The notes under the pieces: model-generated
Seen by the model: the letters and a program-made list of their open reading frames with translations, nothing else
What the model was told of the DNA's origin: nothing
Database searches by the model: none
Translations under genes and position numbers: made by a program
NCBI GenBank assembly: GCA_945921355.1
Contig: CAMEKM010000001.1
Coordinates: 1-64,000 of the forward strand
Source: an uncultured Bacteroidales bacterium
GTDB taxonomy: Bacteria > Bacteroidota > Bacteroidia > Bacteroidales > Paludibacteraceae
DNA: 64,000 bases
Reading direction: 5' to 3'
Part shown: positions 1 through 64,000 of the stretch, one piece after another
Layout of the letters: every line of letters starts with the position of its first letter
How positions within the stretch are numbered: the stretch's first letter is position 1

Positions 1-263
1 ACCCTATCTTTTCCTTGTCTATTACGTAGGATATACGTAACATATACGTAGGATATACGTAGGATAACGCTGTTAATAAGCAGAAAACACCGAGTCTCTC
101 ACAACGCGGTATCCATTATCCAATAGCCTATAGGGCGTCCTTTATCCATTATCCAATGGCGTCTTAACTGTGGCTCATCGCCCATAGGGTGTCCCTCGCT
201 CTATAGCGCAGCGTCCTAATAGTTGGCAAAAAAAAATAAAAAATAATTTTTTTTTCGAAAACG
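1..263. repeat. Intergenic region with short direct repeats
   Basis: No gene is visible here. Positions 23-66 hold four tandem 11-bp units (TACGTAGGATA with one variant), each carrying the palindrome TACGTA. Around 108-165 a phrase containing TATCCATTATCCAAT occurs twice. The rest is low-complexity AT sequence leading into the promoter of the first operon. The repeats could be a binding array or simple intergenic repeats; nothing in the sequence decides between these. Confidence 0.6.
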
Positions 264-295
264 TTTGCATAAATGAAAAAATAATAGTACCTTTG
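264..295 (+). promoter_or_regulatory. Bacteroidetes-type promoter of the first PUL operon
   Basis: TTTG at 264-267 is followed after exactly 20 nt by TACCTTTG at 288-295. This matches the Bacteroides -33/-7 consensus TTTG and TAnnTTTG. The first start codon is at 359, which leaves a leader of about 55 nt. No equally good promoter was noticed inside the following operon. Confidence 0.8.
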
Positions 296-358
296 TCGCC
301 GATTTATGGATGTAAGTCAAGATACAATTTTTTATATTAACTCTAAAATCTAATAAAC

Positions 359-1801
359 ATGAAAAGAATTTTTATCTCTCTCCTCGCTGTTATAGCGATG
401 GTAGGTGTGGCAAATGCACAACGCACATGGGCGTACGATCTCAATTCAACACAAGTGGGAGATGCTTATACCTTCGAGTTTAAGGCAACCACTGCTGCTA
501 CAACTGCAAACTTGGTGCTTGTTGATGTAAATGGCAATGCGGTGGCAAAACTGCCTTTGGAAAATGTAGTGGCAGGTGCTAACTCAGTGACTCTTGAACT
601 AGCAAAGCTTCATAAAGATGCTGTAAATTGGGCTGTAGAACTTACAGGCGAAGCAATTGCTGAATTAACTGAGGTTACCGATGTTAATCGCGGTATCTAC
701 AATTTCTATCTGCCACAAGATGTTGCTGTAGATAATAATCCAGAGTCTGACTATTTTGGTCAAATCTACGTGGCTGAGGCTACTGATGGTGCTTCCGATG
801 GTGGTTCTGAACGTGCAGATACTCAAAAACGTGGTATCTTTGTTTATGACCAAGAGTTGAATGAACTTAATCCTACTACCAATGTAGGTATTCTGCCAAG
901 TAACGTTACTTTGACTGATCAGTCACGCCAAGCTTTACACCGTATGGCTGTTAATCCTGTGGATAATCACATTGCTTTTGCTTATAATGTATCTGGATCG
1001 TCTGCTGTGTGGTGTATGGATCCAGCTAATCTCGCAGGAGAGGCTACAGACTTGATTGCAGGTTTGAAAATTACGGCTGCAAATGCTATTTGTTTTGACG
1101 AAGAAGGTACTCTATATGTAATGGATAACTCTAATACAGCTACTGGAGGTACGATAGTAAAAGTGAAGGGTGGTAAAATGGATACTGTTGCACAAAATGC
1201 TATTTGGGGAGTGCCAGATATTTCGCTCGTTTCTGATGGCCGTGGTGGTCTTTGGCTGGCACAAAACCGTTGGCAGGTAGATGCTTACGCTGTTCTTTCT
1301 CATGTGAATGCTGCAGGTGACGTGGATTATAAGGTTACAACTTCTTCTGAAGATGCAACAATGTTCCCAAATGATTTTAATGCATCATACCGCGGTCAAT
1401 GTGCATACAATGCAGCAGAAGATGTATTGGCATTTGGTGGAAACAAGGTGGTAGCTCTCTTTAAGGTGACTTATGACGCTGAGACAGGTGTTCCTACATT
1501 GGAGAAACTGCACACCACTCCAGCATTGGGTAACAATATTGATGGTGTAGCATTTGACTATGCTGGTGACTTGTATGTTGTTTCTGCATCTGTTGAACGT
1601 TTTTATAAATTTGCTATGCCTACTGCAGAAAACACATGCACCACTCCTGCTAAGTCTTCTTTGGTAATCACTGGCGGTACAGCTACTTCTATCGACAATG
1701 TGGCTATCTCTGTAGATGCTCAAAAGATTATTCGCAATGGGCAAGTGCTTATCATTCGCGATGGTAAGACCTTCAATATGTTAGGACAAGAAGTGAAGTA
1801 A
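359..1801 (+). CDS. Secreted propeller-like protein with a C-terminal tail motif
   Basis: The product has 480 residues. Residues 1-20 form a Sec signal peptide ending in NAQ. The body contains a stretch around residues 118-140 (YLPQDVAVDNN, then YFGQIYVAEA) that recurs twice in the large amidase two genes downstream. This suggests a shared beta-propeller-like repeat module. The last ~24 residues (IIRNGQVLIIRDGKTFNMLG and a final K) resemble the ends of two other secreted proteins in this window. The gene has its own strong promoter and opens the operon. Function is unknown; a surface-exposed binding or scaffold role in glycan capture is an inference. I did not recognise a named family. Confidence 0.8.
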   Translation: MKRIFISLLAVIAMVGVANAQRTWAYDLNSTQVGDAYTFEFKATTAATTANLVLVDVNGNAVAKLPLENVVAGANSVTLELAKLHKDAVNWAVELTGEAIAELTEVTDVNRGIYNFYLPQDVAVDNNPESDYFGQIYVAEATDGASDGGSERADTQKRGIFVYDQELNELNPTTNVGILPSNVTLTDQSRQALHRMAVNPVDNHIAFAYNVSGSSAVWCMDPANLAGEATDLIAGLKITAANAICFDEEGTLYVMDNSNTATGGTIVKVKGGKMDTVAQNAIWGVPDISLVSDGRGGLWLAQNRWQVDAYAVLSHVNAAGDVDYKVTTSSEDATMFPNDFNASYRGQCAYNAAEDVLAFGGNKVVALFKVTYDAETGVPTLEKLHTTPALGNNIDGVAFDYAGDLYVVSASVERFYKFAMPTAENTCTTPAKSSLVITGGTATSIDNVAISVDAQKIIRNGQVLIIRDGKTFNMLGQEVK

Positions 1802-1836
1802 TCGACTTGTAAATGTCGGCAATGACAAAATAATAC

Positions 1837-1879
1837 ATACCAACAAACTGCTTGAAATCCTCGGGTGGTTTGTTGGTAT
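1837..1879 (+). terminator. Intergenic hairpin after the first gene
   Basis: A perfect 12-bp stem (ATACCAACAAAC pairs with GTTTGTTGGTAT) encloses a ~19-nt loop between genes 1 and 2. No long T-run follows. It is therefore better read as an attenuator or mRNA-stabilising hairpin that could set the first gene's expression apart from the rest of the operon. Confidence 0.55.
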
Positions 1880-1925
1880 TCCTTCAAGGAAATATACACC
1901 TTAATAATATAACACGTTACAAACC

Positions 1926-3851
1926 ATGAAAAGATTATCTGTGTTATTCATTTTTGCTTTGTTTGCAATGTGGGCAATAGGGCAAGAACCCTATCCTAAA
2001 CGTGAAATGCGTGCTACGTGGCTGACTACGGTAGCAAATATCGACTGGCCTTTGTCATATACGGTCGGAGAAGAAGCACAGAAGAATGAACTGAATGCGC
2101 TCCTGGATGCTTGTGTGAAGTTCAATATGAATACTGTTTTGTTCCATATCCGTCCAGCGTGTGATGCTCTTTATAAATCTAACTATGAACCATGGTCAAG
2201 TTATCTTAATAATGGACGTGGAGTGGACCCTGGTTGGGATCCTCTGCAATATTGTATTGATGAATGTCATAAACGCGGATTGACCTGTCACGGATGGATT
2301 AATCCTTATCGTTATGGCAAGCGTGGTGGGTATGATTGGACGGGAAATGATGATACTACGCAATTAAATTACAAACATACGCATCCAGAGTGGTTGCTGT
2401 ATTACAAAAACGATATTTACCTTGACCCTGGACAACCTGAAGTGCTACAGCAAATTAAAAAGGTTGTGGGGGATATTATCAATAATTATGATGTTGATGG
2501 TATCTTGATGGATGACTACTTCTATCCATATGGAGGTACTTCGAATCAAGATGCAGCAAGTGTCGCAAAATACAAACCCGATGATATGAACGTCGGTGAT
2601 TGGCGTCGCCAAAACGTCAATAAGATGGTTAAAGCAGTCTATGATACGATTCAGGCAGTAAAGCCGTGGGTAACTTTTGGTGTGTCGCCCTTTGGCATTT
2701 GGACTACTGATAGTAGTGTGGCATCCAAACGTGGCATCACGCTGCCATATAATATCACAGGCGGTAATATGTATGCCGAAATTTACTGTGACCCTGTAGC
2801 GTGGCTGGAGGAAGGTACTGTCGATTACCTATCTCCGCAATTATACTGGAAGATTGGAGGTGGACAAGACTATAAGAAACTTAGCAAATGGTGGGGAGAT
2901 ATCTGCAACCGATTTGGAAAACATTTCTACTCTAGTATGGCGTTGTATAGATACGAGAGTGGGGAATTTAGTGCTACAGAAATCCGCAATCAATTAGTGT
3001 ACAACCGCACCGTGAAAGATGGCGCACCAGGTGCTGTGTTTTACAACACCCGCGCATGGAGCAATAGTTCAAAGCTGCGCGTAAATCTCACGAAGGAAAC
3101 AGCAGAATTCTACAAGTTGGCACTGCCTCCTGCTATCAACTGGAAACCTACTCAAGAGCGAGTAATGGTCGAGAATCTTGCAATCAACGCAAATACGCTA
3201 ACATGGACGCATGCGGATAGTGACGTGCATTTTGCTGTTTATGCTATACCGAACGATTCAATCAACCTACCACATATCTATTCGCGTGGAGATATGTTAG
3301 TAGGTGTCTCTTATATAAATACATTTACTTTACCCTCTGAAATAACTCCAACCACGCATCAAATAGCAGTTAGTGTATTAGATAAATACAACAACGAATA
3401 CGCTCTGCGCATTTTAGATAAAGCACTAAGCACACCCAAAGCCACTTCTGCATTAACACCTACCAACGGAGGCATAAAAAAACTACCATTCACTTTCCGT
3501 TGGAATGCCGTAGAAGGTGCTGATAGCTACATCATCCAGTTTGCTAAAGATGAGGCAATGACCCAAATCGTATTCGCACAGGAATTGACAGAAACTTCTT
3601 TTGAAACAAAACTGCGCAAGAATTTAGAATATCTTCCTTTGGGTAACTACTATTGGCGAGTGAAAACGCGTATCCCCAATGCGGGTGATACTTGGAGTGC
3701 GATACAAAAGGTAACGATTTCGCTAGAAGATGCTGTAGAAGATATAAATGCTGAAACTCCGAAAGCAGAAAAATGGATTGAAAATGGACAAGTCTATATC
3801 ATGCGTCAAGGCACTACCTACGATATGTTGGGTAATACAATAAGCAAATAA
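1926..3851 (+). CDS. GHL10-family (DUF187/DigH-like) glycoside hydrolase
   Basis: The product has 641 residues with a short signal peptide (ends AIGQ). The hallmark GHL10 opening REMRATWLTTVANIDWP is at about residues 27-43. Barrel motifs follow: FHIRPACDALY, CHGWINPYRYG, VDGILMDDYFYP and FGVSPFGIW. The acidic pair in LMDDYF is a candidate active-site feature. A fibronectin-like region follows, and a short C-terminal tail (ENGQVYIMRQGTTYDMLG) is shared with two other secreted proteins here. The E. coli family member DigH (YddW) acts on denuded peptidoglycan glycan strands. That suits the neighbouring amidase and NamZ genes, but the exact substrate is inferred. Confidence 0.88.
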   Translation: MKRLSVLFIFALFAMWAIGQEPYPKREMRATWLTTVANIDWPLSYTVGEEAQKNELNALLDACVKFNMNTVLFHIRPACDALYKSNYEPWSSYLNNGRGVDPGWDPLQYCIDECHKRGLTCHGWINPYRYGKRGGYDWTGNDDTTQLNYKHTHPEWLLYYKNDIYLDPGQPEVLQQIKKVVGDIINNYDVDGILMDDYFYPYGGTSNQDAASVAKYKPDDMNVGDWRRQNVNKMVKAVYDTIQAVKPWVTFGVSPFGIWTTDSSVASKRGITLPYNITGGNMYAEIYCDPVAWLEEGTVDYLSPQLYWKIGGGQDYKKLSKWWGDICNRFGKHFYSSMALYRYESGEFSATEIRNQLVYNRTVKDGAPGAVFYNTRAWSNSSKLRVNLTKETAEFYKLALPPAINWKPTQERVMVENLAINANTLTWTHADSDVHFAVYAIPNDSINLPHIYSRGDMLVGVSYINTFTLPSEITPTTHQIAVSVLDKYNNEYALRILDKALSTPKATSALTPTNGGIKKLPFTFRWNAVEGADSYIIQFAKDEAMTQIVFAQELTETSFETKLRKNLEYLPLGNYYWRVKTRIPNAGDTWSAIQKVTISLEDAVEDINAETPKAEKWIENGQVYIMRQGTTYDMLGNTISK

Positions 3852-3880
3852 GAAACACAAATCATCAAATACTAAATAAT

Positions 3881-6800
3881 ATGCGTAAACTTACTTTATT
3901 TCTAAGCTTGCTGCTGGCTACTATGCTTGTAGCGCAGCCTACCGTTAGTATCCAAGATCAAAAGATGTTGGTAACCAATGGAGAACACAATTATGTATTA
4001 GCTCCCAACGGGGATGATGCCAGTTATTTCTGGGCAAGTGTTTCGCCTGATGGCAAACACCTTGTTTATGTTACCGCCAAATATGGCACATTCGTGTGCG
4101 GAATCAACGGCGAAAACGTCCGCTCTATGGGACGTATGAATGCACCTAAATGGTTGGATAACAATCATGTGGCAGGTATGCAAGAGTTTTACAAAGATCA
4201 TGACGAGATTGACTATATTCGTTATATATCTCGCTCTATTGATGGCAAAGTAACTCGCGACCTAACGCAAAAAGAGCAAACCAACTTCATCAAGGCTGAA
4301 GAGGCGCGTCTTGCTAAGGAAAAACAACGTCAAGCAGCGCGATTGGCAGCGCGCAAATATGCTGCTGAAGCACGCACTGATTTGAGTGGCTTGAAGATTT
4401 ATGTCAATGCAGGACATGGGGGCTACGATGCAAACGACCGTAGTTGTTGGACGATCCCTGTTCCAGAGACATGGAGCAATCCTGAAGGTTATTGGGAGAG
4501 TAAATCCAACCTTGTAAAGGCTCTGGCACTTGAAGAAATGCTCAAGAAAGCAGGTGCTACTGTCATCATGTCACGTCATACCAACAACTCTGGTATTCGT
4601 GACCTCGAATATTATCCAGGGGCTACTGAAGCAGAAAAAGCTGAGTTGCGCAATGGTGATGACCGCGATCTAAGTGCAATTGCAGAAGAGGCAAATGCCA
4701 ATAATGTGGATCATTTCATATCTATCCATTCTAATGCTTTGAATGGTCGAACCAACTATCTTTTGATGCTTTATCATGGATACAATGACCAACCTACAGT
4801 TGCTCAAAGTGATAAGATGGCAGAGAGTAGTGGTAACATCCAAATCCAAAACCCTCTGACCGTTTGGACCAGCCCAAAACCATTGTTGCGTGGTGATTTT
4901 ACGTTCTATGGTGACGATATGGGACTTGGTGTCCTTCGCCCTCTTACTGTTCCTGGTTTCCTTAGCGAAGGTAGTTTCCACGACTATGCACCAGAAACAC
5001 ACCGCCTAATGAATGATGACTACTGCAAACTCGAGGCTTTACGTATGTTCCAACACTTCCACAAATGGTTCAATGCTCCCCTTCCACAAACAGCTACCAT
5101 TAGTGGTTGGGTGAAATCAAGCAATGAGTTGGTGGATGTATTGGGTGAACCTAAATTTGTATATGTTAAGAACAGTGATGACCAATGGTTGCCAATCAAT
5201 GGTGCTAAAGTAGAGTTGTATAAAGGAACCACTAAGGTTGCTGAAAAAACAACGGATAATTGGTACAATGGAGTGTTTGCATTCTACGATTTGACACCGG
5301 GTACATATAAACTAGTTGTTACCAAAGATAAATATGCTACTGTTACCACAGAGGTTACTGTAAAAGCAGAAGAGATTGCTGGTGTAAAAGTGCGTATGAA
5401 GAATATTCGCATGCATGTGGAGGATTATCCTCAAGTGGATAATGATGCTGTAGCATTGAATAAATACGAATTTGAATTAGTAAACGAAGTAAAGACCACA
5501 CCTAATAATATCACGCGCGCGTTGCATCGCAATGGCAAGTGCTATTTGTTAGTAGATGGCAAGATTACAGAGTACTCACTCGATTTCGCAACCAGCAATG
5601 CATTGCCAATGCCTGCGGGAGTGGAAATTTGTGATATGAACTTTACTGCGGATGGTTATCTTATTGCAAAAGTAAAAGACCAAGGTACTTTCTACACATG
5701 GGATGATAACTTGCAAAATCCTACCCAACTCTTCAGTGTTAGTGATGTGAAAGGTAATTCATTTGCAGTCAGTGGTGCACGCTGGGAAAGCAAGTATTAT
5801 CTTGGTGAGGGTACCACCCTTTATACTGTATCATACGATGAAGATGCCAAGAAAGCAACTGTTGCCACTTCTACCGCTAAGGAAGACCTTACGGGTAAAC
5901 AACTCACCATCTCTCCACTCGGTACTGTTTATGCTGCATCAGGTGTTTCATTCTTCCGCTATGCAGACCACGCGTATATGGTAGATCCTACCCATCATGC
6001 AAATCAATTCCAACTCTTTGATGTTACTAACGGTCTTGATAACGCAAAAGTGGCAAGCGATCTCTATCCTGCTACAGTGCCTACCGATGCGCCTAATACA
6101 CATACAATGGCATGGGTGGATGGTTATACTATCCATATCATGACAATTGCTGAAGGTTATGGCATGCAACGCTACCAAACTCTCTCTTCTGCAGTAGCTA
6201 ACATCTATGCAGGCGAGGTGGATTATGATGGCAAGAATTTCATCTTCCGCCTCAATGAAGATGCTACTGATGTGACTATCTCTATTGAGAAAAACAACGA
6301 GATTGTTGCTACACAATCTATTGGTGCTCTCAAGAAAGGTCCTAATAAAGTGGCAAACCCATTCGTCAAAACTGCTTTTGACCATTATAGCATTACTGCT
6401 ACAGCACGTCCTATTGCTTTCCCTGTGAAGATTAGTAACGATGATGAGATATTCCAATTCTATGCACCACGTGGTGTAGCGGTAGATAAAACTCCTGCCA
6501 GCCCATACTTCGGTCGCGTTTATGTAACCAACTCAGTGGCTGGACAATGTACCGAAGGTACTGCTGATTCGTTCCGTAATTCTACAATGGGCGTCTTCGT
6601 GCTCAGTAGCGACTTCCAAGATATCACTAAGCAAGGGGCTAATGCTTGGCATGGTAATATCGAGTGGGGAGAAAATAATACAGGTACCAACTATCAATGG
6701 GCACTTACTCGTCCTGCAGTAGCACCTAATGGTGACGTATTTGTACCTAGTTCATCTTATACTTCAGCAGGTATTTATATCATGGAAGCTGCTAAGCCAG

Positions 6801-9016
6801 ATGGTACATTCATCACGCTGTTTGGAGGTAAACGTAGCAAATCTACAGGACAATTGAAATCTGGAAAAACAGTAGTCACCAATCCTATTATGCACTGCTA
6901 TGTGACTGGCTTGGGCAAAGACGAAGTACTTTATACCTACGACCGTGATAACTCAATGGGTACTGTATATACCAATATCATGCAATACAATATCGGACAA
7001 GTAGATAGCTTACCTTGGAAACAAGCACCTACAGCTACTATCTACAAGGATATGACAAATGTCTTTATGGAGAATGGTAGTGGACAATTGGCTTACGACC
7101 AACACGGAGGCTTCTTCATGAGCCAATATCGCTACAACTCAAGCTATGCAAAACCAGGACTACTGCACGTTAATGCAAAAGGCGAAGTGGATTTCAATAT
7201 CTCCAACAATGGTGTAGATGCTGTACAACAAGGTGGTATGGCTGTCAATGCTGATGGCTCTTTGGTGGCTTTAGGTACAGAATATGGTACTGTAAAGATT
7301 TGGGAGGTTGAATATGATGCTGCTGGAGCTCCAACTCTTACCGAGAAATATATCATCAAATGGAGCGATGCTGATGTAGTGACCATGGGTATGGACTTCG
7401 ATGCTGCTGGCAACTTATACATTGTGTCAAATACCAATGAACGATTGATGGTATATGCATTGCCTAATACAAATAATACATACACTACCCGCGTGCCTCT
7501 CAATCGTGAGAAATATCCACGTGTAACGGGAACTGAAGAAGAAAAACCAGATCCTGGAGTAGATACTGGTGTTCGTACTGAGGGATTAAATGCATATACT
7601 TCCAATATGTCTTCTGCTGCATTGGAAACAGATAATAAAGTGATTATTACATACACACTCAATGCACCAGCTGCAGGCTTATCATTGCAAGTATTGGACG
7701 AAAATAAGAATGTGATAGCTACCGTTCCTATGAATCTCGCTGAAAACCGAACCAAAGGTTCACATCGTGTTGAGGTTAGTTTGAATGGTATAACACCAGG
7801 TACCTATAATTGGGCACTGCAGGCCATCAGCTTGCCGTTGCCAGAAGAGGGTGAAGCATTCTGCGCAATAGATAACTTACCTGATAAGATGATGGCATCT
7901 AAAGGTCTTGCTATTGACAATGATTACAACTCTCCATACTTCGGACAACTCTATGTGGCAGAGTCAAGTGGCGACAAAGTACTTGAAAATAAAGCAATTT
8001 ATATCTACGATGCTACAATGGATATGGTTGAGAAAGTCACTTCCGACAAGTGGGCTGCTGCTGTTAGTGCTCCATGTCGTGTTACAGTAGGTCCTGACCA
8101 TCAACTTTATATTTGCGAGTGGGCAGACGTATATCCTAATAATGCCTACATCATGGATCCTGCTAACCCATCTGAACTTACGCCAATCTTCGGTGGTACA
8201 CCAGCAGAAAATGGTATTTATACCGCTGCGAATGGTAAAGACATTCACGGCTCTATCAGCCATATTTGGGTAGAGGGAACAGGTGCTGATCGCGTACTCT
8301 ATACTTTCGATGAGGATATCAATATGGAGGGATTGATTCACCCTATGGGCTTGTATCAATACAATATTGGCGAACTCGCTACACCATGGGAACAAGCACC
8401 TAGCAAACTAGTATTTGATAATGCAGACTTCCTCCAACAAAATGGTAATAGCTTTATCCAACCTGACCAATATGGTTGGTGGATTAGCCAAGACCGTGCA
8501 ACAGATAATGCAGAAATTCCTGCCCTCATTCACATCAACAAAGAGGGCAAAGTGGACTTCAATTCTGCAGGTACTCTTGGTGGTCGTACACGTGGTGCAC
8601 TCGGATTTAATAAAGATATGACTATGATGGCTACTGCTATTACAGGTGGTATCCTCCTTTGGAATGTGAAATACGATGCGCAGGGCGTGCCTTCTTTAGA
8701 GTCTGCAGGACGTATTGAAACCAGTTTCGCACAATCATGTTGGAATGTAGTATTCGATGTGGCAGGTAATATCTATGCTTCTGGAGCAGGTAGTGTAAGT
8801 GCTTGGGCATTGCCTTCTACCGACTACACATGCGCAGTATCTGCACCTGATGAAGACAAACTAACAATCGTTTCTACAGGGATTGAAAACGTAGAAGTTG
8901 ATGCTTCTATTTTTAGAAGTGGTGTGTACACTGTTACTGGTCAATATCTCGGTACAGACGATAGCAACCTACCTCAAGGATTGTATATTATTAACGGAAA
9001 GAAAGTTATAAAATGA
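3881..9016 (+). CDS. Multidomain secreted N-acetylmuramoyl-L-alanine amidase
   Basis: The product has 1711 residues. It has a signal peptide (ends LVAQ), an N-terminal WD40/TolB-like stretch, then an Amidase_3 domain at about residues 170-395. That domain shows IYVNAGHGGYD, the acidic zinc-ligand region in WESKSN, ISIHSNALN and a late glutamate in GFLSEGSF, which is the zinc amidase signature. A carboxypeptidase-regulatory-like domain follows (~405-510). Two long propeller-like modules come next, both containing the PYFG(R/Q)(V/L)YV phrase seen in the first gene. The end (GVYTVTGQYLG, then LPQGLYIINGKKVIK) looks like a type A C-terminal sorting domain. Typical amidases are a few hundred residues, so the size is exceptional. 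The 3' end overlaps the SusC start by 4 nt (ATGA), which indicates translational coupling. Confidence 0.87.
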   Translation: MRKLTLFLSLLLATMLVAQPTVSIQDQKMLVTNGEHNYVLAPNGDDASYFWASVSPDGKHLVYVTAKYGTFVCGINGENVRSMGRMNAPKWLDNNHVAGMQEFYKDHDEIDYIRYISRSIDGKVTRDLTQKEQTNFIKAEEARLAKEKQRQAARLAARKYAAEARTDLSGLKIYVNAGHGGYDANDRSCWTIPVPETWSNPEGYWESKSNLVKALALEEMLKKAGATVIMSRHTNNSGIRDLEYYPGATEAEKAELRNGDDRDLSAIAEEANANNVDHFISIHSNALNGRTNYLLMLYHGYNDQPTVAQSDKMAESSGNIQIQNPLTVWTSPKPLLRGDFTFYGDDMGLGVLRPLTVPGFLSEGSFHDYAPETHRLMNDDYCKLEALRMFQHFHKWFNAPLPQTATISGWVKSSNELVDVLGEPKFVYVKNSDDQWLPINGAKVELYKGTTKVAEKTTDNWYNGVFAFYDLTPGTYKLVVTKDKYATVTTEVTVKAEEIAGVKVRMKNIRMHVEDYPQVDNDAVALNKYEFELVNEVKTTPNNITRALHRNGKCYLLVDGKITEYSLDFATSNALPMPAGVEICDMNFTADGYLIAKVKDQGTFYTWDDNLQNPTQLFSVSDVKGNSFAVSGARWESKYYLGEGTTLYTVSYDEDAKKATVATSTAKEDLTGKQLTISPLGTVYAASGVSFFRYADHAYMVDPTHHANQFQLFDVTNGLDNAKVASDLYPATVPTDAPNTHTMAWVDGYTIHIMTIAEGYGMQRYQTLSSAVANIYAGEVDYDGKNFIFRLNEDATDVTISIEKNNEIVATQSIGALKKGPNKVANPFVKTAFDHYSITATARPIAFPVKISNDDEIFQFYAPRGVAVDKTPASPYFGRVYVTNSVAGQCTEGTADSFRNSTMGVFVLSSDFQDITKQGANAWHGNIEWGENNTGTNYQWALTRPAVAPNGDVFVPSSSYTSAGIYIMEAAKPDGTFITLFGGKRSKSTGQLKSGKTVVTNPIMHCYVTGLGKDEVLYTYDRDNSMGTVYTNIMQYNIGQVDSLPWKQAPTATIYKDMTNVFMENGSGQLAYDQHGGFFMSQYRYNSSYAKPGLLHVNAKGEVDFNISNNGVDAVQQGGMAVNADGSLVALGTEYGTVKIWEVEYDAAGAPTLTEKYIIKWSDADVVTMGMDFDAAGNLYIVSNTNERLMVYALPNTNNTYTTRVPLNREKYPRVTGTEEEKPDPGVDTGVRTEGLNAYTSNMSSAALETDNKVIITYTLNAPAAGLSLQVLDENKNVIATVPMNLAENRTKGSHRVEVSLNGITPGTYNWALQAISLPLPEEGEAFCAIDNLPDKMMASKGLAIDNDYNSPYFGQLYVAESSGDKVLENKAIYIYDATMDMVEKVTSDKWAAAVSAPCRVTVGPDHQLYICEWADVYPNNAYIMDPANPSELTPIFGGTPAENGIYTAANGKDIHGSISHIWVEGTGADRVLYTFDEDINMEGLIHPMGLYQYNIGELATPWEQAPSKLVFDNADFLQQNGNSFIQPDQYGWWISQDRATDNAEIPALIHINKEGKVDFNSAGTLGGRTRGALGFNKDMTMMATAITGGILLWNVKYDAQGVPSLESAGRIETSFAQSCWNVVFDVAGNIYASGAGSVSAWALPSTDYTCAVSAPDEDKLTIVSTGIENVEVDASIFRSGVYTVTGQYLGTDDSNLPQGLYIINGKKVIK

Positions 9017-12000
9017 AACGATTAGCATTTTTATTCATTGCATTGGCTACTGTATTAGTAGCCAATGCTGCTGTCGTTACAGGTCAAGTAACGGACGCTC
9101 AAGGTGAACCTTTGATAGGTGTGAGTGTAGTTGTAATAGGTACATCTAATGGTACTATCACTGACATTGATGGCTTCTATACCATTGATGTGGCACCTAA
9201 TGCACAATTACAATTCTCCTATATGGGTTATACTACTATCAATGAAATAGTCAATAATCGTGCTACAATTAACGTGGTCCTCAAAGAGGATACCCGTTTG
9301 TTAGACGAAGTGGTTGTTGTAGGTTATGATACGCAACGTAAAGCTAACCTGACCGGTGCAGTAGGTTCAATCAGCGTAGAAGATCAATTAGAAGGTCGTC
9401 CTATTGCCAATGTGGGTACGGGTATGCAAGGTGCTGTAGCAGGTCTTACTGTCACCAACTCTTCTGGTCGCTTGGGCGATACACCTAAGTTTCGTATTCG
9501 TGGTGCAGTAGGTACATTGCTCAACGAGGGCGGTAGCCAACCACTCATCCTTGTGGACGGTGTGGAAATCAGCGACATCTCTATGATTAACGCAGATGAT
9601 ATCAAAGAAATTTCTGTTTTGAAAGATGCTGCTTCATCTAGTATTTATGGTACACGTGCTGCCTTTGGTGTAATCCTTATTACCACCAAGTCGGGAAGCG
9701 GCGTAGAATCCAAATTTTCTGTCAACTATTCCAACAACTTCTCATGGGCTACACCTACAGCTCTGCCTGAAATAGCCAAATCGTATATCGGTGCAGAGAT
9801 GGCATTAGAAGCTCGTAATCGTCGTACTCCTGGTACAAGCGTATTTACCAATGCATGCGGATTGATTTGGGATGCAGATGATATTGAAGCTATGTACGAA
9901 TGGGACAGAATGTTCGGTTCACAAGATCTCGGACCTGAAATGGTAGAAGGTCGTGACTTCGTACTTAAATCGGGTATACCTCACTTCTATCGCAGTTGGA
10001 ATGCGGCTGATGAATATGTAAAAGACTTTTCTTTTAGCCAACAACATAACATGAGTTTCTCTGGTACAGCGGGCAAAACCAATTACTATATGGGACTCAG
10101 CTATATGGGACAAGGGGGTGTAGTAAAAGTAAATCCTGATTCATATAATCGTTTCTCGGTTAACTATTCTACCGATACCGAAATCAAACCTTGGCTCAAA
10201 GTACGCAGCAAGGCACTCTATACACGCACCAACTTGGAGACATCATTCAATTTTGGTACTTCATCTTATGATGCCTTGTATTATCTCTATCGTTGGCCAT
10301 CAATCATGCCATATGGTACTTACGAGGGTATTCCTTTCCGCAACTCTGTTACCGAAACAGCAGCGGCTAGCATGGATAGTGATGTCAAAGACTATATGCG
10401 TTTCTCTGTAGGTGCTACATTCGTGTTGGGTATTCCTGACTTGACATTGGATATCGACTATACCTACAATCTTGACAACCAACACATCACCCAACGTGGT
10501 GGTACAGTAGGTGGTTGGGATTTCTGGAGTGGCAGTATGGCACTTGTGGACAACTGGGCGGCTTCTTCACGCAACAAAATTGACAAATATCAATACAACC
10601 GCAACTACCATGCTGGCAATGCCGTTCTCCGTTATAAGCACACATGGAACGATGCACATAGTCTCAATGTCTTTGCTGGTATGAATATCGAATACAAAGA
10701 GGTAGATTACATGAATGCTGAAGTTCGCGATTTGCTTGATCAAAGCAAACCAGAAATTCCATTGGCTATTGGCGACAAATTCGTATATGGTAGTCATACC
10801 TCTTGGGCTATCATGGGCTTCTTTGCTCGTGCTAACTATGCATACAAAAACCGCTACTTGATTGAGTTGAACGGTCGCTTTGATGGTTCGTCTCGTTTCC
10901 CAACCGACCAACAATGGGGATTCTTCCCTTCAGGTTCGCTCGGATGGGTAGCTAGCGAAGAAAACTTCTGGGAGGTTCTTAATCCATATTGGAGCTTCCT
11001 CAAAATCCGTGCTTCTTATGGTTCTATTGGTAACCAAGATATTGGTGACAACCGTTTCCGTGCTATCATGGCTTCGTCTAATAGCGGCTGGATTATAGGT
11101 GAAACCAACAAACTCACATTCGGTCTTCCTACTGCATTGGCTGAAGGATTTACTTGGGAAACTATCAAGACTATCAATGGAGGTATTGATACACGCTTCT
11201 TCAACGACGAATTAGGGGTAAGCTTTGATATCTATCGTCGTATCAACGACGGCATGGTAGTAGGTGGTAGCGAAGTGCCTAGCACATTCGGTGCTACTGC
11301 TCCTTACGAGAATGCGGCACAATTGACCACCAACGGATGGGAACTCGGCATTGATTACCACCACCGTTTTGCCAATGGACTTCGCCTCAATGTATCTGCT
11401 AATGTATCTGATGCGTTAACTATAGTCACCAAGCACCCTCGCAAAACTTCATCTGTCATCGATGGTAGCAACTATGAGGGTAAGATCTATGGTGAGATCT
11501 GGGGCTTTACTACCGACCGCCTCTTCCAAGAGAGTGATTTCAATGCTGATGGAACATTGGTAGATGGTATTGCTTCACAAGCATATTTTGAAAACAGCAG
11601 TGGCTATGGATATAAATATGGTCCTGGTGATGTGAAGTACAAAGACTTGGACGGTAATGGTGAGATCACATGGGGTGATAAAACCGTAGATAATCATGGC
11701 GACTGGAGCCGTATTGGTAATACAACACCACGCTATGAATACAACTTCAAGATTGGAGCCGATTGGTATGGAGTTGATCTCAATATCTTCTTCCAAGGCG
11801 TAGGTTCACGCCAATATTGGGCTACTGGTACGATGATGATTCCTGGTTGGAACTTCTCAGAGGGTACTTACTATGCACACCAAACGGATTATTGGACTCC
11901 TGAAAACACCGACGCATATTATCCTCGCTTGACAGAGACCAACCAACCTGGACAGTATTCTGCTGCTGGTTTCAATTTCCTTTGCCAATCACGCTACCTT

Positions 12001-12255
12001 CTGGATATGAGTTATCTTCGCTTGAAGAATATCACCGTAGGTTATAGTTTGCCTGACAAAGTACTCAAGAAAATGCACTTCAACAAGTTCCGTGTATATT
12101 TCAGTGCTGAAAATGTATGCGAAATAGATCATCTTGGTGATTTGCCAATTGATCCTGAAACAGCTACTTCTGCTGGTGATGGTGGTGCAATGGGATTCGG
12201 TCGTATCTATCCATTCACTCGCCAACTCAGTTGCGGTTTGCAAATATCATTGTAA
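9013..12255 (+). CDS. SusC/RagA-family TonB-linked outer-membrane transporter
   Basis: The product has 1080 residues with signal peptide MKRLAFLFIALATVLVANA. A carboxypeptidase-D-like domain follows (GQVTDAQGEPLIGVSV). The TonB-box region precedes the plug (LDEVVVVGYDTQRKANLTGA; later ILVDGVEISD and VLKDAASSSIYGTRAAFGVI). A long beta-barrel ends in aromatic-rich strands. It should import ligands captured by the SusD-like partner encoded immediately downstream. The start overlaps the amidase stop, so amidase and transporter are probably made together. In this enzyme context muropeptides or glycan fragments are the likely cargo (inference). Confidence 0.95.
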   Translation: MKRLAFLFIALATVLVANAAVVTGQVTDAQGEPLIGVSVVVIGTSNGTITDIDGFYTIDVAPNAQLQFSYMGYTTINEIVNNRATINVVLKEDTRLLDEVVVVGYDTQRKANLTGAVGSISVEDQLEGRPIANVGTGMQGAVAGLTVTNSSGRLGDTPKFRIRGAVGTLLNEGGSQPLILVDGVEISDISMINADDIKEISVLKDAASSSIYGTRAAFGVILITTKSGSGVESKFSVNYSNNFSWATPTALPEIAKSYIGAEMALEARNRRTPGTSVFTNACGLIWDADDIEAMYEWDRMFGSQDLGPEMVEGRDFVLKSGIPHFYRSWNAADEYVKDFSFSQQHNMSFSGTAGKTNYYMGLSYMGQGGVVKVNPDSYNRFSVNYSTDTEIKPWLKVRSKALYTRTNLETSFNFGTSSYDALYYLYRWPSIMPYGTYEGIPFRNSVTETAAASMDSDVKDYMRFSVGATFVLGIPDLTLDIDYTYNLDNQHITQRGGTVGGWDFWSGSMALVDNWAASSRNKIDKYQYNRNYHAGNAVLRYKHTWNDAHSLNVFAGMNIEYKEVDYMNAEVRDLLDQSKPEIPLAIGDKFVYGSHTSWAIMGFFARANYAYKNRYLIELNGRFDGSSRFPTDQQWGFFPSGSLGWVASEENFWEVLNPYWSFLKIRASYGSIGNQDIGDNRFRAIMASSNSGWIIGETNKLTFGLPTALAEGFTWETIKTINGGIDTRFFNDELGVSFDIYRRINDGMVVGGSEVPSTFGATAPYENAAQLTTNGWELGIDYHHRFANGLRLNVSANVSDALTIVTKHPRKTSSVIDGSNYEGKIYGEIWGFTTDRLFQESDFNADGTLVDGIASQAYFENSSGYGYKYGPGDVKYKDLDGNGEITWGDKTVDNHGDWSRIGNTTPRYEYNFKIGADWYGVDLNIFFQGVGSRQYWATGTMMIPGWNFSEGTYYAHQTDYWTPENTDAYYPRLTETNQPGQYSAAGFNFLCQSRYLLDMSYLRLKNITVGYSLPDKVLKKMHFNKFRVYFSAENVCEIDHLGDLPIDPETATSAGDGGAMGFGRIYPFTRQLSCGLQISL

Positions 12256-12288
12256 TGAAACTCTGAAATATTGAAACTTTGTAATAGT

Positions 12289-14064
12289 ATGAATATGAAA
12301 ACAAAATATATTTTTCTATCCGTTTGGGCTATTGTATTAGCCTTTACGATGACTAGTTGCGATAGTTTCCTCAATCAACCTCCTTATGATGATTTCACCG
12401 ATGAGGAGTATTGGCAAAACGAGGACCAAGCACGTACCTATATGTATGGTTTCTATACTTCCATTTTCTCTGGATATGGTACAGGCACTTCGCATGGTCC
12501 ATTCCTAATGGGACAAACATTAAATGATGATTTCGCTTCTGATGTGGAGCAAAAAGATTTGACACCGTTGGTAGTACCTGAGTCCGATGGTTCTTGGAGT
12601 TTTAGCAATATTCGCAAGACTAACTATGCATTAGCGAGCATTGATCGCATTGATGCTACTCCTGCTGTCAAAAACCATTGGCGCGGCGTAGCACGATTCT
12701 TCCGTGCTTGTTATTATAGTAACCTCGTATTCCGTTATGGCGATGTGCCTTGGTATGACCGAGTACCTAAACTCAGTAACAACAAAGAGGACATGGACTA
12801 TCTCTATAAGGACCGTGATCCACGTGCGTTTGTGGACTCATGCATCATGGCTGACTTTCAATACGCTATGGATAGTGTACGTGAAAACGATGGACCTCTA
12901 CAGATCAACCGTTATGTGGTAGCAGCTATGGCATCACGATTCATGCTTCGCGAGGGTACATTCCTTAAATACCACAATATTGATACGGAACTGGCTACAC
13001 AATGCCTTACTATGGCAAAATCTGCGGCAGAAGTGGTGATGAATTCCAATAAATATGCTATTGCGCCTTCCTATAACGCGCTCTTTACCAGCGATGACCT
13101 TGGCAGTAATCCAGAAATTATCATGCATCGCCACTATGTAGATGGCGTCCTAGCTCACTCTACACTCACCTACTCGTTCACCGAGGCACAAGCTGGATTG
13201 AGTCGCTCACTGGCGGAGGCGTTTGTGACAAGCGATGGATTACCTCTCTATAGCAAAGATGCTAATTTCGTAGCTCCAACGGCGGACGACTTTTTTGCTA
13301 ACCGTGATGCACGTTTGACCATGTGTATTCGCCCAAAGTATTATGTAAAAGGGTGCGATACCAAACCGTTCAACTACGCACTATCTGGCTATTCTTGGAA
13401 CAAGTTTATGGATGATAGCAAAGCTGACAAACCAGATCCTACTTGGACAGGTCAAAAGAACGTTACCGACGCTCCATGCTTACGTTATGCAGAGGTCTTG
13501 CTCAACTATGCAGAAGCAACATACGAGTTGCATTTGCTCACAGGCGCTGCGTTCACTCAAGCTGATTTGGACAAATCAATCAATAAGATTCGCGCACGCG
13601 AAGATGTCAATCTGCCTGCCCTTCAGATAGTAGGTGACCAACCTGCTATCAATGGGGTAGCATTTGATGATCCTAAGCGACTTGAAATCGAGAAAAATGC
13701 AGATGGTGGTATCACTCCTGCATTGCTTTGGGAAATCCGTCGTGAACGCCGTGTTGAGCTCTGTATGGAAGGCTTCCGCCTCAACGACCTCAAGCGCTGG
13801 TGCAAACTCGATTATCTATGGAATGGTTGCAACCCTGATATCCGCTATGGCGCATATATCCGCTTAAGCGACTATCCTACCAGAGGAACTGAGGTGGTTT
13901 TAGAAGACCCTAATGCTACTGAGGGCTATATCCTGCGCAATACACTCGGTCAACGCAACCGTCCAATCAAGCGCAACTATATCAATCCTATCCCTTCTGG
14001 ACAAATTACATTGTATAAGACAAAAGGCTATACATTGTCTCAAAATACAGAATGGGGATGGTAA
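12289..14064 (+). CDS. SusD/RagB-family nutrient-binding lipoprotein
   Basis: I start the gene at the ATG that gives MNMKTKYIFLS; the reading frame stays open upstream, but only to a TTG. The signal peptide ends in FTMTSC, a lipobox, so the mature protein is a surface lipoprotein starting at the Cys. The N-terminal SusD-like helical repeats (FLNQPPYDDFTDEEYW) and the RagB C-terminal region (LLWEIRRERRVELCMEGFR, then DLKRW) are clear. Length (~590 residues) is normal. It caps the SusC protein encoded 33 nt upstream and determines ligand capture. Confidence 0.95.
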   Translation: MNMKTKYIFLSVWAIVLAFTMTSCDSFLNQPPYDDFTDEEYWQNEDQARTYMYGFYTSIFSGYGTGTSHGPFLMGQTLNDDFASDVEQKDLTPLVVPESDGSWSFSNIRKTNYALASIDRIDATPAVKNHWRGVARFFRACYYSNLVFRYGDVPWYDRVPKLSNNKEDMDYLYKDRDPRAFVDSCIMADFQYAMDSVRENDGPLQINRYVVAAMASRFMLREGTFLKYHNIDTELATQCLTMAKSAAEVVMNSNKYAIAPSYNALFTSDDLGSNPEIIMHRHYVDGVLAHSTLTYSFTEAQAGLSRSLAEAFVTSDGLPLYSKDANFVAPTADDFFANRDARLTMCIRPKYYVKGCDTKPFNYALSGYSWNKFMDDSKADKPDPTWTGQKNVTDAPCLRYAEVLLNYAEATYELHLLTGAAFTQADLDKSINKIRAREDVNLPALQIVGDQPAINGVAFDDPKRLEIEKNADGGITPALLWEIRRERRVELCMEGFRLNDLKRWCKLDYLWNGCNPDIRYGAYIRLSDYPTRGTEVVLEDPNATEGYILRNTLGQRNRPIKRNYINPIPSGQITLYKTKGYTLSQNTEWGW

Positions 14065-14112
14065 TTTTATACGATAGTTAATTATTCAAATAACATAAAT
14101 TAATAATCAATT

Positions 14113-15855
14113 ATGAAAAAGAATCTTTTTTTTCTTAGTATCGCCATGTTGAGCGTACTATTAGTAGGTTGTAAACCAGAACCTCAACCTCAAGACACAA
14201 TTGAGGCTCTCATCAAATCTATCTCTATCAAAAACACCACGTACAATGGTGAGGTGGATAACACTACTTACACTGTGACATTCAATGATGTAGCGGCTGA
14301 AACCAATATTGAAGCCATTCAATTTACCACCAAACTCTCTTTGGGTGCCAAATTAGAGCAAGACACTTATGATTTTACCCAAGGTGCTTCTGAAGATGGC
14401 AAACAATTGGTTCAAACCATCAAGGTTATCAATGGTACCAAAGAGCAGGCATACACCGTAATTATCAATCTTTCAGATCCTACATCGGACCCAATGCTTG
14501 ATAAGTTGGAAATGAAGAAGGCAAGCAATGGCGACAAAGTAACTGCACAAATCATTGATGGTGTGCTCGCTTTGGGTATGCCAGAAGAGAGTGAAGCAAC
14601 TTTTGTTAGCATCTCCGTCATCCCAGCACGTGCTACCTATAAGTTTACAACGATGCAAGATGACAAATTGACTGCTGCTAATCCTGGTCAGCTCGAACTT
14701 GAGTTTATGGGACGTAAAACAGTGATGGATATTACCTTCAAAGCAGCACCTACTCCTGGTGTAGAAATCGCTGCTGCTGTGGTTCACGATTTCTCTGTAG
14801 CTACTGGCAAAGCTCCTGCTGAGTTCGCTGCTGAAAATACTCGTGGTACTGACTTTGATGGTGAGCATGTACTCGTGGTATCACGCAATGACGATGGTTC
14901 TGCATTCCCACATCTCTACAAAGTATCTGACCTTTTGGCTGACAACGCAGGCAACAAGATTGCTCTCAATACTACCGGTATTGAAGGCGGTACACACGTA
15001 GTAAGCTCTGGTAGCTTGAACCACGGTCACATCTATATCTGTAACTTGACCACACAACTCAGCAAGGATATGCCTCTCAAGGTATATCACTATGCGGATG
15101 CTAATGCTGCTCCTGAGGTTTGGTCATGGGATGGCGTACTTGGCGTAACCGAAGAGGGTGACACTATTGGTGCTCCTGCTCGTTTGGGTGATAATATCTC
15201 TGTTAATATCGATGAGTCTGGTAACGGTTATGCATTCTTCTGCGGCCAAGAGGGTTCTGCTGAGAAAGTTTACCGCGTACAAATCACCAACTTCAATCAG
15301 TTCTCTACTCCTACTGAGATTATTCTCGATGTTCCATTCCCATACTATGGCTACATCAACGAGGTTCCAGAGGCTGGTCAATATATCTTCAAGAGCCACT
15401 ATATGGCTGTTCTCCGCTTGATGGATGCTAATGGTGTATCCCTCATGGAGGATATCGAGTTGGATGCTACAGAGAGCGGTTTGAATCCACGTGGCGGTGT
15501 AGATCCTCATGTGATTATGTTCAACCGTGCTCGCTACCTCGTACTCGCTGCTCCTTACAACAATGGTAAGCGTATCGGTAAAGAGCCAAGTGTGTTCATC
15601 CAAGACATCACCGATGGTGTGGACACCAAGGCTGCACTCATCAAGTGGTCTGAGCTCTTGTATGACGAGGAATATCTCTGGGAGCCTACATACTTCTATT
15701 CACTTGATACAGATGCTGGTATTGATGCTGGCAACAAGACTGTTGCTGCTTGCGCTGCTCAATGTAATGCTGCAGAGGTAGATGGCAAACTCGTTGTCTT
15801 TGTTGCTGCTACCAAAGCTGGTTTCGCACTCATCGAATTCCCTAAAGCAAAGTAA
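14113..15855 (+). CDS. DUF4623-like surface lipoprotein
   Basis: The product has 580 residues with lipoprotein signal LSVLLVGC. Residues ~30-125 look like a DUF5018/Ig-like repeat (SIKNTTYNGEVDNTTYTVTF). The larger C-terminal part (~230-575) resembles DUF4623 propeller-like proteins that accompany SusCD pairs. No catalytic residues are evident. Its place after SusD is the usual position of a SusE/F-like surface glycan-binding protein. That role is inferred from context. Confidence 0.75.
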   Translation: MKKNLFFLSIAMLSVLLVGCKPEPQPQDTIEALIKSISIKNTTYNGEVDNTTYTVTFNDVAAETNIEAIQFTTKLSLGAKLEQDTYDFTQGASEDGKQLVQTIKVINGTKEQAYTVIINLSDPTSDPMLDKLEMKKASNGDKVTAQIIDGVLALGMPEESEATFVSISVIPARATYKFTTMQDDKLTAANPGQLELEFMGRKTVMDITFKAAPTPGVEIAAAVVHDFSVATGKAPAEFAAENTRGTDFDGEHVLVVSRNDDGSAFPHLYKVSDLLADNAGNKIALNTTGIEGGTHVVSSGSLNHGHIYICNLTTQLSKDMPLKVYHYADANAAPEVWSWDGVLGVTEEGDTIGAPARLGDNISVNIDESGNGYAFFCGQEGSAEKVYRVQITNFNQFSTPTEIILDVPFPYYGYINEVPEAGQYIFKSHYMAVLRLMDANGVSLMEDIELDATESGLNPRGGVDPHVIMFNRARYLVLAAPYNNGKRIGKEPSVFIQDITDGVDTKAALIKWSELLYDEEYLWEPTYFYSLDTDAGIDAGNKTVAACAAQCNAAEVDGKLVVFVAATKAGFALIEFPKAK

Positions 15856-15873
15856 ATCATATGAATAAATAAG

Positions 15874-15903
15874 TATAGAGGCTGCCATGCGACAGCCTCT
15901 ATA
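15874..15903. terminator. Intergenic stem-loop
   Basis: An 11-bp perfect stem (TATAGAGGCTG pairs with CAGCCTCTATA) has an 8-nt loop. The tail after it is only weakly T-rich, so partial termination or transcript stabilisation is more likely than a full operon end. Confidence 0.55.
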
Positions 15904-15926
15904 TTACAATATACAGATAGGCTCTA

Positions 15927-16814
15927 ATGAAGAAAATATCACTTATTTTGTCTCTTTTATTGGCAGGTTTGTGGGCTTCACTTGCTGCACAAGATATTCT
16001 TACTATTTGGCGCAACAATGAGGCTATAGAGTTCCCTATATCAGAGATTGATAGTATCACTTTCAAAACGGATGTACCCCAATACATTGGTGAGTTTTCA
16101 GTAAAGCATGACAAGAAAGTCGCTTTTGCACCTGGTAACTTGCAGTATATCACAACTACTGGCACATGGCTTTTTGCTGCACAGCAATACGAATATATTG
16201 GTACTCGTAATATGGTTGATAATGCTTTTGCTGATACGATTGATCTTTTCGCATGGAGCACGGATACGGATCCCTCCACAGCATGGGGTGTCACTTTATC
16301 CGAAGACAATAGCCTCTTCAATGGCAATTTTGTGGATTGGGGAACTGCCATTGATGATGGCAATACATGGCGCACGCTGACATCTAGTGAGTGGGAATAC
16401 CTTAGGGCATTGCGCAAAAATGCCAAGAATCTTATCGGTATAGGCAGTATAGAAGGATCACATGGGTTACTCTTATTGCCAGACAATTGGGTATGTCCAG
16501 ATGGTATTACTTTTAAAAGTGGATACAGCGACAAGGAGTACAGTTCTATAGCTTTCGAGGAGTACCAATCCTTTACCATCGAACAGTGGAATACGATGCA
16601 AGCTGCGGGTGCAGTCTTCTTGCCTTGTGCTGGTTTCCGCTTAGGCACCTCGTTGGGATATATGCAGATGGCTGGTCTGTACTGGACAGCATCCCCAGAT
16701 GCAGCCTATGGTCCTCGTTTTGCTAGCTATTTCCTATTTATGTGCGATGGTGCGGGTATTGGCTATGACAACCGAACTGGCGGCAATGCAGTGCGTCTAG
16801 TGCGAGACTTATAA
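15927..16814 (+). CDS. Secreted FISUMP-like paralogous-domain protein
   Basis: The product has 295 residues with a signal peptide ending SLAAQ. It starts with a short domain (IWRNNEAIEFPISEIDSITF) seen before many Bacteroidales surface domains. Then comes a recognisable repeat-family body: FAPGNLQYITTTGTWLFAAQ, WRTLTSSEWEYL, LLLPDNWVCPDG, AGAVFLPCAGFR, YWTAS and AVRLVRDL. This resembles the secreted 'major paralogous domain' proteins of Fibrobacter and Bacteroidales. Function is unknown; no enzyme motif is visible. It lies between the lipoprotein gene and namZ and is probably co-transcribed. Confidence 0.7.
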   Translation: MKKISLILSLLLAGLWASLAAQDILTIWRNNEAIEFPISEIDSITFKTDVPQYIGEFSVKHDKKVAFAPGNLQYITTTGTWLFAAQQYEYIGTRNMVDNAFADTIDLFAWSTDTDPSTAWGVTLSEDNSLFNGNFVDWGTAIDDGNTWRTLTSSEWEYLRALRKNAKNLIGIGSIEGSHGLLLLPDNWVCPDGITFKSGYSDKEYSSIAFEEYQSFTIEQWNTMQAAGAVFLPCAGFRLGTSLGYMQMAGLYWTASPDAAYGPRFASYFLFMCDGAGIGYDNRTGGNAVRLVRDL

Positions 16815-16860
16815 TCACACCATACCCTTTGCCAATAAAATCAGACCAAATAACATACAT

Positions 16861-18045
16861 ATGAAAAAAATCATCACTATCATTGTTTTTCTCTGCGCAG
16901 CATTGATTCACATTGAGGCTAAAGATGTGATTCTAGGTGCAGAGCAAACCAAACAATACCTACCTTTGCTCAAGGGCAAGCGCGTTGCTCTACTGAGCAA
17001 CCATACAGGTGTCGTGATCCAAGGCAAGGACACGATTCACACCCTCGACCTTTTGCTCAAGCATGGCGTAGAGGTTACTGCCATCTTCTCCCCAGAACAT
17101 GGTTTCCGCGGCACCGCTCGTGAAGGCGAGCATGTGGCTAGCAGCGTAGATGAGAAGACAGGCATACCTATTCTCTCTCTCTACGATGGAAAGAGCTATC
17201 GTCCCTCTAAGGAGGCCATGGCCACTTTCGACATCCTTATCACCGACATTCAAGATGTAGGACTCCGCTTCTACACTTACTATATCACGATGTTCCGCCT
17301 GATGGACGCTTGCGCACATGATGGCAAGCAGTTCATCGTCTTTGACCGTCCTAACCCTAACGGATGGTATGTGGATGGTCCTATACTAGATATGAAGCAC
17401 AAATCTGGCGTGGGTGCATTGCCAATACCCGTAGTACATGGTATGACCTTGGGTGAACTGGCATTGATGATCAATGGTGAGAACTGGCTATACGATTCGC
17501 TCCAAGTGGACCTGACTGTCATTCCTTGCAAAAATTATACTCACCAAACGTTATATCGTCTGCCTGTAGCGCCTTCGCCTAACCTACGCAACATGCTTTC
17601 TATCTACCTTTATCCTGCCGTGTGCTTGTTTGAGGCAACCCCTGTGTCTTTAGGTCGAGGTACGGATAAACCATTCTTGTGCTATGGTCACCCTAACTTC
17701 AATGCACCTCGCACCGAGGCGAGTGTGTATGGTCCTGCGATTACCTTTACCCCTAATCAATCCACTCAGAAAGGTCGCATCTGCGATGGTGTGGACCTCA
17801 GCGGCATGAGCGAAGAGGAAGCACGCCAAGTGGGATTCTCACTGCGCTATCTATTGGACGCGTATGAGCATCTCCATATGGACAACTATTTCTTCCGTCC
17901 TTTCTTTGAGTATTTAGTAGGTGTAGATTATGTTCGCAAGATGATCAATCAGGGCAAGAGCGAGGAAGAAATCGCAGCTCGTTGGCAAGAGGATGTGGCG
18001 AAGTTCAAAGAGCAACGCCGTCCTTATCTCCTCTACGAAGAGTAG
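16861..18045 (+). CDS. namZ: Exo-beta-N-acetylmuramidase NamZ (DUF1343, GH171)
   Basis: The product has 394 residues with an N-terminal signal peptide (ends HIEA). DUF1343 hallmarks are GKRVALLSNHTGV, IFSPEHGFRGTAREGE, ILITDIQDVGLRFYTY, FDRPNPNGW and PVVHGMTLGELA. Characterised NamZ proteins release MurNAc from the non-reducing end of peptidoglycan fragments. In this operon the enzyme would act after the amidase has stripped peptides and GHL10 has cut the denuded chains. The neighbouring symporter could then take up the released sugar. Family assignment is firm; the pathway is inferred from the gene neighbours. Confidence 0.88.
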   Translation: MKKIITIIVFLCAALIHIEAKDVILGAEQTKQYLPLLKGKRVALLSNHTGVVIQGKDTIHTLDLLLKHGVEVTAIFSPEHGFRGTAREGEHVASSVDEKTGIPILSLYDGKSYRPSKEAMATFDILITDIQDVGLRFYTYYITMFRLMDACAHDGKQFIVFDRPNPNGWYVDGPILDMKHKSGVGALPIPVVHGMTLGELALMINGENWLYDSLQVDLTVIPCKNYTHQTLYRLPVAPSPNLRNMLSIYLYPAVCLFEATPVSLGRGTDKPFLCYGHPNFNAPRTEASVYGPAITFTPNQSTQKGRICDGVDLSGMSEEEARQVGFSLRYLLDAYEHLHMDNYFFRPFFEYLVGVDYVRKMINQGKSEEEIAARWQEDVAKFKEQRRPYLLYEE

Positions 18046-18068
18046 TTTATAGTTTATAGTTTATAGTT
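18043..18068. repeat. Short tandem TTTATAG repeat
   Basis: The phrase TTTATAG is repeated three to four times in the short gap between namZ and the symporter gene. It belongs to the AT-rich short-repeat type found elsewhere in this window. No regulatory role is evident. Confidence 0.5.
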
Positions 18069-18083
18069 TAAAGGCTCAGATAT

Positions 18084-19538
18084 ATGAATCCATTAACAAT
18101 CTTATTAGTCATCGCATGCTATTTTGCATTGCTGTTTTTCATTTCCTACCTGGCTGGTCGTAAGGCCGACAATGCAGGTTTCTTCTCGGGCAACCGCAGT
18201 AGTAATTGGTTACTCGTAGCCATGTCCACTATCGGTGCTGCTATCTCCGGTGTTACCTTTGTCAGCGTACCAGGTATGGTAGCCACTTCGGGTTGGGCAT
18301 ATATGCAGATGGTGCTTGGTTTCACCGTAGGTCAATTCTTGATTGCCTATGTACTTATCCCATTGTACTACAAACTCAACCTTACATCCATCTACCAATA
18401 CCTCCAACAGCGTTTTGGCATGAACACCTACAAGTCGGGTGCTTGGCTCTTCTTTGTGAGCAAGATGCTTGGTGCTAGTGTGCGCTTGTTCGTAGTGAGC
18501 GAAGTGCTACAGTTGCTAGTATTCGACAAATTGGCAGTTCCAGTACCATTCTGGGTAAATGCCATCATCACCGTGCTCATCGTATATCTATGCACCTTCA
18601 AGGGTGGTGTGAAATCACTCATCTGGACTGATCTGCTGAAGACCTGCTGCCTTATTCTATCCGTGGCACTCTGTATCTACTTCGTGCTTCGCGCAGGCGT
18701 GAATATCGAAGGTTGGGGTAATAGTGATATGACTCGTACTTTCTTCTTTGATAATCCTAAAGAGGGCACCTATTTCTGGAAGCAGTTCCTCGCGGGTGTC
18801 TTCCTCGTGATTGCTACCACAGGTCTTGACCAAGACCTCATGCAGCGTACCCTATCATGCAAGAACCCACGCGAGAGTCAGAAGAACCTCATCGTAGGTG
18901 CACTGATGCAAATCGTAGTAATTGCTCTCTTCCTCTTCTTGGGTTATCTGCTCTATACCTATGCCGCACAAACGGGTGTAACGGAAGTGGCCAACCTCAA
19001 GGGCGACGATGTTTTCCCGTTCTTGGCGACAGGCAACTACTTCCCTGTGATTGTAGGCGTATTATTTATCATCGGTTTTATCGCAGCAGCATATTCCGCA
19101 GCGGGCGGAGCATTGACGGCCTTGACCACCTCATTCACGGTGGATATTCTCAACAAGGAGAAGGCCGACAACCTTACCAAAGTACGCACCATAGTGCACA
19201 TAGGCATGGCTATACTGATGGCCGCTTGTATCTATGTCATCCACCTATTGAATGATGATTCGGTGATTCAAACCGTATATAAAGTTGCTAGTTACACCTA
19301 TGGTCCATTATTGGGTATGTTCTGTTTTGGTATCTTTACCAAGCAGCAAGTACGCGACCGTTGGATTCCTCTAGTAGTGATATTGGCTCCAGTCATCACA
19401 TGGATTATTGACGTCAATTCTGCCGTATGGTTCAACGGCTACGTCTTCTCCCACGAGCGTTTAATCTTGAATGCTTTGCTCACGTTTATGGGTATGGTTT
19501 GCTTATTGAAGGGTAGTGTGAAGACCAAGCAAGGGTAA
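18084..19538 (+). CDS. Sodium:solute symporter (SSS/SLC5 family)
   Basis: The product has 484 residues and about 13 hydrophobic helices. SSS-family features include GFFSGNRSSNWLLVAMSTIG near residues 32-51, TTGLDQDLMQRTLSCK in the middle, and AAAYSAAGGALTALTTSF. It is an inner-membrane transporter. In Tannerella forsythia a transporter of this general type imports MurNAc. The adjacent namZ makes MurNAc the best guess here, although no murK or murQ homologue lies in the window. It is the last gene of the operon and is followed by a strong hairpin. Confidence 0.9.
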   Translation: MNPLTILLVIACYFALLFFISYLAGRKADNAGFFSGNRSSNWLLVAMSTIGAAISGVTFVSVPGMVATSGWAYMQMVLGFTVGQFLIAYVLIPLYYKLNLTSIYQYLQQRFGMNTYKSGAWLFFVSKMLGASVRLFVVSEVLQLLVFDKLAVPVPFWVNAIITVLIVYLCTFKGGVKSLIWTDLLKTCCLILSVALCIYFVLRAGVNIEGWGNSDMTRTFFFDNPKEGTYFWKQFLAGVFLVIATTGLDQDLMQRTLSCKNPRESQKNLIVGALMQIVVIALFLFLGYLLYTYAAQTGVTEVANLKGDDVFPFLATGNYFPVIVGVLFIIGFIAAAYSAAGGALTALTTSFTVDILNKEKADNLTKVRTIVHIGMAILMAACIYVIHLLNDDSVIQTVYKVASYTYGPLLGMFCFGIFTKQQVRDRWIPLVVILAPVITWIIDVNSAVWFNGYVFSHERLILNALLTFMGMVCLLKGSVKTKQG

Positions 19539-19562
19539 GAAATAAGCATTAAGTATAAAGCA

Positions 19563-19590
19563 ATAGGGTGTACCAAGCGGTACACCCTAT
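19563..19590. terminator. Bidirectional terminator between convergent operons
   Basis: A perfect 12-bp stem (ATAGGGTGTACC pairs with GGTACACCCTAT) has a 4-nt loop. It lies between the end of the + strand PUL operon and the 3' end of rpoD on the - strand. The + side has a T-rich tail. Confidence 0.75.
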
Positions 19591-19608
19591 CTTATTCATT
19601 TTTAGTCC

Positions 19609-20469
19609 TTATCCGAGATACGTGCGGAGGATTTTGCTTCTTGAACTTACCTTGAGTTTGCGTATCGCTTTTTCTTTAATTTGTCTAACGCGCTCTCGTG
19701 TGAGGTCCAATTCGATGCCAATTTCTTCTAACGTTTTCTCTGGGACTCCAATTCCGAAGAAACTGCGTAAGATATCCGCTTCACGTGGAGTAAGTTGTTC
19801 TAGTGCGCGATCAATCTCTCTTGAAAGCGATTCGTTGATGAGTTTGTAATCGGCATTAGGAGAATCTTCGTTAACCATTACATCAATAAGGCTATTGTCC
19901 TCACCCTCTACGAATGGTGCATCCACACTGACTTGACGTCCTGACATCTTGAGTGTGTCAGCAATCTTGTCCACAGGAATGTCTAAGATTTCAGCCAACT
20001 CCTCAGCGCTTGGCTTACGCTCGTATTCTTGCTCAAAGCGTTGGTAAGCCTTGTTGATTTTGTTGAGCGAACCTACTTGGTTCAATGGCAGGCGCACGAT
20101 ACGTGCTTGCTCTGCAAGAGCTTGTAAGATGGATTGACGAATCCACCATACGGCGTATGAGATGAACTTGAAGCCACGTGTCTCATCGAATTTTTCTGCT
20201 GCTTTGATAAGCCCAAGGTTGCCTTCGTCAATTAGGTCAGGAAGGCTCAATCCTTGATTTTGGTACTGTTTTGCTACAGAGACAACGAAGCGTAGATTAG
20301 CGCGGGTCAATTCCTCAAGGGCAGCTCTATCGCCATTGCGGATACGACCAGCCAATTCCACCTCACGATCAACCGAAATCAGTGGCTCGCGACCAATTTC
20401 TTGGAGGTACTTGTCAAGCGATGCTGACTCGCGGTTGGTAATGGATTTTGTGATTTTTAACTGACGCAT
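19609..20469 (-). CDS. rpoD: Primary RNA polymerase sigma factor (Bacteroidetes RpoD)
   Basis: The product has 286 residues. It contains region 1.2 ([16 protein letters not shown]), region 2 ([33 protein letters not shown]), region 3 and region 4 ([33 protein letters not shown]). Region 1.1 is missing and the length is about 286 residues. This is typical of the Bacteroidetes housekeeping sigma that reads TTTG/TAnnTTTG promoters, the type seen throughout this window. tRNA-Arg lies 89 nt upstream on the same strand; both may use the promoter at 20723-20754, since no other promoter was seen. Confidence 0.96.
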
Positions 20470-20558
20470 GTAGTACAGTTAACAATTAATAATTAATAGT
20501 TAATATTCTAAAAACAATCATAATTCTTAATTCAAAATTAATAATTATCCTTGCTTTG

Positions 20559-20632
20559 TGATCCGGTCGGGATTCGAACCCGAGACCCACAGCTTAGAAG
20601 GCTGTTGCTCTATCCAGCTGAGCTACCAGACC
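20559..20632 (-). tRNA. tRNA-Arg (anticodon TCT)
   Basis: A 74-nt cloverleaf. The acceptor stem GGTCTGG pairs with CCGGATC using two G-T wobbles. The D-arm reads AGCTCAGCTGGATAGAGC. The anticodon stem ACAGC/GCTGT has loop CTTCTAA and anticodon TCT. The T-arm contains GGTTCGAATCC. CCA is not encoded. It lies between a promoter at 20723-20754 and rpoD. Confidence 0.95.
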
Positions 20633-20715
20633 CTCGCGCGTTAGCGCGAAAATAAACTGTGCTTACGCACAAAATCACCTATGTAGGCACACAAAGAAGT
20701 GCCTACAAAGGCAAT
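20633..20715 (-). other. tRNA-Arg leader with three short hairpins
   Basis: Between the promoter and the tRNA the - strand could form three consecutive stem-loops. They are built from TGTAGGCAC/GTGCCTACA, TGTGC/GCACA and CGCG/CGCG repeats. The last abuts the mature tRNA 5' end. They may shield or guide 5' processing by RNase P (inference). Confidence 0.45.
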
Positions 20716-20722
20716 TTGGGTG

Positions 20723-20754
20723 CAAAAGTACTGCTTTTTTTTGAATTATGCAAA
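20723..20754 (-). promoter_or_regulatory. Promoter for tRNA-Arg and probably rpoD
   Basis: On the - strand, TTTG (plus-strand CAAA at 20751-20754) is followed after 20 nt by TACTTTTG (plus-strand 20723-20730). This matches the Bacteroidetes consensus with ideal spacing. Confidence 0.75.
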
Positions 20755-20770
20755 TAATTTTGCAAATTTC

Positions 20771-21085
20771 TTACAAAAGTTCTTCAAAAAGCTTCTGCAA
20801 ATCTGGCTTGCGCATTGCACCTACACTACGATTTACCAATTCTCCATTCTTGAAAAATAAGATAGTTGGGATGTTCATAATGCCATATGCAGAGCAAGTC
20901 TCATCGTTGTCATCTACATTGAGTTTACCTACGGTAATCTTACCTTCATACTCAGCTGCCAACTCTTCTACGATAGGCAACATCATCTTGCAAGGACCAC
21001 ACCAAGGTGCCCAAAAATCTACTACGAGGGGCTTGCCCTCTGCTAACAATTCTTGAAAGTTAGCATCTGTAATCTCTTTTGCCAT
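20771..21085 (-). CDS. trxA: Thioredoxin
   Basis: The product has 104 residues with active site WAPWCGPCK at about residues 25-33. A cis-proline region (IMNIPTILFF) and the final FKNGE/VGAM thioredoxin strand are present, with no signal peptide. It is a cytoplasmic disulfide reductase. It begins 5 nt after the Clp ATPase stop codon, so it is the last gene of a porin/Clp/thioredoxin unit. Confidence 0.95.
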   Translation of the reverse strand: MAKEITDANFQELLAEGKPLVVDFWAPWCGPCKMMLPIVEELAAEYEGKITVGKLNVDDNDETCSAYGIMNIPTILFFKNGELVNRSVGAMRKPDLQKLFEELL

Positions 21086-21090
21086 AGTTG

Positions 21091-23355
21091 TTATATTTTT
21101 ATTGTTTTATTTTCTGTCATACCTGATAGCAAGATGTCTGTGATAGGATCTTCTACCAAAGTTTGAATAGCGCGTTTCAGAGGACGCGCACCATACTTGC
21201 GGTCGCGCGAACGCTCAAGCAACTGCTCTGTGGTCTTTTTTGTCAGTTGCAATTTGTAGCCCATTGCTTCCAAACGCAGTTTCAGTGGGTGTAATTCAAG
21301 CGTCAAAATCTGTGCCAAAGCTTCGTCGTTTAACGGGTGGAAAACGACTACATTGTCCAATCGGTTGACAAACTCGGGTGGGAAAGTGCGATTCAATGCT
21401 TTCGTGAGCATATATTCCGACTGTTTCTCGTCAATTTCATCGGCATTGAAGCCTATACCAGCGCCAAATTCATTCAGCTGACGTGTGCCCACATTGCTTG
21501 TCATAATAATGATGGTGTTGCGAAAATCTACCACACGCCCCTGACGATCTGTCAGTCTCCCTTCATCCATGACTTGTAGCAAGATGTTAAATATGTCAGC
21601 ATGCGCCTTCTCGATCTCATCGAATAGCACAATCGAATATGGTTTGCGGCGTACAGCTTCTGTCAGTTTACCTCCCTCTTCATGAGCAACATATCCAGGA
21701 GGAGCACCCACGAGCAAACTTACAGTGTGCTTCTCAATATATTCTGACATGTCAAAGCGCACGATTGCATCGCGATTGCCAAACATCTCTTCTGCTAAAC
21801 ATTGTGCCAAGTGTGTCTTACCTACGCCTGTAGGACCGAGCAAGAAGAAGGTGCCAATTGGTTTGTTTGGATTGCGCAATCCCATACGCGAACGTTGTAT
21901 GGCTTTCACAATGGTGTCAATGGCTTTATCTTGCCCAATTACGCGTTGCTTGATTACCTCACTCATTTGACGCAAGTGTTCGCTTTCAGCCTGCTCTACG
22001 CGCTGTACGGGTACACCTGACATTCTGCTCACCACGAATGCTACATCCGCTTCGGTCACTTTGACCATTGTTTCATCGCCTTCTTGCTTTTTCGCCTGAC
22101 TACCTTTCCACGCTCCAGCCTCATCCATGGCATCAATTGCCTTGTCTGGGAAGAAGCGGTCGGTGATATACCTATCGGTCAATTTGACACATGCGTGTAG
22201 TGCCTCTTCAGTATATTGCACATGATGGAAGGCACCATACACCTCGCTAATACGTGTCAGTACGGCATAGGTTTCTTCTGCTGAGGTAGGTTGTACCATC
22301 ACTTTTTGGAAACGACGTTCCAAAGCCCCATCTTTTTCTATTGATTTGCGGTATTCAGTGATAGTGGTAGCGCCAATGCATTGTACTTCGCCACGAGCCA
22401 AGGCGGGCTTGAGGATATTGGCTGCATCCAACGAACCTTGTGCATTTCCTGCTCCCATGATGGTGTGAATTTCATCCACAAAAAGGATGATTTCAGGATG
22501 TTTGTGCAGTTCGTTGATAACGGACTTCATGCGCTCTTCAAACTGTCCGCGATAGGTAGTGCCTGCCACCATAGATGCGATATCCAATGACACGATGCGT
22601 TTGCCTTCCAATGTAGCTGCTTCGCCACGCTCAATGCGCAATGCCAATCCCTCTACAATGGCCGATTTGCCTACACCTGGTTCGCCGATGAGGATAGGGT
22701 TATTCTTCTTCCTGCGCGAGAGAATCTGTATTACCCGCTCTATCTCTGCTTGTCGTCCGACGACGGGATCAAGCTCTCCATTGCGCGCTTGAGCGGTCAA
22801 GTCGCGACCATATTTATCCAAAGCGGGTGTGCCTGTTTTGCTAGTCTTGGTTCTTTGTTCTTGGCTCTTGGCTCCCCATTCAAGCGGTTGTTCTCCAGCA
22901 AAATCTGAATCAAGATTGCTGCCATCTTGAGGTAATGGTTGTGGCTTAGGATATAGCCCCTCTATGCGCTCATAATCAATACCAAACTGCTGCTCAATAA
23001 ACATTGCAGGGTAGTTCACGCGCTCGCGTAGTAAACCAAGTAGCAAGTGTACCGAACCGCATTCTTCTGCGTGATAGATTTTAGCTTCGATTTGCATTAA
23101 TCGCAATATGCGCAGGCTAGCGCGCGACATCTTTTGTGCTTCGTTGGTGCTTGCTTGCATCAATCGTTCATCAATCGCACGTTTGAGTTCTACAGGATTC
23201 AGTCCCGCTTGCATCAGCAGTTCGAATGCTTTGCCATTGGCCAATCGCAGAATACCCAACATCAAGTGATCAGGCAGTACCTCGCTATTGCCCAATCGCT
23301 GTGCCTCTTGCTGAGCATAAAGGAGAATAGTATTTAAATTATTTGTTTGTAGCAT
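21091..23355 (-). CDS. ClpA/ClpC-type AAA+ ATPase
   Basis: The product has 754 residues. It contains a Clp-N domain (~1-150; [20 protein letters not shown]), a first AAA+ module with Walker [14 protein letters not shown] and Walker [10 protein letters not shown], and a second module with [15 protein letters not shown] and [11 protein letters not shown]. The linker between modules is short and lacks the coiled-coil M domain of ClpC/ClpB, so the architecture is ClpA-like. A GIGF motif in the second module could be the ClpP-docking loop. It should unfold substrates for ClpP. It sits 14 nt after the porin gene and 5 nt before thioredoxin. Confidence 0.9.
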
Positions 23356-23369
23356 GATTGTCTAACTTC

Positions 23370-25400
23370 TTATTTGTAAAAATGCCATGCCAATCCCGCT
23401 CTGAACATGTCTGGTGCCATCGGATAACCAGGCATCTCGAAGTATTGTTTGTTCATAAATGATGCGTTGAAGTGTTGGTATTGCGCAAACAACTTCAGTC
23501 GCAAACTCTTTACATAGAAATTGGCATATACATTCATCACGGGGTAATTGCCTACTTGTTCTTGGTCTTGCACGCAGAATTGTCCTAATGCGGGGTTGAG
23601 TATAGGGGCATAATATTTCGTAAAGAATCGCATATCTACACCAATCTGCGTGTCCAAAGCCTTAAACCAACATCCGTGGTAGTAGAGGTTGTGGTATAGG
23701 GTGATGGCTGGCAATGGTAGTTTGTCAGAGGATGAGTGTTGATATACTATATGATTATCTAGATTCACCCATGGAGTGGTGATGTTAAGTTGCAAATCTG
23801 CTGCTAGCACTTGTATATTACCATCCACTTGCTTAGGGGTGCCATCGGTGGAAAAATAAATATGATTGGTGATATTCTCAAACGACACATTGAGTTTCGG
23901 CTTTACCCATGTGGTGGGATAGGTAATCTCTCCACTTACTTGTAATCGTAGAGGTCGCTGAAAGTCATTATCCCAACGGTAGTGATTACTGCGGTAGTGC
24001 GTCAAATAGTAGTCAGGAGTTTCATTTCGGAAGAAAGCTTTAGCAGTGATTATCATGGAGTCCTTGCCTATGCGGAAACCTGCGTCCACATGTCCGTTTA
24101 CTTGAAATTCGCCCAACTTATGCCCTAACAAGCACACGTTACCGTCAAATCCATAGTGAATATATTGACCACGGTGTTTGTATAGTGCACCTCCCACATA
24201 GGTATTGTTGGTCCAGCGTGCTCCGAATAAGGTGTCTGGCGTAAGGTGCAATGTGTTTTGCATCACGTCGTTATAAGAGTTGGCTTGTGGAAAGGCGTTG
24301 AGGTTTACAATGTTTTCTGTCTGTCCGATAGCAGTGGTGTGACGCTGACATTCGTTCATAGCATATACCATCGCTCCAAAGTGCAGCCACGTATTGAATT
24401 CCTCTTCAAAGGTGACAGCCAAGGTGTTCTTGATGGTAAGACATGCTGCGGAGTCGTTTGTTGCGATGGGGTTGCGATATTGATTAGGAAGAATACTTTG
24501 TGTGGCAGATTTCTCTACGTACCTTTTTGTGCCGTCGGTTACTTCAAATATATGACGGAAGGTAGTAACAGGTACATACTCAATCTTGATAGAGTCTTTC
24601 TTTACCCATTTGCCTTCTTCATCGCGTTCCTTATAGTTTACTTTGCGTTCCCGCTCTACGCAGATACTATAGTAGTGATTTAGATACCCTGACAAATAGC
24701 GCAATGCCGACATACCCTGCATTCTTACTGGCATATCCTCAGGTTTGAGTACTCCTTGTAGGTCAGCAGGATTGTGCAGTCCGCCATTCTCGAAGTTGCT
24801 CAACGTGTTCCACGTGAAGGATGATTGTAGCGAATAGTGATCGCCGTTGTATGAGCCAAACACCGAACCAAACACCGTCTTGCCTTCTTGATTGGCAAAT
24901 CGTCCGTACGAGTTGAGGTAGTCAATAGTCATACCCAGATTGGTGCGTCGAGTAACATTGCCAGTGAAGGAGAAACTGATATCATTTTGGTCAAGGTTGG
25001 TAACAAAACCTTTCTTATATGCAATGGTGGAGTAGGGAGTGGTGGTGTGGTAGTATTTGACTTGTTGCGGTGTGATAATGTATGGGGTGTAGGCATCAGC
25101 AAACAAAAAGTCGGTTGTCTTTTTGCGTGCGAAGTAGATGCGTGACTGACTGGGTGATATGAGATTGGAGTTGCTAACGTTGGAAATAGAATAATCGTTC
25201 AATCGATCACGCATAGGGAAATGCATATATGAGGAGTCAATCCCTGCCAACGTATCAGCCACGCCTGTCCATTGGTCAAGTTGCCATGCGCGAATGATGG
25301 TAGGCACCGATTTATTATCTTGGGCATACACATCTATCATACTGCATAAAATCAATATGCAGATGCAAATACAATATGATATGTTTCGCGTCCTTTTCAC
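23370..25400 (-). CDS. Putative outer-membrane porin (Porin_10 type)
   Basis: The product has 676 residues with a signal peptide ending DVYAQ. The N-terminal region reads IRAWQLDQWTGVADTLAGID, FPMRDRLNDYSI and YFARKKTTDFLFADAYTPYI. A body of alternating beta strands follows and ends in LAWHFYK. This resembles the Bacteroidetes 'putative porin' family of outer-membrane barrels. It leads the unit with Clp ATPase and thioredoxin. The family is widespread and its cargo unknown. Confidence 0.85.
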   Translation of the reverse strand: MKRTRNISYCICICILILCSMIDVYAQDNKSVPTIIRAWQLDQWTGVADTLAGIDSSYMHFPMRDRLNDYSISNVSNSNLISPSQSRIYFARKKTTDFLFADAYTPYIITPQQVKYYHTTTPYSTIAYKKGFVTNLDQNDISFSFTGNVTRRTNLGMTIDYLNSYGRFANQEGKTVFGSVFGSYNGDHYSLQSSFTWNTLSNFENGGLHNPADLQGVLKPEDMPVRMQGMSALRYLSGYLNHYYSICVERERKVNYKERDEEGKWVKKDSIKIEYVPVTTFRHIFEVTDGTKRYVEKSATQSILPNQYRNPIATNDSAACLTIKNTLAVTFEEEFNTWLHFGAMVYAMNECQRHTTAIGQTENIVNLNAFPQANSYNDVMQNTLHLTPDTLFGARWTNNTYVGGALYKHRGQYIHYGFDGNVCLLGHKLGEFQVNGHVDAGFRIGKDSMIITAKAFFRNETPDYYLTHYRSNHYRWDNDFQRPLRLQVSGEITYPTTWVKPKLNVSFENITNHIYFSTDGTPKQVDGNIQVLAADLQLNITTPWVNLDNHIVYQHSSSDKLPLPAITLYHNLYYHGCWFKALDTQIGVDMRFFTKYYAPILNPALGQFCVQDQEQVGNYPVMNVYANFYVKSLRLKLFAQYQHFNASFMNKQYFEMPGYPMAPDMFRAGLAWHFYK

Positions 25401-25447
25401 GTGTTAGTTTTTCTCTTACCGAAACTACCCCAATATAAATTGGGGTG

Positions 25448-25479
25448 CAAAGGTACAACAAAAAATGGATATTTGCAAT
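25448..25479 (-). promoter_or_regulatory. Promoter of the porin/clp/trx unit
   Basis: The -7 box TACCTTTG (plus-strand 25448-25455) lies 47 nt upstream of the start codon. The -33 position has ATTG (plus-strand CAAT) rather than TTTG after a 20-nt spacer, a one-base deviation. Confidence 0.6.
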
Positions 25480-25555
25480 AAAATTGCGCGAAAGTTTACT
25501 TTCAAGTGCGATTTTGTTGCAACTGGGCTGCAAAGTGCAACAATAGTTTGGACGA

Positions 25556-25592
25556 AACAAAAACTCGCCACTTGCGGGGTGGAAGTGACGAG
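25556..25592 (-). terminator. Terminator after the GH57 gene
   Basis: On the - strand the stem CTCGTCACTT pairs with AAGTGGCGAG (one mismatch) and is followed by TTTTTG. It lies just downstream of the last gene of the glycogen operon. Confidence 0.7.
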
Positions 25593-25615
25593 TGTGGAAA
25601 TCTCTTAATTATGAA

Positions 25616-26935
25616 TTATGCTTCTAAGGAAGTCTCTTTACGTTTAGCGCAAGACTTTTTTTTAGCGGATTTTTTTGCCTCTTTCAGTTGTTTCTCGAGC
25701 TTTTCAATCTCTTTCTCTTGATTTTGAATGGTTTTGAGCAATTCATTCAGCTCCTCGTTCTCAATAGTAGTTGGGTATTGCTCGTCCACACGTTGGAGGA
25801 AGTCAGAAAGCACATTCATATAATTAATGAACGCATCGTATGCCGACTCATAGTGGCTTGCGCCAGCGTCGATGTGATTCATATAGTGCAAGTAGTTGAC
25901 ATCTTGCAATAGTAGCCAGTCGTGCTTCAATTGTTTGTCTTTGCACAAGTGCACACGCTCAGCCACAGCAAATAGTTTTTGTGTGGCTTCATTTTGCAGG
26001 TCGTTACCGGTATAGACGCTCAAATCTTTAGCCTCACCAGCCCATGTGATAGGATATGGAGCAACTACCACATCCTTAGCAGCGAACTTCTTTGCCGCCT
26101 CCGATGGAGTCATGAAGCCAATTCCATATTCCAATGCGAAGTAAGGCAATGCCTTGAGGAAATCAAAGATACCAGTCATCGCATGTTGGCGAATACCAAA
26201 AGTGTCAGCGCCTACCCAAATGTTTACCACCTGCTCTTCCTCAGGCAAAGCAGCTAATTGTTGGGTATATTTTTCTGCGTCCATAGGATAGTTGTGCCAA
26301 TTAGGATCAGCAAAATGGAAGGACAACTCATCGCTTAGGTTGCCATTGCGGAGCAACATCTTCATCTTTGGTGCGGAAGCACTACTATAGACGTAGTTTG
26401 GACTCTTCCAACTCAGCACATGCTTAGCACCTTCGGTCATCACGGTCTTGTAGCCTTGTTGGTACAAAAAAATCGCGATTTCATCGCTATAAATGAGCTC
26501 TGTGTTGCAGATGGTAGTAGATACCTGTCCAAAGAGTTCCTTCACCATCGCTTGTTGCAATTGCAATTGTTCGGCTGCCTCGGTTTCGCTATAGACAGTC
26601 GCCAATGATTGGCTATAAGGAGTAGCCACAAACTCCACACAACCAGTATCCGCCAACTCTTTGAGCAAGTCTATCATCTCTGGAGCAAACTGCTGGAACA
26701 TCTCCAGCATCACACCACTCACACTCAATGCGCAACGGAAATTCTTCTTCGACAGACGAATCATCTCTTTTATCGTCTGACATAGTGGCATGTAAGAAGT
26801 ATTGACAAGCCAATTAACATGCTCTTCGGTTTGCATGTCATCATAGTAATAATGATCTTGACCAATCTCAAAAAAACGATAACGCTTCATTCTGTAAGGA
26901 GCGTGCATTTGAAAGCAAAAACAAATATTTTTCAT
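25616..26935 (-). CDS. Glycoside hydrolase family 57 (alpha-amylase type)
   Basis: The product has 439 residues and no signal peptide, so it is cytoplasmic. GH57 features are FCFQMHAPYR near the start, FRCALSVSGVMLEMF, the candidate nucleophile region TTICNTELIYSDEIA, and WVGADTFGIRQH with its acid. A C-terminal coiled coil rich in Glu/Lys (ELLKTIQNQEKEIEKLEKQL) follows. It is encoded after a glycogen-synthase-like transferase and a debranching enzyme, so it probably degrades or remodels internal alpha-glucan. Confidence 0.9.
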   Translation of the reverse strand: MKNICFCFQMHAPYRMKRYRFFEIGQDHYYYDDMQTEEHVNWLVNTSYMPLCQTIKEMIRLSKKNFRCALSVSGVMLEMFQQFAPEMIDLLKELADTGCVEFVATPYSQSLATVYSETEAAEQLQLQQAMVKELFGQVSTTICNTELIYSDEIAIFLYQQGYKTVMTEGAKHVLSWKSPNYVYSSASAPKMKMLLRNGNLSDELSFHFADPNWHNYPMDAEKYTQQLAALPEEEQVVNIWVGADTFGIRQHAMTGIFDFLKALPYFALEYGIGFMTPSEAAKKFAAKDVVVAPYPITWAGEAKDLSVYTGNDLQNEATQKLFAVAERVHLCKDKQLKHDWLLLQDVNYLHYMNHIDAGASHYESAYDAFINYMNVLSDFLQRVDEQYPTTIENEELNELLKTIQNQEKEIEKLEKQLKEAKKSAKKKSCAKRKETSLEA

Positions 26936-26972
26936 GACTTATAGTATTTTCAAATTTATAATTCTTGTTTCT

Positions 26973-28232
26973 TTATCCCCAACCTAACACCTTATTGTAG
27001 ATGCGACGCACTTTCAGTCCAGCGTCATACCACTTGATGTTGTTTACTTCGTCGCGACCTAATTCGCGCAGCGACTTATACATAGCAGGATATTTCACAA
27101 TCGCATAGATGGCATCTGCCATGGCGTCGATATCCCAATAATCGGTTTTGATTGCATGTGACAAGATCTCTGCGCAACCAGATTGGTGAGAAATGATGGA
27201 TGGACAACCTACTTGCATCGCTTCCAATGGCGATATACCAAATGGCTCACTCACACTAGGCATGATATATACATCGGAGTCTGCCAGCACCTCTTGTACT
27301 TGACGACCGCGCATGAATCCAGGGAAGTGGAATTTGTCTGCGATGCCGCGCTGTGCTACGAGGTCAATCATCTTATTCATCATATCACCGCTACCTGCCA
27401 TAACGAAGCGGACTCCGTCTGTCTTCGCCAATACTCGAGCTGCAGCCTCCACAAAGTATTCAGGACCTTTCTGCATCGTGATACGACCAAGAAAAGTCAC
27501 TAACTTGTCTTTGCGGTCATGTTTCACGAATTCATCGGGGTTAGCTAATGGCTCTACTGCATTATGTACAGTGCTCACTTTGCTTGGATCTTGCCCATAT
27601 TTCTCAATCACCGTGCGACGAGTGAGTTCGCTTACGCACATGATATGATCTGCCTCGTCCATACCTCTGCGCTCAATGGCATATACCGTAGGGTTGACAT
27701 TACCACGACTGCGATCAAAGTCAGTAGCGTGCACGTGAATTACAAGAGGTTTGCCTGATATTTGCTTAGCAAACACACCTGCAGGGTAGGTTAGCCAGTC
27801 ATGACTGTGGATTATATCAAACTGCAATGCGGAAGCCAGCACACTCGCTACCGCTTCATAGTTGCCTATTTCTTCAAGCAGATTGTCAGGATAACGACCA
27901 GAAAAACCTACACAACCCAAATCATCGGTGCCGATCCGTGAATAATCATAGTGAATATTATTGCGCAGATGGTAGTATTCCTCAGGCGACATTTTGCCTT
28001 CCATGCGTTGGCGTACATAATCGTAGTTATTTTCTTTCCACACGATAGGTACACTGTTTGCGCCAATGATACGCAAGAATGATTGATCCTCATCGCCCCA
28101 TGGTTTGGGAATTACAAAAGTGATTTCCATATCCTCTTGTTGCGCCATTCCGCGCGTGAGACCAAAACTTGCAGTTCCCAATCCACCTAAAATATGAGGC
28201 GGGAACTCCCAACCGAACATCAATGCTTTCAT
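26973..28232 (-). CDS. Glycogen synthase-like glycosyltransferase (GT4/GT5 type)
   Basis: The product has 419 residues. It opens with the nucleotide-sugar transferase signature FGWEFPPHILGGLGTASFGL. The GT-B C-terminal half has VTFLGRITMQKGPEYFVEAA, then VYIMPSVSEPFGISPLEAMQ with the conserved EPFG/E motif. No signal peptide is present. Its start overlaps the stop of the debranching gene by 4 nt. Glycogen synthesis is the most likely role; other alpha-glucan transfer remains possible. Confidence 0.88.
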   Translation of the reverse strand: MKALMFGWEFPPHILGGLGTASFGLTRGMAQQEDMEITFVIPKPWGDEDQSFLRIIGANSVPIVWKENNYDYVRQRMEGKMSPEEYYHLRNNIHYDYSRIGTDDLGCVGFSGRYPDNLLEEIGNYEAVASVLASALQFDIIHSHDWLTYPAGVFAKQISGKPLVIHVHATDFDRSRGNVNPTVYAIERRGMDEADHIMCVSELTRRTVIEKYGQDPSKVSTVHNAVEPLANPDEFVKHDRKDKLVTFLGRITMQKGPEYFVEAAARVLAKTDGVRFVMAGSGDMMNKMIDLVAQRGIADKFHFPGFMRGRQVQEVLADSDVYIMPSVSEPFGISPLEAMQVGCPSIISHQSGCAEILSHAIKTDYWDIDAMADAIYAIVKYPAMYKSLRELGRDEVNNIKWYDAGLKVRRIYNKVLGWG

Positions 28233-30169
28233 TTTGCTTCGTATTGTTTTAAGGTGTTACATACTTCTATTACCGACGCCACACTTGGAGCGTAACTCAT
28301 GCCTCCATGCCCCTTGAATGGTGGATTGCCATCGTACAATTCATTAAGTGTGCCGATACATAGTTCGCTCATCTCAGCTTCGTAACCCATCAACAAACGG
28401 CGGATGAAGTTCTCGCCCGAATGTTGATATACTTTAAGATACGCAATCGCGTATGATGCTATCGTCCATGGCCATACTGGACCATTGTGGAAGTTTCTGT
28501 CACGCTCCAACTGTCCGCCAATATACTCTGGACGATAACTTCCGCTCTTTGGGGAGATAGTACGTAATCCCTTTGGTGTGTATAGCTCCTTCGTACATAT
28601 ATCTACTACCGCTTTGCATTGGCGCTTGTCTAATGGCGAGTATGGCAACGATGCAGCGATAATCTGATTAGGACGCACCTCGTTGTTGTGATAGTCGCCA
28701 TCAACATAGTCATCTAGATACATTCCATTCCAGAAGGTCTTGATAAAACTATCCTTTGTAATCTCTGCTTGGTACTCCATCAGGTCTGCAATCTGCTCTT
28801 TGCCAAGCTGGCGTTGAATGGTGGCAGTAAAGAGTCGTGCGTTGTACCATAGCGCATTGATTTCCACTACATAACCTGTGCGAGGAGTGATAGGACGACC
28901 ATCTTCCACCGCATTCATCCATGTAGCAGGACGCTCTTTGCCATTAACCCACAATAGGCCATTGTTGTGCAAGAACAAACGTGGGTGTTGTTGCCTGCGA
29001 ATGAACAACATAATATCTATGACAAGTTGACCGTATAAGCGAGTTGTTTCTTCCATGGAAGTGTATGCAGCATATTCTTGTATAGCATGAATAAACCACA
29101 ATAATACATCAGGTTCGTCCATGCCGACTAATTTGTGCGGTCTGCCTTCCATGAAGGCACGTACTTCTTCCACAGCAGTTTTATTCACAATTGCATCCCA
29201 ATATTCTGGACGACCGATACCCATTGTGCATCCTGGCATAGCCAAGAACTCCTCACGAGCCGAAGCGCTGAACCAAGGGTATCCAGCCAATAGGTAGCAC
29301 TTGTCGCCCTCTCGCTTGTAGAACTGTGAAGCTGCGTTTTTCAAACAGCCAAACATGGTATCACGCGCGTTGCGTCTTTTCAATTCTTTTTCCCATAATG
29401 CTTTCAATGTTCTTGGGTTTGCTTCGCTGATACCTGCGGCAAAAATCACGCTCTCACCTTTCTTCATTGGCATCTCGAACCAACCAGGCACCAGTTGATC
29501 TTCCTTGTAAGAGAAACCGCGCTCTTGCTCCTTCAAATACTCAATACCTTTATACCATGTGGGCGCGTGCGTGTATTCTACTTTTTTTGAACATTGCATA
29601 TAGAGTTCAGGGAACAATTCATACATTCTTGCTGCACGACCATTTTCCACTTCACGCATGTCTGAATTGGCAATGTTATTCTCGTGAGTCAATTCATTCG
29701 TATTGCGGTATGCTAAGAATGGCTTGAGTCGCAGTGTTGTGGGCGAATGTGCTTCTACAAGCGTATAGCGAATCAATACGCGCGGCTCAAAACTTACCAG
29801 CATACGTTCCTTGGTCAAAATGACGCCGCCTACACGATAAGTCGTCTTGCTAATTATCTCACAATCAAATTCACGGATGTACTTATGCCCATTCGGCATA
29901 TAGATATGCTCACCATATTGATGAATACCTAAGTTAAACTCCGCTCCATGTTGGATAACAGTTTCATCTAAGCTGCCGAGCAGTACATAATTGCCTTCTG
30001 GCAATGGATCACCCAAAGGCAATACAAGTTGCCCATGGTATTTGCGTGTGTTGCAATCAACCAGCGTAGTAGAGTTATAGGCTCCCGCACGGTTGGTGCG
30101 AAGCATCTCTTTGCTCAGACTGCGTTCAAGATTGATTAGCAATGTCTTGTCAAAATTTAGATAACTCAT
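28229..30169 (-). CDS. Glycogen debranching enzyme (amylo-alpha-1,6-glucosidase, GH133-like)
   Basis: The product has 646 residues. The N-terminal GDE domain (TNRAGAYNSTTLVDCNTRKY, HGQLVLPLG) is followed by the alpha/alpha-barrel GDE_C domain: LAGYPWFSASAREEFLAMPG, LLWVNGKERPATWMNAVEDG, RTGYVVEINALWYNA, and FHNGPVWPWTIASYAIAY. It removes alpha-1,6 branches in the cytoplasm. It sits between manC (38 nt upstream) and the transferase (4-nt overlap). Confidence 0.93.
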   Translation of the reverse strand: MSYLNFDKTLLINLERSLSKEMLRTNRAGAYNSTTLVDCNTRKYHGQLVLPLGDPLPEGNYVLLGSLDETVIQHGAEFNLGIHQYGEHIYMPNGHKYIREFDCEIISKTTYRVGGVILTKERMLVSFEPRVLIRYTLVEAHSPTTLRLKPFLAYRNTNELTHENNIANSDMREVENGRAARMYELFPELYMQCSKKVEYTHAPTWYKGIEYLKEQERGFSYKEDQLVPGWFEMPMKKGESVIFAAGISEANPRTLKALWEKELKRRNARDTMFGCLKNAASQFYKREGDKCYLLAGYPWFSASAREEFLAMPGCTMGIGRPEYWDAIVNKTAVEEVRAFMEGRPHKLVGMDEPDVLLWFIHAIQEYAAYTSMEETTRLYGQLVIDIMLFIRRQQHPRLFLHNNGLLWVNGKERPATWMNAVEDGRPITPRTGYVVEINALWYNARLFTATIQRQLGKEQIADLMEYQAEITKDSFIKTFWNGMYLDDYVDGDYHNNEVRPNQIIAASLPYSPLDKRQCKAVVDICTKELYTPKGLRTISPKSGSYRPEYIGGQLERDRNFHNGPVWPWTIASYAIAYLKVYQHSGENFIRRLLMGYEAEMSELCIGTLNELYDGNPPFKGHGGMSYAPSVASVIEVCNTLKQYEAK

Positions 30170-30207
30170 AGTATAGTCTATTTTAACAGCAGAAGTATTA
30201 GCACTTC

Positions 30208-31305
30208 TTAATTGAATTTTCCGTTAAATTTCAATTCTGCATCCATATAGAATTGGCGTATTTGTTGTTCGTCTGCGCGTTTGCAAATAAGCAATACACC
30301 ATTCGCTTCAGATACGATGCAATCTTCCAATCCCTGAATAACAGCTAAATGTCCTTTAGGCAAGGTAATAATATTGCCGTGACTATCGTAGTAAATAGCA
30401 TCTGAATGTAGGGTTACGTTTTGGTTCTCATCTTTCTCGCTGAGTTCGTATAGTGAACCCCATGTTCCGAGGTCGCTCCAACCAAAGTCGCTAGGCATAA
30501 CGCATACGTTCGTTGCGTGTTCCATCACGCCGTAGTCAATGGATATGCTTGGGCAAGTAGGGAACATCTCTTGAATGAATGCGTCTTCTTGTTCGGTACC
30601 CATCACATCCGCTCCTTGGATGAATTTTTGTGCTACCTCTGGCATGTGCAGTTGCAGGGCACTCTCAATGGAGTGTAGATTCCAAATGAAGATACCTGAA
30701 TTCCAAAGGAAATCGCCACTTTCTACGAAGATTTTCGCTACTTCCAGATTAGGTTTTTCGGTAAATGCATGTACTTTGTACATTCCATTTTCATCCACTT
30801 GCTCACCCATTTGGATATAGCCATATCCTGTTTCAGGGCGGGTGGGCTTCATACCGAGGGTAACTAATGCGTCGTGTTGCTCAATAAACGAGAAGCAGCT
30901 GCAAATAACTGCTCTAAATTTCTCTTCCTGCAAAATTAAGTGATCGCTTGCTGCAACAACGATGTTGGCATTGTTTTGTCCTTTTTTAACCGTCATAGCT
31001 TTGATTCTTGCCATTGCGTATGCAATGCATGGAGCCGTATTTCGTCTTGCAGGTTCGCAAAGCACTTGACTTGACTGTAAGTCGGGAATTTGCTCCAACA
31101 CCTGGTCGCGGTAGATGATGTTGGTTACGATCAAAATGTTTTCAATAGGTACGATTGGACGGAAGCGATCAATAGTCATTTGTAGCAAGCTTCGACCAAT
31201 GCCAAAGAAATCAAGAAACTGCTTTGGTTTTTCGTTTCTGCTGAATGGCCAAAAGCGACTTCCGACACCTCCTGCCATAATTACACAATAATTGTTTTCT
31301 TTCAT
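30208..31305 (-). CDS. manC: Mannose-1-phosphate guanylyltransferase
   Basis: I start the gene at the ATG giving MKENNYCVIMAGGVGSRFWP. The frame is open further upstream, but that would extend through the promoter. The nucleotidyltransferase signature GGVGSRFWPFSRNEKPKQFL is complete. FVESGDFLWNSGIFIWN and SIDYGVMEHA, typical of GDP-mannose pyrophosphorylases, follow. There is no PMI cupin domain; the length (365) matches the single-domain form. It makes GDP-mannose for surface glycans. Heading a glycogen operon is a little unexpected. Confidence 0.92.
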   Translation of the reverse strand: MKENNYCVIMAGGVGSRFWPFSRNEKPKQFLDFFGIGRSLLQMTIDRFRPIVPIENILIVTNIIYRDQVLEQIPDLQSSQVLCEPARRNTAPCIAYAMARIKAMTVKKGQNNANIVVAASDHLILQEEKFRAVICSCFSFIEQHDALVTLGMKPTRPETGYGYIQMGEQVDENGMYKVHAFTEKPNLEVAKIFVESGDFLWNSGIFIWNLHSIESALQLHMPEVAQKFIQGADVMGTEQEDAFIQEMFPTCPSISIDYGVMEHATNVCVMPSDFGWSDLGTWGSLYELSEKDENQNVTLHSDAIYYDSHGNIITLPKGHLAVIQGLEDCIVSEANGVLLICKRADEQQIRQFYMDAELKFNGKFN

Positions 31306-31350
31306 GATATGTGTTCTAATGATTAGTCTATCTATGTTTCTTTTAGCCTG

Positions 31351-31382
31351 CAAAGATACAACTTTTTTTTGATAATTGCAAG
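31351..31382 (-). promoter_or_regulatory. Promoter of the manC-glycogen operon
   Basis: The -7 box TATCTTTG (plus-strand 31351-31358) is 46 nt upstream of the chosen manC start. The -33 position shows CTTG after 20 nt, one base off TTTG. This supports the shorter manC start. Confidence 0.6.
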
Positions 31383-31440
31383 CGTAAAATTACTTTTATG
31401 TCGTACAACATATAAAAGGAGGTGTTAGTTTACTATAAAA

Positions 31441-31468
31441 TAGGCACTTCTTGGTAGTAAAGTGCCTA
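31441..31468 (-). terminator. Terminator after ispG
   Basis: A 9-bp perfect stem (TAGGCACTT pairs with AAGTGCCTA) has a 10-nt loop. On the - strand it is followed by TTTTATAG. Confidence 0.65.
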
Positions 31469-31497
31469 ATAGAAGGTGATATATGTATAGAACATGA

Positions 31498-32898
31498 TTA
31501 TTTGTCAGCCTCAATCAGGGCGAGTAGTTGTTGTACTGCGTCTTCTTGAGGGATGTTTTTGAGGATACATTCTTTGCCGCGATAGAGGCTGACCTTGCCT
31601 CGGCCTGCGCCTACGTAGCCATAATCGGCATCCGCCATCTCGCCTGGACCATTAACAATACAGCCCATGATGCCGATTTTAAGCCCTTGCAGATGGGATG
31701 TGGCAGCTTTCACTTGAGCGATGGTTTGCTCCAAATCGAAGAGCGTACGACCGCAACCAGGGCAGGAGATATACTCCGTTTTATACATACGCACGCGCGC
31801 GGCTTGCAGAATGTCTTTGCTGAGCCGTGCTAAATCTTCTGCAGCGAAGTGGTCATTGTTGAGCACTAAATCTGTGCAGTTGTGATCCCAGAGCAAGCGA
31901 CCACATTCGGCAGCAGCATGGAGTTGGAAGAGTTGCCAATCGGTGTCAGCGTTGGAGAAAAAGACGGTCGTGTCTTCTATCTTAACTTGTGTAGTTGCTG
32001 CATAGCGAATGCTTTGCTCATCATCGAAGTAATCTACCAACGCTTTGGCTACGGGTAGTTCTTTTTCGGGGGCTTCGCTTAGACTCACGCGAATGGTGTC
32101 GCCTATGCCGTCTGCGAGCAGTGCACCTATACCGACAGCGGACTTCACGCGGCCATCTTCACCTTCGCCTGCTTCCGTTACGCCCAAGTGCAAAGGGAAA
32201 GCCATGCCCTCTTTCTGCATTTGCCATACCAACAGACGGACGGTAGTAACCATCACGCGGGTATTGCTGGCTTTAATGGAAAGGACTATATCTTTGAAAT
32301 CTTCTGCCACTGCCACGCGCAAGAACTCCATGCAACTCTCTACCATGCCTTCGGGTGTATCGCCATAGCGCGACATGATACGGTCACTCAGACTGCCGTG
32401 ATTAACACCAATACGCAGGGCAGTCTTGTGCTCCTTGCAGATATTGAGTAGTTGGATGAAACGATTGCGCAGTCGCTGCAATTCTGCTTGATATTCTTCT
32501 TCCGTATAGTCTATTTGCTTGAATTTGCGGGCAGGGTCAATGTAATTACCTGGGTTGATACGTACTTTCTCTACCACTTTTGCTGCGGCATCTGCCACGT
32601 CCGATTGGAAGTGGACGTCTGCTACAATAGGACAATTTTGAATTTTGAATTTTGAATTATGAATTATCTCATGTACCTGCGAAAGGGATTCCACTTCGCG
32701 CATGCCTTGGGTGGTAAAACGCAGAAGTTCCGTGCCTGCGGCAATGCAACGTTCAGCTTGTGCCACGCTACCTTCGATATCATTGGTAGAGGTGTTCGCC
32801 ATTGTTTGAATACGAACAGGGTGTTCGCTGCCTATGGATAGACTGCCTACATGGGTGGTCGTAGTTTGACGACGATGGTATGTCAATTGTATGTTCAT
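31498..32898 (-). CDS. ispG: 4-hydroxy-3-methylbut-2-enyl diphosphate synthase
   Basis: I chose the ATG giving MNIQLTYHRRQ, seven codons inside the longest frame and close to the promoter. IspG features are VRIQTMANTSTNDIEGSVAQ, VADVHF, VRINPGNY, LRIGVNHGSLSDRI, the FeS ligands in YISCPGCGRT and GIMGCIVNGPGEM. The length (466) is between the ~370-residue and the ~600-residue Bacteroidetes forms, so the middle insertion is short. Residues ~88-95 (NSKFKIQN) are encoded by an AT-rich dispersed repeat lying in frame. MEP-pathway isoprenoid synthesis; an iron-sulfur enzyme. Confidence 0.93.
   Translation of the reverse strand: MNIQLTYHRRQTTTTHVGSLSIGSEHPVRIQTMANTSTNDIEGSVAQAERCIAAGTELLRFTTQGMREVESLSQVHEIIHNSKFKIQNCPIVADVHFQSDVADAAAKVVEKVRINPGNYIDPARKFKQIDYTEEEYQAELQRLRNRFIQLLNICKEHKTALRIGVNHGSLSDRIMSRYGDTPEGMVESCMEFLRVAVAEDFKDIVLSIKASNTRVMVTTVRLLVWQMQKEGMAFPLHLGVTEAGEGEDGRVKSAVGIGALLADGIGDTIRVSLSEAPEKELPVAKALVDYFDDEQSIRYAATTQVKIEDTTVFFSNADTDWQLFQLHAAAECGRLLWDHNCTDLVLNNDHFAAEDLARLSKDILQAARVRMYKTEYISCPGCGRTLFDLEQTIAQVKAATSHLQGLKIGIMGCIVNGPGEMADADYGYVGAGRGKVSLYRGKECILKNIPQEDAVQQLLALIEADK
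32634..32666. repeat. AT-rich dispersed repeat inside ispG
   Basis: This is a run of TTTTGAA/TTATGAA-type units reading in frame through ispG. Related sequence occurs in intergenic DNA at about 20483-20550, 25606-25620 and 34917-34945. Inside ispG it encodes NSKFKIQN just before the conserved VADVHF strand. Confidence 0.6.
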
Positions 32899-32916
32899 AA
32901 AAGCCTGAATTTGGTG

Positions 32917-32948
32917 CAAAGTTACTCAAATATTTTGGATTAAGCAAT
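32917..32948 (-). promoter_or_regulatory. Promoter of ispG
   Basis: TAACTTTG (plus-strand 32917-32924) has a one-off -33 box (plus-strand CAAT at 32945-32948) 20 nt further upstream. The leader to the chosen start is very short, about 15 nt. Confidence 0.6.
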
Positions 32949-32984
32949 AAAAATGGCACATTTTCACACTTTTTTTGCAAAATA

Positions 32985-33016
32985 TTTGGTCATATCAAAA
33001 AAAAGCAGTACTTTTG
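32985..33016 (+). promoter_or_regulatory. Promoter upstream of tRNA-Lys
   Basis: TTTG at 32985-32988, a 20-nt spacer and TACTTTTG at 33009-33016 give a perfect Bacteroidetes promoter. The transcript would run ~170 nt before the tRNA, through a structured element at 33090-33188. Confidence 0.75.
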
Positions 33017-33089
33017 CACCCGCTTTCGAATGGAAGCATGCGTTTTTGCGCAACAACCGAATAAGTGTTCTTTTAAAATAACCGCTTAA

Positions 33090-33188
33090 AAAACATCCGA
33101 GAAGCTCGTGGCTTCGAGGATAGAGCGTAGGCATTGAGCACCTAACGATGCAGAGCATCGGTCATTGTGCGAAATTGCCAAACGCGAG
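33090..33188 (+). ncRNA. Structured leader element, copy 1
   Basis: Two predicted hairpins: GAAGC-tcgtg-GCTTC, then a longer arm in which GGCA/TGCC and GCAC/GTGC enclose CGATGC-aga-GCATCG. A second copy at 39221-39315 keeps the layout with paired changes in the stems. The conserved blocks are GGCATTGAGC and AATTGCC(A/G)AACGCGAG. It directly precedes tRNA-Lys. Whether it acts as RNA or DNA is unknown. Confidence 0.4.
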
Positions 33189-33261
33189 GATTCAGTAGCT
33201 CAGCAGGTAGAGCACATCCCTTTTAAGGATGGGGTCCTGGGTTCGAGCCCCAGCTGAATCA
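33189..33261 (+). tRNA. tRNA-Lys (anticodon TTT)
   Basis: A 73-nt cloverleaf. Acceptor GATTCAG pairs with CTGAATC, the D-arm is AGCTCAGCAGGTAGAGC, and anticodon stem CATCC/GGATG has loop CTTTTAA. The T-arm holds GGTTCGAGCCC and the discriminator is A. Its own promoter and terminator flank it. It marks the left edge of the accessory region, a common insertion position, but no integrase is present. Confidence 0.95.
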
Positions 33262-33281
33262 CAAAGATCAAATGAATAGTG

Positions 33282-33326
33282 AAAATGATAGCCTAAGAGA
33301 TAACTTAGGTTATCATTTTGCTTTTT
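33282..33326 (+). terminator. Rho-independent terminator of tRNA-Lys
   Basis: A 16-nt stem with one mismatch (AAAATGATAGCCTAAG pairs with CTTAGGTTATCATTTT) has a 6-nt loop and is followed by GCTTTTTT. Confidence 0.85.
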
Positions 33327-33375
33327 TAAGAACAGAATGCTATAGGTATCCTAATTCATTTCTTCAAAGGAGATA

Positions 33376-33591
33376 CTATTTTTTTTGTGCGTTGTAGGAC
33401 TCGATGGTCTTTGTCTGGATGATGATTGCTGTATCGCCTCTAGTGAGGGATTTGCTTTCGGTTGTGATAGTGCGGGTTACATTACATGAGGTAAGTCCCA
33501 ATGCCATCGCAATAGATGTAGCAATAGCCAATGCGAGGTACTTGATTGCCTTCAGAAGGCGTTGTTTTTGTGTGTCAGTTAAATGTCTCAT
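33376..33591 (-). CDS. Small lipoprotein-like protein
   Basis: The product has 71 residues. A basic N-terminus (MRHLTDTQKQRLLKAIKYLA) leads to a hydrophobic helix and a lipobox-like GLTSC, then a short hydrophilic tail (NVTRTITTESKSLTRGDTAI). It resembles the small secreted or lysis-associated proteins often seen beside phage-like DNA in Bacteroidales. No family name is certain. It is probably expressed. Confidence 0.6.
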   Translation of the reverse strand: MRHLTDTQKQRLLKAIKYLALAIATSIAMALGLTSCNVTRTITTESKSLTRGDTAIIIQTKTIESYNAQKK

Positions 33592-33735
33592 TTTATTCGA
33601 AAAGTTTTAAGAGTTAGTTAGTCGATGGTAGCCGACCTTTAGAACAGCGGCATAGCTGAGGTGGTGTGCGCTTCGCACTAGTAATGTCGCCTCTGGCGAG
33701 GTGATGGCCTCGCCAGTAGGGATCATTAGCAGTTT

Positions 33736-34056
33736 TTATTTCCCGTTCAAGACTTCGTCTTTGCAGATGTTGAAGACAAATGCATGAATGGTTTTGAACT
33801 TCGATTGCTTGATGAACGCAGCTCGGTCGCTTGCCATGAAAGAAGGGTCTTCCAAACGTTCGCGAGTAGCAGCAGCTATCTGCGCGAACTGACTACGCCA
33901 TGTTTGTTCTTTCTGAGTAACAGGTGTTGAACGTTCACCATGGACGGAGGTGTACTTGCGGTTGGATTGCTTGCGGTAATTGTAGCAAGTGCGGTACTTT
34001 TTGGAGATTTTGCCCGAAAGGTGATGGATCGGGTCTTCGTAAACCACTTGTGCCAT
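33736..34056 (-). CDS. Hypothetical protein, paralogue A of a small accessory family
   Basis: The start chosen gives MAQVVYEDPIHHLSGKISKK (106 residues), matching the length of the 103-residue paralogue just upstream on the same strand. The longer frame would extend through the leader. The shared pattern is a GKI(S/C)K(K/H) block, SQ/KEQ followed by R..F...AAAT, DP or NP, and a closing KYK(T/S)(I/L)(H/Y)(A/G)(F/Y)V. It has no signal peptide and no recognised domain. It is transcribed from the module 1 promoter at 34156-34186, with a ~95-nt leader. Confidence 0.65.
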   Translation of the reverse strand: MAQVVYEDPIHHLSGKISKKYRTCYNYRKQSNRKYTSVHGERSTPVTQKEQTWRSQFAQIAAATRERLEDPSFMASDRAAFIKQSKFKTIHAFVFNICKDEVLNGK

Positions 34057-34139
34057 ATGTGTTCGGCAATCGAACACCGAGTATAAATGAAAGACAATTG
34101 GCGTCAATTTGGAGGTCAATTAATGACAATTATTTTCGA

Positions 34140-34322
34140 GGAGTATATGTCGAAACAAAAATACGCTTCGTTCCACTCGCTACAAAAATAATTAGAAATC
34201 AATGATAATTTTTTGTTTCTGCCCAAATGAATGCAACGCGTTGCATTAGTGGGCAGAACAAAATAAGATATTTATACTCGGTGTTCAGAATCCTCTATGC
34301 CGTGAGAGGGGTTTAGTTAGTT
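34140..34322 (-). promoter_or_regulatory. Promoter/hairpin module 1
   Basis: On the - strand the promoter is TTTG (34183-34186), 19 nt, TATTTTTG (34156-34163). Just upstream is a large palindrome at 34217-34258: TTCTGCCC/GGGCAGAA arms around the perfect palindrome ATGCAACGCGTTGCAT. The distal end carries CCTCTATGCCGTGAGAGGGG. Nearly the same sequence recurs as modules 2 and 3. Confidence 0.65.
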
Positions 34323-34369
34323 CATGTTTATCGTTTAACGAATTAAGGTTTAAGGATCAGAGGTAAAGG

Positions 34370-34681
34370 TTAGGATTTGAGTTTTGCATACTCTTTTGCC
34401 AAGACATAGCCGTAGAGGGATTTATACTTGGTTTGTGCCTCAAACTCTGCTTCGTAGGTAGCACGAGTGGTTGGGTTTGCTAAGGCAGTCTTGGTCGCAG
34501 CAGCTGCTTGACGGAACAAATCTTGGCGATTCAACTTTGCTTGCGAGTAAGGTTTGGTACGAGGGTTGCAGATTTGTGAGGTGAAGGTCTCGCCGTACAT
34601 TTCTTTGAAGATGATGTCAGAGTGTTTGCAGATTTTGCCACGGAATTGGCGGAAGGGTGCTTCTAATTTGATTTTAGACAT
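34370..34681 (-). CDS. Hypothetical protein, paralogue B of a small accessory family
   Basis: The product has 103 residues. It contains RQFRGKICKHSDIIFKEMYG, then AKLNRQDLFRQAAAATKTAL and TKYKSLYGYVLAKEYAKLKS. It is homologous along its length to the 106-residue protein encoded next downstream (33736-34056). It is predicted helical, basic and cytoplasmic, with no named domain. It is transcribed from module 2. The leader ends in a GTTC...GAAC hairpin close to the start codon, shared with its paralogue. Confidence 0.65.
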   Translation of the reverse strand: MSKIKLEAPFRQFRGKICKHSDIIFKEMYGETFTSQICNPRTKPYSQAKLNRQDLFRQAAAATKTALANPTTRATYEAEFEAQTKYKSLYGYVLAKEYAKLKS

Positions 34682-34731
34682 TTTAGTTCGGCAATGAACG
34701 GGAGTATAAATTTAAGACAATTGATGACAAT

Positions 34732-34912
34732 TCAAAGATGTTTTTTGTAACAAAAATACGCAGCGCTACGCTTGCTACAAAAATAAAGAAAAATCAATGA
34801 TCATCTTTTGTTTCTGCCCAAATGAATGCAACGCGTTGCATGGGTGGGCAAAACAAAATAAGATATTTATACTCGGTATTCGTAATCCTCTATGCCGTGA
34901 GAGGGGTTAAAG
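34732..34912 (-). promoter_or_regulatory. Promoter/hairpin module 2
   Basis: TTTG (34778-34781), a 19-nt spacer and TATTTTTG (34751-34758) on the - strand. The upstream palindrome has TGCCC (34815-34819) and GGGCA (34846-34850) around ATGCAACGCGTTGCAT. It is near-identical to module 1 over about 150 bp. Confidence 0.65.
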
Positions 34913-34932
34913 GGTTAATTAAGAATTTTGAA

Positions 34933-35199
34933 TTAAGAATTGATAGTATGGAGTGTACAGGTCCAGCAGTGGTTGAAGGTAAGGGACTGGGCGAGGGTTT
35001 GGCGGATGATGTCGCATGCTTCGTCGGGAAGGAAGAGTTGAGGGTCGAGAGGGACGACCTTGACTGTGAGGGTGGTGCCCTCGGCAGAGAACTCGGGATT
35101 AAGGGTTTCTAAATGAAAGAGGACTGCCTCTTTGGCTTGGAGCATCTCGGCTGCGCTTTGGCAGGGGATGGTAATGATAATGATGTGTTTGGGTTTCAT
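34933..35199 (-). CDS. Hypothetical protein, 88 residues
   Basis: The product starts MKPKHIIIITIPCQSAAEML and continues with alternating beta and alpha segments (VLFHLETLNPEFSAEGTTLT, LFLPDEACDIIRQTLAQSL). It has no signal peptide and no recognised domain. It is probably a small cytoplasmic protein, driven by module 3 immediately upstream. Confidence 0.55.
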   Translation of the reverse strand: MKPKHIIIITIPCQSAAEMLQAKEAVLFHLETLNPEFSAEGTTLTVKVVPLDPQLFLPDEACDIIRQTLAQSLTFNHCWTCTLHTINS

Positions 35200-35265
35200 A
35201 TTGATAGGATTTGTTATTTAAAGACAATTTTGGTCAATTGGGTCGTCAATTAGTGTCACTTTGAG

Positions 35266-35400
35266 GATGATTTTTTTGTAACAAAAATACGCTTCACTTT
35301 GTTCGCTACAAAAATAAATAAAAATCTAGAACTATCTTTTGTTTTTGTCCAAATGAATGCAGCACACTGCATTGGTGGACAAAACAAAAATTATAATAAT
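35266..35400 (-). promoter_or_regulatory. Promoter/hairpin module 3
   Basis: TTTG (35309-35312), 19 nt, TATTTTTG (35282-35289). The palindrome has changed on both sides compared with modules 1 and 2: TGTCC pairs with GGACA, and ATGCAG pairs with CTGCAT. Pairing is therefore preserved while the sequence differs. Confidence 0.6.
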
Positions 35401-35495
35401 GTTTGTCATTCTTTCAAGTAGTTTAAGTGATTTAACTTTGTCAAGTTGGGTGGTGTCCTTTCTGTGGGACGCGTTTCTATAATAATGCTGCACAG

Positions 35496-35639
35496 AATGT
35501 ATGCGTAGCAAGGATTTTGTGCATACATTTTGGATAAAAGGGTATAAACAAAGACTTTTATATTTGTATGAATGGTTGATAATCTTCATATTATACAGAA
35601 AATGATTTTTCTTGCATATTTTGTTGCTACGCATACATT
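35496..35639. mobile_element. 144-bp segment bounded by 16-bp perfect inverted repeats
   Basis: AATGTATGCGTAGCAA at 35496-35511 is exactly inverted at 35624-35639. Between them are 112 AT-rich bases, including a further inverted copy of the first nine bases (GCATACATT at 35521-35529). No ORF lies inside. It could be a MITE-like element or an invertible segment. No clear target-site duplication is visible. Confidence 0.45.
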
Positions 35640-35650
35640 TATGCAGTCAT

Positions 35651-36190
35651 TTAGTGATTTCCAGTATTCAATAGTTCAGCTAAATGGTCAATAGCACGTT
35701 GTGCTTTGACGGGGACTCGCTGACAATTGAGGAAAGTGAATTGCCGGCTATGTGCATCAATGAAATGACTGCCAACAATCATCCACCTGCCTATGCCTTT
35801 GGGTGTAGAGATATACTGGCAATCTGTTAAAAGACGGAAGAGATATACAAGATATGTTTTTTTGCCAGTCCAACGAATCTGGCAATTGGTAGCGTTCCCA
35901 GAAAAGATTGCAAGGAAGTCATCGGGGGTGGTGTCCGTAGCTATCCATTTGGCGCGGAGAAGATACTGATAGAGCGTTGTGATGCGATGGGGAGCAGTAG
36001 CAAGCCAACGATAGGTGAAGGTGGCATTGGTTACGCGCGATGTGGTGCGCTTTGTTTTTGTTGTTCGAGGTAATGTTGGAGAGATTGTTGGCGAATAATG
36101 TTTGCGAAAATGGATAGCGAGTGCATCATTGCTAGTAGAAAAATAAGAGGCAAGGAGTTTGCCAAGTTGGGCGTTTGTTGGTGTTGCCAT
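35651..36190 (-). CDS. Hypothetical protein, 179 residues
   Basis: The N-terminus is MATPTNAQLGKLLASYFSTS. A conserved-looking core reads LYQYLLRAKWIATDTTPDDF, IRWTGKKTYLVYLFRLL and IGRWMIVGSHFIDAHSRQFT, with a helical C-terminus (VKAQRAIDHLAELLNTG). It is basic and Thr-rich near residues 30-55, with no signal peptide. It has the flavour of Bacteroidales conjugative or phage-associated small proteins, but I cannot name the family. Confidence 0.6.
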   Translation of the reverse strand: MATPTNAQLGKLLASYFSTSNDALAIHFRKHYSPTISPTLPRTTKTKRTTSRVTNATFTYRWLATAPHRITTLYQYLLRAKWIATDTTPDDFLAIFSGNATNCQIRWTGKKTYLVYLFRLLTDCQYISTPKGIGRWMIVGSHFIDAHSRQFTFLNCQRVPVKAQRAIDHLAELLNTGNH

Positions 36191-36327
36191 AACAATTAAG
36201 TATTAAAGGGTTAAACTTGAGTTGATTTTTGTGGCAAGTCTTGATGAGCCACACAATACGCCAATAATACTATTTTAGGTTTACTTTTAAAAGTTATGGT
36301 TGGCTTTTGGCTGAGGAATAGGTATAT
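36191..36327. other. Gene-free spacer
   Basis: AT-rich spacer between the 179-residue gene and the ORF6N terminator. I see no gene, promoter match or repeat that I can support. Confidence 0.5.
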
Positions 36328-36358
36328 AAAAAAACAGCACCGTATTGGGGTACTGCTG
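36328..36358 (-). terminator. Terminator after the ORF6N gene
   Basis: On the - strand the stem CAGCA/TGCTG, extended by CC/GG, is followed by seven T residues. It lies ~85 nt past the stop codon. Confidence 0.55.
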
Positions 36359-36442
36359 GGGAAGATGTATAAATACAGAAGAAAGGACGATAATTATGCT
36401 CGTGGGGAAATTCGTGAGGGCGGAACAAGCGCGCGAGTTTGA

Positions 36443-37492
36443 CTATACAGGTAATTTTTGTAATAGTTCGGTGGTGGGCATCTCCATGCGGTTGAAGGCG
36501 AACCATTTCTTGCCGAGGTCTTTGATGCTGGCACCAAGGTGATAGACAGTATCGTCGATGCAGAGGAAGCGGTCGTGAGAGCGGTCGAACTCTACGACAC
36601 TAATCGGCGGATACTGAGCATTGTGCTTCTGAATATCCAGTTGCAATTGTGCGGATGGTTTCTTGGTATAGACGATAGCAGTCACCTTGTCTGCTCGTTT
36701 GGCAAGCATAGTGAGCACACTATCGTCAATATAGTTGTCAATGAGGATGATGCGTGTGGTAGCTTCGCGTATGCGGTCGTTGATAAAGGTGTAGGCATCG
36801 AAGATTTGACCGTCGTAGAAGATGCCTTGGTGGGGTTGCACATTACCGCTATCCAAACGACGGAAGACCTCTTCGAGTTTGTGGTCAGTTTCTGTTTGGT
36901 GCGCTACGATTGCTAATTGATTTTGTTCCATCACATCCAAGCGTTGGAATATTTGTGCATTGGAAGCTATGAACTGGCGCATGGCGGTAAAGGCGCGCAT
37001 GATACGGATGTTGACTTGAATAGCTATTGGCGAACGCAGAACACTACTGAGCATAGCAATACCGTTTTCGGTGAAGGCATAAGGAAGATAGCGCACGCCA
37101 CCATGACTTGATGTCACAATTTGTGATTGCAAGTTAACATCCTCATTTAAGGTCGCATTTTGCGACCTTAAAGAATGGTTCTTAGTGTTTAAGGTCACAA
37201 TTTGTGATCTTGGAGAATTCTCTATTGCACTTGAGGTCGCAATTTGCGACTTCAAGTTAATGAGTTCCACTTTAGTTAGTTGAAACATAAAATCATCTGG
37301 GAAACGCTCAATATTGCGTTTAACTTGCTCGTTCAAACGCTTAGTTTCAACACCATATAGAATAGCAAGGTCGCTATCTAACAGTACTTGTTGCCCCCGA
37401 ATGATTCGAATGAGTGGTTCAATTTGCAGTAATTGATTGTTCGTTGTTTGTTCTGTAGTTAGAATCAATTCCTTTTGTGTTTGCTTTGCCAT
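36443..37492 (-). CDS. ORF6N-domain protein with a PLD-like C-terminus
   Basis: The product has 349 residues. The ORF6N DNA-binding domain (~25-100) shows GQQVLLDSDLAILYGVETKR and RNIERFPDDFMFQLT. Residues ~78-133 are four 14-residue repeats of the form SQ(I/N)(A/V)T, replacing a region that is short in most relatives. PYAFTENGIAMLSSVLRS follows. The C-terminus (~235-345) resembles a phospholipase-D-like fold, but its motif is HDRFLCID rather than a full HxK. Such proteins are typical phage or accessory regulators. A repeat module and promoter lie just upstream. Confidence 0.82.
   Translation of the reverse strand: MAKQTQKELILTTEQTTNNQLLQIEPLIRIIRGQQVLLDSDLAILYGVETKRLNEQVKRNIERFPDDFMFQLTKVELINLKSQIATSSAIENSPRSQIVTLNTKNHSLRSQNATLNEDVNLQSQIVTSSHGGVRYLPYAFTENGIAMLSSVLRSPIAIQVNIRIMRAFTAMRQFIASNAQIFQRLDVMEQNQLAIVAHQTETDHKLEEVFRRLDSGNVQPHQGIFYDGQIFDAYTFINDRIREATTRIILIDNYIDDSVLTMLAKRADKVTAIVYTKKPSAQLQLDIQKHNAQYPPISVVEFDRSHDRFLCIDDTVYHLGASIKDLGKKWFAFNRMEMPTTELLQKLPV
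37106..37257. repeat. Four in-frame palindromic 39-42 bp units inside ORF6N
   Basis: The palindromes are at 37106-37134, 37146-37172, 37191-37211 and 37229-37257, with centres 39, 42 and 42 bp apart. The arms vary (GGTCGCA/TGCGACC, GGTCAC/GTGATC, AGGTCGCA/TGCGACTT) but keep pairing around the core CA(A/T)TTTG. Each unit encodes a 14-residue protein repeat. Confidence 0.75.
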
Positions 37493-37520
37493 AATTTTGC
37501 ATTTATTTTGAATTACGCTG

Positions 37521-37528
37521 CAAAGGTA
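37521..37528 (-). promoter_or_regulatory. -7 box of the ORF6N gene
   Basis: TACCTTTG on the - strand, 28 nt before the start codon. The upstream sequence CTGCTAAAA(C/G)TTGTCAG is shared with the RhuM gene promoter; no TTTG is present at -33. Confidence 0.55.
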
Positions 37529-37565
37529 CTACATCAAACTGCTAAAACTTGTCAGTATGTAAAGG

Positions 37566-37599
37566 AAAAATGCAGAAAAGTGATTTTTTCTGCATTTTT
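37566..37599. terminator. Perfect 14-bp hairpin
   Basis: AAAAATGCAGAAAA pairs perfectly with TTTTCTGCATTTTT around a 6-nt loop. It lies between the ORF6N promoter and stem-loop copy A and has terminator character in both directions. The same AAAAATGCA phrase, without the full hairpin, occurs in the RhuM module. Confidence 0.5.
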
Positions 37600-37648
37600 A
37601 TATGATTTATGGGGGGATGGATTCGGTTTTTACGATGATTTTATGGGG

Positions 37649-37705
37649 ACTTGCTCCTTTTTTTGTTTGGTTTACTGCTTTTTCGTGAGAAAAAAGGAGC
37701 AAGCT
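37649..37705. repeat. Stem-loop repeat, copy A
   Basis: CTTGCTCCTTTTTT and its complement AAAAAAGGAGCAAG form a ~14-bp stem over a ~28-nt loop containing CTGCTTTTT. It is one of six copies (A-F) between 37.6 and 41.4 kb, all upstream of - strand accessory genes. The T-run lies inside the stem, unlike a standard terminator. Confidence 0.7.
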
Positions 37706-37787
37706 ATGTGTGTGAGCAATTGGTGAGGATTGGAGTGTGAAATAGAAGAGGGTGGCAGAGAAGAGGACGGATGCAATGTGCATGTGG

Positions 37788-38405
37788 TTATTGCGTGTTA
37801 GTAGTAGTTAACTGAGCCCAGCGTGCTAAACCGTTGGCGGAAAGGCGGTATGCTTGTTCGGGTTTGTTTGGAGAGTCTGGATAAGCCAAAACAACATAAC
37901 CCCGGGCAATAGCAGGACGAAGATAGTTATCCATGAAGTTACGGCGACTTCTTTGTTTCAGACCCAAATATGCGATGATCTGTCGTCGTGGCATGGTTTG
38001 ATCGCCAATAGCCAGTATAAGTTTTTGTATACGTCCTTCAGCTTTGTCGGTGGACAGGGTGGGAGGGATTGGTTGTGATGGTTGTTCTACCGTTTGAGTT
38101 GACTCTTCTATCGCTTCAATATAGAAACTGAATGGTCTGAATCCATCGTTGCAGCTAATCATGGCGCTCATAGGGTTTTGCATCCATCCGTCGTAGAAAT
38201 TGCCTTTTCCTTGAGATAGTTGCTCCACAAACTGATGCATAGATTCCCATGCAGCTAAGCATAACCCTTCAGGGCATTTGCCATCTATGGATATCCATTG
38301 TTGTCCTTCTTGCACGCTACATGCGTGTTCAATGGGATTTTCATACTTCGCCATTAGATCAGTATATACCGTTTGGCGAATAGCGGTGATGCGAACTTTT
38401 GCCAT
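37788..38405 (-). CDS. TIGR04076-like protein with C-terminal winged helix
   Basis: The start at MAKVRITAIRQTVYTDLMAK (205 residues) is preferred because it follows the promoter box; the longer frame runs through it. Residues 1-105 match the TIGR04076-type pattern: YENPIEHACSVQEGQQW, PEGLCLAAWESM and GNFYDGWMQNPMSAMISCND. The C-terminal ~75 residues (RRQIIAYLGLKQRSRRNFMD, YPDSPNKPEQAYRLSANGL) look like the winged-helix tail of Fic or AAA_4 accessory proteins. This is an unusual fusion; the role may be DNA-bound regulation. Confidence 0.72.
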   Translation of the reverse strand: MAKVRITAIRQTVYTDLMAKYENPIEHACSVQEGQQWISIDGKCPEGLCLAAWESMHQFVEQLSQGKGNFYDGWMQNPMSAMISCNDGFRPFSFYIEAIEESTQTVEQPSQPIPPTLSTDKAEGRIQKLILAIGDQTMPRRQIIAYLGLKQRSRRNFMDNYLRPAIARGYVVLAYPDSPNKPEQAYRLSANGLARWAQLTTTNTQ

Positions 38406-38425
38406 AATCTGTGTGATATTTGCTG

Positions 38426-38433
38426 CAAAGGTA
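38426..38433 (-). promoter_or_regulatory. -7 box of the TIGR04076-like gene
   Basis: TACCTTTG on the - strand, 20 nt upstream of the chosen start. No good -33 box is present. Stem-loop copy B begins about 27 nt further upstream. Confidence 0.5.
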
Positions 38434-38459
38434 CACAAAATTATTGAAACACACAACAT

Positions 38460-38516
38460 ACTTGCTCCTTTTTTTGTCGCAGAGGCTTCATTCTTTTAAG
38501 GAAAAAGGAGCAAGCT
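38460..38516. repeat. Stem-loop repeat, copy B
   Basis: Same CTTGCTCC/GGAGCAAG arms as copy A but a different loop. It lies directly upstream of the TIGR04076-like promoter. Confidence 0.7.
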
Positions 38517-38609
38517 ATATATGAACTTTATGGGGAGGGGAGAGGGAAGTGGGTGTGGAACCACTAAGTCTTACATACTTGTTTGGAAATTCCGAACTAC
38601 CACTTTTTG

Positions 38610-38666
38610 ACTTGCTCCTTTTTTTGTTGAGTTTGCTGCTTTTTAGTAAGAAAAAAGGAGCAAGCT
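38610..38666. repeat. Stem-loop repeat, copy C
   Basis: Arms identical to the other copies, with a loop containing GTTGAGTTTGCTGCTTTT. It lies in the 441-bp gap between the TIGR04076-like gene and the broken BRO gene. The gap also holds two short palindromes with core GGAAATTCC (near 38581-38597 and 38782-38798) and no gene I can support. Confidence 0.7.
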
Positions 38667-38920
38667 ATATATGAGATGGATGTTTGTCATCCGCAGTGTA
38701 GAATTTGAGAAAGGATGTACTATTTTGCAGACTATAGGCTTCACCTCGCGTGACACTTGTAGAGTACCCTCGGTTTGAACTATCCGGAAATTCCGGATGG
38801 TTGCCTCCTCTTCTAATTCACCTCTAAACTACTGCTCTGCGATTTGTTATTCTTTTTTTGCTTCTCCATCTTCGATGGGCAGGATTGCGTCCGATACTCG
38901 CATGCAAGCCTTTGTGCCGC

Positions 38921-39178
38921 TTATATGCGCCCACGCATTTTGCCATCTGCAGCACGCAATTTGAACTGGTAACAAATTGTTACCGGTTGACCAGCTTCGG
39001 CTAAAATACGTCCTTTTAGGACTTTCCAATACTTACGTGCAGTTTGGTAGTCGTTTTCGGTAAGTACTTGAATCACATCTACGACTGAGAAGTACCACTT
39101 CTCTTGTGTGTCATCCCAAATGGTGTGGACGTTTCGCTCTTCAAAAAGTTTTAATGATTGTTTTGGGTCATAATGCGT
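38921..39178 (-). pseudogene. Broken BRO-family (Bro-N) antirepressor-like gene
   Basis: The Bro-N region is clear: LKLFEERNVHTIWDDTQEKW, FSVVDVIQVLTENDYQTARK and KLRAADGKMR. Three signs show decay. The natural-looking ATG (MTQNN...) lies in another frame and hits a stop, implying a frameshift at the start. The product stops straight after ADGKMR, where relatives continue (TDVADTE...). No continuation of the family is recognisable downstream. The start coordinate marks the first family-like residues, not a functional start codon. A relic of the same region survives at 54847-54889. Confidence 0.7.
38964..38988. repeat. 25-bp palindrome in the BRO gene
   Basis: Arms AACTGGTAACAA and TTGTTACCGGTT (one mismatch). 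The copy in the relic at 54862-54886 has GGTGACA/TGTCACC instead, so both arms changed together. The ACAATTTGT core, read on the - strand, matches two of the four ORF6N units (37106-37134 and 37191-37211). Confidence 0.6.
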
Positions 39179-39197
39179 TAATTTTTCATTTCCGCGG

Positions 39198-39205
39198 CAA
39201 AGGTA
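39198..39205 (-). promoter_or_regulatory. -7 box of the BRO pseudogene
   Basis: TACCTTTG on the - strand, ahead of the out-of-frame ATG at the natural start. No TTTG is found 19-21 nt upstream. Confidence 0.45.
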
Positions 39206-39220
39206 GTTCTTTGCGGTGTC

Positions 39221-39315
39221 CCCACGAACTTCGCGAGTGAGTGGGGAGAGCGGAGGCATTGAGCGCTTTAATGATGCCAAGCATCAGTCTGTGCGCTTCA
39301 ATTGCCGAACGCGAG
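39221..39315. ncRNA. Structured element, copy 2
   Basis: Same layout as the element before tRNA-Lys. A hairpin (CCCCAC/GTGGGG) is followed by GGCATTGAGCGC, the stem GATGC-caa-GCATC, then GCGC and AATTGCCGAACGCGAG. Stem sequences differ from copy 1 while pairing is retained (GCAC/GTGC became GCGC/GCGC). It lies upstream of the BRO pseudogene, so its transcription strand is uncertain. Confidence 0.4.
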
Positions 39316-39339
39316 CTAAATATTGTCAGTGGCTAAAGA

Positions 39340-39652
39340 AACATGCAAATAAATTGGTTTTTCTGGTGATTTTATATGTGGTGGATGCGGTTTTTATGAT
39401 TTCATCTTTGACTTGCTCCTTTTTTTGTTGAGTTTTGCTGCTTTTTGTGAGAAAAAAGGAGCAAGCTATATGTGAGTATATTAAGTATGTGTGAGTATGT
39501 GTATAAATGTATGGGTATGTATGATTTGTTTCTTTGTTTGGAGATGGAGGGATTATATCATATCTATCAGCAGTTATCTGAGTTGTTGGCTTGTAACTTG
39601 CTGGATGATGAGGTGATGTTTCTTGTCATATTGGAGAGAAAAGTGCAAATTA
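39340..39652. repeat. Long duplicated module, copy 1 (includes stem-loop D)
   Basis: This ~310-bp stretch closely matches 41210-41534. It contains TTTTATATGTGGTGGATG, stem-loop D at 39411-39467, a TG-rich run and a stretch that could encode MEGLYHIYQQLSELLACNLL. Coding is not established. A partial third copy is at 39930-40047. Confidence 0.65.
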
Positions 39653-39710
39653 GTTTTATTGTCTGTGGCTTTATATGTGGTGGATGTGGTTTTTTATGAT
39701 TTCAGCTTTA

Positions 39711-39769
39711 ACTTGCTCCTTTTTTTGTTGAGTTTGCTGCTTTCCCGTAAGAAAAAAAAGGAGCAAGCT
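39711..39769. repeat. Stem-loop repeat, copy E
   Basis: Same arms (CTTGCTCC and GGAGCAAG), with a slightly longer A-run. It lies 60 nt after the first long duplicated module and is followed by a strongly T/G-biased tract. Confidence 0.7.
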
Positions 39770-39915
39770 ATGTGTGAGTGTGTATAAATATGTATAAGTG
39801 TGTGTGGGGGGGGATAGATATGTATGGGTATGTGAGGGTATGTATAGGTGTGTGAGAATATGTGAGGGTCTGTGTAGGTGTGTGAGGATATGTGTGGGTA
39901 TGTGAGGAGGGGATA
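39770..39915. repeat. T/G-rich low-complexity tract
   Basis: About 145 bases almost free of C on the + strand, made of TATGTGTGAGGGTATG-like phrases and one run of eight G. There is no fixed unit length. No gene is credible here. Confidence 0.55.
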
Positions 39916-39929
39916 GGTAATTATAAATT

Positions 39930-40047
39930 TGCTTCTCGGTGTGGAGAGTGGGGATTAGATCATATCTATCAGCAGTTGTCGGAGTTGTTGTCTTGTATCT
40001 TGTTGGATGATGAGGTGATGTTTCTTGTCATATTGGAGAGAAACGTT
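39930..40047. repeat. Partial third copy of the long module
   Basis: Matches the distal part of the 39340-39652 module (ATCATATCTATCAGCAGTT, GATGATGAGGTGATGTTTC) with about 10-15% differences. The potential reading frame (HIYQQLSELL, LLDDEVMFLVILER) is kept. Confidence 0.55.
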
Positions 40048-40136
40048 TATTTTTTTTGCGATTTTTCCTTGTTTTGGTTATTTCTCTTGTTATCTCTATC
40101 ACACTACCATATGTATTTGTGTGGGGAATGTGGGGA

Positions 40137-41129
40137 TTAATGTTGTGTCTTGGTGTCTGCTGCTATTGCTTTGATTGTGCGCATATACTCCTGTTCTACG
40201 GGCGAGAGCGTGTTGGTCTGCCACTTGCGATATTCGGCAGTCGCCTTCTCAATGGCTTGCGCATGGCTCACAGATCCAGCCCCTTTGAGCAGCGGACGAT
40301 TGCCAACACTCAGCACCGAATCCAACTGCTGAACATAGTCGCTCATATACATTGGTTTGTGCTCCATGGCATTAATCTCTGCCAAATCGAAGTATCCTGA
40401 TACCAAGTTATTCAGAATCTTCAATTCACTTTCGCTAAGGTAGTTCTTCGCCACAGAAATATCTTTCAACGCTGGCAGTTCACCTGCAAAAGTAGTCAAG
40501 CCCATAAATGGTTTATCTGCATCAGCACGCTCATAAATAACCTCCGCAGCCGTATGACCATGGGCGGCATAGTGGAGCTTGTTCTGCACAATCTTGAAGA
40601 AACGAACCGACTCTTCGCTCTTAGGGTCATAGTCCACACTCGTAGCATACAAGTCTAACACCTGACGATATAGCACCTTTTCTGATGAACGAATATCGCG
40701 AATACGGCTGAGTAGTTCTTTCCAATAGTTGCCTCCTGCATTACCCTTCAGTCGATCATCATCCATCGTAAAGCCCTTGATAATATACTCCTTCAGTCGT
40801 TGCGTTGCCCAGATGCGGAACTGCGTACCACGCAAAGACTTAACTCGATAACCCACGGAAATGATGACATCAAGATTATAATAGGTCACCTCATATGCCC
40901 TATCGCGGGTTTCTGGTACAAATGCAATTTTTGCACTTGTACTTTCGCGCAGCAATTCACCTTCGCTATAGATATTGCCGATATGCCTTGTAATAACAGA
41001 CTTATCTCGCTGAAACAATTCAGCCATTTGCTCTTGCGAAAGCCATACCGTTTCATCATGAAGCTGAACATCTAATTTGGTCAGTCCATCTTCTGTCTGG
41101 TAGATGATAATATTTCCGTTTTCTTCCAT
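40137..41129 (-). CDS. RhuM-family protein
   Basis: The product has 330 residues. RhuM signatures are IYQTEDGLTKLDVQLHDETV, WLSQEQMAELFQRDKSVITR, YNLDVIISVGYRVKSLRGTQ and FRIWATQRLKEYIIKGFTMD. A C-terminal Fic/DOC-like stretch follows (HYAAHGHTAAEVIYERADAD, FMGLTTFAGELP). Length is normal for the family and the protein is cytoplasmic. RhuM was named in a Salmonella pathogenicity island; its biochemical role is unclear. It has its own promoter and the repeat module upstream. Confidence 0.88.
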   Translation of the reverse strand: MEENGNIIIYQTEDGLTKLDVQLHDETVWLSQEQMAELFQRDKSVITRHIGNIYSEGELLRESTSAKIAFVPETRDRAYEVTYYNLDVIISVGYRVKSLRGTQFRIWATQRLKEYIIKGFTMDDDRLKGNAGGNYWKELLSRIRDIRSSEKVLYRQVLDLYATSVDYDPKSEESVRFFKIVQNKLHYAAHGHTAAEVIYERADADKPFMGLTTFAGELPALKDISVAKNYLSESELKILNNLVSGYFDLAEINAMEHKPMYMSDYVQQLDSVLSVGNRPLLKGAGSVSHAQAIEKATAEYRKWQTNTLSPVEQEYMRTIKAIAADTKTQH

Positions 41130-41168
41130 AAAGCGTTTTGTTTTTCGTTAGTAATTTCATTTTCGCTG

Positions 41169-41176
41169 CAAAGGTA
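41169..41176 (-). promoter_or_regulatory. -7 box of the RhuM gene
   Basis: TACCTTTG on the - strand, 39 nt upstream of the start. The surrounding ~55 bp (GCAAAGGTA, then AAACTGCTAAAAGTTGTCAG) nearly duplicates the ORF6N promoter region at 37517-37570. Confidence 0.55.
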
Positions 41177-41209
41177 GTATATTAAACTGCTAAAAGTTGT
41201 CAGGATGGA

Positions 41210-41534
41210 AAGAAAAATGCAAATAAGCTGGTTTTTATGGTGATTTTATATGTGGTGGATGCGGTTTTTTATGATTTCAGCTTTGACTTGCTCCTTTTTT
41301 TGTTGAGTTTGCTGCTTTTAGTGAGAAAAAAGGAGCAAGCTATATGTGAGTATATTATGTATGTGTGAGTATGTGTGAGTATGTGTATAAATGTATGGGT
41401 ATGTATGATTTGTTTCTTTGTTTGGAGATGGAGGGATTATATCATATCTATCAGCAGTTATCTGAGTTGTTGGCTTGTAACTTGCTGGATGATGAGGTGA
41501 TGTTTCTTGTCATATTGGAGAGAAAAGTGCAAAT
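41210..41534. repeat. Long duplicated module, copy 2 (includes stem-loop F)
   Basis: Near-identical to 39340-39652. It contains stem-loop F at 41286-41341 and the same potential frame EGLYHIYQQLSELLACNLLD. The two copies bracket the RhuM gene and look like the ends of a duplicated or inserted cassette. Confidence 0.65.
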
Positions 41535-41574
41535 AAATTGGTTTTTATGGGGTGGTAGGGGGAATTATGTTAGT

Positions 41575-41781
41575 TTATGCTCTGTTATCGTTGTAAAGTT
41601 CATCAAACATTTCGTCTTGTAATTTTCTGAGTTTTTTATTGTGTGGTTCGTCTTGGCAAGCAATATTGCGTGGTCCGTGATATGAAGTTCGTCTTTTCCA
41701 TACTCTGCATATGGTGTAAACCAGCGCAACGCAAAGGATGGTGCTTACAGCTGCTAGTAATATTTTGAACAAGATAGACAC
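41575..41781 (-). CDS. Small single-pass membrane protein
   Basis: The product has 68 residues. One N-terminal transmembrane helix (ILFKILLAAVSTILCVALVY) is followed by a basic segment (RVWKRRTSYHGPR) and an acidic-amphipathic tail (KLRKLQDEMFDELYNDNRA). It starts 34 nt after the DUF4268 gene on the same strand, so it may be the last gene of the island. No family is recognised. Confidence 0.55.
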   Translation of the reverse strand: MSILFKILLAAVSTILCVALVYTICRVWKRRTSYHGPRNIACQDEPHNKKLRKLQDEMFDELYNDNRA

Positions 41782-41815
41782 TTTAGCACATGAAATTATG
41801 TGTTGAATGAAGGGA

Positions 41816-42730
41816 TTACAATCTAGTTACCTTCTTAAATATTGGAGCTAGTTGAATATACCAATCAAATATTGTATTCCAATTGGTTTGATTGTTTGAA
41901 TCGATGCTCTTCATTATATATATGCGGCACGCTTTAGATGCTTCACGCCATACGATTTCGCCATCAAACATTTTTGCAATCTCCTCTGAATATGCACCTA
42001 ATTCTGCGTAATATTTCTTATCATCAGGGATATATATACCAATATCTACCGTTCCTTTTGTAGGTTGTACATTCAACGAAATATGACAATTACTTTTTCC
42101 TACAGCTAAATCAAACCAAGAATCTTTGTGAGCACGACGAAGTTTGAAGTCTTTTGTAAAAGTAGGATGAGTAGCAGCATAATTTCTAAATGCTTCCCAA
42201 AAACTGATACAGAATTTACCTCTTTCTGTAATCTCGGCAGATGTGTTTCTTTCTTCTTTGACCCAATCGTTAGGGCGTTCTACTATATTGAATTTTGGTG
42301 CTGGGAGCGAATCTCCAATACGCCATAACTCTATCTCTAGTAAGAAAAAGTTAATCTCGTTGTCTGTATGAGCATTCAGCCATTCAATAGCTTGTCTATG
42401 CTCATCACGAGCTTGTTTGACAATCCATATTATATATTTTGCATCTTTGCCACTAGCATAAGTTATAATCTTACCAAGATGGTCATGATTAGTAAACTCC
42501 AATTGATTCTCAATTATGATTTTCTTACCTGTTCCCTGTTCTTCGGCATATATATCCACGGAATAACCGCCTACAGAAGATTCTCTTTCTATTAAGCAAA
42601 TATCCAATCCAACGGTATCTCCTAAAAGATTCAAATTATCTTCTTGTGCTAGCCACGAAGAGAAGTCGTACTCCTCGTGCTTCCAAATCTCACGTAATTC
42701 AACGCGTTGTAATTTACCAATTGAAGCCAT
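41816..42730 (-). CDS. DUF4268-domain protein, PD-(D/E)XK-like
   Basis: The product has 304 residues. The N-terminal half has VGGYSVDIYAEEQGTGKKII then IENQLEFTNHDHLGKIITYA. This is a restriction-endonuclease-like core with D and E-x-Q in place of the usual E/D-x-K. The C-terminal DUF4268 part includes FCISFWEAFRNYAATHP. DUF4268 proteins are common in defence islands. Here it follows the three-helix membrane protein by 88 nt. It is probably a nuclease or an effector partner; target unknown. Confidence 0.78.
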   Translation of the reverse strand: MASIGKLQRVELREIWKHEEYDFSSWLAQEDNLNLLGDTVGLDICLIERESSVGGYSVDIYAEEQGTGKKIIIENQLEFTNHDHLGKIITYASGKDAKYIIWIVKQARDEHRQAIEWLNAHTDNEINFFLLEIELWRIGDSLPAPKFNIVERPNDWVKEERNTSAEITERGKFCISFWEAFRNYAATHPTFTKDFKLRRAHKDSWFDLAVGKSNCHISLNVQPTKGTVDIGIYIPDDKKYYAELGAYSEEIAKMFDGEIVWREASKACRIYIMKSIDSNNQTNWNTIFDWYIQLAPIFKKVTRL

Positions 42731-42818
42731 ATATTTTTTTATTTTAATGTTCTTTCCATCACCTTACTACACTTTCCCACCTTATAGTTTATTTTCATGA
42801 AAATATTACTTGGATTTC

Positions 42819-43250
42819 TTAAAAAAAGTGTTTCAAAATTCCTATTAAAAAAGTAAATGCAATTATCACAAAAGAGAGGAATTTGATCCATATCCATATA
42901 TAACTTAATCTACTATGTTTGATTAAACTTTGATTATATGTTGTAAGATATTTTTTATCGCCATATTTTTTTTCAAGCGATAGTAATTTATTATAATAAA
43001 AACAAGTATCAATAAAATAATGTAAAATATCTATGGCAAGATAAGCAAAACCTGTAAACAAAGAAGCAATCATCCAATTATTACTCAGCATAAAACTGCC
43101 ATCATTATACGAAACCACCCATATTGTAGTAATAATGCCCATTACCAAGGTTCTAGTATTTTGTGATACTTTGGTAGATTGGGTATTATAGAATCCATTA
43201 CCTTCTTCTATGGAATCTTCAAAATTCTTCTTTACTTGATCAATTGCCAT
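42819..43250 (-). CDS. Three-helix membrane protein coupled to a tiny peptide gene
   Basis: The product has 143 residues. A soluble N-terminus (MAIDQVKKNFEDSIEEGNGF) precedes three hydrophobic helices at about residues 33-49, 59-80 and 117-139. A basic linker (YYNKLLSLEKKYGDKKYL) lies between helices 2 and 3. The start codon shares one base with the stop of the 35-codon gene (TAATG), so translation should be coupled. It lies in the defence island. A membrane effector, as in SLATT-type systems, is plausible but unproven; I do not recognise the family. Confidence 0.7.
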   Translation of the reverse strand: MAIDQVKKNFEDSIEEGNGFYNTQSTKVSQNTRTLVMGIITTIWVVSYNDGSFMLSNNWMIASLFTGFAYLAIDILHYFIDTCFYYNKLLSLEKKYGDKKYLTTYNQSLIKHSRLSYIWIWIKFLSFVIIAFTFLIGILKHFF

Positions 43251-43357
43251 TATTTCTTAGGAAATCCAGCAGGACCTATATGACGTCCTACACCATTATT
43301 ACCTTCTTGTGGAGGTTTTGTAGAAGGCACTTTTATTGCATTATTTTCTCTTTTCAT
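43250..43357 (-). CDS. Tiny peptide 1 with GRHIGPAGF motif
   Basis: A 35-codon ORF reads MKRENNAIKVPSTKPPQEGN and then NGVGRHIGPAGFPKK. The motif GRHIGPAGF is also in the 26-codon peptide 4 nt upstream. Differences between the two motif copies are synonymous (GGA/GGG, CAT/CAC), which argues for real coding. Its stop overlaps the start of the three-helix protein. It is basic at the C-terminus and Pro-rich in the middle, with no signal sequence. Function unknown; a regulatory ligand, antitoxin-like partner or modified peptide are all possible. Confidence 0.65.
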   Translation of the reverse strand: MKRENNAIKVPSTKPPQEGNNGVGRHIGPAGFPKK

Positions 43358-43360
43358 ATT

Positions 43361-43441
43361 TTATTTTCTTTTTATGCCAAATCCAGCAGGACCTATGTGA
43401 CGCCCCTCGCCTCTCTCTTGTTTCTCTTCAGTATTATCCAT
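43361..43441 (-). CDS. Tiny peptide 2 with GRHIGPAGF motif
   Basis: A 26-codon ORF reads MDNTEEKQERGEGRHIGPAG and then FGIKRK. It starts 19 nt after the methyltransferase stop and ends 3 nt before peptide 1. The acidic N-terminus differs completely from peptide 1; only the GRHIGPAGF block and the basic end are shared. Both lie below the usual size cutoff of gene finders and would be missed in a standard annotation. Confidence 0.62.
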   Translation of the reverse strand: MDNTEEKQERGEGRHIGPAGFGIKRK

Positions 43442-43460
43442 AATTTATTTTATAATACAT

Positions 43461-45131
43461 TTAAATGACTTTATCTAATATTGTATCTTTAAACGTTTGC
43501 CAAATGTCTAGATGCACTTTTTTATAGTCTTCAAAGAGTTGTTTTACAAACTCTATTTCGAAAACTAATCTAAGATCGTTTGGGTCGTTGTCTGGTTGCC
43601 CTTCTTTACGAGTACCCACACGAGCAATCTTGATGAAATACAAATCTTTTATACCCTTGCCCTTGATGTATGGCATAAAGTAGTAAAGTTTGTTAAGAGC
43701 AACAGTAGAAGGGAATTTTTTGCCAGTATAGTAAATCTTAGCCGATTGGTCGAGGTATTGCTCCATGTTGTCAGCTTTGACGAGAGATACCAGCAGATTT
43801 TTGGTTAGATCCAAGTCTTCTGTATCTGGCAAATTTGCCTCAACGGTATTGTTTACAATCTCATCAGGATATTGCTCTTTTAACTGTAAGAAATCAACAG
43901 TTCCTGCTATACCAGGACCATCGGATGGTTTCGCATATTTCTTGATGGTCGCTTTATCGCCAAAGAGATATTTAGCAAACAGTTTAACGACTTCTACATT
44001 TACAGCATTGCCGAATTGCTTATATGCTTGGGCATCCACAACATCAGGTTGGAATGTGTCAGGAAAACTTTGCAGTCTTGCACATTCACGCAAAGTTAGT
44101 TCACGTTTACGACAGCCAACAATGGATGTTTGTGTAATAGCTACTAAAGCAGGGAAATATGTGCCAATTTTGACACGAATGCCAGATGGACGGAATTGCA
44201 AGATATGATCCCAAATATTAGGGTGCTTGTATTGTCCTGCTTGCCATTCCAATTTTGCCTTTGCTCCAAAGAAAAGTGGATTTTGTTTTGCTCTATTCAG
44301 CCATTCATCTATAAACTCTCGATTGTCTAAATACAATTGGTTGTTTTTATTGATAAAATTAATCTTCCAAGCAGGATAGCCCGTAGTATCTTCATTTAAT
44401 GATGGTTCATGCAAATACTCTGACCAAATAGGAAAGCCTGGTAGTTTCTTGCATTTGATATTTTGGATAAACTCATTCCACAAGTCCACCAACTGAATTT
44501 TATCTTCGCTCAAACGATATTTTTGCAAGTCATTTATTTCAGTATCATCCTGCAAAATATTTTCTACACTACATTTCGGCAATTTGCCTTTTGCATTGAA
44601 CTGAAAGACTGGCAATGTACCAATATCTTTACGCACGCACATGATGAACACACGCTCACGATGTTGTGGTATGCCAAGATAATGAGGACTAAAAATTACA
44701 GGCTCTTCCAATACATTGTAGCCGATGTTCGTCAAATGTTCGTGAATGGTTCGCCAAGTATTTCCACCATCATGTGAAGCCAAATTGCGTACATTTTCAA
44801 GCAAAGCATATTTGGGCTGACAATGTGCCATAATGCGCTCTACATCAAAAAACAGTGTTCCCTTTGTTTCATCTGCAAAGCCCAATCTTTTGCCTGCTTT
44901 TGAGAAGGCTTGACATGGAAATCCTCCGCACAAGACATCAAATGCTGGCAATTTGGAAGGGTCTATTTTAGTAACATCCACATCTGGTTTAAGACCATAA
45001 TTTGCTTCATATGTTTTTCTGCAATCTGCATCAATATCGCAGGCAAAAACGCACTCTCCCCCAAGCGATTCCATTGCTTGATGAAAACCGCCAATACCGC
45101 AAAATAAATCTATGAACTTAAATTTTTTCAT
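43461..45131 (-). CDS. DNA (cytosine-5-)-methyltransferase with C-terminal extension
   Basis: The product has 556 residues. C5 motifs are FIDLFCGIGGFHQAM (I), CGGFPCQAFSKAGKRLGF (IV, nucleophile Cys73), YALLENVRNL (VI), PQHRERVFIM (VIII) and YKQFGNAVNVEVV (X). A ~150-residue extension after motif X (from about residue 400) is not part of the core fold and may bind DNA or its nuclease partner. Its start overlaps the upstream endonuclease stop by 4 nt, so the two form a type II restriction-modification pair. Recognition sequence unknown. Confidence 0.92.
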   Translation of the reverse strand: MKKFKFIDLFCGIGGFHQAMESLGGECVFACDIDADCRKTYEANYGLKPDVDVTKIDPSKLPAFDVLCGGFPCQAFSKAGKRLGFADETKGTLFFDVERIMAHCQPKYALLENVRNLASHDGGNTWRTIHEHLTNIGYNVLEEPVIFSPHYLGIPQHRERVFIMCVRKDIGTLPVFQFNAKGKLPKCSVENILQDDTEINDLQKYRLSEDKIQLVDLWNEFIQNIKCKKLPGFPIWSEYLHEPSLNEDTTGYPAWKINFINKNNQLYLDNREFIDEWLNRAKQNPLFFGAKAKLEWQAGQYKHPNIWDHILQFRPSGIRVKIGTYFPALVAITQTSIVGCRKRELTLRECARLQSFPDTFQPDVVDAQAYKQFGNAVNVEVVKLFAKYLFGDKATIKKYAKPSDGPGIAGTVDFLQLKEQYPDEIVNNTVEANLPDTEDLDLTKNLLVSLVKADNMEQYLDQSAKIYYTGKKFPSTVALNKLYYFMPYIKGKGIKDLYFIKIARVGTRKEGQPDNDPNDLRLVFEIEFVKQLFEDYKKVHLDIWQTFKDTILDKVI

Positions 45132-46411
45132 GCTTGCTTATAAGTGTAGCGATATACCACATACTTATCCATTTCTTTTTTCTTAATAAGGAATTTCTTT
45201 TGTCGGCTTTTACCGTCTGGTTGTTTACCTTGGTTGAAATCAGTCAGAACATCTCTGAATGTTACACTATTCAACTCAAGAATTGTCATCTTCATAAACC
45301 GCACACTATTCTTCATGCGCTCATGATACGACATATCGTCCTTTTCGTAATTAGGAAGAACCGAACGAATATACTGATTGCGCTCTATAGTCGCTCTGTA
45401 TGCAGTTTCTTCGGAATCTTTTATAGTTTCGTGTTCATAAATAACATACCAAAAACGGTCGTGTTTATTGATACACTCTACAAAAGTTTCTTGGTCATTA
45501 CCAGGAGTAGAAGTTTTCTTAATATCACTTGCTTTCAGATCACCATAGAATTGTTCACGCCCAAACCATATGTCAAAATCGAAAGCACCTTCTTTATGCC
45601 CCTTATTGTCTGTTCCCACATATTTCATCAAATCAAGAGTATTATTATCAATGGTAAACTTATTGAATCTATACTCTAGAAACCAACCAGCCCACTCTGC
45701 TTGTTGCCAATGTCGCCAACTATCTCCGTGCATTTCTTTGATTTTATCAACAGCATACAGCCATTGACCAAAAGAGAAACCATTATTGAATTTAGCAAAC
45801 AAGTCAAAGAGTTCATTATCTCCAGTTTTTGTACCAGCCAAATAATCCGCAAAGTCTTTTGCTCGTACAGAATAAATATGATTGCCATACTGATCCTCAC
45901 GATGGAAAACGCCATTTCTTACTGCTTGGTATAGGTCGTTAGTGTAAACATGAGCAGAAGAATTATGCAAGCCATGTTGCAAATAAGTATCTTTTGCAAA
46001 ATCTACGAAAATAACATTATCTTGATAGTGATAAACTCCTACAAAACGAATATCATAATCAATCTTTGCAGCAATGGCTTCATTACAGAACTCTTGCCAA
46101 CTGCTTGGCATTTGAATGCGCTTTTTGAATATTGGATGAGGATTACCTAAATAGGATATGGCTTTATGCAGAAGGATAAATTTCTTTCCGTTAGTCCTAT
46201 ATACGAATAATTTGCGCCCTAAAATCTCTTCTACGAAACAGTTTTTCTCTCCTAAATAATGAGTTAGCGCAGCGCGTTGTCGCTTATTAGAACGCAGCAC
46301 TTGATCATGCGCCACTTCCAACCCAAAGTCCGAACGGATTTGTTCGCTCGGTCTATTGTGCGACTTATCATCGCTTAATTTGCTTTTGTCAAAAAAGAAG
46401 AAAAACATCAC
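45128..46411 (-). CDS. Probable type II restriction endonuclease (PD-(D/E)XK)
   Basis: The product has 427 residues. A candidate catalytic core is at about residues 276-295: FDFDIWFGREQFYGDLKAS, with Asp280 and Asp291-x-Lys293 in the correct order. The remainder has no domain I recognise. The start has two adjacent ATGs followed by a run of Phe codons (MMFFFFFDKS). It is encoded in a 4-nt overlap with the C5 methyltransferase, the classic R-M arrangement. The nuclease assignment rests on the motif and gene order. Confidence 0.7.
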   Translation of the reverse strand: MMFFFFFDKSKLSDDKSHNRPSEQIRSDFGLEVAHDQVLRSNKRQRAALTHYLGEKNCFVEEILGRKLFVYRTNGKKFILLHKAISYLGNPHPIFKKRIQMPSSWQEFCNEAIAAKIDYDIRFVGVYHYQDNVIFVDFAKDTYLQHGLHNSSAHVYTNDLYQAVRNGVFHREDQYGNHIYSVRAKDFADYLAGTKTGDNELFDLFAKFNNGFSFGQWLYAVDKIKEMHGDSWRHWQQAEWAGWFLEYRFNKFTIDNNTLDLMKYVGTDNKGHKEGAFDFDIWFGREQFYGDLKASDIKKTSTPGNDQETFVECINKHDRFWYVIYEHETIKDSEETAYRATIERNQYIRSVLPNYEKDDMSYHERMKNSVRFMKMTILELNSVTFRDVLTDFNQGKQPDGKSRQKKFLIKKKEMDKYVVYRYTYKQA

Positions 46412-46471
46412 TTTAATTTTTTGTATTTAACTTATGACATAACTAAAAAATCACATCTCTTAAATTCTGGA

Positions 46472-48100
46472 TTAGTTTTCAAATGTGGTTATACCGATGC
46501 GAGAATGATGACTTGCATACGCATGACCAATCATATCCATCATTTCTTTTTGAAAACAAAATAGAGGATTACCTATTAAGTTTCTCATTATTGATTTTGG
46601 CAAAGTAAATGAAAAATTCAAGTTAAATAATATTATTTTCTCTTGATCTTGTATATCATATATGCCACGAATACGCAGAATAGACTCTTTTAACTTTGAT
46701 CTTCCTCTATTGGTTTTAGCATTGAATAAATCAGAGGATATAGCCATGCCCAATAAGTATTTACATGTTCTTTCTTTACTTTGACAAAAGTCACATGCTG
46801 CACTATATTCAACACATATTAATTGTACATTTTCTAAATCTTCCTGTATAATTTTAGGAAGTATTAAATCACAAAATTCTAAAACAGAATAACCAAATTT
46901 ATCTATGAAGAAGTCTTCATTAGGTTCTAGTATAATGGGACATAGTGCCCCTCTTGTTTCTGCAGTTATATTCCCCTTGCTTTGAATGTTGAAAATATTA
47001 TTTAATTGTGATACTTTAAAATTATCAGGAAAACAAATATCATTTGATGTAGTTGAGTTTTCAAGGACATCAATATTCGTATTCCATAAAGTATGTTCAG
47101 AATTTCTAAAAGCATCTGATAATAATGGAATTAATGATTCTTTTATTGCATAGTCAGGATTTTGTTTCGCAAGTGCATATCCAACAGTCTGAACCGCAAT
47201 TGCAGATAGAACTTGTTGGCAATTATTGTTAAATGTATCATTATTTTCTAATTGTTTTTGAATTTCAGCAAACTCTTCTGTGGTATCAATATCTAATATG
47301 GTAAGTTCACTATTAGGATAAATTTCTTGTAAACATTCATTGATTCTTCTAAAATCAGTGTAATTATTTACACTTTTAGCACTCATTGTGCACTTAAGAA
47401 TGAAGTCTCTATATTTTTTAAATCGAATATCTTCTACCATGTGATTATCAGGTGATTTAGGGTATCCCTCATAGAGAAAATGACTAAAACACTGTAATGA
47501 CCAGTCCTTCATCACAGGATGGTTGTTTTTGAACTTTGTAAGCAGTACACGCTTTTCCTCAACAGAATCTGCAGGATCGGTTATATCCAAACTCTTCAAA
47601 AAATAATCTAAATGCTCTGCAGTGAAAATATTAAGGTATTTTTCTGGATAATATGTAGAAAGTATCTTACCTTTAAAAACTAAAGCAAGTGGGATCTGTA
47701 TAATAGCCTTGATATCATCTGCTTCACCTGCTACTAATAAATCTAGAATATTCTTACGAATTTGTTCATAGGCATTTTGAGCACTGCCATATTTTTTTGC
47801 ATGTGAATATGAGTTCTCTTTTGCAGAATACCAGACTCCAAATTTTTTAGAGGAACCGCCACGAATACTGCCTAATCCACGCAGAGTATGCTCTAAATCG
47901 TAACAAAAATTATGTTTTCCGTTATTCCCATAACCAATCGTATATTCTTCGATAGGCATTCCTTCTATATGCTCAGGAGTGAAATAAGTAACAAATGCTT
48001 CTCGTTTAGCATTTAATGCTGCCAATTGATCTGTAACCAGCACAGGATTGAAATTCTCAAGGGCTATTTGGAATTTTTCGTTATCCATAGTTTCTTTCAA
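46472..48100 (-). CDS. McrB-N-like putative sensor protein
   Basis: The product has 542 residues. Residues ~30-165 resemble the N-terminal region of McrB-type and DUF3578 proteins: FCYDLEHTLRGLGSIRGGSS, KFGVWYSA, then YYPEKYLNIFTAEHLDYFL. No AAA+ motor follows, unlike true McrB. The middle is helical. The C-terminal half has a cysteine cluster (CDFCQSKERTC) that could bind metal, and ends IGHAYASHHSRIGITTFEN. It follows the caspase-like gene by 30 nt. A DNA- or modification-sensing role is inferred. Confidence 0.55.
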   Translation of the reverse strand: MKETMDNEKFQIALENFNPVLVTDQLAALNAKREAFVTYFTPEHIEGMPIEEYTIGYGNNGKHNFCYDLEHTLRGLGSIRGGSSKKFGVWYSAKENSYSHAKKYGSAQNAYEQIRKNILDLLVAGEADDIKAIIQIPLALVFKGKILSTYYPEKYLNIFTAEHLDYFLKSLDITDPADSVEEKRVLLTKFKNNHPVMKDWSLQCFSHFLYEGYPKSPDNHMVEDIRFKKYRDFILKCTMSAKSVNNYTDFRRINECLQEIYPNSELTILDIDTTEEFAEIQKQLENNDTFNNNCQQVLSAIAVQTVGYALAKQNPDYAIKESLIPLLSDAFRNSEHTLWNTNIDVLENSTTSNDICFPDNFKVSQLNNIFNIQSKGNITAETRGALCPIILEPNEDFFIDKFGYSVLEFCDLILPKIIQEDLENVQLICVEYSAACDFCQSKERTCKYLLGMAISSDLFNAKTNRGRSKLKESILRIRGIYDIQDQEKIILFNLNFSFTLPKSIMRNLIGNPLFCFQKEMMDMIGHAYASHHSRIGITTFEN

Positions 48101-48130
48101 TAATATTCAAGTTTGCATCAAGTGATGCTG

Positions 48131-48769
48131 TTATTTTATAACCATATCCTTTTGGAGATAGAATAGTATATCTGCTATTTTACGATAGTGTTCTTGATCT
48201 TTATGTTGGATTAAACAGTTGACAATTTCTCTACTGACTTGAAATTTAAATCTTTCTCGGAATAAAGAATAGTCATTAATTGTTTCCACTGAAATACTAT
48301 TACATAAAGCATCAACGAGAGCTTTATTGTAAATATCTATATCGCTTTGGGAGAAATCTGTAATATCAATACCATGTATATGTTTTCTTTTTTGTGCATC
48401 GTATAAACTAGTAGGTAAGTCTTGGAACCCAATTGTACTAGTTAAATGATATCTATGTATAAAATCAGCAGAATTGCATGCTAATAGAAAAAGCTTTTTT
48501 CCCTGCAAAAGATCAATATTGTATTTATCAAACATATTGCAATCATCTAATAAATCAGCATACAAAGCATCACTCCTGCCATGTCCCAAAAAGAAAATTA
48601 TATCAGCATCTTTGGCTATATTATATATCTCAGAAAGAGTATCATCATCATTATCTTTGTCATAACCTACTCTGGTCGCAGATAATGTGTCACAAATATA
48701 ATTACACAACGGAGATAAAAACTCTATCGCATAATCTTTCTCTGAATATATACATACTATTTTACTCAT
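48131..48769 (-). CDS. Caspase-like (CHAT/C14-type) putative protease
   Basis: The product has 212 residues. The catalytic pattern of the caspase fold is visible: a strand (ADIIFFLGHGRSD) carrying His63 and a following strand (KKLFLLACNSADF) carrying Cys98. The N-terminal strand (KIVCIYSEKDYAIEFLSPLC) and an Asp-rich loop come before. No other domain is fused. It overlaps the receiver gene by 8 nt, so its output could be gated by that protein. In defence systems such proteases act as abortive effectors; here that is an inference. Confidence 0.65.
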   Translation of the reverse strand: MSKIVCIYSEKDYAIEFLSPLCNYICDTLSATRVGYDKDNDDDTLSEIYNIAKDADIIFFLGHGRSDALYADLLDDCNMFDKYNIDLLQGKKLFLLACNSADFIHRYHLTSTIGFQDLPTSLYDAQKRKHIHGIDITDFSQSDIDIYNKALVDALCNSISVETINDYSLFRERFKFQVSREIVNCLIQHKDQEHYRKIADILFYLQKDMVIK

Positions 48770-49457
48770 GGTTTACAGTGGTAAGGTAAGCGATTGTTTG
48801 AGATAGTATTGCATCAATCCACTCTTCTGACCTCGCATCAGAATTATTCTCTATAATATCTGCAATTTCTCCAAATGATTTTTCTTGAAATTCAGGATAG
48901 CAAGATTGGAAAATAAAATCTTTATTTGAACGCAACAATTTAATTAGACGTTGTTCTACAGAATCATTTTGCTCTTTTTGTAAATATTCAATAAGTCTTT
49001 CTTGATAGTCTGTTCTATCTATACAGTCAATGATTTGGGCTTTAATAAGTTTGTTTATTCCTTCCACTAGCTCATCAATAGTTGCTTCATTATGTTCTTT
49101 GCCAACTACATTCGCTATCACCTTATTCCAGTTACCAGAATAAATAAAGAATTTCAATTTGGGGCGTATTTCACGCACCATATGAATGACATTCAATCCT
49201 GTAAAATCATCACCACATTCCAAATCGAAATCAGTCAGTGCAATATCAACACGTTTTAGTTGAATACGTTCCTTTATTTGGTTCTTTAGTTTATCTATAT
49301 CCAATTCTTCTGAATTGTCTTTCTTTAATTTTGCATCTGCAGTACGAATTGGTATAAAATCTAAATCAAAATCATTAGACAATCTAGTTGTTATGCTCTT
49401 GATTACTGCAGTCTGTGGCTTATCATCAACCACTAATATACATTTCTTTTGTTTCAT
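48762..49457 (-). CDS. Stand-alone response-regulator-like receiver protein
   Basis: The product has 231 residues. The receiver fold is indicated by ILVVDDKPQ (Asp11/Asp12), candidate phosphoacceptor Asp76 in DIALTDFDLE, and FFIYSGN with Ser107. A ~25-residue charged insertion (KLKKDNSEELDIDKLKNQIK) lies before the third strand. The C-terminal ~100 residues are helical with no HTH motif, so it is not a standard transcription factor. It begins 5 nt after the GHKL ATPase and overlaps the caspase-like gene. Confidence 0.75.
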   Translation of the reverse strand: MKQKKCILVVDDKPQTAVIKSITTRLSNDFDLDFIPIRTADAKLKKDNSEELDIDKLKNQIKERIQLKRVDIALTDFDLECGDDFTGLNVIHMVREIRPKLKFFIYSGNWNKVIANVVGKEHNEATIDELVEGINKLIKAQIIDCIDRTDYQERLIEYLQKEQNDSVEQRLIKLLRSNKDFIFQSCYPEFQEKSFGEIADIIENNSDARSEEWIDAILSQTIAYLTTVNHE

Positions 49458-49462
49458 AATTC

Positions 49463-51838
49463 TTATTCAAATGTTAAACGGAAAGTTGCACCAGTAGTAA
49501 AGTGCAGACCATTTCCTATGAACTGAATATCCCCATTGAGACTATCTCTCATACGTTCACGAATTGTACTTAATCCTATGCCAGATCCTCCTCTACGATT
49601 AGTGATCCCTTCCTCAAAAATACTCTCAGAAGTGAAAGTGTTCAAATCTACTCCTTTACCATTGTCAGTAAAGTCAACAATGTACGTTCTCCCATTTCTT
49701 GAAAAGTCCACTCGTATTTCTGTTGCACCTGCTTTATTTGAATTGCTCTTAAGATTATCCAAAACTATAGACAAATCCAAAACAGGAATTTTTTTCTCAA
49801 GAGGCTCTACTATGGTTGAATAATATTGTATCTTTAGATCTTTGTAATTTGCAAAATACTCCTCAATAAATGTTTGAATATCTACCAAATTAGACTGAGC
49901 TAATAAAGTTAAGTCTGCTTTTGTGATTAATTTTGAAAGTTTATTTATTTTTCCTGTATGATATTCCAATTCATCTAAAGATGTTCTTAAATCATGTATA
50001 TTATTATTCTCCCATTGATTTTTAGCTGTTTTAATCACACTTATAGCATCATTTGACGAAATTAATATAACATGCATTAAGTCGCGAACTTCTTTTGATG
50101 TATTTTGGGTAGCCTGAAGATATTTATTTTTTTGAATTTGAGCATCTAAGTTCTTTTCAGCCTCTTTACGTTTTTCTTCTTCCTTTTCTCTCTTTTGTTG
50201 CTCTTCTTGTGCTTTTTTCTGTGCTGTTTGCGCTTTAATTCGTTCTTCCTCTGCTTTTTTATCGGCTTCTTCTTTTTGACGACGCAATTCATCCATGTGA
50301 TTCTCAAATTGAGTAATCTTGTCCATCAAGTATGCATCGCCAGTTTGATATGCTACTTTGCGAGCATCTTCTATCATCTGCATTTGAATCAATTCTGTTT
50401 CAGATACATTAGATACAATATCAGCCAATTGAGCATTGTAATAAAGAATATTAATATCTGTATCGTTAGCAAGACTTTTGATTAATTGCATAAAATCAAT
50501 CTTGCTACCAATATTTTTATACAAATGTAGTGACGAGTCTTTATCTTTATCTGTTTGTTGAAGATTGGATCGTTCTTGTAAAGCTGTTTGTTGGTTTTTA
50601 AAGTACTCTTTTTTCAAGAACCCTTCTCCCCATAACACGCCTACTACATATCGCTCCAATCGATGATGTATTAATGTAAAATACTCCATCAACTGCTTAG
50701 AAGCATTTGTTTGAATTAATCCTCCATCTCGACTTGATACTTCTTTAATTGCATTAATATCATCGGTTTCCACATCTACACGTCCGAATAAATCACGCGT
50801 GCCCAAAAAGCGGTTATATCCTTGTTGTGCTCGTTGATTTATACCCCAGCTATCGTCATTATAATTACCAAATGGAAGAATACGAAAGCCATTGCGAAAC
50901 AAAAATATATTTCCATAATTAACAGGCTGAATGCCCATTTTAGATGAAAAACTATATTTTGCAGCTCTATTTAAGAAAAAGATGCTTATTTGGGCTGATG
51001 TGAGTTCTTGAAATTTATTAGGTTCCTTTATTTCATACATCTTAGCATCACGATCCCATAATGTAGTACGAATAAAGCCATCCTTTATAGTACTTTCTAT
51101 TTTTGTGGTTTTGAGTTTAAGAATATCTGCTATAGAGTTTTCAATAATTCCGTTCACTTTATCATACGAAAACTTGGCATCTTTATCATCCTCCGCATAT
51201 TTTGGAGCTATAATCTCTATTTGAAAATCGTCATCAGTACTAGAAAATGGATTGATCATTTTTTCTAGTGATTTTCTTATAGCAAGAATTTCTTTTCTAC
51301 CCCAAAGATTGTGCAATCCTCTAAATTCTAAAATAGTTCCTGTTTGATCATTATTAGGAAATTGAGGGATATCATCTAAAGTTTCATGAGGGATATTAAT
51401 CGTATCAAATTCTTGTTTTTTATTTTGTTCGAAAATTTTCCAATCTACATACAAGACCTCTGTTTTATTAGTCCCTAAACTTCGAGTGGTTAATGTTAAG
51501 CAGCGAGCCAACCTATCACACGATATACGTCCAATACCCTTGGCCCCTGCATAATGACGCTTAAACTTACTGCGGTATGAAGAATCTTCCGTGCCATCAC
51601 TTTTTGCAGAATAGGCAACAAATAACCACTTGTTGATCAAATCATCCTTTGACATTCCTTTGCCATTATCTGCTATGCGCAAATAATCTTCATCAAAAGT
51701 GATCTCTACTTTGGTAGCATGTGCATCATAAGAATTCTTGACTAATTCCAGAATGGCCACACCGGGACTTGTAATCAAGTCTCGACCAAGAATGTTTTTT
51801 AATTCTGCACTAACCCTAAATTGTAAATTATCTTGCAT
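49463..51838 (-). CDS. Double-GHKL ATPase (paraMORC-like N-terminus, histidine-kinase-like C-terminus)
   Basis: The product has 791 residues. The N-terminal GHKL/MORC-like ATPase has ILELVKNSYDAHA (~30-41), IADNGKGM (~55-62) and GAKGIGR (~98-104), then an S5-like region. A charged coiled coil (~520-600, KKAEEERIKAQTAQKKAQEE) leads into a second ATPase of histidine-kinase type: LDNLKSNSNKAGATEI, DFTDNGKGVDL and GGSGIGLSTIRERM. No orthodox H-box is obvious between coil and kinase domain. ParaMORC ATPases occur in restriction-modification neighbourhoods, and this gene overlaps a C5 methyltransferase gene by 11 nt. Confidence 0.82.
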   Translation of the reverse strand: MQDNLQFRVSAELKNILGRDLITSPGVAILELVKNSYDAHATKVEITFDEDYLRIADNGKGMSKDDLINKWLFVAYSAKSDGTEDSSYRSKFKRHYAGAKGIGRISCDRLARCLTLTTRSLGTNKTEVLYVDWKIFEQNKKQEFDTINIPHETLDDIPQFPNNDQTGTILEFRGLHNLWGRKEILAIRKSLEKMINPFSSTDDDFQIEIIAPKYAEDDKDAKFSYDKVNGIIENSIADILKLKTTKIESTIKDGFIRTTLWDRDAKMYEIKEPNKFQELTSAQISIFFLNRAAKYSFSSKMGIQPVNYGNIFLFRNGFRILPFGNYNDDSWGINQRAQQGYNRFLGTRDLFGRVDVETDDINAIKEVSSRDGGLIQTNASKQLMEYFTLIHHRLERYVVGVLWGEGFLKKEYFKNQQTALQERSNLQQTDKDKDSSLHLYKNIGSKIDFMQLIKSLANDTDINILYYNAQLADIVSNVSETELIQMQMIEDARKVAYQTGDAYLMDKITQFENHMDELRRQKEEADKKAEEERIKAQTAQKKAQEEQQKREKEEEKRKEAEKNLDAQIQKNKYLQATQNTSKEVRDLMHVILISSNDAISVIKTAKNQWENNNIHDLRTSLDELEYHTGKINKLSKLITKADLTLLAQSNLVDIQTFIEEYFANYKDLKIQYYSTIVEPLEKKIPVLDLSIVLDNLKSNSNKAGATEIRVDFSRNGRTYIVDFTDNGKGVDLNTFTSESIFEEGITNRRGGSGIGLSTIRERMRDSLNGDIQFIGNGLHFTTGATFRLTFE

Positions 51839-53081
51839 TCGTCAACATATGTTTTAACACAATACCAGCTAACTCCGCAAAAAGAGGTGGGATGGCATTG
51901 CCGACTTGTGTATATCGTGGTACTTCTAATTTGCGCATTTGTCCGCCTGTGGTATATTTCTTACGGAATTGATACCAGTCTGGAAATGATTGTATGCGAG
52001 CACACTCGCGCACTGTCATGATGCGAGGCTCACAATAGTGTAAATAATCATCTGGCTGTCCAGTGATAGTAGGAGATACAGTATGAGAATCAAGGACAGT
52101 GATACCACGCTGAAGAATACCCCATGGTTCACGCGCCTTGCCGTCAATACGTTTGCCTCGGGTTGGATATTCTGCTAACAAGCGATTATAGCATGCTAAT
52201 TTTCCTGCAGTATGTTTAGCAAAAGCATGACTATCTGCAGCATCGCCCTCTACAAATTGTTCGCCTCGTAGATATTGCTGGTAAGCAGATAAAACAGGGC
52301 CATATTTTCCTGCCATAAATCCCTTGCGATCACACGAAGGAGTTTCCCCGTAACTGCGTAATAAGTCAGAAATAGCCTCTTCTAATGTTGTGGTGGTTGA
52401 TAGATTTTTCTTCTTTAAGAAAGATTCTCTCTTATCTTTAAGAAGACTCTCAAACTCAGAGGCGCTGCGGTTTAATTCTTTTTGAATTCCAACTAGAATG
52501 AAACGTTTACGACGTTGTGGAACTCCATATTCTGAAAAGTCTATCACATGAGGGCGCACATCATAACCCAAACTTTGTAGTCGCTCCACTACAATTTGAG
52601 AATAAGGACGCGTGTTGTCATTCTTATTTTTCTTGAAAGCATATGTAAAGCCTTTTACATTCTCAAAAAGAATCATTTTGGGTTTGACAAGCTCAATGAA
52701 CTTAATATACGAAAAAACAAGCTGATTGCGTATATCATCTGCTACACGTTTGCCTGCCATAGAGAAACCTTGACAAGGTGGACCACCTGCGACGAGATCA
52801 ACTGTACCTTGTAAAGCCTCTAATTGCGTTGAATAGTTTTTGAGAACCTCATTGATGTCATGTGCCGTTTTAGGTAACCAATCTGGCCAATCAAAGTGCT
52901 TTTTGCTTTCTATAAGGTTGTGGCGTAATGTTTCAAATGCGAATTCATTCTTCTCTATGGCAAACAAACCGTGCCAGCCTGCCTGATACAAGCCTAAACT
53001 AAGTCCTCCGCATCCTGCGAAAAGATCAATAACGGTATGTTTATTTTTCTTCATATTCAGATTCCCAATTAAAAAAGACAT
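51828..53081 (-). CDS. DNA (cytosine-5-)-methyltransferase, first gene of the island
   Basis: The product has 417 residues from the first ATG; an alternative start nine codons in (MKKNKHTVIDLFAGCGG) is closer to the catalytic fold. Motifs are DLFAGCGGLSLGL (I), GGPPCQGFSMAGKR (IV, Cys103), ILFENVKGF (VI), PQRRKRFILVG (VIII) and YTQVGNAIPPLFAEL (X). It is a different subgroup from the other methyltransferase of this island. No endonuclease is paired directly with it; the GHKL gene follows with overlap. It is probably the modification arm of the signalling cluster. Confidence 0.93.
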   Translation of the reverse strand: MSFLIGNLNMKKNKHTVIDLFAGCGGLSLGLYQAGWHGLFAIEKNEFAFETLRHNLIESKKHFDWPDWLPKTAHDINEVLKNYSTQLEALQGTVDLVAGGPPCQGFSMAGKRVADDIRNQLVFSYIKFIELVKPKMILFENVKGFTYAFKKNKNDNTRPYSQIVVERLQSLGYDVRPHVIDFSEYGVPQRRKRFILVGIQKELNRSASEFESLLKDKRESFLKKKNLSTTTTLEEAISDLLRSYGETPSCDRKGFMAGKYGPVLSAYQQYLRGEQFVEGDAADSHAFAKHTAGKLACYNRLLAEYPTRGKRIDGKAREPWGILQRGITVLDSHTVSPTITGQPDDYLHYCEPRIMTVRECARIQSFPDWYQFRKKYTTGGQMRKLEVPRYTQVGNAIPPLFAELAGIVLKHMLTNAR

Positions 53082-53092
53082 ATTTTAGCGCG

Positions 53093-53124
53093 CAAAGATA
53101 CAACTTTTTTTGCATATATGCAAA
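53093..53124 (-). promoter_or_regulatory. Promoter of the defence island
   Basis: On the - strand, TTTG (plus-strand CAAA at 53121-53124) is followed after 20 nt by TATCTTTG (plus-strand 53093-53100). This is a full consensus match 12 nt before the first ATG, which favours the downstream methyltransferase start. No equally good promoter was noticed inside the island down to 43461. Confidence 0.75.
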
Positions 53125-53149
53125 TAAAATTGGTTATTTTTCTTGTAGT

Positions 53150-53225
53150 TTTTGGATCTCTTTATCGAAGTCTGAAAATCATTCGCCCTGCTGAAGCATA
53201 TATATGGCTTTTTGTTGCTCAATCT
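53150..53225 (-). pseudogene. Gene remnant
   Basis: The - strand reads ITIKEIEQQKAIYMLQQGE, a TGA stop, then FSDFDKEIQKLQEK and a stop. The stop sits where a Trp codon (TGG) would keep a continuous helical protein. Upstream sequence suggests a further frame change. It could be the C-terminus of a lost accessory gene; the family is not certain. The rest of 53226-53389 is AT-rich short-repeat DNA. Confidence 0.35.
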
Positions 53226-53389
53226 CTTTGATAGTAATTTGGATTGTCCCGACAGTGTTGGGAAAATGTTTGGAAAGAATTTGAAGAACTGAACATTAGG
53301 GTGTAGAGTGTGGCGGCGAAGCCGCAGTTGTTTAATGTCTAATATCTAAAGTTTAATGTTTAAAGTGTAGGGTGTCTAATGTTTAAGGT

Positions 53390-54673
53390 TTAAAGTACAC
53401 TAACCAACCATTCTGCTGCACTCACAATATGAACCTTCTTGCCTTCGTGCTCAATTATGCCAGTTTCTCCATACATTACAATTAGTGTTAAGTTGTCGCA
53501 ATGTGTCTTGTTTGACGCTTTTATCAGTCCGCCTACTTCTCGATTGAAGAGTTTGGTAGAAGGGTTACTAAAGTCGTATGTCACTTGTATCAATTCCTGT
53601 ACCTTGGAAGCTTGTGTACGCACAAAGTCAACAGCAAAGCGATTACTTTCTCGTAGAAAATATAGTTGTTCATCCGCATATTTCTGACGGCGCAGCAACT
53701 CAATTGCAATGATATTCTCAAGACGCCAGCCTAGATTATCGGTCTGCAAAGAATTGTCTCTATTGCTTAGAAAAGCATTATCAATAATGTAGGATTTAAG
53801 ATTGCTTTGTCGCTCTACGCTCTTAAAAGAATACTTGTGAAGAATACGTGCAAGGTAGGCAGTATTGAGGTATGACACATAATTCTTGACCGTTTGTACC
53901 GAACGAATAGCATATGTCTCGCGGATATTCTCAAAGTTGATTTCTTGGCAAAAATTATCGATTACAGTATCTGCCACTTGTCGTAATGATGCAGGATAAC
54001 GTACTTTATAGCGTTTGCATATATCCTTCTTAATAACCGTATCAAGCAACGCTTTTGTATATGCAGTTTTATCAATTGCACCATCCATAGTTTCCGGGAA
54101 ACCACCCTCCATGAGATACTTATTGAGTGCATGACCACGCAAACCAACAGCCTTAGTGTGTTGCCCTACTATATCAATATTGTTGATACGACAATATTCT
54201 TCAAACGAGAAAGGAAATAGGCGTATCTCGTTGTATCTTCCAGTAAGGTGCGTAATCAGTTCATCGCTCAAGAGGTTGGCATTACTTCCAGTTAAAATCA
54301 GGTGTATTCCCTGGCGCAAAAGTCTATTGACAAACAATGGCCAACGAGGCGCATTCTGAACTTCGTCAATAAATAAATGAGTGTAGTCGCCATAAATGTG
54401 ATACAACATCTCTACTATATCATTCAATTCGGCTACTTGTATATCAGCTAAGTTTTCATCGTCAAAATTAACATAAGCAAATCGAACACCGCTCTCCATT
54501 AATACTTTTTGACAGAGCATGGATTTACCACTACGACGCACACCTATTACGACTTGCGCTAATTTGCTATCTAAGTCTATTTTCTTCTCCTCTTGTCGAT
54601 TTAGCAAAGCATTGCAATCGGTATTAAGGATTTCCTGTCGCTGATCCTCTAGAATAGTCTTTAAATTTCTCAT
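53390..54673 (-). CDS. AAA-family ATPase with DUF4143 domain
   Basis: The product has 427 residues. Walker A is VVIGVRRSGKSMLCQKVL (~40-57), Walker B THLFIDEVQNAPRW, and a sensor-like ILTGSNANLLSDELITHLTG follows with the SFEEYC motif. The C-terminal DUF4143 region has KNYVSYLNTAYLARILHKYS and ends with a nuclease-like stretch (YFLRESNRFAVDFVRTQ). This abundant AAA_14/DUF4143 family is of unclear function and often genetically mobile. It has its own promoter, with an upstream 32-bp-periodic repeat. Confidence 0.88.
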   Translation of the reverse strand: MRNLKTILEDQRQEILNTDCNALLNRQEEKKIDLDSKLAQVVIGVRRSGKSMLCQKVLMESGVRFAYVNFDDENLADIQVAELNDIVEMLYHIYGDYTHLFIDEVQNAPRWPLFVNRLLRQGIHLILTGSNANLLSDELITHLTGRYNEIRLFPFSFEEYCRINNIDIVGQHTKAVGLRGHALNKYLMEGGFPETMDGAIDKTAYTKALLDTVIKKDICKRYKVRYPASLRQVADTVIDNFCQEINFENIRETYAIRSVQTVKNYVSYLNTAYLARILHKYSFKSVERQSNLKSYIIDNAFLSNRDNSLQTDNLGWRLENIIAIELLRRQKYADEQLYFLRESNRFAVDFVRTQASKVQELIQVTYDFSNPSTKLFNREVGGLIKASNKTHCDNLTLIVMYGETGIIEHEGKKVHIVSAAEWLVSVL

Positions 54674-54698
54674 AATAGAATGGTGTTAAAAATCGCGA

Positions 54699-54730
54699 CA
54701 AAGTTACAAAAAACAAATGAAACATACAAA
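54699..54730 (-). promoter_or_regulatory. Promoter of the AAA/DUF4143 gene
   Basis: On the - strand, TTTG (plus-strand CAAA at 54727-54730), a 20-nt spacer and TAACTTTG (plus-strand 54699-54706) match the consensus. It lies 26 nt upstream of the start codon. Confidence 0.7.
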
Positions 54731-54736
54731 TAAAAT

Positions 54737-54822
54737 GTCTTATTTTGCAAATTTTCGCATGTTAAACCGTCTTATTTCGCAATTTTCTTTCGCCAAAACC
54801 GTCTTATTTTGCAATTTTGGTG
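54737..54822. repeat. Three direct repeats with 32-bp period
   Basis: GTCTTATTTTGCAA-like units begin at 54737, 54769 and 54801, exactly 32 bp apart, immediately upstream of the -33 box of the AAA gene. Three helical turns between units would put bound proteins on one face of the DNA. This looks like an activator or operator array. Confidence 0.6.
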
Positions 54823-54846
54823 ATTATCGTCAAGTTTCCTAAGGTC

Positions 54847-54889
54847 CGCAGCACGCAATTTGAACTGGTGACAAATTGTCACCGGTTGA
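54847..54889 (-). pseudogene. Relic of a BRO-family gene
   Basis: Matches 38950-38993 of the BRO pseudogene (GCAGCACGCAATTTGAACTG, then ACCGGTTGAC), including the 25-bp palindrome with both arms changed. Flanking sequence no longer codes for the family. Confidence 0.55.
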
Positions 54890-55227
54890 CGCTAAAACTT
54901 GTCAGCATCTCGAAAAAAGTTTATTTTTTGTGATTTTCTTAATTTTTCGCATTTGTTCCTCTTTAGCCTGCAAAGATACTGCTTTTTTTGCATAAATGCA
55001 AATAAATGGCGAAAAATCGCCATTATCTGTTTAGAGAACGCGCCAAAGGCGCTACAGTTTAGAGTTTAGAGTTTAGAGGTGGAGAGATATCCGAAAGGGA
55101 TTCGTCAAATACCCCATGACGCGAGCGTTATCGGGGACCCCGCGAGCACTAGACTGGTGGCGGGATTGTTGTAAATCTCCTTGCCCTTGTGGGCAGAAAT
55201 CTTCAGTAAATCTTATTTAATCTTAAA

Positions 55228-55257
55228 CAAAAATACGCCATCTGTGATGGCTACAAA
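55228..55257 (-). promoter_or_regulatory. Promoter module 4, orphan
   Basis: TTTG (plus-strand CAAA at 55254-55257), 18 nt, TATTTTTG (plus-strand 55228-55235). The spacer contains the hairpin GCCATC-tgt-GATGGC. It resembles modules 1-3 of the 34-35 kb region. Reading leftward, no gene follows for ~550 bp, so it may be left over from a lost cassette or drive a small RNA. Confidence 0.5.
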
Positions 55258-55552
55258 AATACAAAAAAATCAAGGAGATATTTTATTATGCTTGATGCGT
55301 GTCGCATCTATGATAGTGGGCTATTATTTGTCTATTAAAGCAAGCTTTATAGCCATATACTATCCCACCATCTTTCGACTATAAATAGTCTCATAAGCAC
55401 AATAAAATAATACTCCGAAGATTATAGTGTGCGCGGAGCGCAGGTAGAGGGGATAGAGGTCGGCTGCGCCTGTAGATCGCTCGCTATGCTCGCTGGAGAG
55501 GGTAGATCGGGCTGACGCCATGGAGAGGGGTGGCGCAGTATGTGCAGCGGCA

Positions 55553-55591
55553 CAAAAATCCCCACTCAGCGTGCAAGATACTAAGTGGGGA
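55553..55591 (-). terminator. Terminator of the second PUL
   Basis: On the - strand, TCCCCACT pairs with AGTGGGGA over a 17-nt loop and is followed by TTTTTG. It lies ~25 nt past the GH97 stop codon. Confidence 0.75.
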
Positions 55592-55616
55592 ATAGATCGT
55601 GTGTTTTCGATAAATG

Positions 55617-57611
55617 CTATTGCTGCTTCTCTACGCGGATAGCAAATCCACCTCCTGTTGCCATAGGGATAGAAAGCGGTTGAGCATTGCGATCAACCAA
55701 GATGGTATCAATGATAGTGGCATAAGGATTGGTTTGCCAATCTGCGTCGGCAGCATCTTGGTAGATGATAGCCTGATAGTCACCTTTGCCTAGGAAGTCT
55801 GCCCATGTGATTGTGGCTGTGCGTGCCTGTTCGTCGGTAACAGCCCCGATATACCAATCGTCGGTATTACGCGCTTGGCGAGCCATCACGATATAGTCGC
55901 CTATACAACCCGAAAGCAAGATTGAACGTTCCCAATCGCATGGTACACGGCGGACAAACTCAAACTCTGCGGGGTGCAACATATAGTTCTCGGGCAAGTC
56001 GCACGCCATCTGCAATGGCGAATAGAGAATCACAAAGAGAGCCAATTGATTGGCCAGGGTAGCATGTACGCGTGTGTTAGGATGCACGGGGTTGTCGAAA
56101 TTGAATACACCTGGCGTATAGTCAGCAGGTCCCGCCAGCATGCGAGTGAACGGCAATACCGTGACATGCTCCGCTGGACTACCACCATCCACCGACCATG
56201 CATTCCACTCTTGGCCACGAATACCCTCTTGCGTCATGAGATTGGGGTAAGTGCGTTGCAATCCAGTAGGCATGACTGGCTCGTGGTTGTCAATGCTGAC
56301 TTGGTACTTGGCAGCCGTTTCAATCACCTTGCGATAGTGGCGTACGCCCGACTGTGAACGGTTGTATTGTACGCCATCAATAGTCTGAATGGTAGGTGCC
56401 ACATAGCCTGTCTTCACCGCATGCATACCATGTTGCTGCATATAAGCAAAAGCGGTATCCAACTGACGTTGATACGCCGCAGCATTGCCTTGCGTCTCAT
56501 GATGAAAAATAATCTGTACGCCACGTTGATGGGCATACTCAGTCAAATACTCTATGTCATAGTCCGAATAAGGGTCGGTAAACGAGAACTGTGCCACTAC
56601 ATTCTCTTTGCCCCAGTCTTCCCAACCCGTGTTCCAACCTTCCGCCAAGACACCACCAAAACCATTATCTGCAGCAAAATCAATATAGCGCTTCATATTC
56701 TCGGTCGTAGCGCCGTGTAGTGGTCCTTGATGCCACGTCATCGTCTTGAGGTGCATACCCCACCATATACCAATAAACTTCATCGGTTTGATCCATGAGG
56801 TGTCTTCAATCTTGCAAGGTTCGTTGAGGTTGAGCAGCATACGTGACTCCACTAGTCCACTAAGCTCCTCACTAAGCACCATCATTCGCCATGGAGATAC
56901 TGCTGGCGTGTGAATATACGCAGCATCACCTGACTGCCATGGTGTGAGATAGGTATGTAGCAGCCCATCTGCATAATAGTAGTTTTGCGCAGGATAATCA
57001 TACAATGCAGCCTCATGCATCCATGCATATAAACTATCGCCCCATTGCAGGGTAATAGGCGAACAAACGGTATCGAGTGTGCTCATAGGTGCAGGTTGCC
57101 ACAATGCCTCGTAGTACTCAGTCGCCCATGGGATGGACCAAACGGTAGGCTCTTGAGCAAACTGATAACTCGTGCACTCGCGCAGGAGCACCGTGTCGGT
57201 CATCTCTGGTAAGATGTAGCGCATAGCCCATCCATCGTTGAAGACACGAAAACATACCTGCATCTCCACACCCGATGTGTGCTGCAACATTAACAACAAT
57301 TCATTGTAATGATTCACTACATAATGATCTTCGCCCCATGTGGTTTCCCACGTATCGTTATGCTTCTCGCATCTCGTATCTTGCAGGGTAAAACCTTGTG
57401 TGAGGTCGGTCTGTGCAAACTGCAATCCCAACGCAGATGGAGAGATTACCATCTCTCCGTTGTGGCTTACTTGATACATGGGCTTTCCACTAGCATCCAC
57501 GGTACACGCTACCGATATTTTACCATCAGGCGAAGTGATGGTAGTCTTGGGATGGCATGCCACCAAGGCCATGCACATCACTATTCCGAATATAAATTGG
57601 CTCTTTTTCAT
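55617..57611 (-). CDS. Glycoside hydrolase family 97 (SusB-like, probably inverting)
   Basis: I start at MKKSQFIFGIVMCMALVACH (664 residues), which makes a lipoprotein signal with lipobox ALVAC. GH97 features include SPDGKISVACTVDASGKPMY, the central barrel (GIWWGMHLKTMTWHQGPLHG, VLAEGWNTGWEDWG), HAVKTGYV, VSIDNHEPVMPTGLQRTYPN, and QEGIRGQEWNAW. A Gly lies in the VKTGYV strand, where retaining members have an Asp nucleophile. The Glu residues in NHEP and QEGIRGQE fit the inverting base. It is an alpha-glucosidase, last gene of the second PUL; alpha-glucan use is likely. Confidence 0.9.
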   Translation of the reverse strand: MKKSQFIFGIVMCMALVACHPKTTITSPDGKISVACTVDASGKPMYQVSHNGEMVISPSALGLQFAQTDLTQGFTLQDTRCEKHNDTWETTWGEDHYVVNHYNELLLMLQHTSGVEMQVCFRVFNDGWAMRYILPEMTDTVLLRECTSYQFAQEPTVWSIPWATEYYEALWQPAPMSTLDTVCSPITLQWGDSLYAWMHEAALYDYPAQNYYYADGLLHTYLTPWQSGDAAYIHTPAVSPWRMMVLSEELSGLVESRMLLNLNEPCKIEDTSWIKPMKFIGIWWGMHLKTMTWHQGPLHGATTENMKRYIDFAADNGFGGVLAEGWNTGWEDWGKENVVAQFSFTDPYSDYDIEYLTEYAHQRGVQIIFHHETQGNAAAYQRQLDTAFAYMQQHGMHAVKTGYVAPTIQTIDGVQYNRSQSGVRHYRKVIETAAKYQVSIDNHEPVMPTGLQRTYPNLMTQEGIRGQEWNAWSVDGGSPAEHVTVLPFTRMLAGPADYTPGVFNFDNPVHPNTRVHATLANQLALFVILYSPLQMACDLPENYMLHPAEFEFVRRVPCDWERSILLSGCIGDYIVMARQARNTDDWYIGAVTDEQARTATITWADFLGKGDYQAIIYQDAADADWQTNPYATIIDTILVDRNAQPLSIPMATGGGFAIRVEKQQ

Positions 57612-57640
57612 ATACTTATCACTCATATCTCATCACTAAA

Positions 57641-59506
57641 CTAAATTCCCGGATATCCATCTGATTGCTTCATATTGCGGTTGCGCTCTAACTCCAATTG
57701 TGGAATAGGTTGTACATAACTAGGCTCTCCCTTCCAGGTAATAGGTCCGTGGGATGTCTTCTGATAGTATGCCGCTTCGCTATCACCATTGCGGTATCTA
57801 CGGATATCTAGCCACCATTGTCCCTCGGCAAAGAGCTCTGCCCAACGTTCGTAGCGTAACGGATCATTGGCTAGAGGATCATCACTATAATATGCTCGCG
57901 TACGATCACTCAGCGATGTATAATCATATGCCGATGCCGTTTCTGGATCCAATCCATATGCGCGACGATGCACCTTATTGATATACTCTAGTGCTGTTGT
58001 AGGATCGCTATCTGCCAGCAGTTCTGCATAGAGCAGATAGATATCTGCCAATCGAACGATATAGAAGTTGCAGTTACTCGACTCATTCTGTCCATAAGGA
58101 GGCGCACCCATCTCTATACCACGCGTGTTGGTGTACTTGCGATGTTGCCAACCGAGTACTTCTGGGCGACTATTGCACTCTGATGAGCGGTCATAGACGG
58201 TGATACGTCCTTTGCCATCAACATATTCATCAACATAAGGTTGTCCAGCACAGAGCATGAGACGTGGGTCCACCTTAGACTTGTCGCGCTTGAGAGCCAA
58301 TGCTTCGGCACGGTAGTTAGGTGTAGCTATCATGTATGGATAGTTGTCGAGTGAGCGAGTACCACTATAGTTATAGCTCGGGTTGAAAGTGAGACGTGGT
58401 ACGGTATCGCCATAGAAATTGGCAAATCCGAAACGTGCGATATTCTTATCGTGCACATAGTTGTTGCCCCATTGCGATGACTTCTTAGAGATAATCACAT
58501 CGTTCTCTTGCGTGAGAGGATCCACTTTGTCCTCTTTGCCTTTGCGGAAACGAATATCCAAATCCACATACCAAGGGGCATATACCATTGGCATACCAGA
58601 ACCCGTAGTGTAGTTTTCCCATGGACCATCTTGGTTAGGATTGGAAGTCATGGTGAGTTCATAGAGTGACTCCTCATTATGTTCGTTGGCTTCGTTGCCG
58701 TAGAACATATCCGCATATACATCATAACTTACCAACTTCTTTCCGCTATTGTGGATGATGTCTTCCATCAGCGCTTTTGCCTTGACCTTGTTCTCAGGGA
58801 AGATATATAGCGATTGCATATATACTTTGGCTAACAACCCTTTGGCTGCCCATTCGGTAGCGCGGAAAGTGTCGTCGTTGTAGCCCTCTAACAATGGTAT
58901 AGCCAGCTTGAGGTCGTTGATAACAAATTGCCACGTATCCTTGACGGTGGCGCGCTCCAGCTTCAGTGCTTCTACATCGGAGATAATACGATCAATAATA
59001 GGGAATCCCAATGCATCTGGTTGTAATTCAAAGAAAATCTGCGCATGCCAATATGCTAGAGCACGATTAAAGTAGCATTGTCCCAACGCATAGTCGAGTT
59101 GTTCTTGCTCGTTTTCTTTGCCATAGTTCTTTCGGTAGAACTCGATGCCCTCGATACCTGTAGAAGCCAGTTTCATCCACTTACACAAATCGGTATAGGT
59201 GGTAGTGATATAGCGCGAATCAATACTGGTATAGTTATCTTGAGAGGTGGCACGCTCGTCGTATGAGCCATATAAGTCTGTAGTATGATCGTAGAGCCAT
59301 ACGCCCATAGGGAACCAATAGAAGGCATACATACCGATGCTATGGCTTTGGGCGTATGCCGAAGTAACCAATTGGTCCACCTGTGCCATCGTTGCGGGGA
59401 AATTATCGGTAGATAGGGTCTGAGGGTTGGAAATGTCGAAAAAGTCGGAGCAACTGGTCAAGCCAATCAATGCTGCGAAGAATAGACTAACAAGATTCTT
59501 TTTCAT
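57641..59506 (-). CDS. SusD/RagB-family lipoprotein of the second PUL
   Basis: The product has 621 residues with lipobox LIGLTSC. The N-terminal SusD fold (FFDISNPQTLSTDNFPATMA, LDYALGQCYFNRALAYWHAQ) and the C-terminal RagB region (RYERWAELFAEGQWWLDIRR, then a PIPQLELERN end) are clear. It partners the SusC-like transporter encoded 24 nt upstream. Ligand is unknown; the adjacent GH97 suggests an alpha-glucan. Confidence 0.95.
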   Translation of the reverse strand: MKKNLVSLFFAALIGLTSCSDFFDISNPQTLSTDNFPATMAQVDQLVTSAYAQSHSIGMYAFYWFPMGVWLYDHTTDLYGSYDERATSQDNYTSIDSRYITTTYTDLCKWMKLASTGIEGIEFYRKNYGKENEQEQLDYALGQCYFNRALAYWHAQIFFELQPDALGFPIIDRIISDVEALKLERATVKDTWQFVINDLKLAIPLLEGYNDDTFRATEWAAKGLLAKVYMQSLYIFPENKVKAKALMEDIIHNSGKKLVSYDVYADMFYGNEANEHNEESLYELTMTSNPNQDGPWENYTTGSGMPMVYAPWYVDLDIRFRKGKEDKVDPLTQENDVIISKKSSQWGNNYVHDKNIARFGFANFYGDTVPRLTFNPSYNYSGTRSLDNYPYMIATPNYRAEALALKRDKSKVDPRLMLCAGQPYVDEYVDGKGRITVYDRSSECNSRPEVLGWQHRKYTNTRGIEMGAPPYGQNESSNCNFYIVRLADIYLLYAELLADSDPTTALEYINKVHRRAYGLDPETASAYDYTSLSDRTRAYYSDDPLANDPLRYERWAELFAEGQWWLDIRRYRNGDSEAAYYQKTSHGPITWKGEPSYVQPIPQLELERNRNMKQSDGYPGI

Positions 59507-59530
59507 GACTGTAAGTATATTAGAAGTTTG

Positions 59531-62500
59531 TTAGAAAGATAAGTCAAGTCCAAATGAGTACAATCTAGAAGGCAAATAGCGGTTTTGGTGATCAACATTG
59601 TACATCAAACTATTACCACCTATTTCAGGATCTATACCTGAGTATTGTGTAATAGTAAACAGGTTTTGTGCTGAGAAGTAAACACGCAAGCGTTCCATCT
59701 TAGCTTTGCGGCTGTACTTCTGTGGCAAGGTATAACCGATGGACAGATTTTTGAGTTTGAGGTAGTCGCCTTTTTCTACCATATACCCCGATACGGTAGA
59801 GTAGTTGCGATTGGCCGCACCATCGCCTATGACTTTACCATCAGCATCCAGATAACCCACACGTGGATTCTCTGTGACGGTAGTATTGTCTTTGCCGAAG
59901 CAAGAAGTAGTGAAGATGGCTGCGGTAGTATTGTCGCTCATAAACATATGGGTGTATGGCTTTACGAGGTTCATGATATCGAAACCAAAAGCACCAGAGA
60001 ATACCATAGCAATATCGAATCCTTTGTATGCTACTGAGGCATTGATACCCATAGTCATAAGTGGCCATGGATTGCCAATATACTTGCGGCTTGCGGCATT
60101 GACCATACCCTGTCCGTTGTCATCGTAAATAAGGTCGCCAACACTCGTATTGGCTTTCTGATAATAAATACCAATCTCCTTGCCATCGGCATTAAGTGGT
60201 TGACCATTGTTGGCATAGCCATAAGGGTGATTAGGATTACGCTCTCTCCATTGGTCCAAAGCATACTGATTGTACTCATCCACTTGCTCTTGGTTCTGGA
60301 AGATACCAAGTACTTCATAACCATAGAACATAGACATAGGGTGGTTGTCCTCGGTGCGAGCAAGCAATGGCCATGACGCATCCAGTCCCTTGTCGATGAT
60401 GCTGGCACCAGGCTTATCCCCCACCTGCTTCACCATATTCTGGTTGAACGACATATTTACGCCTACGCTGTATTGTACTTCGTTGCGTTTGTCCTGCCAT
60501 TGCAGCGTGATTTCGTGTCCTTGGTTCTGTACCAATCCTGCGTTGAAATATACAGGAACCGTGTTGGCAGGATCATCCGAGCTGAAGTAATAGCTCATAC
60601 CACTAGTAAGACAGAGCGAACCCTGATAGAGCATATCGTGGGTTTGGCGGTTGTAGTAGTCATAGGTAAAGGTCAGACGATTCTTGAAGAAACCTAAATC
60701 AAGACCGATATCTGTTTGGTTGACTTCTTCCCACTTGAGGTCTTCGTTGCCCAAAATGGCAATCCACGATCCTGTCTGGCCAATGGCACTATTGTCGAAT
60801 GCATGGCTCACACCACTAAGCGAATAAATAGAAGAGTACATATATTGTGGTATATTATCGTTACCCAAAATACCCCACGATGCACGAAGTTTGGCATTGG
60901 ATAGCCAATCGGATGCATTGTCCTTAATCCAACTCTCTTCGCTCAAGCGCCAACCCACATTAACAGATGGAAAGAATCCCCAACGATGTTTCTTGACAAA
61001 TCGGTCGGACGCATCTGCACGGAAGTTAGCAGTAAGCAGGTATTTGCCTTGATAATCGTAGTTGATACGGGCGAAGGCTGAACCACGACGTTCCTGTGGA
61101 ATACCATCCGACGCATCCTTGGTAGCCCCAGCTGTAGCGAGAGCGATGGATTGAGCAATGGGAATAGAGAAACCATAACTATTGACAGAAAGGTCATAGC
61201 CGTCATATTTCCACCATTCGGTACCCACCATGGCTTTGAAGCTATGATCGCCCCACTGTGCATCATAGGTCAATACGGAGTTGAACATCAGTCGTAGATT
61301 GGTACCAGCGTAGGAATCCAGTTGTCCACCATCAATACCCACTTGTACGGGACCAAAATCTTTGTACTCGGTAAAGAAGCGTTTGGAGTATGCACCCAAC
61401 GTGGCAGAACCAGTGGTATGCCATGTCAGTCCAGGAATAAATTCTACATTAAGGTAGGCTTGTGCGTTGAGGTGGTAGTTCTTGTCCTGAATATCGTGGT
61501 AGGCAGCTTCAAGACCTGCGAAGTTAGGACCCGACCCCACGGACATAGGTGTCTGTGCATAATTACCGTTTTCATCCAGAACTTCTGCCACAGGTACGGT
61601 GCGGAAGGGTACCGTGTGATTGTAAATAGAAGAGTTGGTAGAAGGGTTGGACGAGGTCATGGCACCATAGATAGATTCGCCAAGGGTGACATGTTTGCCA
61701 ATCTTATGGTCGAGATTGGTACGAAAAGAATAGCGCTTTGCGCGCGTGTCTAGATATGTACCCTTCTCATCCAAATAGCCGATGGAGAGGAACATTTTAG
61801 TTTTTTCGCCACCGCCACTAACAGAAACGTTGTATTCTTGTTCAATACCTGTGCCGAACATCACGTCCATCCAATCGGTATTGGGAAGTTCTTCGATAGA
61901 AGTAGCTCCTAATACGTCTAACGTGCTACCTGTACCCCATATATCACGTGCACGTATCCAATCTTCGGTACCGAGGAGCTTGATGTTGGATGTGATATTG
62001 CGCCATCCAACGCGCGCATTTAAGTCCACTTGTGTGCGTTGGCTTTTGCCTTTCTTGGTGGTGATGAGAATCACACCGCCTGCGGCTTTCGAACCATAGA
62101 TGGCTGCAGAACCAGCATCCTTGAGCACCTCAATGCTTTCCACATCGCGCATATTGAAGTTGAATCCCGTAGATTGCGCCACACCATCTACGACGTACAA
62201 TGGCGCCATACCATTGAGCGAACCTGCACCACGTATAAGGATATCAGCTGATTCACCTGGCGAACCACTACCCTTGGTTACGGTCACACCTGCTGCCATA
62301 CCCTGCAACGACTCGGCTAAAGACTTGGACGAGAAATCGGCAATATCCTTGGCCGATACCGACGATATAGAACCCGTCACGTCACTACGACGCTGAGTAC
62401 CATAACCGATGACTACTACGTCATCCAATAACTCCGTATCTTCCACTAGCGTGATACTATACGAGGATTTACCAGACTCCACAGTTATCGTCTGTGTAGT

Positions 62501-62731
62501 ATAACCCACGTAGGATATTTGTAATTTCTTACCCTCTTGAACGTCTATCAAGAACAGTCCATCTATATCGGTCACAGTACCATTGGAGGTGGACACTTCG
62601 ACAACTGTGGCACCAATAATAGGATTACCCGCAGCGTCGGATACTGTACCTTCGATAGGTTTAGCATAGACATGCCAACCCAAAATGAGCAGTAACAGGG
62701 TGCAAAGTGCTCTGTGCAGTGTGTGATTCAT
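59531..62731 (-). CDS. SusC/RagA-family TonB-linked transporter of the second PUL
   Basis: I prefer the ATG at MNHTLHRALCTLLLLILGWH, nine codons into the frame, because it directly starts a signal peptide (ends VYAK). The carboxypeptidase-regulatory domain (GTVSDAAGNPIIGATVVEVS), TonB box/plug (VVVIGYGTQRRSDVTGSIS; VDGVAQSTGFN; VLKDAGSAAIYGSKAAGGVI) and barrel are complete. It is ~1066 residues, normal for the family. It is preceded by a strong stem-loop that may lower its expression compared with the surface protein gene upstream. Confidence 0.95.
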   Translation of the reverse strand: MNHTLHRALCTLLLLILGWHVYAKPIEGTVSDAAGNPIIGATVVEVSTSNGTVTDIDGLFLIDVQEGKKLQISYVGYTTQTITVESGKSSYSITLVEDTELLDDVVVIGYGTQRRSDVTGSISSVSAKDIADFSSKSLAESLQGMAAGVTVTKGSGSPGESADILIRGAGSLNGMAPLYVVDGVAQSTGFNFNMRDVESIEVLKDAGSAAIYGSKAAGGVILITTKKGKSQRTQVDLNARVGWRNITSNIKLLGTEDWIRARDIWGTGSTLDVLGATSIEELPNTDWMDVMFGTGIEQEYNVSVSGGGEKTKMFLSIGYLDEKGTYLDTRAKRYSFRTNLDHKIGKHVTLGESIYGAMTSSNPSTNSSIYNHTVPFRTVPVAEVLDENGNYAQTPMSVGSGPNFAGLEAAYHDIQDKNYHLNAQAYLNVEFIPGLTWHTTGSATLGAYSKRFFTEYKDFGPVQVGIDGGQLDSYAGTNLRLMFNSVLTYDAQWGDHSFKAMVGTEWWKYDGYDLSVNSYGFSIPIAQSIALATAGATKDASDGIPQERRGSAFARINYDYQGKYLLTANFRADASDRFVKKHRWGFFPSVNVGWRLSEESWIKDNASDWLSNAKLRASWGILGNDNIPQYMYSSIYSLSGVSHAFDNSAIGQTGSWIAILGNEDLKWEEVNQTDIGLDLGFFKNRLTFTYDYYNRQTHDMLYQGSLCLTSGMSYYFSSDDPANTVPVYFNAGLVQNQGHEITLQWQDKRNEVQYSVGVNMSFNQNMVKQVGDKPGASIIDKGLDASWPLLARTEDNHPMSMFYGYEVLGIFQNQEQVDEYNQYALDQWRERNPNHPYGYANNGQPLNADGKEIGIYYQKANTSVGDLIYDDNGQGMVNAASRKYIGNPWPLMTMGINASVAYKGFDIAMVFSGAFGFDIMNLVKPYTHMFMSDNTTAAIFTTSCFGKDNTTVTENPRVGYLDADGKVIGDGAANRNYSTVSGYMVEKGDYLKLKNLSIGYTLPQKYSRKAKMERLRVYFSAQNLFTITQYSGIDPEIGGNSLMYNVDHQNRYLPSRLYSFGLDLSF

Positions 62732-62795
62732 GCGATCAGGGATATATGAGTTCGACAATACGCGCGGGCAGCCCGCACATAGAATAAATAGAAAT

Positions 62796-62822
62796 AATCG
62801 GGGCGGCGATACCGCCCCGATT
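62796..62822 (-). terminator. GC-rich stem-loop between surface protein gene and susC
   Basis: A perfect 11-bp stem (AATCGGGGCGG pairs with CCGCCCCGATT) has a 5-nt loop. It lies 19 nt after the stop of the first gene. Without a T-run it is a likely attenuator or RNA-stabilising barrier. Confidence 0.6.
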
Positions 62823-62841
62823 GATAGAATAAATAATTAGA

Positions 62842-63606
62842 TTACTTTACTTGTGCGCCCAATGCGTTGTATTTCACGCCATTGTGCAAGATGTACATTT
62901 GGCCGTTCTCAATGAACTTAGCACCTTGTTGCTTCACCTCTACATTCTCTACGGCTGTAGGAGCATCTACACAAGGAGCAGCAAAGCCCATCTGGTCACT
63001 ACCATAGATACCCTCTTCGAAATCATCCGCATAGAATTCAGGACAAGTCTTGGTACCTGTGTAAGGGAGGAAAGCAAACAAGCAGTCTGAACCAGGAGCT
63101 TGGGTTGTATTAATGTCTTGGTTCTCCCACATCCACCAGCCTGCACCTGGGTTATCTGCGGTATATTCGAAACCGAAGATTTGACCATAGATGTAGAGTA
63201 TAGAGTCTGCCTTCAATACGTCAGAAGCCAACACGTCTTTATTAGCGAAGATTTGTGCATAGTTGACAGTCATACCATAGATGTTGCCTTTGATTTGTTT
63301 CATACGGTTGGTTTCACCATTTACGTCACCTTTGCTAGTCCATTTGTTAATAGCAAGAGCACGGCTTGCACCTTCTGCTACTGGAGTACCTTTCAAGAAG
63401 TCTTCCAACCATGTGCCTGTAACGTCAACTGCGAAAGTGAAAGTCTCATCCACTTCCATGTCATTAGATGCTGCAAATTGATCTTTTGCGCAGTCGTACT
63501 TAACGATGTAGCGACCGTCTGCACCTACAGGGTTGTTCAATGTGTGTTGAGCCATTGCGCTAAAACTTACAAGCGCAGCAGCCAAAATAACAGTAAATTT
63601 TTTCAT
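62842..63606 (-). CDS. Secreted protein at the head of the second PUL
   Basis: The product has 254 residues with a signal peptide (MKKFTVILAAALVSFSAMAQ). No catalytic motif is apparent. The body contains DETFTFAVDVTGTWLEDFLK and SILYIYGQIFGFEYTADNPG. The end (KFIENGQMYILHNGVKYNAL, then GAQVK) matches the tails of two proteins in the first PUL. It is first in the operon, ahead of a stem-loop, so is likely made in excess. A surface glycan-binding role is inferred from its position. Confidence 0.75.
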   Translation of the reverse strand: MKKFTVILAAALVSFSAMAQHTLNNPVGADGRYIVKYDCAKDQFAASNDMEVDETFTFAVDVTGTWLEDFLKGTPVAEGASRALAINKWTSKGDVNGETNRMKQIKGNIYGMTVNYAQIFANKDVLASDVLKADSILYIYGQIFGFEYTADNPGAGWWMWENQDINTTQAPGSDCLFAFLPYTGTKTCPEFYADDFEEGIYGSDQMGFAAPCVDAPTAVENVEVKQQGAKFIENGQMYILHNGVKYNALGAQVK

Positions 63607-63672
63607 TGTGTTGATAATTTAAAAGGTTAATAATTGTGTTTTAGACAAGCTAAATTTTGTCTTTTGACGATG

Positions 63673-63704
63673 CAAAGTTATAAGTATTTTGTCGGTTTGT
63701 CAAA
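63673..63704 (-). promoter_or_regulatory. Promoter of the second PUL
   Basis: On the - strand, TTTG (plus-strand CAAA at 63701-63704), exactly 20 nt, then TAACTTTG (plus-strand 63673-63680). It lies 67 nt upstream of the first start codon. Confidence 0.8.
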
Positions 63705-63881
63705 TAATATAATAAAAATATGGATAAATTTCCGATTTTTATACTATATATTATTCAAAGAATAATAACATAATTTTTCTATACAATAAAATATAGATAC
63801 TTTATAAATTATAAATATCTATTTTTTGTCTAAATGAGCCCCCTTTGCACCCTCGCATTTTTCTATTTCAAAAAAAATGAT
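63705..63881. other. Divergent intergenic region
   Basis: A very AT-rich spacer between two divergent promoters. I see no gene or repeat here that I can support; a shared operator is possible but not visible. Confidence 0.5.
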
Positions 63882-63889
63882 TACCTTTG
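63882..63889 (+). promoter_or_regulatory. -7 box of the rightmost gene
   Basis: TACCTTTG on the + strand, 32 nt before the start codon. The -33 position is TTTT, a weak match. Confidence 0.5.
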
Positions 63890-63920
63890 CAGGTGTAAAC
63901 AAACCATTTAATATTTTTGT

Positions 63921-64000
63921 ATGATGAAACTCCAATGTTTTTTGCTTTTTTCCTTGCTTTTTGGAATAGCAAGTTGCACAATTGCTCAATCGGATGTGGA
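63921..64000 (+). CDS. Partial lipoprotein gene (cut by window end)
   Basis: Only the first 26 codons are present: MMKLQCFLLFSLLFGIASC, then TIAQSDV. This is a signal peptide with a lipobox-like GIASC. The rest of the protein lies outside the window, so nothing can be said about its function. A second ATG directly follows the first. Confidence 0.65.
   Translation, partial: MMKLQCFLLFSLLFGIASCTIAQSDV

Follow-up and report, generated by a model that had tools for sequence, protein, structure and literature searches.

Within the Bacteroidota, MurNAc auxotrophy was found documented only for Tannerella forsythia in the accessible literature. This bacterium lacks MurA and MurB, requires MurNAc, and is believed to rely on AmgK and MurU (PMC7670621). 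Its scavenging operon (Tanf_08345-08385, with ampG, ybbC, murT, murK and murQ; PMC5388701, PMC7670621) uses AmpG and MurT, an MFS transporter (PMC5790795), and the published account of its nine genes names no SusC/SusD or GHL10 (PMC5388701). The kinase K1058 is encoded directly upstream of this cluster (PMC10465942). A smaller precedent for a switch between making and scavenging MurNAc exists within Tannerella; the uncultivated Tannerella BU063 retains both of the enzymes missing from T. forsythia (PMC3925233), and certain T. forsythia isolates from dogs and cats are said to need no MurNAc (PMC10465942). A cattle-gut study mentions a link between MurNAc uptake and auxotrophs, without details (PMC9511753). 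Neither polysaccharide utilization loci (PULs) nor scavenging of peptidoglycan nor auxotrophy for MurNAc is new, and PULs are usually read as systems for plant or host glycans. No peptidoglycan-directed or NamZ-containing PUL, and no switch between making and scavenging MurNAc within a genus at the present scale, was found in the literature searched, which left out most subscription journals, and priority is not established.

The window analysed here, a stretch of 64,000 nucleotides, starts with base 1 of contig C1 in the genome of an uncultured gut Bacteroidales bacterium (G000; 1.80 Mb, 90 contigs, 82% complete), and sequence upstream of its base 1 is not visible. It carries an operon which we read, with a probability of roughly 0.75, as a SusCD-type locus that scavenges peptidoglycan and supplies MurNAc to probable auxotrophs; what the enzymes do, what is transported and the auxotrophy itself are inferences, without enzyme, biochemical or growth data. 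The genome shares with T. forsythia a set of genes for scavenging MurNAc and muropeptides, among them murK, murQ and one of the ybbC/NamZ type, and like it lacks MurA and MurB. The window operon differs in bringing SusC/SusD, GHL10, an amidase and an SSS symporter together, with murK and murQ in a second cluster. Like the SusCD-type PULs of Bacteroidota, it combines SusC/SusD, a surface lipoprotein, exported glycan-cleaving enzymes and an inner-membrane transporter in one operon, but its enzymes belong to peptidoglycan families and no regulator gene is visible in it. The muropeptide auxotrophy of Fidelibacter multiformis (PMC11652737) is similar in its lineage-wide loss of peptidoglycan synthesis and its need for exogenous wall fragments, which are also a carbon source. 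That bacterium belongs to another phylum, however, has lost much more of the pathway and needs the peptide amino acids too, and SusC is not mentioned in its description.

In the proposed mechanism, the exported amidase would strip the peptides from, and GHL10 would cut the strands of, the peptidoglycan of other bacteria. SusC and SusD, with the DUF4623 protein as a probable binding protein, would move oligosaccharides or muropeptides through the outer membrane, periplasmic NamZ would free MurNAc from non-reducing ends, and the SSS symporter would take it into the cell. Part of this MurNAc would be converted to GlcNAc-6-P by the products of murK and murQ, genes which are shown to be encoded elsewhere in the genome. 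UDP-MurNAc may be made by a route of the AmgK-MurU type, which is present in relatives and was not found in the 82% complete window genome. Because murA and murB are absent, scavenging is probably the lineage's only source of MurNAc, as it is for T. forsythia.

The block at 359-19538 is an operon: nine genes on the + strand lie between one promoter and one terminator, and the gaps between them are short, the biggest being 124 and 71 bp. The promoter motif TTTG-N20-TANNTTTG matches only at 264-295 within positions 1-20,000, and 11 times in the whole window against 1.2 expected from shuffles. The terminator, a strong hairpin, stands between the operon and a convergent sigma-factor gene. A second hairpin, at 15874-15903, was scored for the minus strand only. 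The SusC and SusD homologues are adjacent, 15 bp apart, as expected of a SusCD-type PUL, and the further criterion of degradative enzymes linked in one operon is met by GHL10, Amidase_3 and NamZ; a Pfam scan found no other glycoside hydrolase family in the operon. No regulator or sensor gene was found within it, on a contig that begins at window base 1. A linked sensor or regulator is common, though not universal, in such PULs. The features are listed in Table 1.

Table 1. Positions in the window of the operon's genes and flanking signals, with the supporting evidence.
Feature	Position	Strand	Evidence
Promoter, Bacteroidales-type	264..295	+	Exact motif match
480-aa secreted propeller-like protein	359..1801	+	Related to C-terminal modules of amidase protein
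GHL10 glycan-cleaving enzyme	1926..3851	+	PF02638, 207.5 bits (cut-off 27.9)
1711-aa protein with N-acetylmuramoyl-L-alanine amidase domain (residues 173-381)	3881..9016	+	PF01520 Amidase_3, 46.6 bits (cut-off 27)
SusC/RagA TonB-dependent outer-membrane transporter	9013..12255	+	TIGR04056, 820.8 bits (cut-off 368)
SusD-family surface lipoprotein	12271..14064	+	SusD_RagB PF07980, 108.9 bits (cut-off 23.1)
DUF4623 lipoprotein	14113..15855	+	PF15416, 201.6 bits
295-aa exported protein, no assigned function	15927..16814	+	Orthologues in G172, G202, L031
NamZ, exo-beta-N-acetylmuramidase (by family)	16861..18045	+	NamZ_N 250.1, NamZ_C 120.1 bits
SSS-family inner-membrane symporter	18084..19538	+	SSF PF00474, 84.6 bits
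Terminator hairpin, operon end	19562..19591	.	12-13-pair stem, T-rich tails on both strands

The one solved relative of the GHL10 protein is Cwp19 of Clostridioides difficile (5oq2; E 1.5e-77 across 367 residues), a lytic transglycosylase (PMC6016235). The two share the GHL10 domain and most putative active-site residues, although Cwp19 is an autolysin with cell-wall-binding repeats and lies outside any PUL. Eight of the ten residues named for Cwp19 (PMC5765458) are conserved, namely the equivalents of Trp36, Trp127, Arg132, Asp196, Tyr197, Ser250, Gln295 and Tyr297, while Gln77 is changed to His and Gly328 to Ser; the alignment was read by eye with a numbering offset of 5. DigH of E. coli, which we take to be a GHL10 protein, is a hydrolase of denuded glycans (PMC12288456). 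The cut made by the window enzyme is therefore established only at the level of the family, and it could leave either MurNAc or anhydroMurNAc ends. If it is a lytic transglycosylase, the anhydroMurNAc ends would require AnmK.

The 1711-aa protein continues beyond its N-terminal amidase domain with CarboxypepD_reg/PEGA and then propeller-like C-terminal repeats. Amidase residues H179, E206, H283 and E363, which we take to be the His-Glu-His zinc ligands and the catalytic Glu, are invariant across nine aligned sequences, one of them partial; they were assessed from homologues, and a phmmer search of the amidase region against the PDB gave no match. The 480-aa first protein has no Pfam family above cut-off. 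Homologous ORFs in two relatives (G101 and G102) match both it and the 1711-aa protein. An earlier note, made from the sequence alone, had proposed an operon of an amidase, a "DigH-like" GHL10 enzyme, SusC/SusD, NamZ and an SSS symporter. The operon and all of these genes held, on the + strand of the block, the amidase as one domain of a larger protein. The DigH-like label held in part, for the GHL10 family only, the solved relative being Cwp19, and the list was incomplete, omitting the first gene, the DUF4623 gene and the gene of the 295-aa protein.

For SusC and SusD, the surface location and a peptidoglycan-derived substrate are inferred, with no binding or transport data. The DUF4623 gene lies downstream of SusD in relatives also, and from this position its product is likely a glycan-binding protein of the cell surface. 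A structure model of it reached a mean pLDDT of only 48, too low for a fold search, and the 295-aa protein matched no family. NamZ matches structure 4jja from end to end (E 9.6e-161), and its release of MurNAc is inferred from the family. The SSS symporter adjoins NamZ in 11 of 12 loci of the genus, the window counted. Its solved relatives include 5nv9 (E 1e-23), a putative sodium:solute symporter which we take to be a sialic-acid transporter; this kinship is compatible with an acidic amino sugar and no more, and the symporter is a candidate MurNAc importer by inference, without transport data. It is not an orthologue of MurT, belonging to the SSS and not the MFS family, and its T. forsythia relative (46%) does not adjoin murK and murQ there. 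The full operon order recurs in a Paludibacteraceae genome from yak colon (L031; 61-95% identity) and in G102, and in part in several other Paludibacteraceae, some of them cut by contig ends.

The earlier note had found no murK or murQ in the window and had called for a genome search. Their absence from the window held, and the search found both on contig C8. There murQ (318 bits, cut-off 302; C8:3342-4112) lies 22 bp downstream of a murK-like gene, whose 285-aa kinase matches T. forsythia MurK (8oqw, E 1.9e-84) better than it matches K1058 (8oqk, E 1.8e-60); the two structures are identified by PMC10465942, which prints their codes as 8QQW and 8QQK. The pair is followed by SusC, SusD, two further surface-type proteins and a second GHL10 (229.6 bits), and the cluster also holds a propeller-like protein and a phosphodiester glycosidase (NAGPA). 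This SusC has its own promoter match (C8:4161-4192), so murK and murQ need not share one transcript with it. The adjacency of murK, murQ and SusC is found in 13 of the 17 murQ-positive genomes of the genus, within the flanks fetched. A second NamZ, of a different subgroup, is at C39 of the window genome.

No match to MurA (TIGR01072) or MurB (PF02873) was found in the window assembly, 82% complete, nor in the near-complete relatives G101, G118 and G111. Across 61 genomes of the genus, murA and murB are missing from one identical set of 23, which includes the window genome. The two genes are adjacent in most genomes that have both, so a single deletion could remove the two together. The Mur ligases are kept in all 61 genomes, with 4-8 matches overall and 5-8 where murA is missing; the window genome has six Mur_ligase_M matches, comparable to murA-positive genomes. 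MurQ is above cut-off in 17 of the 61 genomes and NamZ in 16, every one of them without murA and murB, and neither was found in any of the 38 murA-positive genomes of the genus. Fisher tests against murA absence gave 1.2e-9 for NamZ and 1.9e-10 for murQ, values which treat genomes as independent and, given their kinship, overstate the evidence. Each of the 26 high-quality genomes (completeness of 90% or more, contamination of 5% or less) has either murA/murB (15 genomes) or murQ (11), never both and never neither. The six genomes that have neither murA nor murQ are 54-84% complete and are scattered among murA-positive genomes on a MurE tree, the pattern that missing contigs would give. The window genome meets three genomic criteria for a MurNAc auxotrophy like that of T. 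forsythia (no murA or murB in the 82% complete assembly, later peptidoglycan synthesis genes kept, and murK, murQ and NamZ present), and the growth requirement is inferred.

In other genera of the family, murA occurs together with murQ and/or NamZ (G033, G102, G114). Reciprocal loss is therefore a simple account of the pattern and a possible one, and gene gain is not excluded. A single clade of murQ-positive genomes on the MurE tree was rejected (AU p 0.002), and the well-supported branches force at least three switches. Independent pairs all run in the expected direction (3 of 3), too few for significance. The change from murA/murB to scavenging seems likely to have happened more than once in the genus, but this is not shown, since the tree rests on one protein and has several long branches. 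A bolder reading is that lineages of the genus repeatedly exchanged murA/murB for SusCD-type peptidoglycan scavenging, each keeping one route, and became obligate dependants on the cell walls of neighbouring bacteria; the balance of evidence leans slightly towards it.

Searching with an alignment of SusD sequences recovered 80 loci across Bacteroidota, each taken with up to 10 kb of flanking DNA. Peptidoglycan-type genes were found beside these SusCD relatives far more often than a rough model would expect: NamZ at 26 loci (about 1.3 expected), GHL10 at 22 (about 2.2), a dipeptide epimerase at 9 (about 0.4), MurQ at 8 (about 0.4) and NlpC/P60 at 7 (about 0.9). At least one such gene is present at 44 of the 80. 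The excess for NamZ, MurQ, NlpC/P60 and the epimerase is shown within the limits of the model, a simple placement with guessed copy numbers in a 4-Mb genome, and these loci are not independent of each other. As a small control, 400 kb of DNA from two related genomes held four unrelated SusC genes, none with a peptidoglycan gene close by. Because 36 of the 80 had no recognised peptidoglycan gene in the flanks fetched, it is possible that some members of the group are not directed at peptidoglycan. In G033 and G093 the SusCD relatives sit in one cluster with a pair of MurK-type kinases, murQ, an AmpG-like MFS permease, NamZ and an SSS symporter; the G033 cluster has a GHL10 as well. The counterpart cluster in G114 includes NlpC/P60, epimerase and GH9 families. 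In a T. forsythia genome (L063), homologous SusC-SusD genes adjoin a K1058-type kinase and genes of the kind found in the scavenging cluster.

Three other explanations were weighed. The locus could be a peptidoglycan PUL for carbon and nitrogen only, in a bacterium which makes its own MurNAc and whose murA and murB are missing merely from the assembly. In its favour, the window genome is only 82% complete, and the six genomes without murA and murQ are incomplete assemblies. We consider it unlikely, as both genes are also missing from three close relatives in the same supported group of the MurE tree (G118, 98% complete; G184, 94%; G202, 90%), the two are missing from an identical set of genomes, and the high-quality genomes divide without exception. 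Recovery of the cell's own wall-turnover fragments, instead of the peptidoglycan of other bacteria, would suit the autolysis roles of GHL10 relatives (PMC6016235). It seems very unlikely, since outer-membrane SusC/SusD and exported enzymes fit an external substrate, and recycling cannot substitute for de novo synthesis in net growth without murA and murB.

The remaining alternative is a PUL for some other glycan (chitin-like, fungal, plant or host) in which amidase, GHL10 and NamZ are incidental. One report, known from its title, describes GHL10 activity on starch (DogH, PMC9967864), and the substrate of SusC/SusD cannot be read from sequence. Against this, both NamZ and Amidase_3 belong to peptidoglycan families, the operon holds no further glycoside hydrolase, and the SusCD relatives are co-located with genes for MurQ, MurK, AmpG and muropeptide endopeptidase or epimerase, leaving little room for it. 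The scavenging reading is preferred. The earlier proposal of peptidoglycan use is supported by the intact catalytic residues, the kept gene order, the SusCD co-location and the linked murK-murQ; it is refined in that, in a lineage without murA and murB, the locus likely also provides an essential supply of cell-wall sugar besides carbon.

If a SusCD family is linked with peptidoglycan genes throughout Bacteroidota, many unassigned PULs would gain a substrate, and the partition between murA/murB and murQ in one genus would make MurNAc auxotrophy a repeated evolutionary outcome. These bacteria are predicted to depend on neighbours which shed wall material, and the auxotrophy may be one reason why such bacteria of the rumen and gut are known from metagenome assemblies alone.

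The fate of MurNAc inside the cell is less well resolved. No match to NagA (TIGR00221) was found in the window genome or in G101, and it is absent too in G033 and G114, so its absence is uninformative on auxotrophy. A NagB-PIG-L fusion lies divergently on the other side of the C8 murK-murQ cluster, and its replacing NagA is a possibility offered as an idea only. For the route to UDP-MurNAc, no APH-family (AmgK) match was found in the window genome, an 82% complete assembly. In five murA-negative relatives (G101, G111, G171, G183 and G193) an AmgK-like kinase that carries a fused RapZ-like part at its C terminus adjoins a MurU-like gene, and both are present in murA-positive genomes of the genus too. 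The two proteins score below the curated NCBIfam cut-offs, and the top structure match of the MurU-like protein is 4y7t, which we take, from the references given in PMC10465942, to be MurU.

Directly after murK-murQ, contig C8 of the same genome carries a second SusCD cluster, with GHL10, a PKD protein and a NAGPA phosphodiester glycosidase as members. A NagB-PIG-L fusion lies divergent from murK on this contig. The nagA profile TIGR00221 found no match in the genome, and the PIG-L half might therefore deacetylate GlcNAc-6-P. In several genomes, a conserved pair of a glycosyltransferase and a DUF4922 (Ap4A-phosphorylase-like) protein sits alongside murK-murQ and an AmpG-type permease, for example at loci L026 and L028 of the relatives G093 and G033, respectively. 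The pair's part in muramic acid use is unexplained.

Several window and C8 proteins (on C8, the GHL10, propeller and NAGPA proteins) have in common a C-terminal tail of ~35 residues, ENGQVYILRNGVKYNxLGxxVK. The tail resembles a type IX sorting signal, although no family model for such signals matched the proteins that bear it.

Features of the window and of C8
Feature	Sequence	Positions	Strand
Tail-bearing propeller-like protein	window	359-1801	
Tail-bearing GHL10 enzyme	window	1926-3851	
Tail-bearing protein	window	62842-63606	
tRNA	window	33189-33261	
Promoter-motif matches	window	34156-35312	minus
Defence-like island	window	36443-53081	
SusC/SusD pair adjoining GH97 glycosidase	window	55617-62758	minus
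Locus L005, holding the second SusCD cluster	C8	1-20000	

The three promoter-motif matches are similar and spaced ~0.55 kb apart, which suggests a repeated element. The defence-like island, with the tRNA in the same stretch, contains two DNA cytosine methyltransferases, a type II restriction enzyme, a PD-T4-1-like protein, a GHKL ATPase and PDC-S05 candidates. The further SusC/SusD pair with its GH97 glycosidase is an ordinary PUL.

Follow-up and report, generated by a model that had tools for sequence, protein, structure and literature searches.

Three open reading frames (ORFs) follow one another on the minus strand of the window, a 64,000-nucleotide stretch of DNA from an uncultured Bacteroidales bacterium, and encode two peptides, here termed PepA and PepB, and a membrane protein, here termed 3TM (Table 1). 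The layout that an earlier note had described was recovered on the window sequence: ORFs of 26 and 35 codons are separated by 3 nt, the pepB stop codon overlaps the 3TM start codon by 1 nt (TAATG; AAATAATGGCA), and 19 nt lie between the pepA start and the stop codon of the methyltransferase gene (Pfam PF00145, E 1e-77). Because ORFs of 26-35 codons fall below normal annotation limits, a module of this kind is easily missed.

Table 1. Coordinates of the peptide and membrane protein genes and of adjoining genes in the window.
Feature	Position	Strand	Description
pepA	43361..43441	-	26-aa peptide MDNTEEKQERGEGRHIGPAGFGIKRK, one GPxG
pepB	43250..43357	-	35-aa peptide MKRENNAIKVPSTKPPQEGNNGVGRHIGPAGFPKK, one GPxG
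3TM	42819..43250	-	143-aa three-helix membrane protein; homologs by sequence search
GRHIGPAGF DNA within pepA	43380..43405	-	GGGCGTCACATAGGTCCTGCTGGATT
GRHIGPAGF DNA within pepB	43263..43288	-	GGACGTCATATAGGTCCTGCTGGATT
C5-cytosine DNA methyltransferase	43461..45131	-	Upstream in operon; context, outside the module
Type II restriction endonuclease with MTaX1 domain	45128..46411	-	Context
DUF4268 / PADLOC PDC-S11 protein	41816..42730	-	Downstream; context

The nonamer GRHIGPAGF is common to both peptides and, as had been claimed, the codon differences inside it are synonymous only. A shared word of 9 residues is far from chance since the longest word common to the two peptides never exceeded 6 residues in 20,000 shuffles. 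Over the block GxGRHIGPAGFx, the 12 aligned codons of pepA and pepB comprise 7 that are identical, 3 that differ synonymously, and 2 that differ nonsynonymously, the last being the two x positions. Neither peptide matched a Pfam or NCBIfam model. Hydropathy analysis of the 143 residues of 3TM resolved three segments, in keeping with the three-helix membrane protein that had been proposed to lie behind the peptides, and a single-sequence AlphaFold model comprises three long helices at low confidence (pLDDT 68).

Relatives of the membrane protein and of the peptide motif

The exact nonamer was rejected as a signature of the family. When about 85,000 genomes were scanned for its DNA pattern, 17 matches emerged, in reading frames that look like chance: many are internal to long frames, and none is a short peptide next to a 3TM gene. 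The nonamer had no match in viral contigs, and among 393 genomes of the order only the two copies of the window itself were found. Tblastn matches to PepB in Rhizobium (E 0.4 and above) lack the motif and were also rejected as relatives; one looks like the N-terminus of a KUP-type potassium transporter and the other like an unrelated stretch.

The membrane protein is a better probe for the family than the nonamer. Profile searches with 3TM recovered ten loci besides the window (11 in total), of which seven belong to six other genomes of the same genus and one to a distant genome within the phylum; the last two are on a Vibrio plasmid and a Vibrio phage, the latter listed under Tectiliviricetes, Vinavirales. 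Within the genus, the protein of genome G578 was found in a family-level search (E 6e-17), and a profile search across the genus (178 genomes) added six more, two of them in G1055 and one each in G1037, G967, G972, and G998. The protein of the distant genome, G647, was matched over its full length by a profile of the window and G578 sequences (E 8e-4), and the Vibrio phage and plasmid members were reached via the G647 protein. Weak matches with internal stop codons (in G489, G595, G670, G842, and similar) were left out of the count. A single-sequence query of 392 other genomes of the order gave no hit, the profile found no member among 48 genomes sampled from a large sister genus, and protein searches of viral contigs found no relatives, the pattern candidates there failing in tblastn. 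The 3TM family is rare outside the genus, and the set of members is small and drawn mostly from one genus. A search of open-licence PubMed Central papers turned up no account of such a pair, and the peptide/3TM pairs apparently form a small, undescribed family.

At 11 of 11 loci, a small, usually basic ORF lies upstream of 3TM at a spacing of -53 to +9 nt from its start, and the overlap of stop and start codons is tight in most of them, taking the form TAATG in the window, G967, and G647 and the form ATGA in V. breoganii. At the two loci with long overlaps (G578 and G972) the starts could be further downstream, and there the overlap in itself places some constraint on how the peptide ends. The partner peptides range from 26 to 130 residues, and the small ORF of the Vibrio phage is unannotated in its record. 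Both peptides are present in G967, the closest relative (the PepA ortholog MEDKEEKQERGEGRHIGPVGIGTEKR and the PepB ortholog MGNNNSSRIPSPHSGRTDTNGVGRHVGPAGKPSK), followed by TAATG and 3TM. The 3TM proteins of the window and G967 have about 65% of their residues in common (93/143), and the two species are therefore well diverged. Between them, all 6 of the codons that differ within codons 5-18 of pepA are synonymous, and of those that differ in the tail block of pepB 9 are synonymous and 3 nonsynonymous; this mainly synonymous change indicates that the motif blocks are under purifying selection in this relative. Sequence comparison shows the peptide motif to be conserved at the amino acid level.

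Across relatives, the conserved unit is G(R)H[IV]GP[AV]G in G967, where the final F of the nonamer is absent (GPVGI and GPAGK), and GPxG across the genus, with the variants GPAG, GPVG, GPSG, GPCG, GPTG, and GPKG. Of what the earlier note had predicted, a C-terminal motif conserved on unrelated N-termini and coupled to a membrane protein recurs at further loci, and conservation of the motif in related loci holds for GPxG, present at 8/8 same-genus loci; it does not hold for the nonamer, which is not general. The proposal that the full nonamer is a binding epitope is not supported, its general part being GPxG alone and that within the genus only.

Thirteen peptides contain 16 copies of GPxG, against a mean of 0.74 and a maximum of 6 in 20,000 shuffles. 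Copies per locus mostly number 2-3, on one peptide or two: MEGPTG occurs three times at 18-residue spacing in G972, GPCG three times in G1037, and GPSG and GPCG together with an APCG in G578, while the window and G967 have one GPxG on each of two peptides. A single strict GPxG is present in G998 and in the second G1055 copy, and the eighth locus of the genus, truncated by a contig end, has GPCG...GPKG. Given that relatives repeat GPxG within one ORF, the two peptides of the window look like a split form. In a control set of 160 genes of at least 100 codons from these loci, seven have an abutting short GPxG ORF, and 7/7 of these are 3TM genes; the Fisher p value of 2e-12 for this association is descriptive because GPxG was generalized after the loci had been seen. 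The three tails from outside the genus are basic and contain GP without GPxG. TRSGGPK is found in both Vibrio peptides, a shared heptamer that was never reached in 5,000 shuffles, and the G647 peptide has the tail STGPR. From locus to locus the N-terminal parts show no relation to one another and are often strongly basic, several peptides having a net charge of +12 to +18. The window and G967 peptides are hydrophilic, with net charges of -1 to +5.

S29, R33, W44, and D74 (window numbering) are invariant in 11/11 aligned 3TM proteins, and at the genus level a QSSKxSxxxR-like segment precedes the first transmembrane segment (TM1) and DxxHYxxD closes the second (TM2). The invariance (n = 11) of polar or charged S29, R33, and D74 at or beside membrane helices suggests a functional channel or oligomer. 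The 3TM model had no fold match in the PDB at E ≤ 0.001, and a PDB profile search returned just a stretch of colicin E1 (E 0.08) and GPCR chains, none of them convincing. In Pfam, the window protein had no match at E values up to 10, the G578 protein had a sub-threshold match to Ion_trans only (E 0.9), and the G647 protein had no match; no NCBIfam model matched the window protein, and comparison with PADLOC and PHROGs gave no meaningful match for any of them.

Genomic neighborhoods

The pair neighbors a type II restriction-modification (R-M) system in the window, lies behind a type III R-M system (Res gene) in G967, and is inside a type I R-M operon, with AbiE, in G998. In G578 and G1037, Kiwa is immediately downstream of the pair, and in G647 a type IIG R-M enzyme is found a few kb off. 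At the G972 locus and both G1055 loci no recognized defense gene is adjacent, and surface-protein cassettes and unknown membrane proteins are found instead. The association with defense neighbors is a count over 11 loci, taken without a genome-wide null. The suggested coupling to a methyltransferase was not borne out, the other upstream genes being a type III restriction subunit, a gene of a type I R-M operon, and a surface-protein cassette. Further, G341 encodes the same methyltransferase-endonuclease pair as the window without peptides or 3TM, and the peptide/3TM module is therefore not a fixed part of this R-M system. From comparison of the loci, it is well supported that GPxG-tail ORFs and 3TM form a conserved overlapping gene pair that is kept as a unit in unrelated neighborhoods.

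Several other features were recorded around these loci. The methyltransferase-endonuclease (MTaX1) pair of G341 (L011:5646-8503, minus strand) is inserted between suf-like genes, a lone insertion that suggests that this pair moves on its own. A recurrent cassette lies directly upstream of the GPxG peptide at four loci (L048:2776-8618, L069:2570-8452, L070:10338-14793, and L072:9909-14746) and comprises genes for a TPR lipoprotein-like, a small exported, and a large surface protein, with a BspA-like LRR protein in some. Downstream of the GPxG/3TM pair, roughly in the place that Kiwa occupies in G578 and G1037, two loci (L069:785-2012, plus strand; L072:6828-8080, minus strand) have an unknown gene pair encoding a 155-160 aa membrane protein (weak DUF6688) and a 241-248 aa membrane-anchored protein, which may be another small membrane system.

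In the window itself, the same strand block continues upstream of the R-M pair with five further genes (46472-53081, minus strand). These encode a second C5 methyltransferase-like protein (51828-53081), a 791-aa GHKL-type ATPase/histidine-kinase-like protein with weak matches to PADLOC REase_II (49463-51838), and a protein resembling response regulators (48762-49457). The other two products are an unknown protein of 212 aa (48131-48769) and one of 542 aa that matches PADLOC PD-T4-1 over its N-terminal half (E 8.5e-46). The block looks like a multigene methylation-linked defense system with a signaling pair. On the plus strand, near-identical repeats at 39472-39699 and 41365-41622 flank a RhuM gene and have the ORF translation MSxxSMCEYVYKCMGMYDLFLCLEMEGLYHIYQQLSELLACNLLDDEVMFLVILERK, or equivalent.

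Possible roles of the peptides

The defense context and the invariant polar residues near the membrane suggest a membrane effector that is checked by peptides. We infer an antitoxin-like control of 3TM, as a membrane effector, by GPxG tails, and put at roughly 40% the probability of a two-component peptide/membrane-protein module, in or beside anti-phage operons, in which GPxG tails hold the 3TM effector inactive. In such a module, the peptides would be made just ahead of 3TM through coupled translation, which would bring peptide and membrane protein together. The GPxG tails, in 2-3 copies, would dock on the cytosolic face of 3TM, on a surface formed by the N-terminal QSSKxSxxxR helix and the D/H/Y/D face of TM2, and would keep an oligomeric effector inactive. 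Infection might then alter the supply of the peptides or what becomes of them, or they might be displaced by a phage product, and the freed 3TM would permeabilize or otherwise disturb the inner membrane, aborting the infection. An antitoxin role is just one among several ways in which peptides could control a membrane protein.

Type II toxin-antitoxin systems and abortive-infection membrane effectors resemble the pair in having a small, often basic upstream partner that overlaps a larger gene, and in mobility, occurrence in defense islands, and a predicted membrane effector. The toxin-antitoxin layout, with the small partner first, overlapping or abutting, and the two moving as a unit, is found at 11/11 loci, including phage and plasmid. 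No sequence relation to type II systems was found, and whereas these have a folded antitoxin with a DNA-binding domain, the predicted equivalent here is a peptide of 26-130 residues with a GPxG tail. SLATT proteins (SMODS and SLOG-associating two-TM effectors) share with 3TM an N-terminal soluble helix, conserved polar residues, and an association with defense, but have two helices rather than three and a nucleotide-sensing enzyme as partner rather than a GPxG peptide. No SLATT model matched the window and G578 proteins (E up to 10) or the G647 protein in Pfam scans, and no SMODS, SLOG, or other nucleotide-signal enzyme was recognized among the scanned neighbors. Kiwa (KwaA and KwaB), which adjoins the pair in G578 and G1037, also combines a small membrane protein with a soluble partner; the partner of 3TM is not DUF4868, and the 3TM proteins of the window, G578, and G647 were not matched by KwaA models, although these do detect the adjoining genes in G578 and G1037.

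The main rival to an antitoxin-like reading is a role of the peptide as activator or adaptor, its variable, mostly basic N-terminus sensing a nucleic acid or protein of the phage and the GPxG tail passing the signal to 3TM. Unrelated and often basic N-termini (+12 to +18 in several peptides) joined to a common tail resemble a sensor and output layout, yet the peptides of the window and G967 (26-35 aa, charge -1 to +5) leave little room for a sensor domain, and we regard this role as rather unlikely. Gly/Pro-rich stretches slow ribosomes, and the tight start-stop overlap at most loci would suit translational leaders in which Gly-Pro stalling or coupling sets the level of 3TM and the peptide has no further role. 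The distance from the last GP to the peptide end ranges between about 6 and 36 residues, however, GPxG is repeated within single ORFs (G972 and G1037), no Rfam element was found, and pepA, which does not abut 3TM, keeps its motif (6 synonymous and 0 nonsynonymous codons). Ribosome-arrest leaders have their arrest motif at a constant distance from the stop codon and from the regulated start, an arrangement that was not found. With the position and number of the motif varying, its amino acids kept, and pepA not next to 3TM, a pure leader role is disfavored and appears distinctly improbable.

The location of the pair within R-M operons (window, G967, and G998) and just upstream of Kiwa twice is what would be seen if the pair were an accessory part of adjacent defense systems, such as an anchor that ties an R-M complex or Kiwa to the membrane. 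The partners are biochemically unrelated (type I, II, IIG, and III R-M and Kiwa), however, and the occurrence of the window's methyltransferase-endonuclease pair without the module in G341 also argues against such a role, which we consider very unlikely. The least probable reading has the peptides as bacteriocin or RiPP precursors and 3TM as the immunity protein. Bacteriocin-immunity pairs do consist of small peptides beside a small membrane protein, a layout that the locus fits, but the peptides have no signal or double-glycine leader, those of the window and G967 are hydrophilic, and no exporter, protease, or modification enzyme was recognized near the loci read; nor is it suggested by the defense context or by the copies on a Vibrio phage and a Vibrio plasmid. 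The possibility that the peptides are precursors, raised in the earlier note, thus finds little favor, with no leader, exporter, or modification gene in the neighborhood.

If antitoxin-like control by GPxG tails is correct, a membrane effector ruled by the tails of short-motif peptides would bring a new control logic to bacterial immunity and might serve restriction systems and Kiwa as an add-on. The family offers a ready test set of 11 loci and a defined motif. It is conceivable, if somewhat doubtful, that the pairs represent a new class of membrane effectors gated by peptides, in which a conserved three-helix oligomer has its state set by GPxG tails and which serves as an add-on for many defense systems. 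In that case, the GPxG tails, often in tandem, would sit on quickly evolving small proteins and would constitute a modular 'short linear motif' fail-safe recruited by unrelated anti-phage systems.
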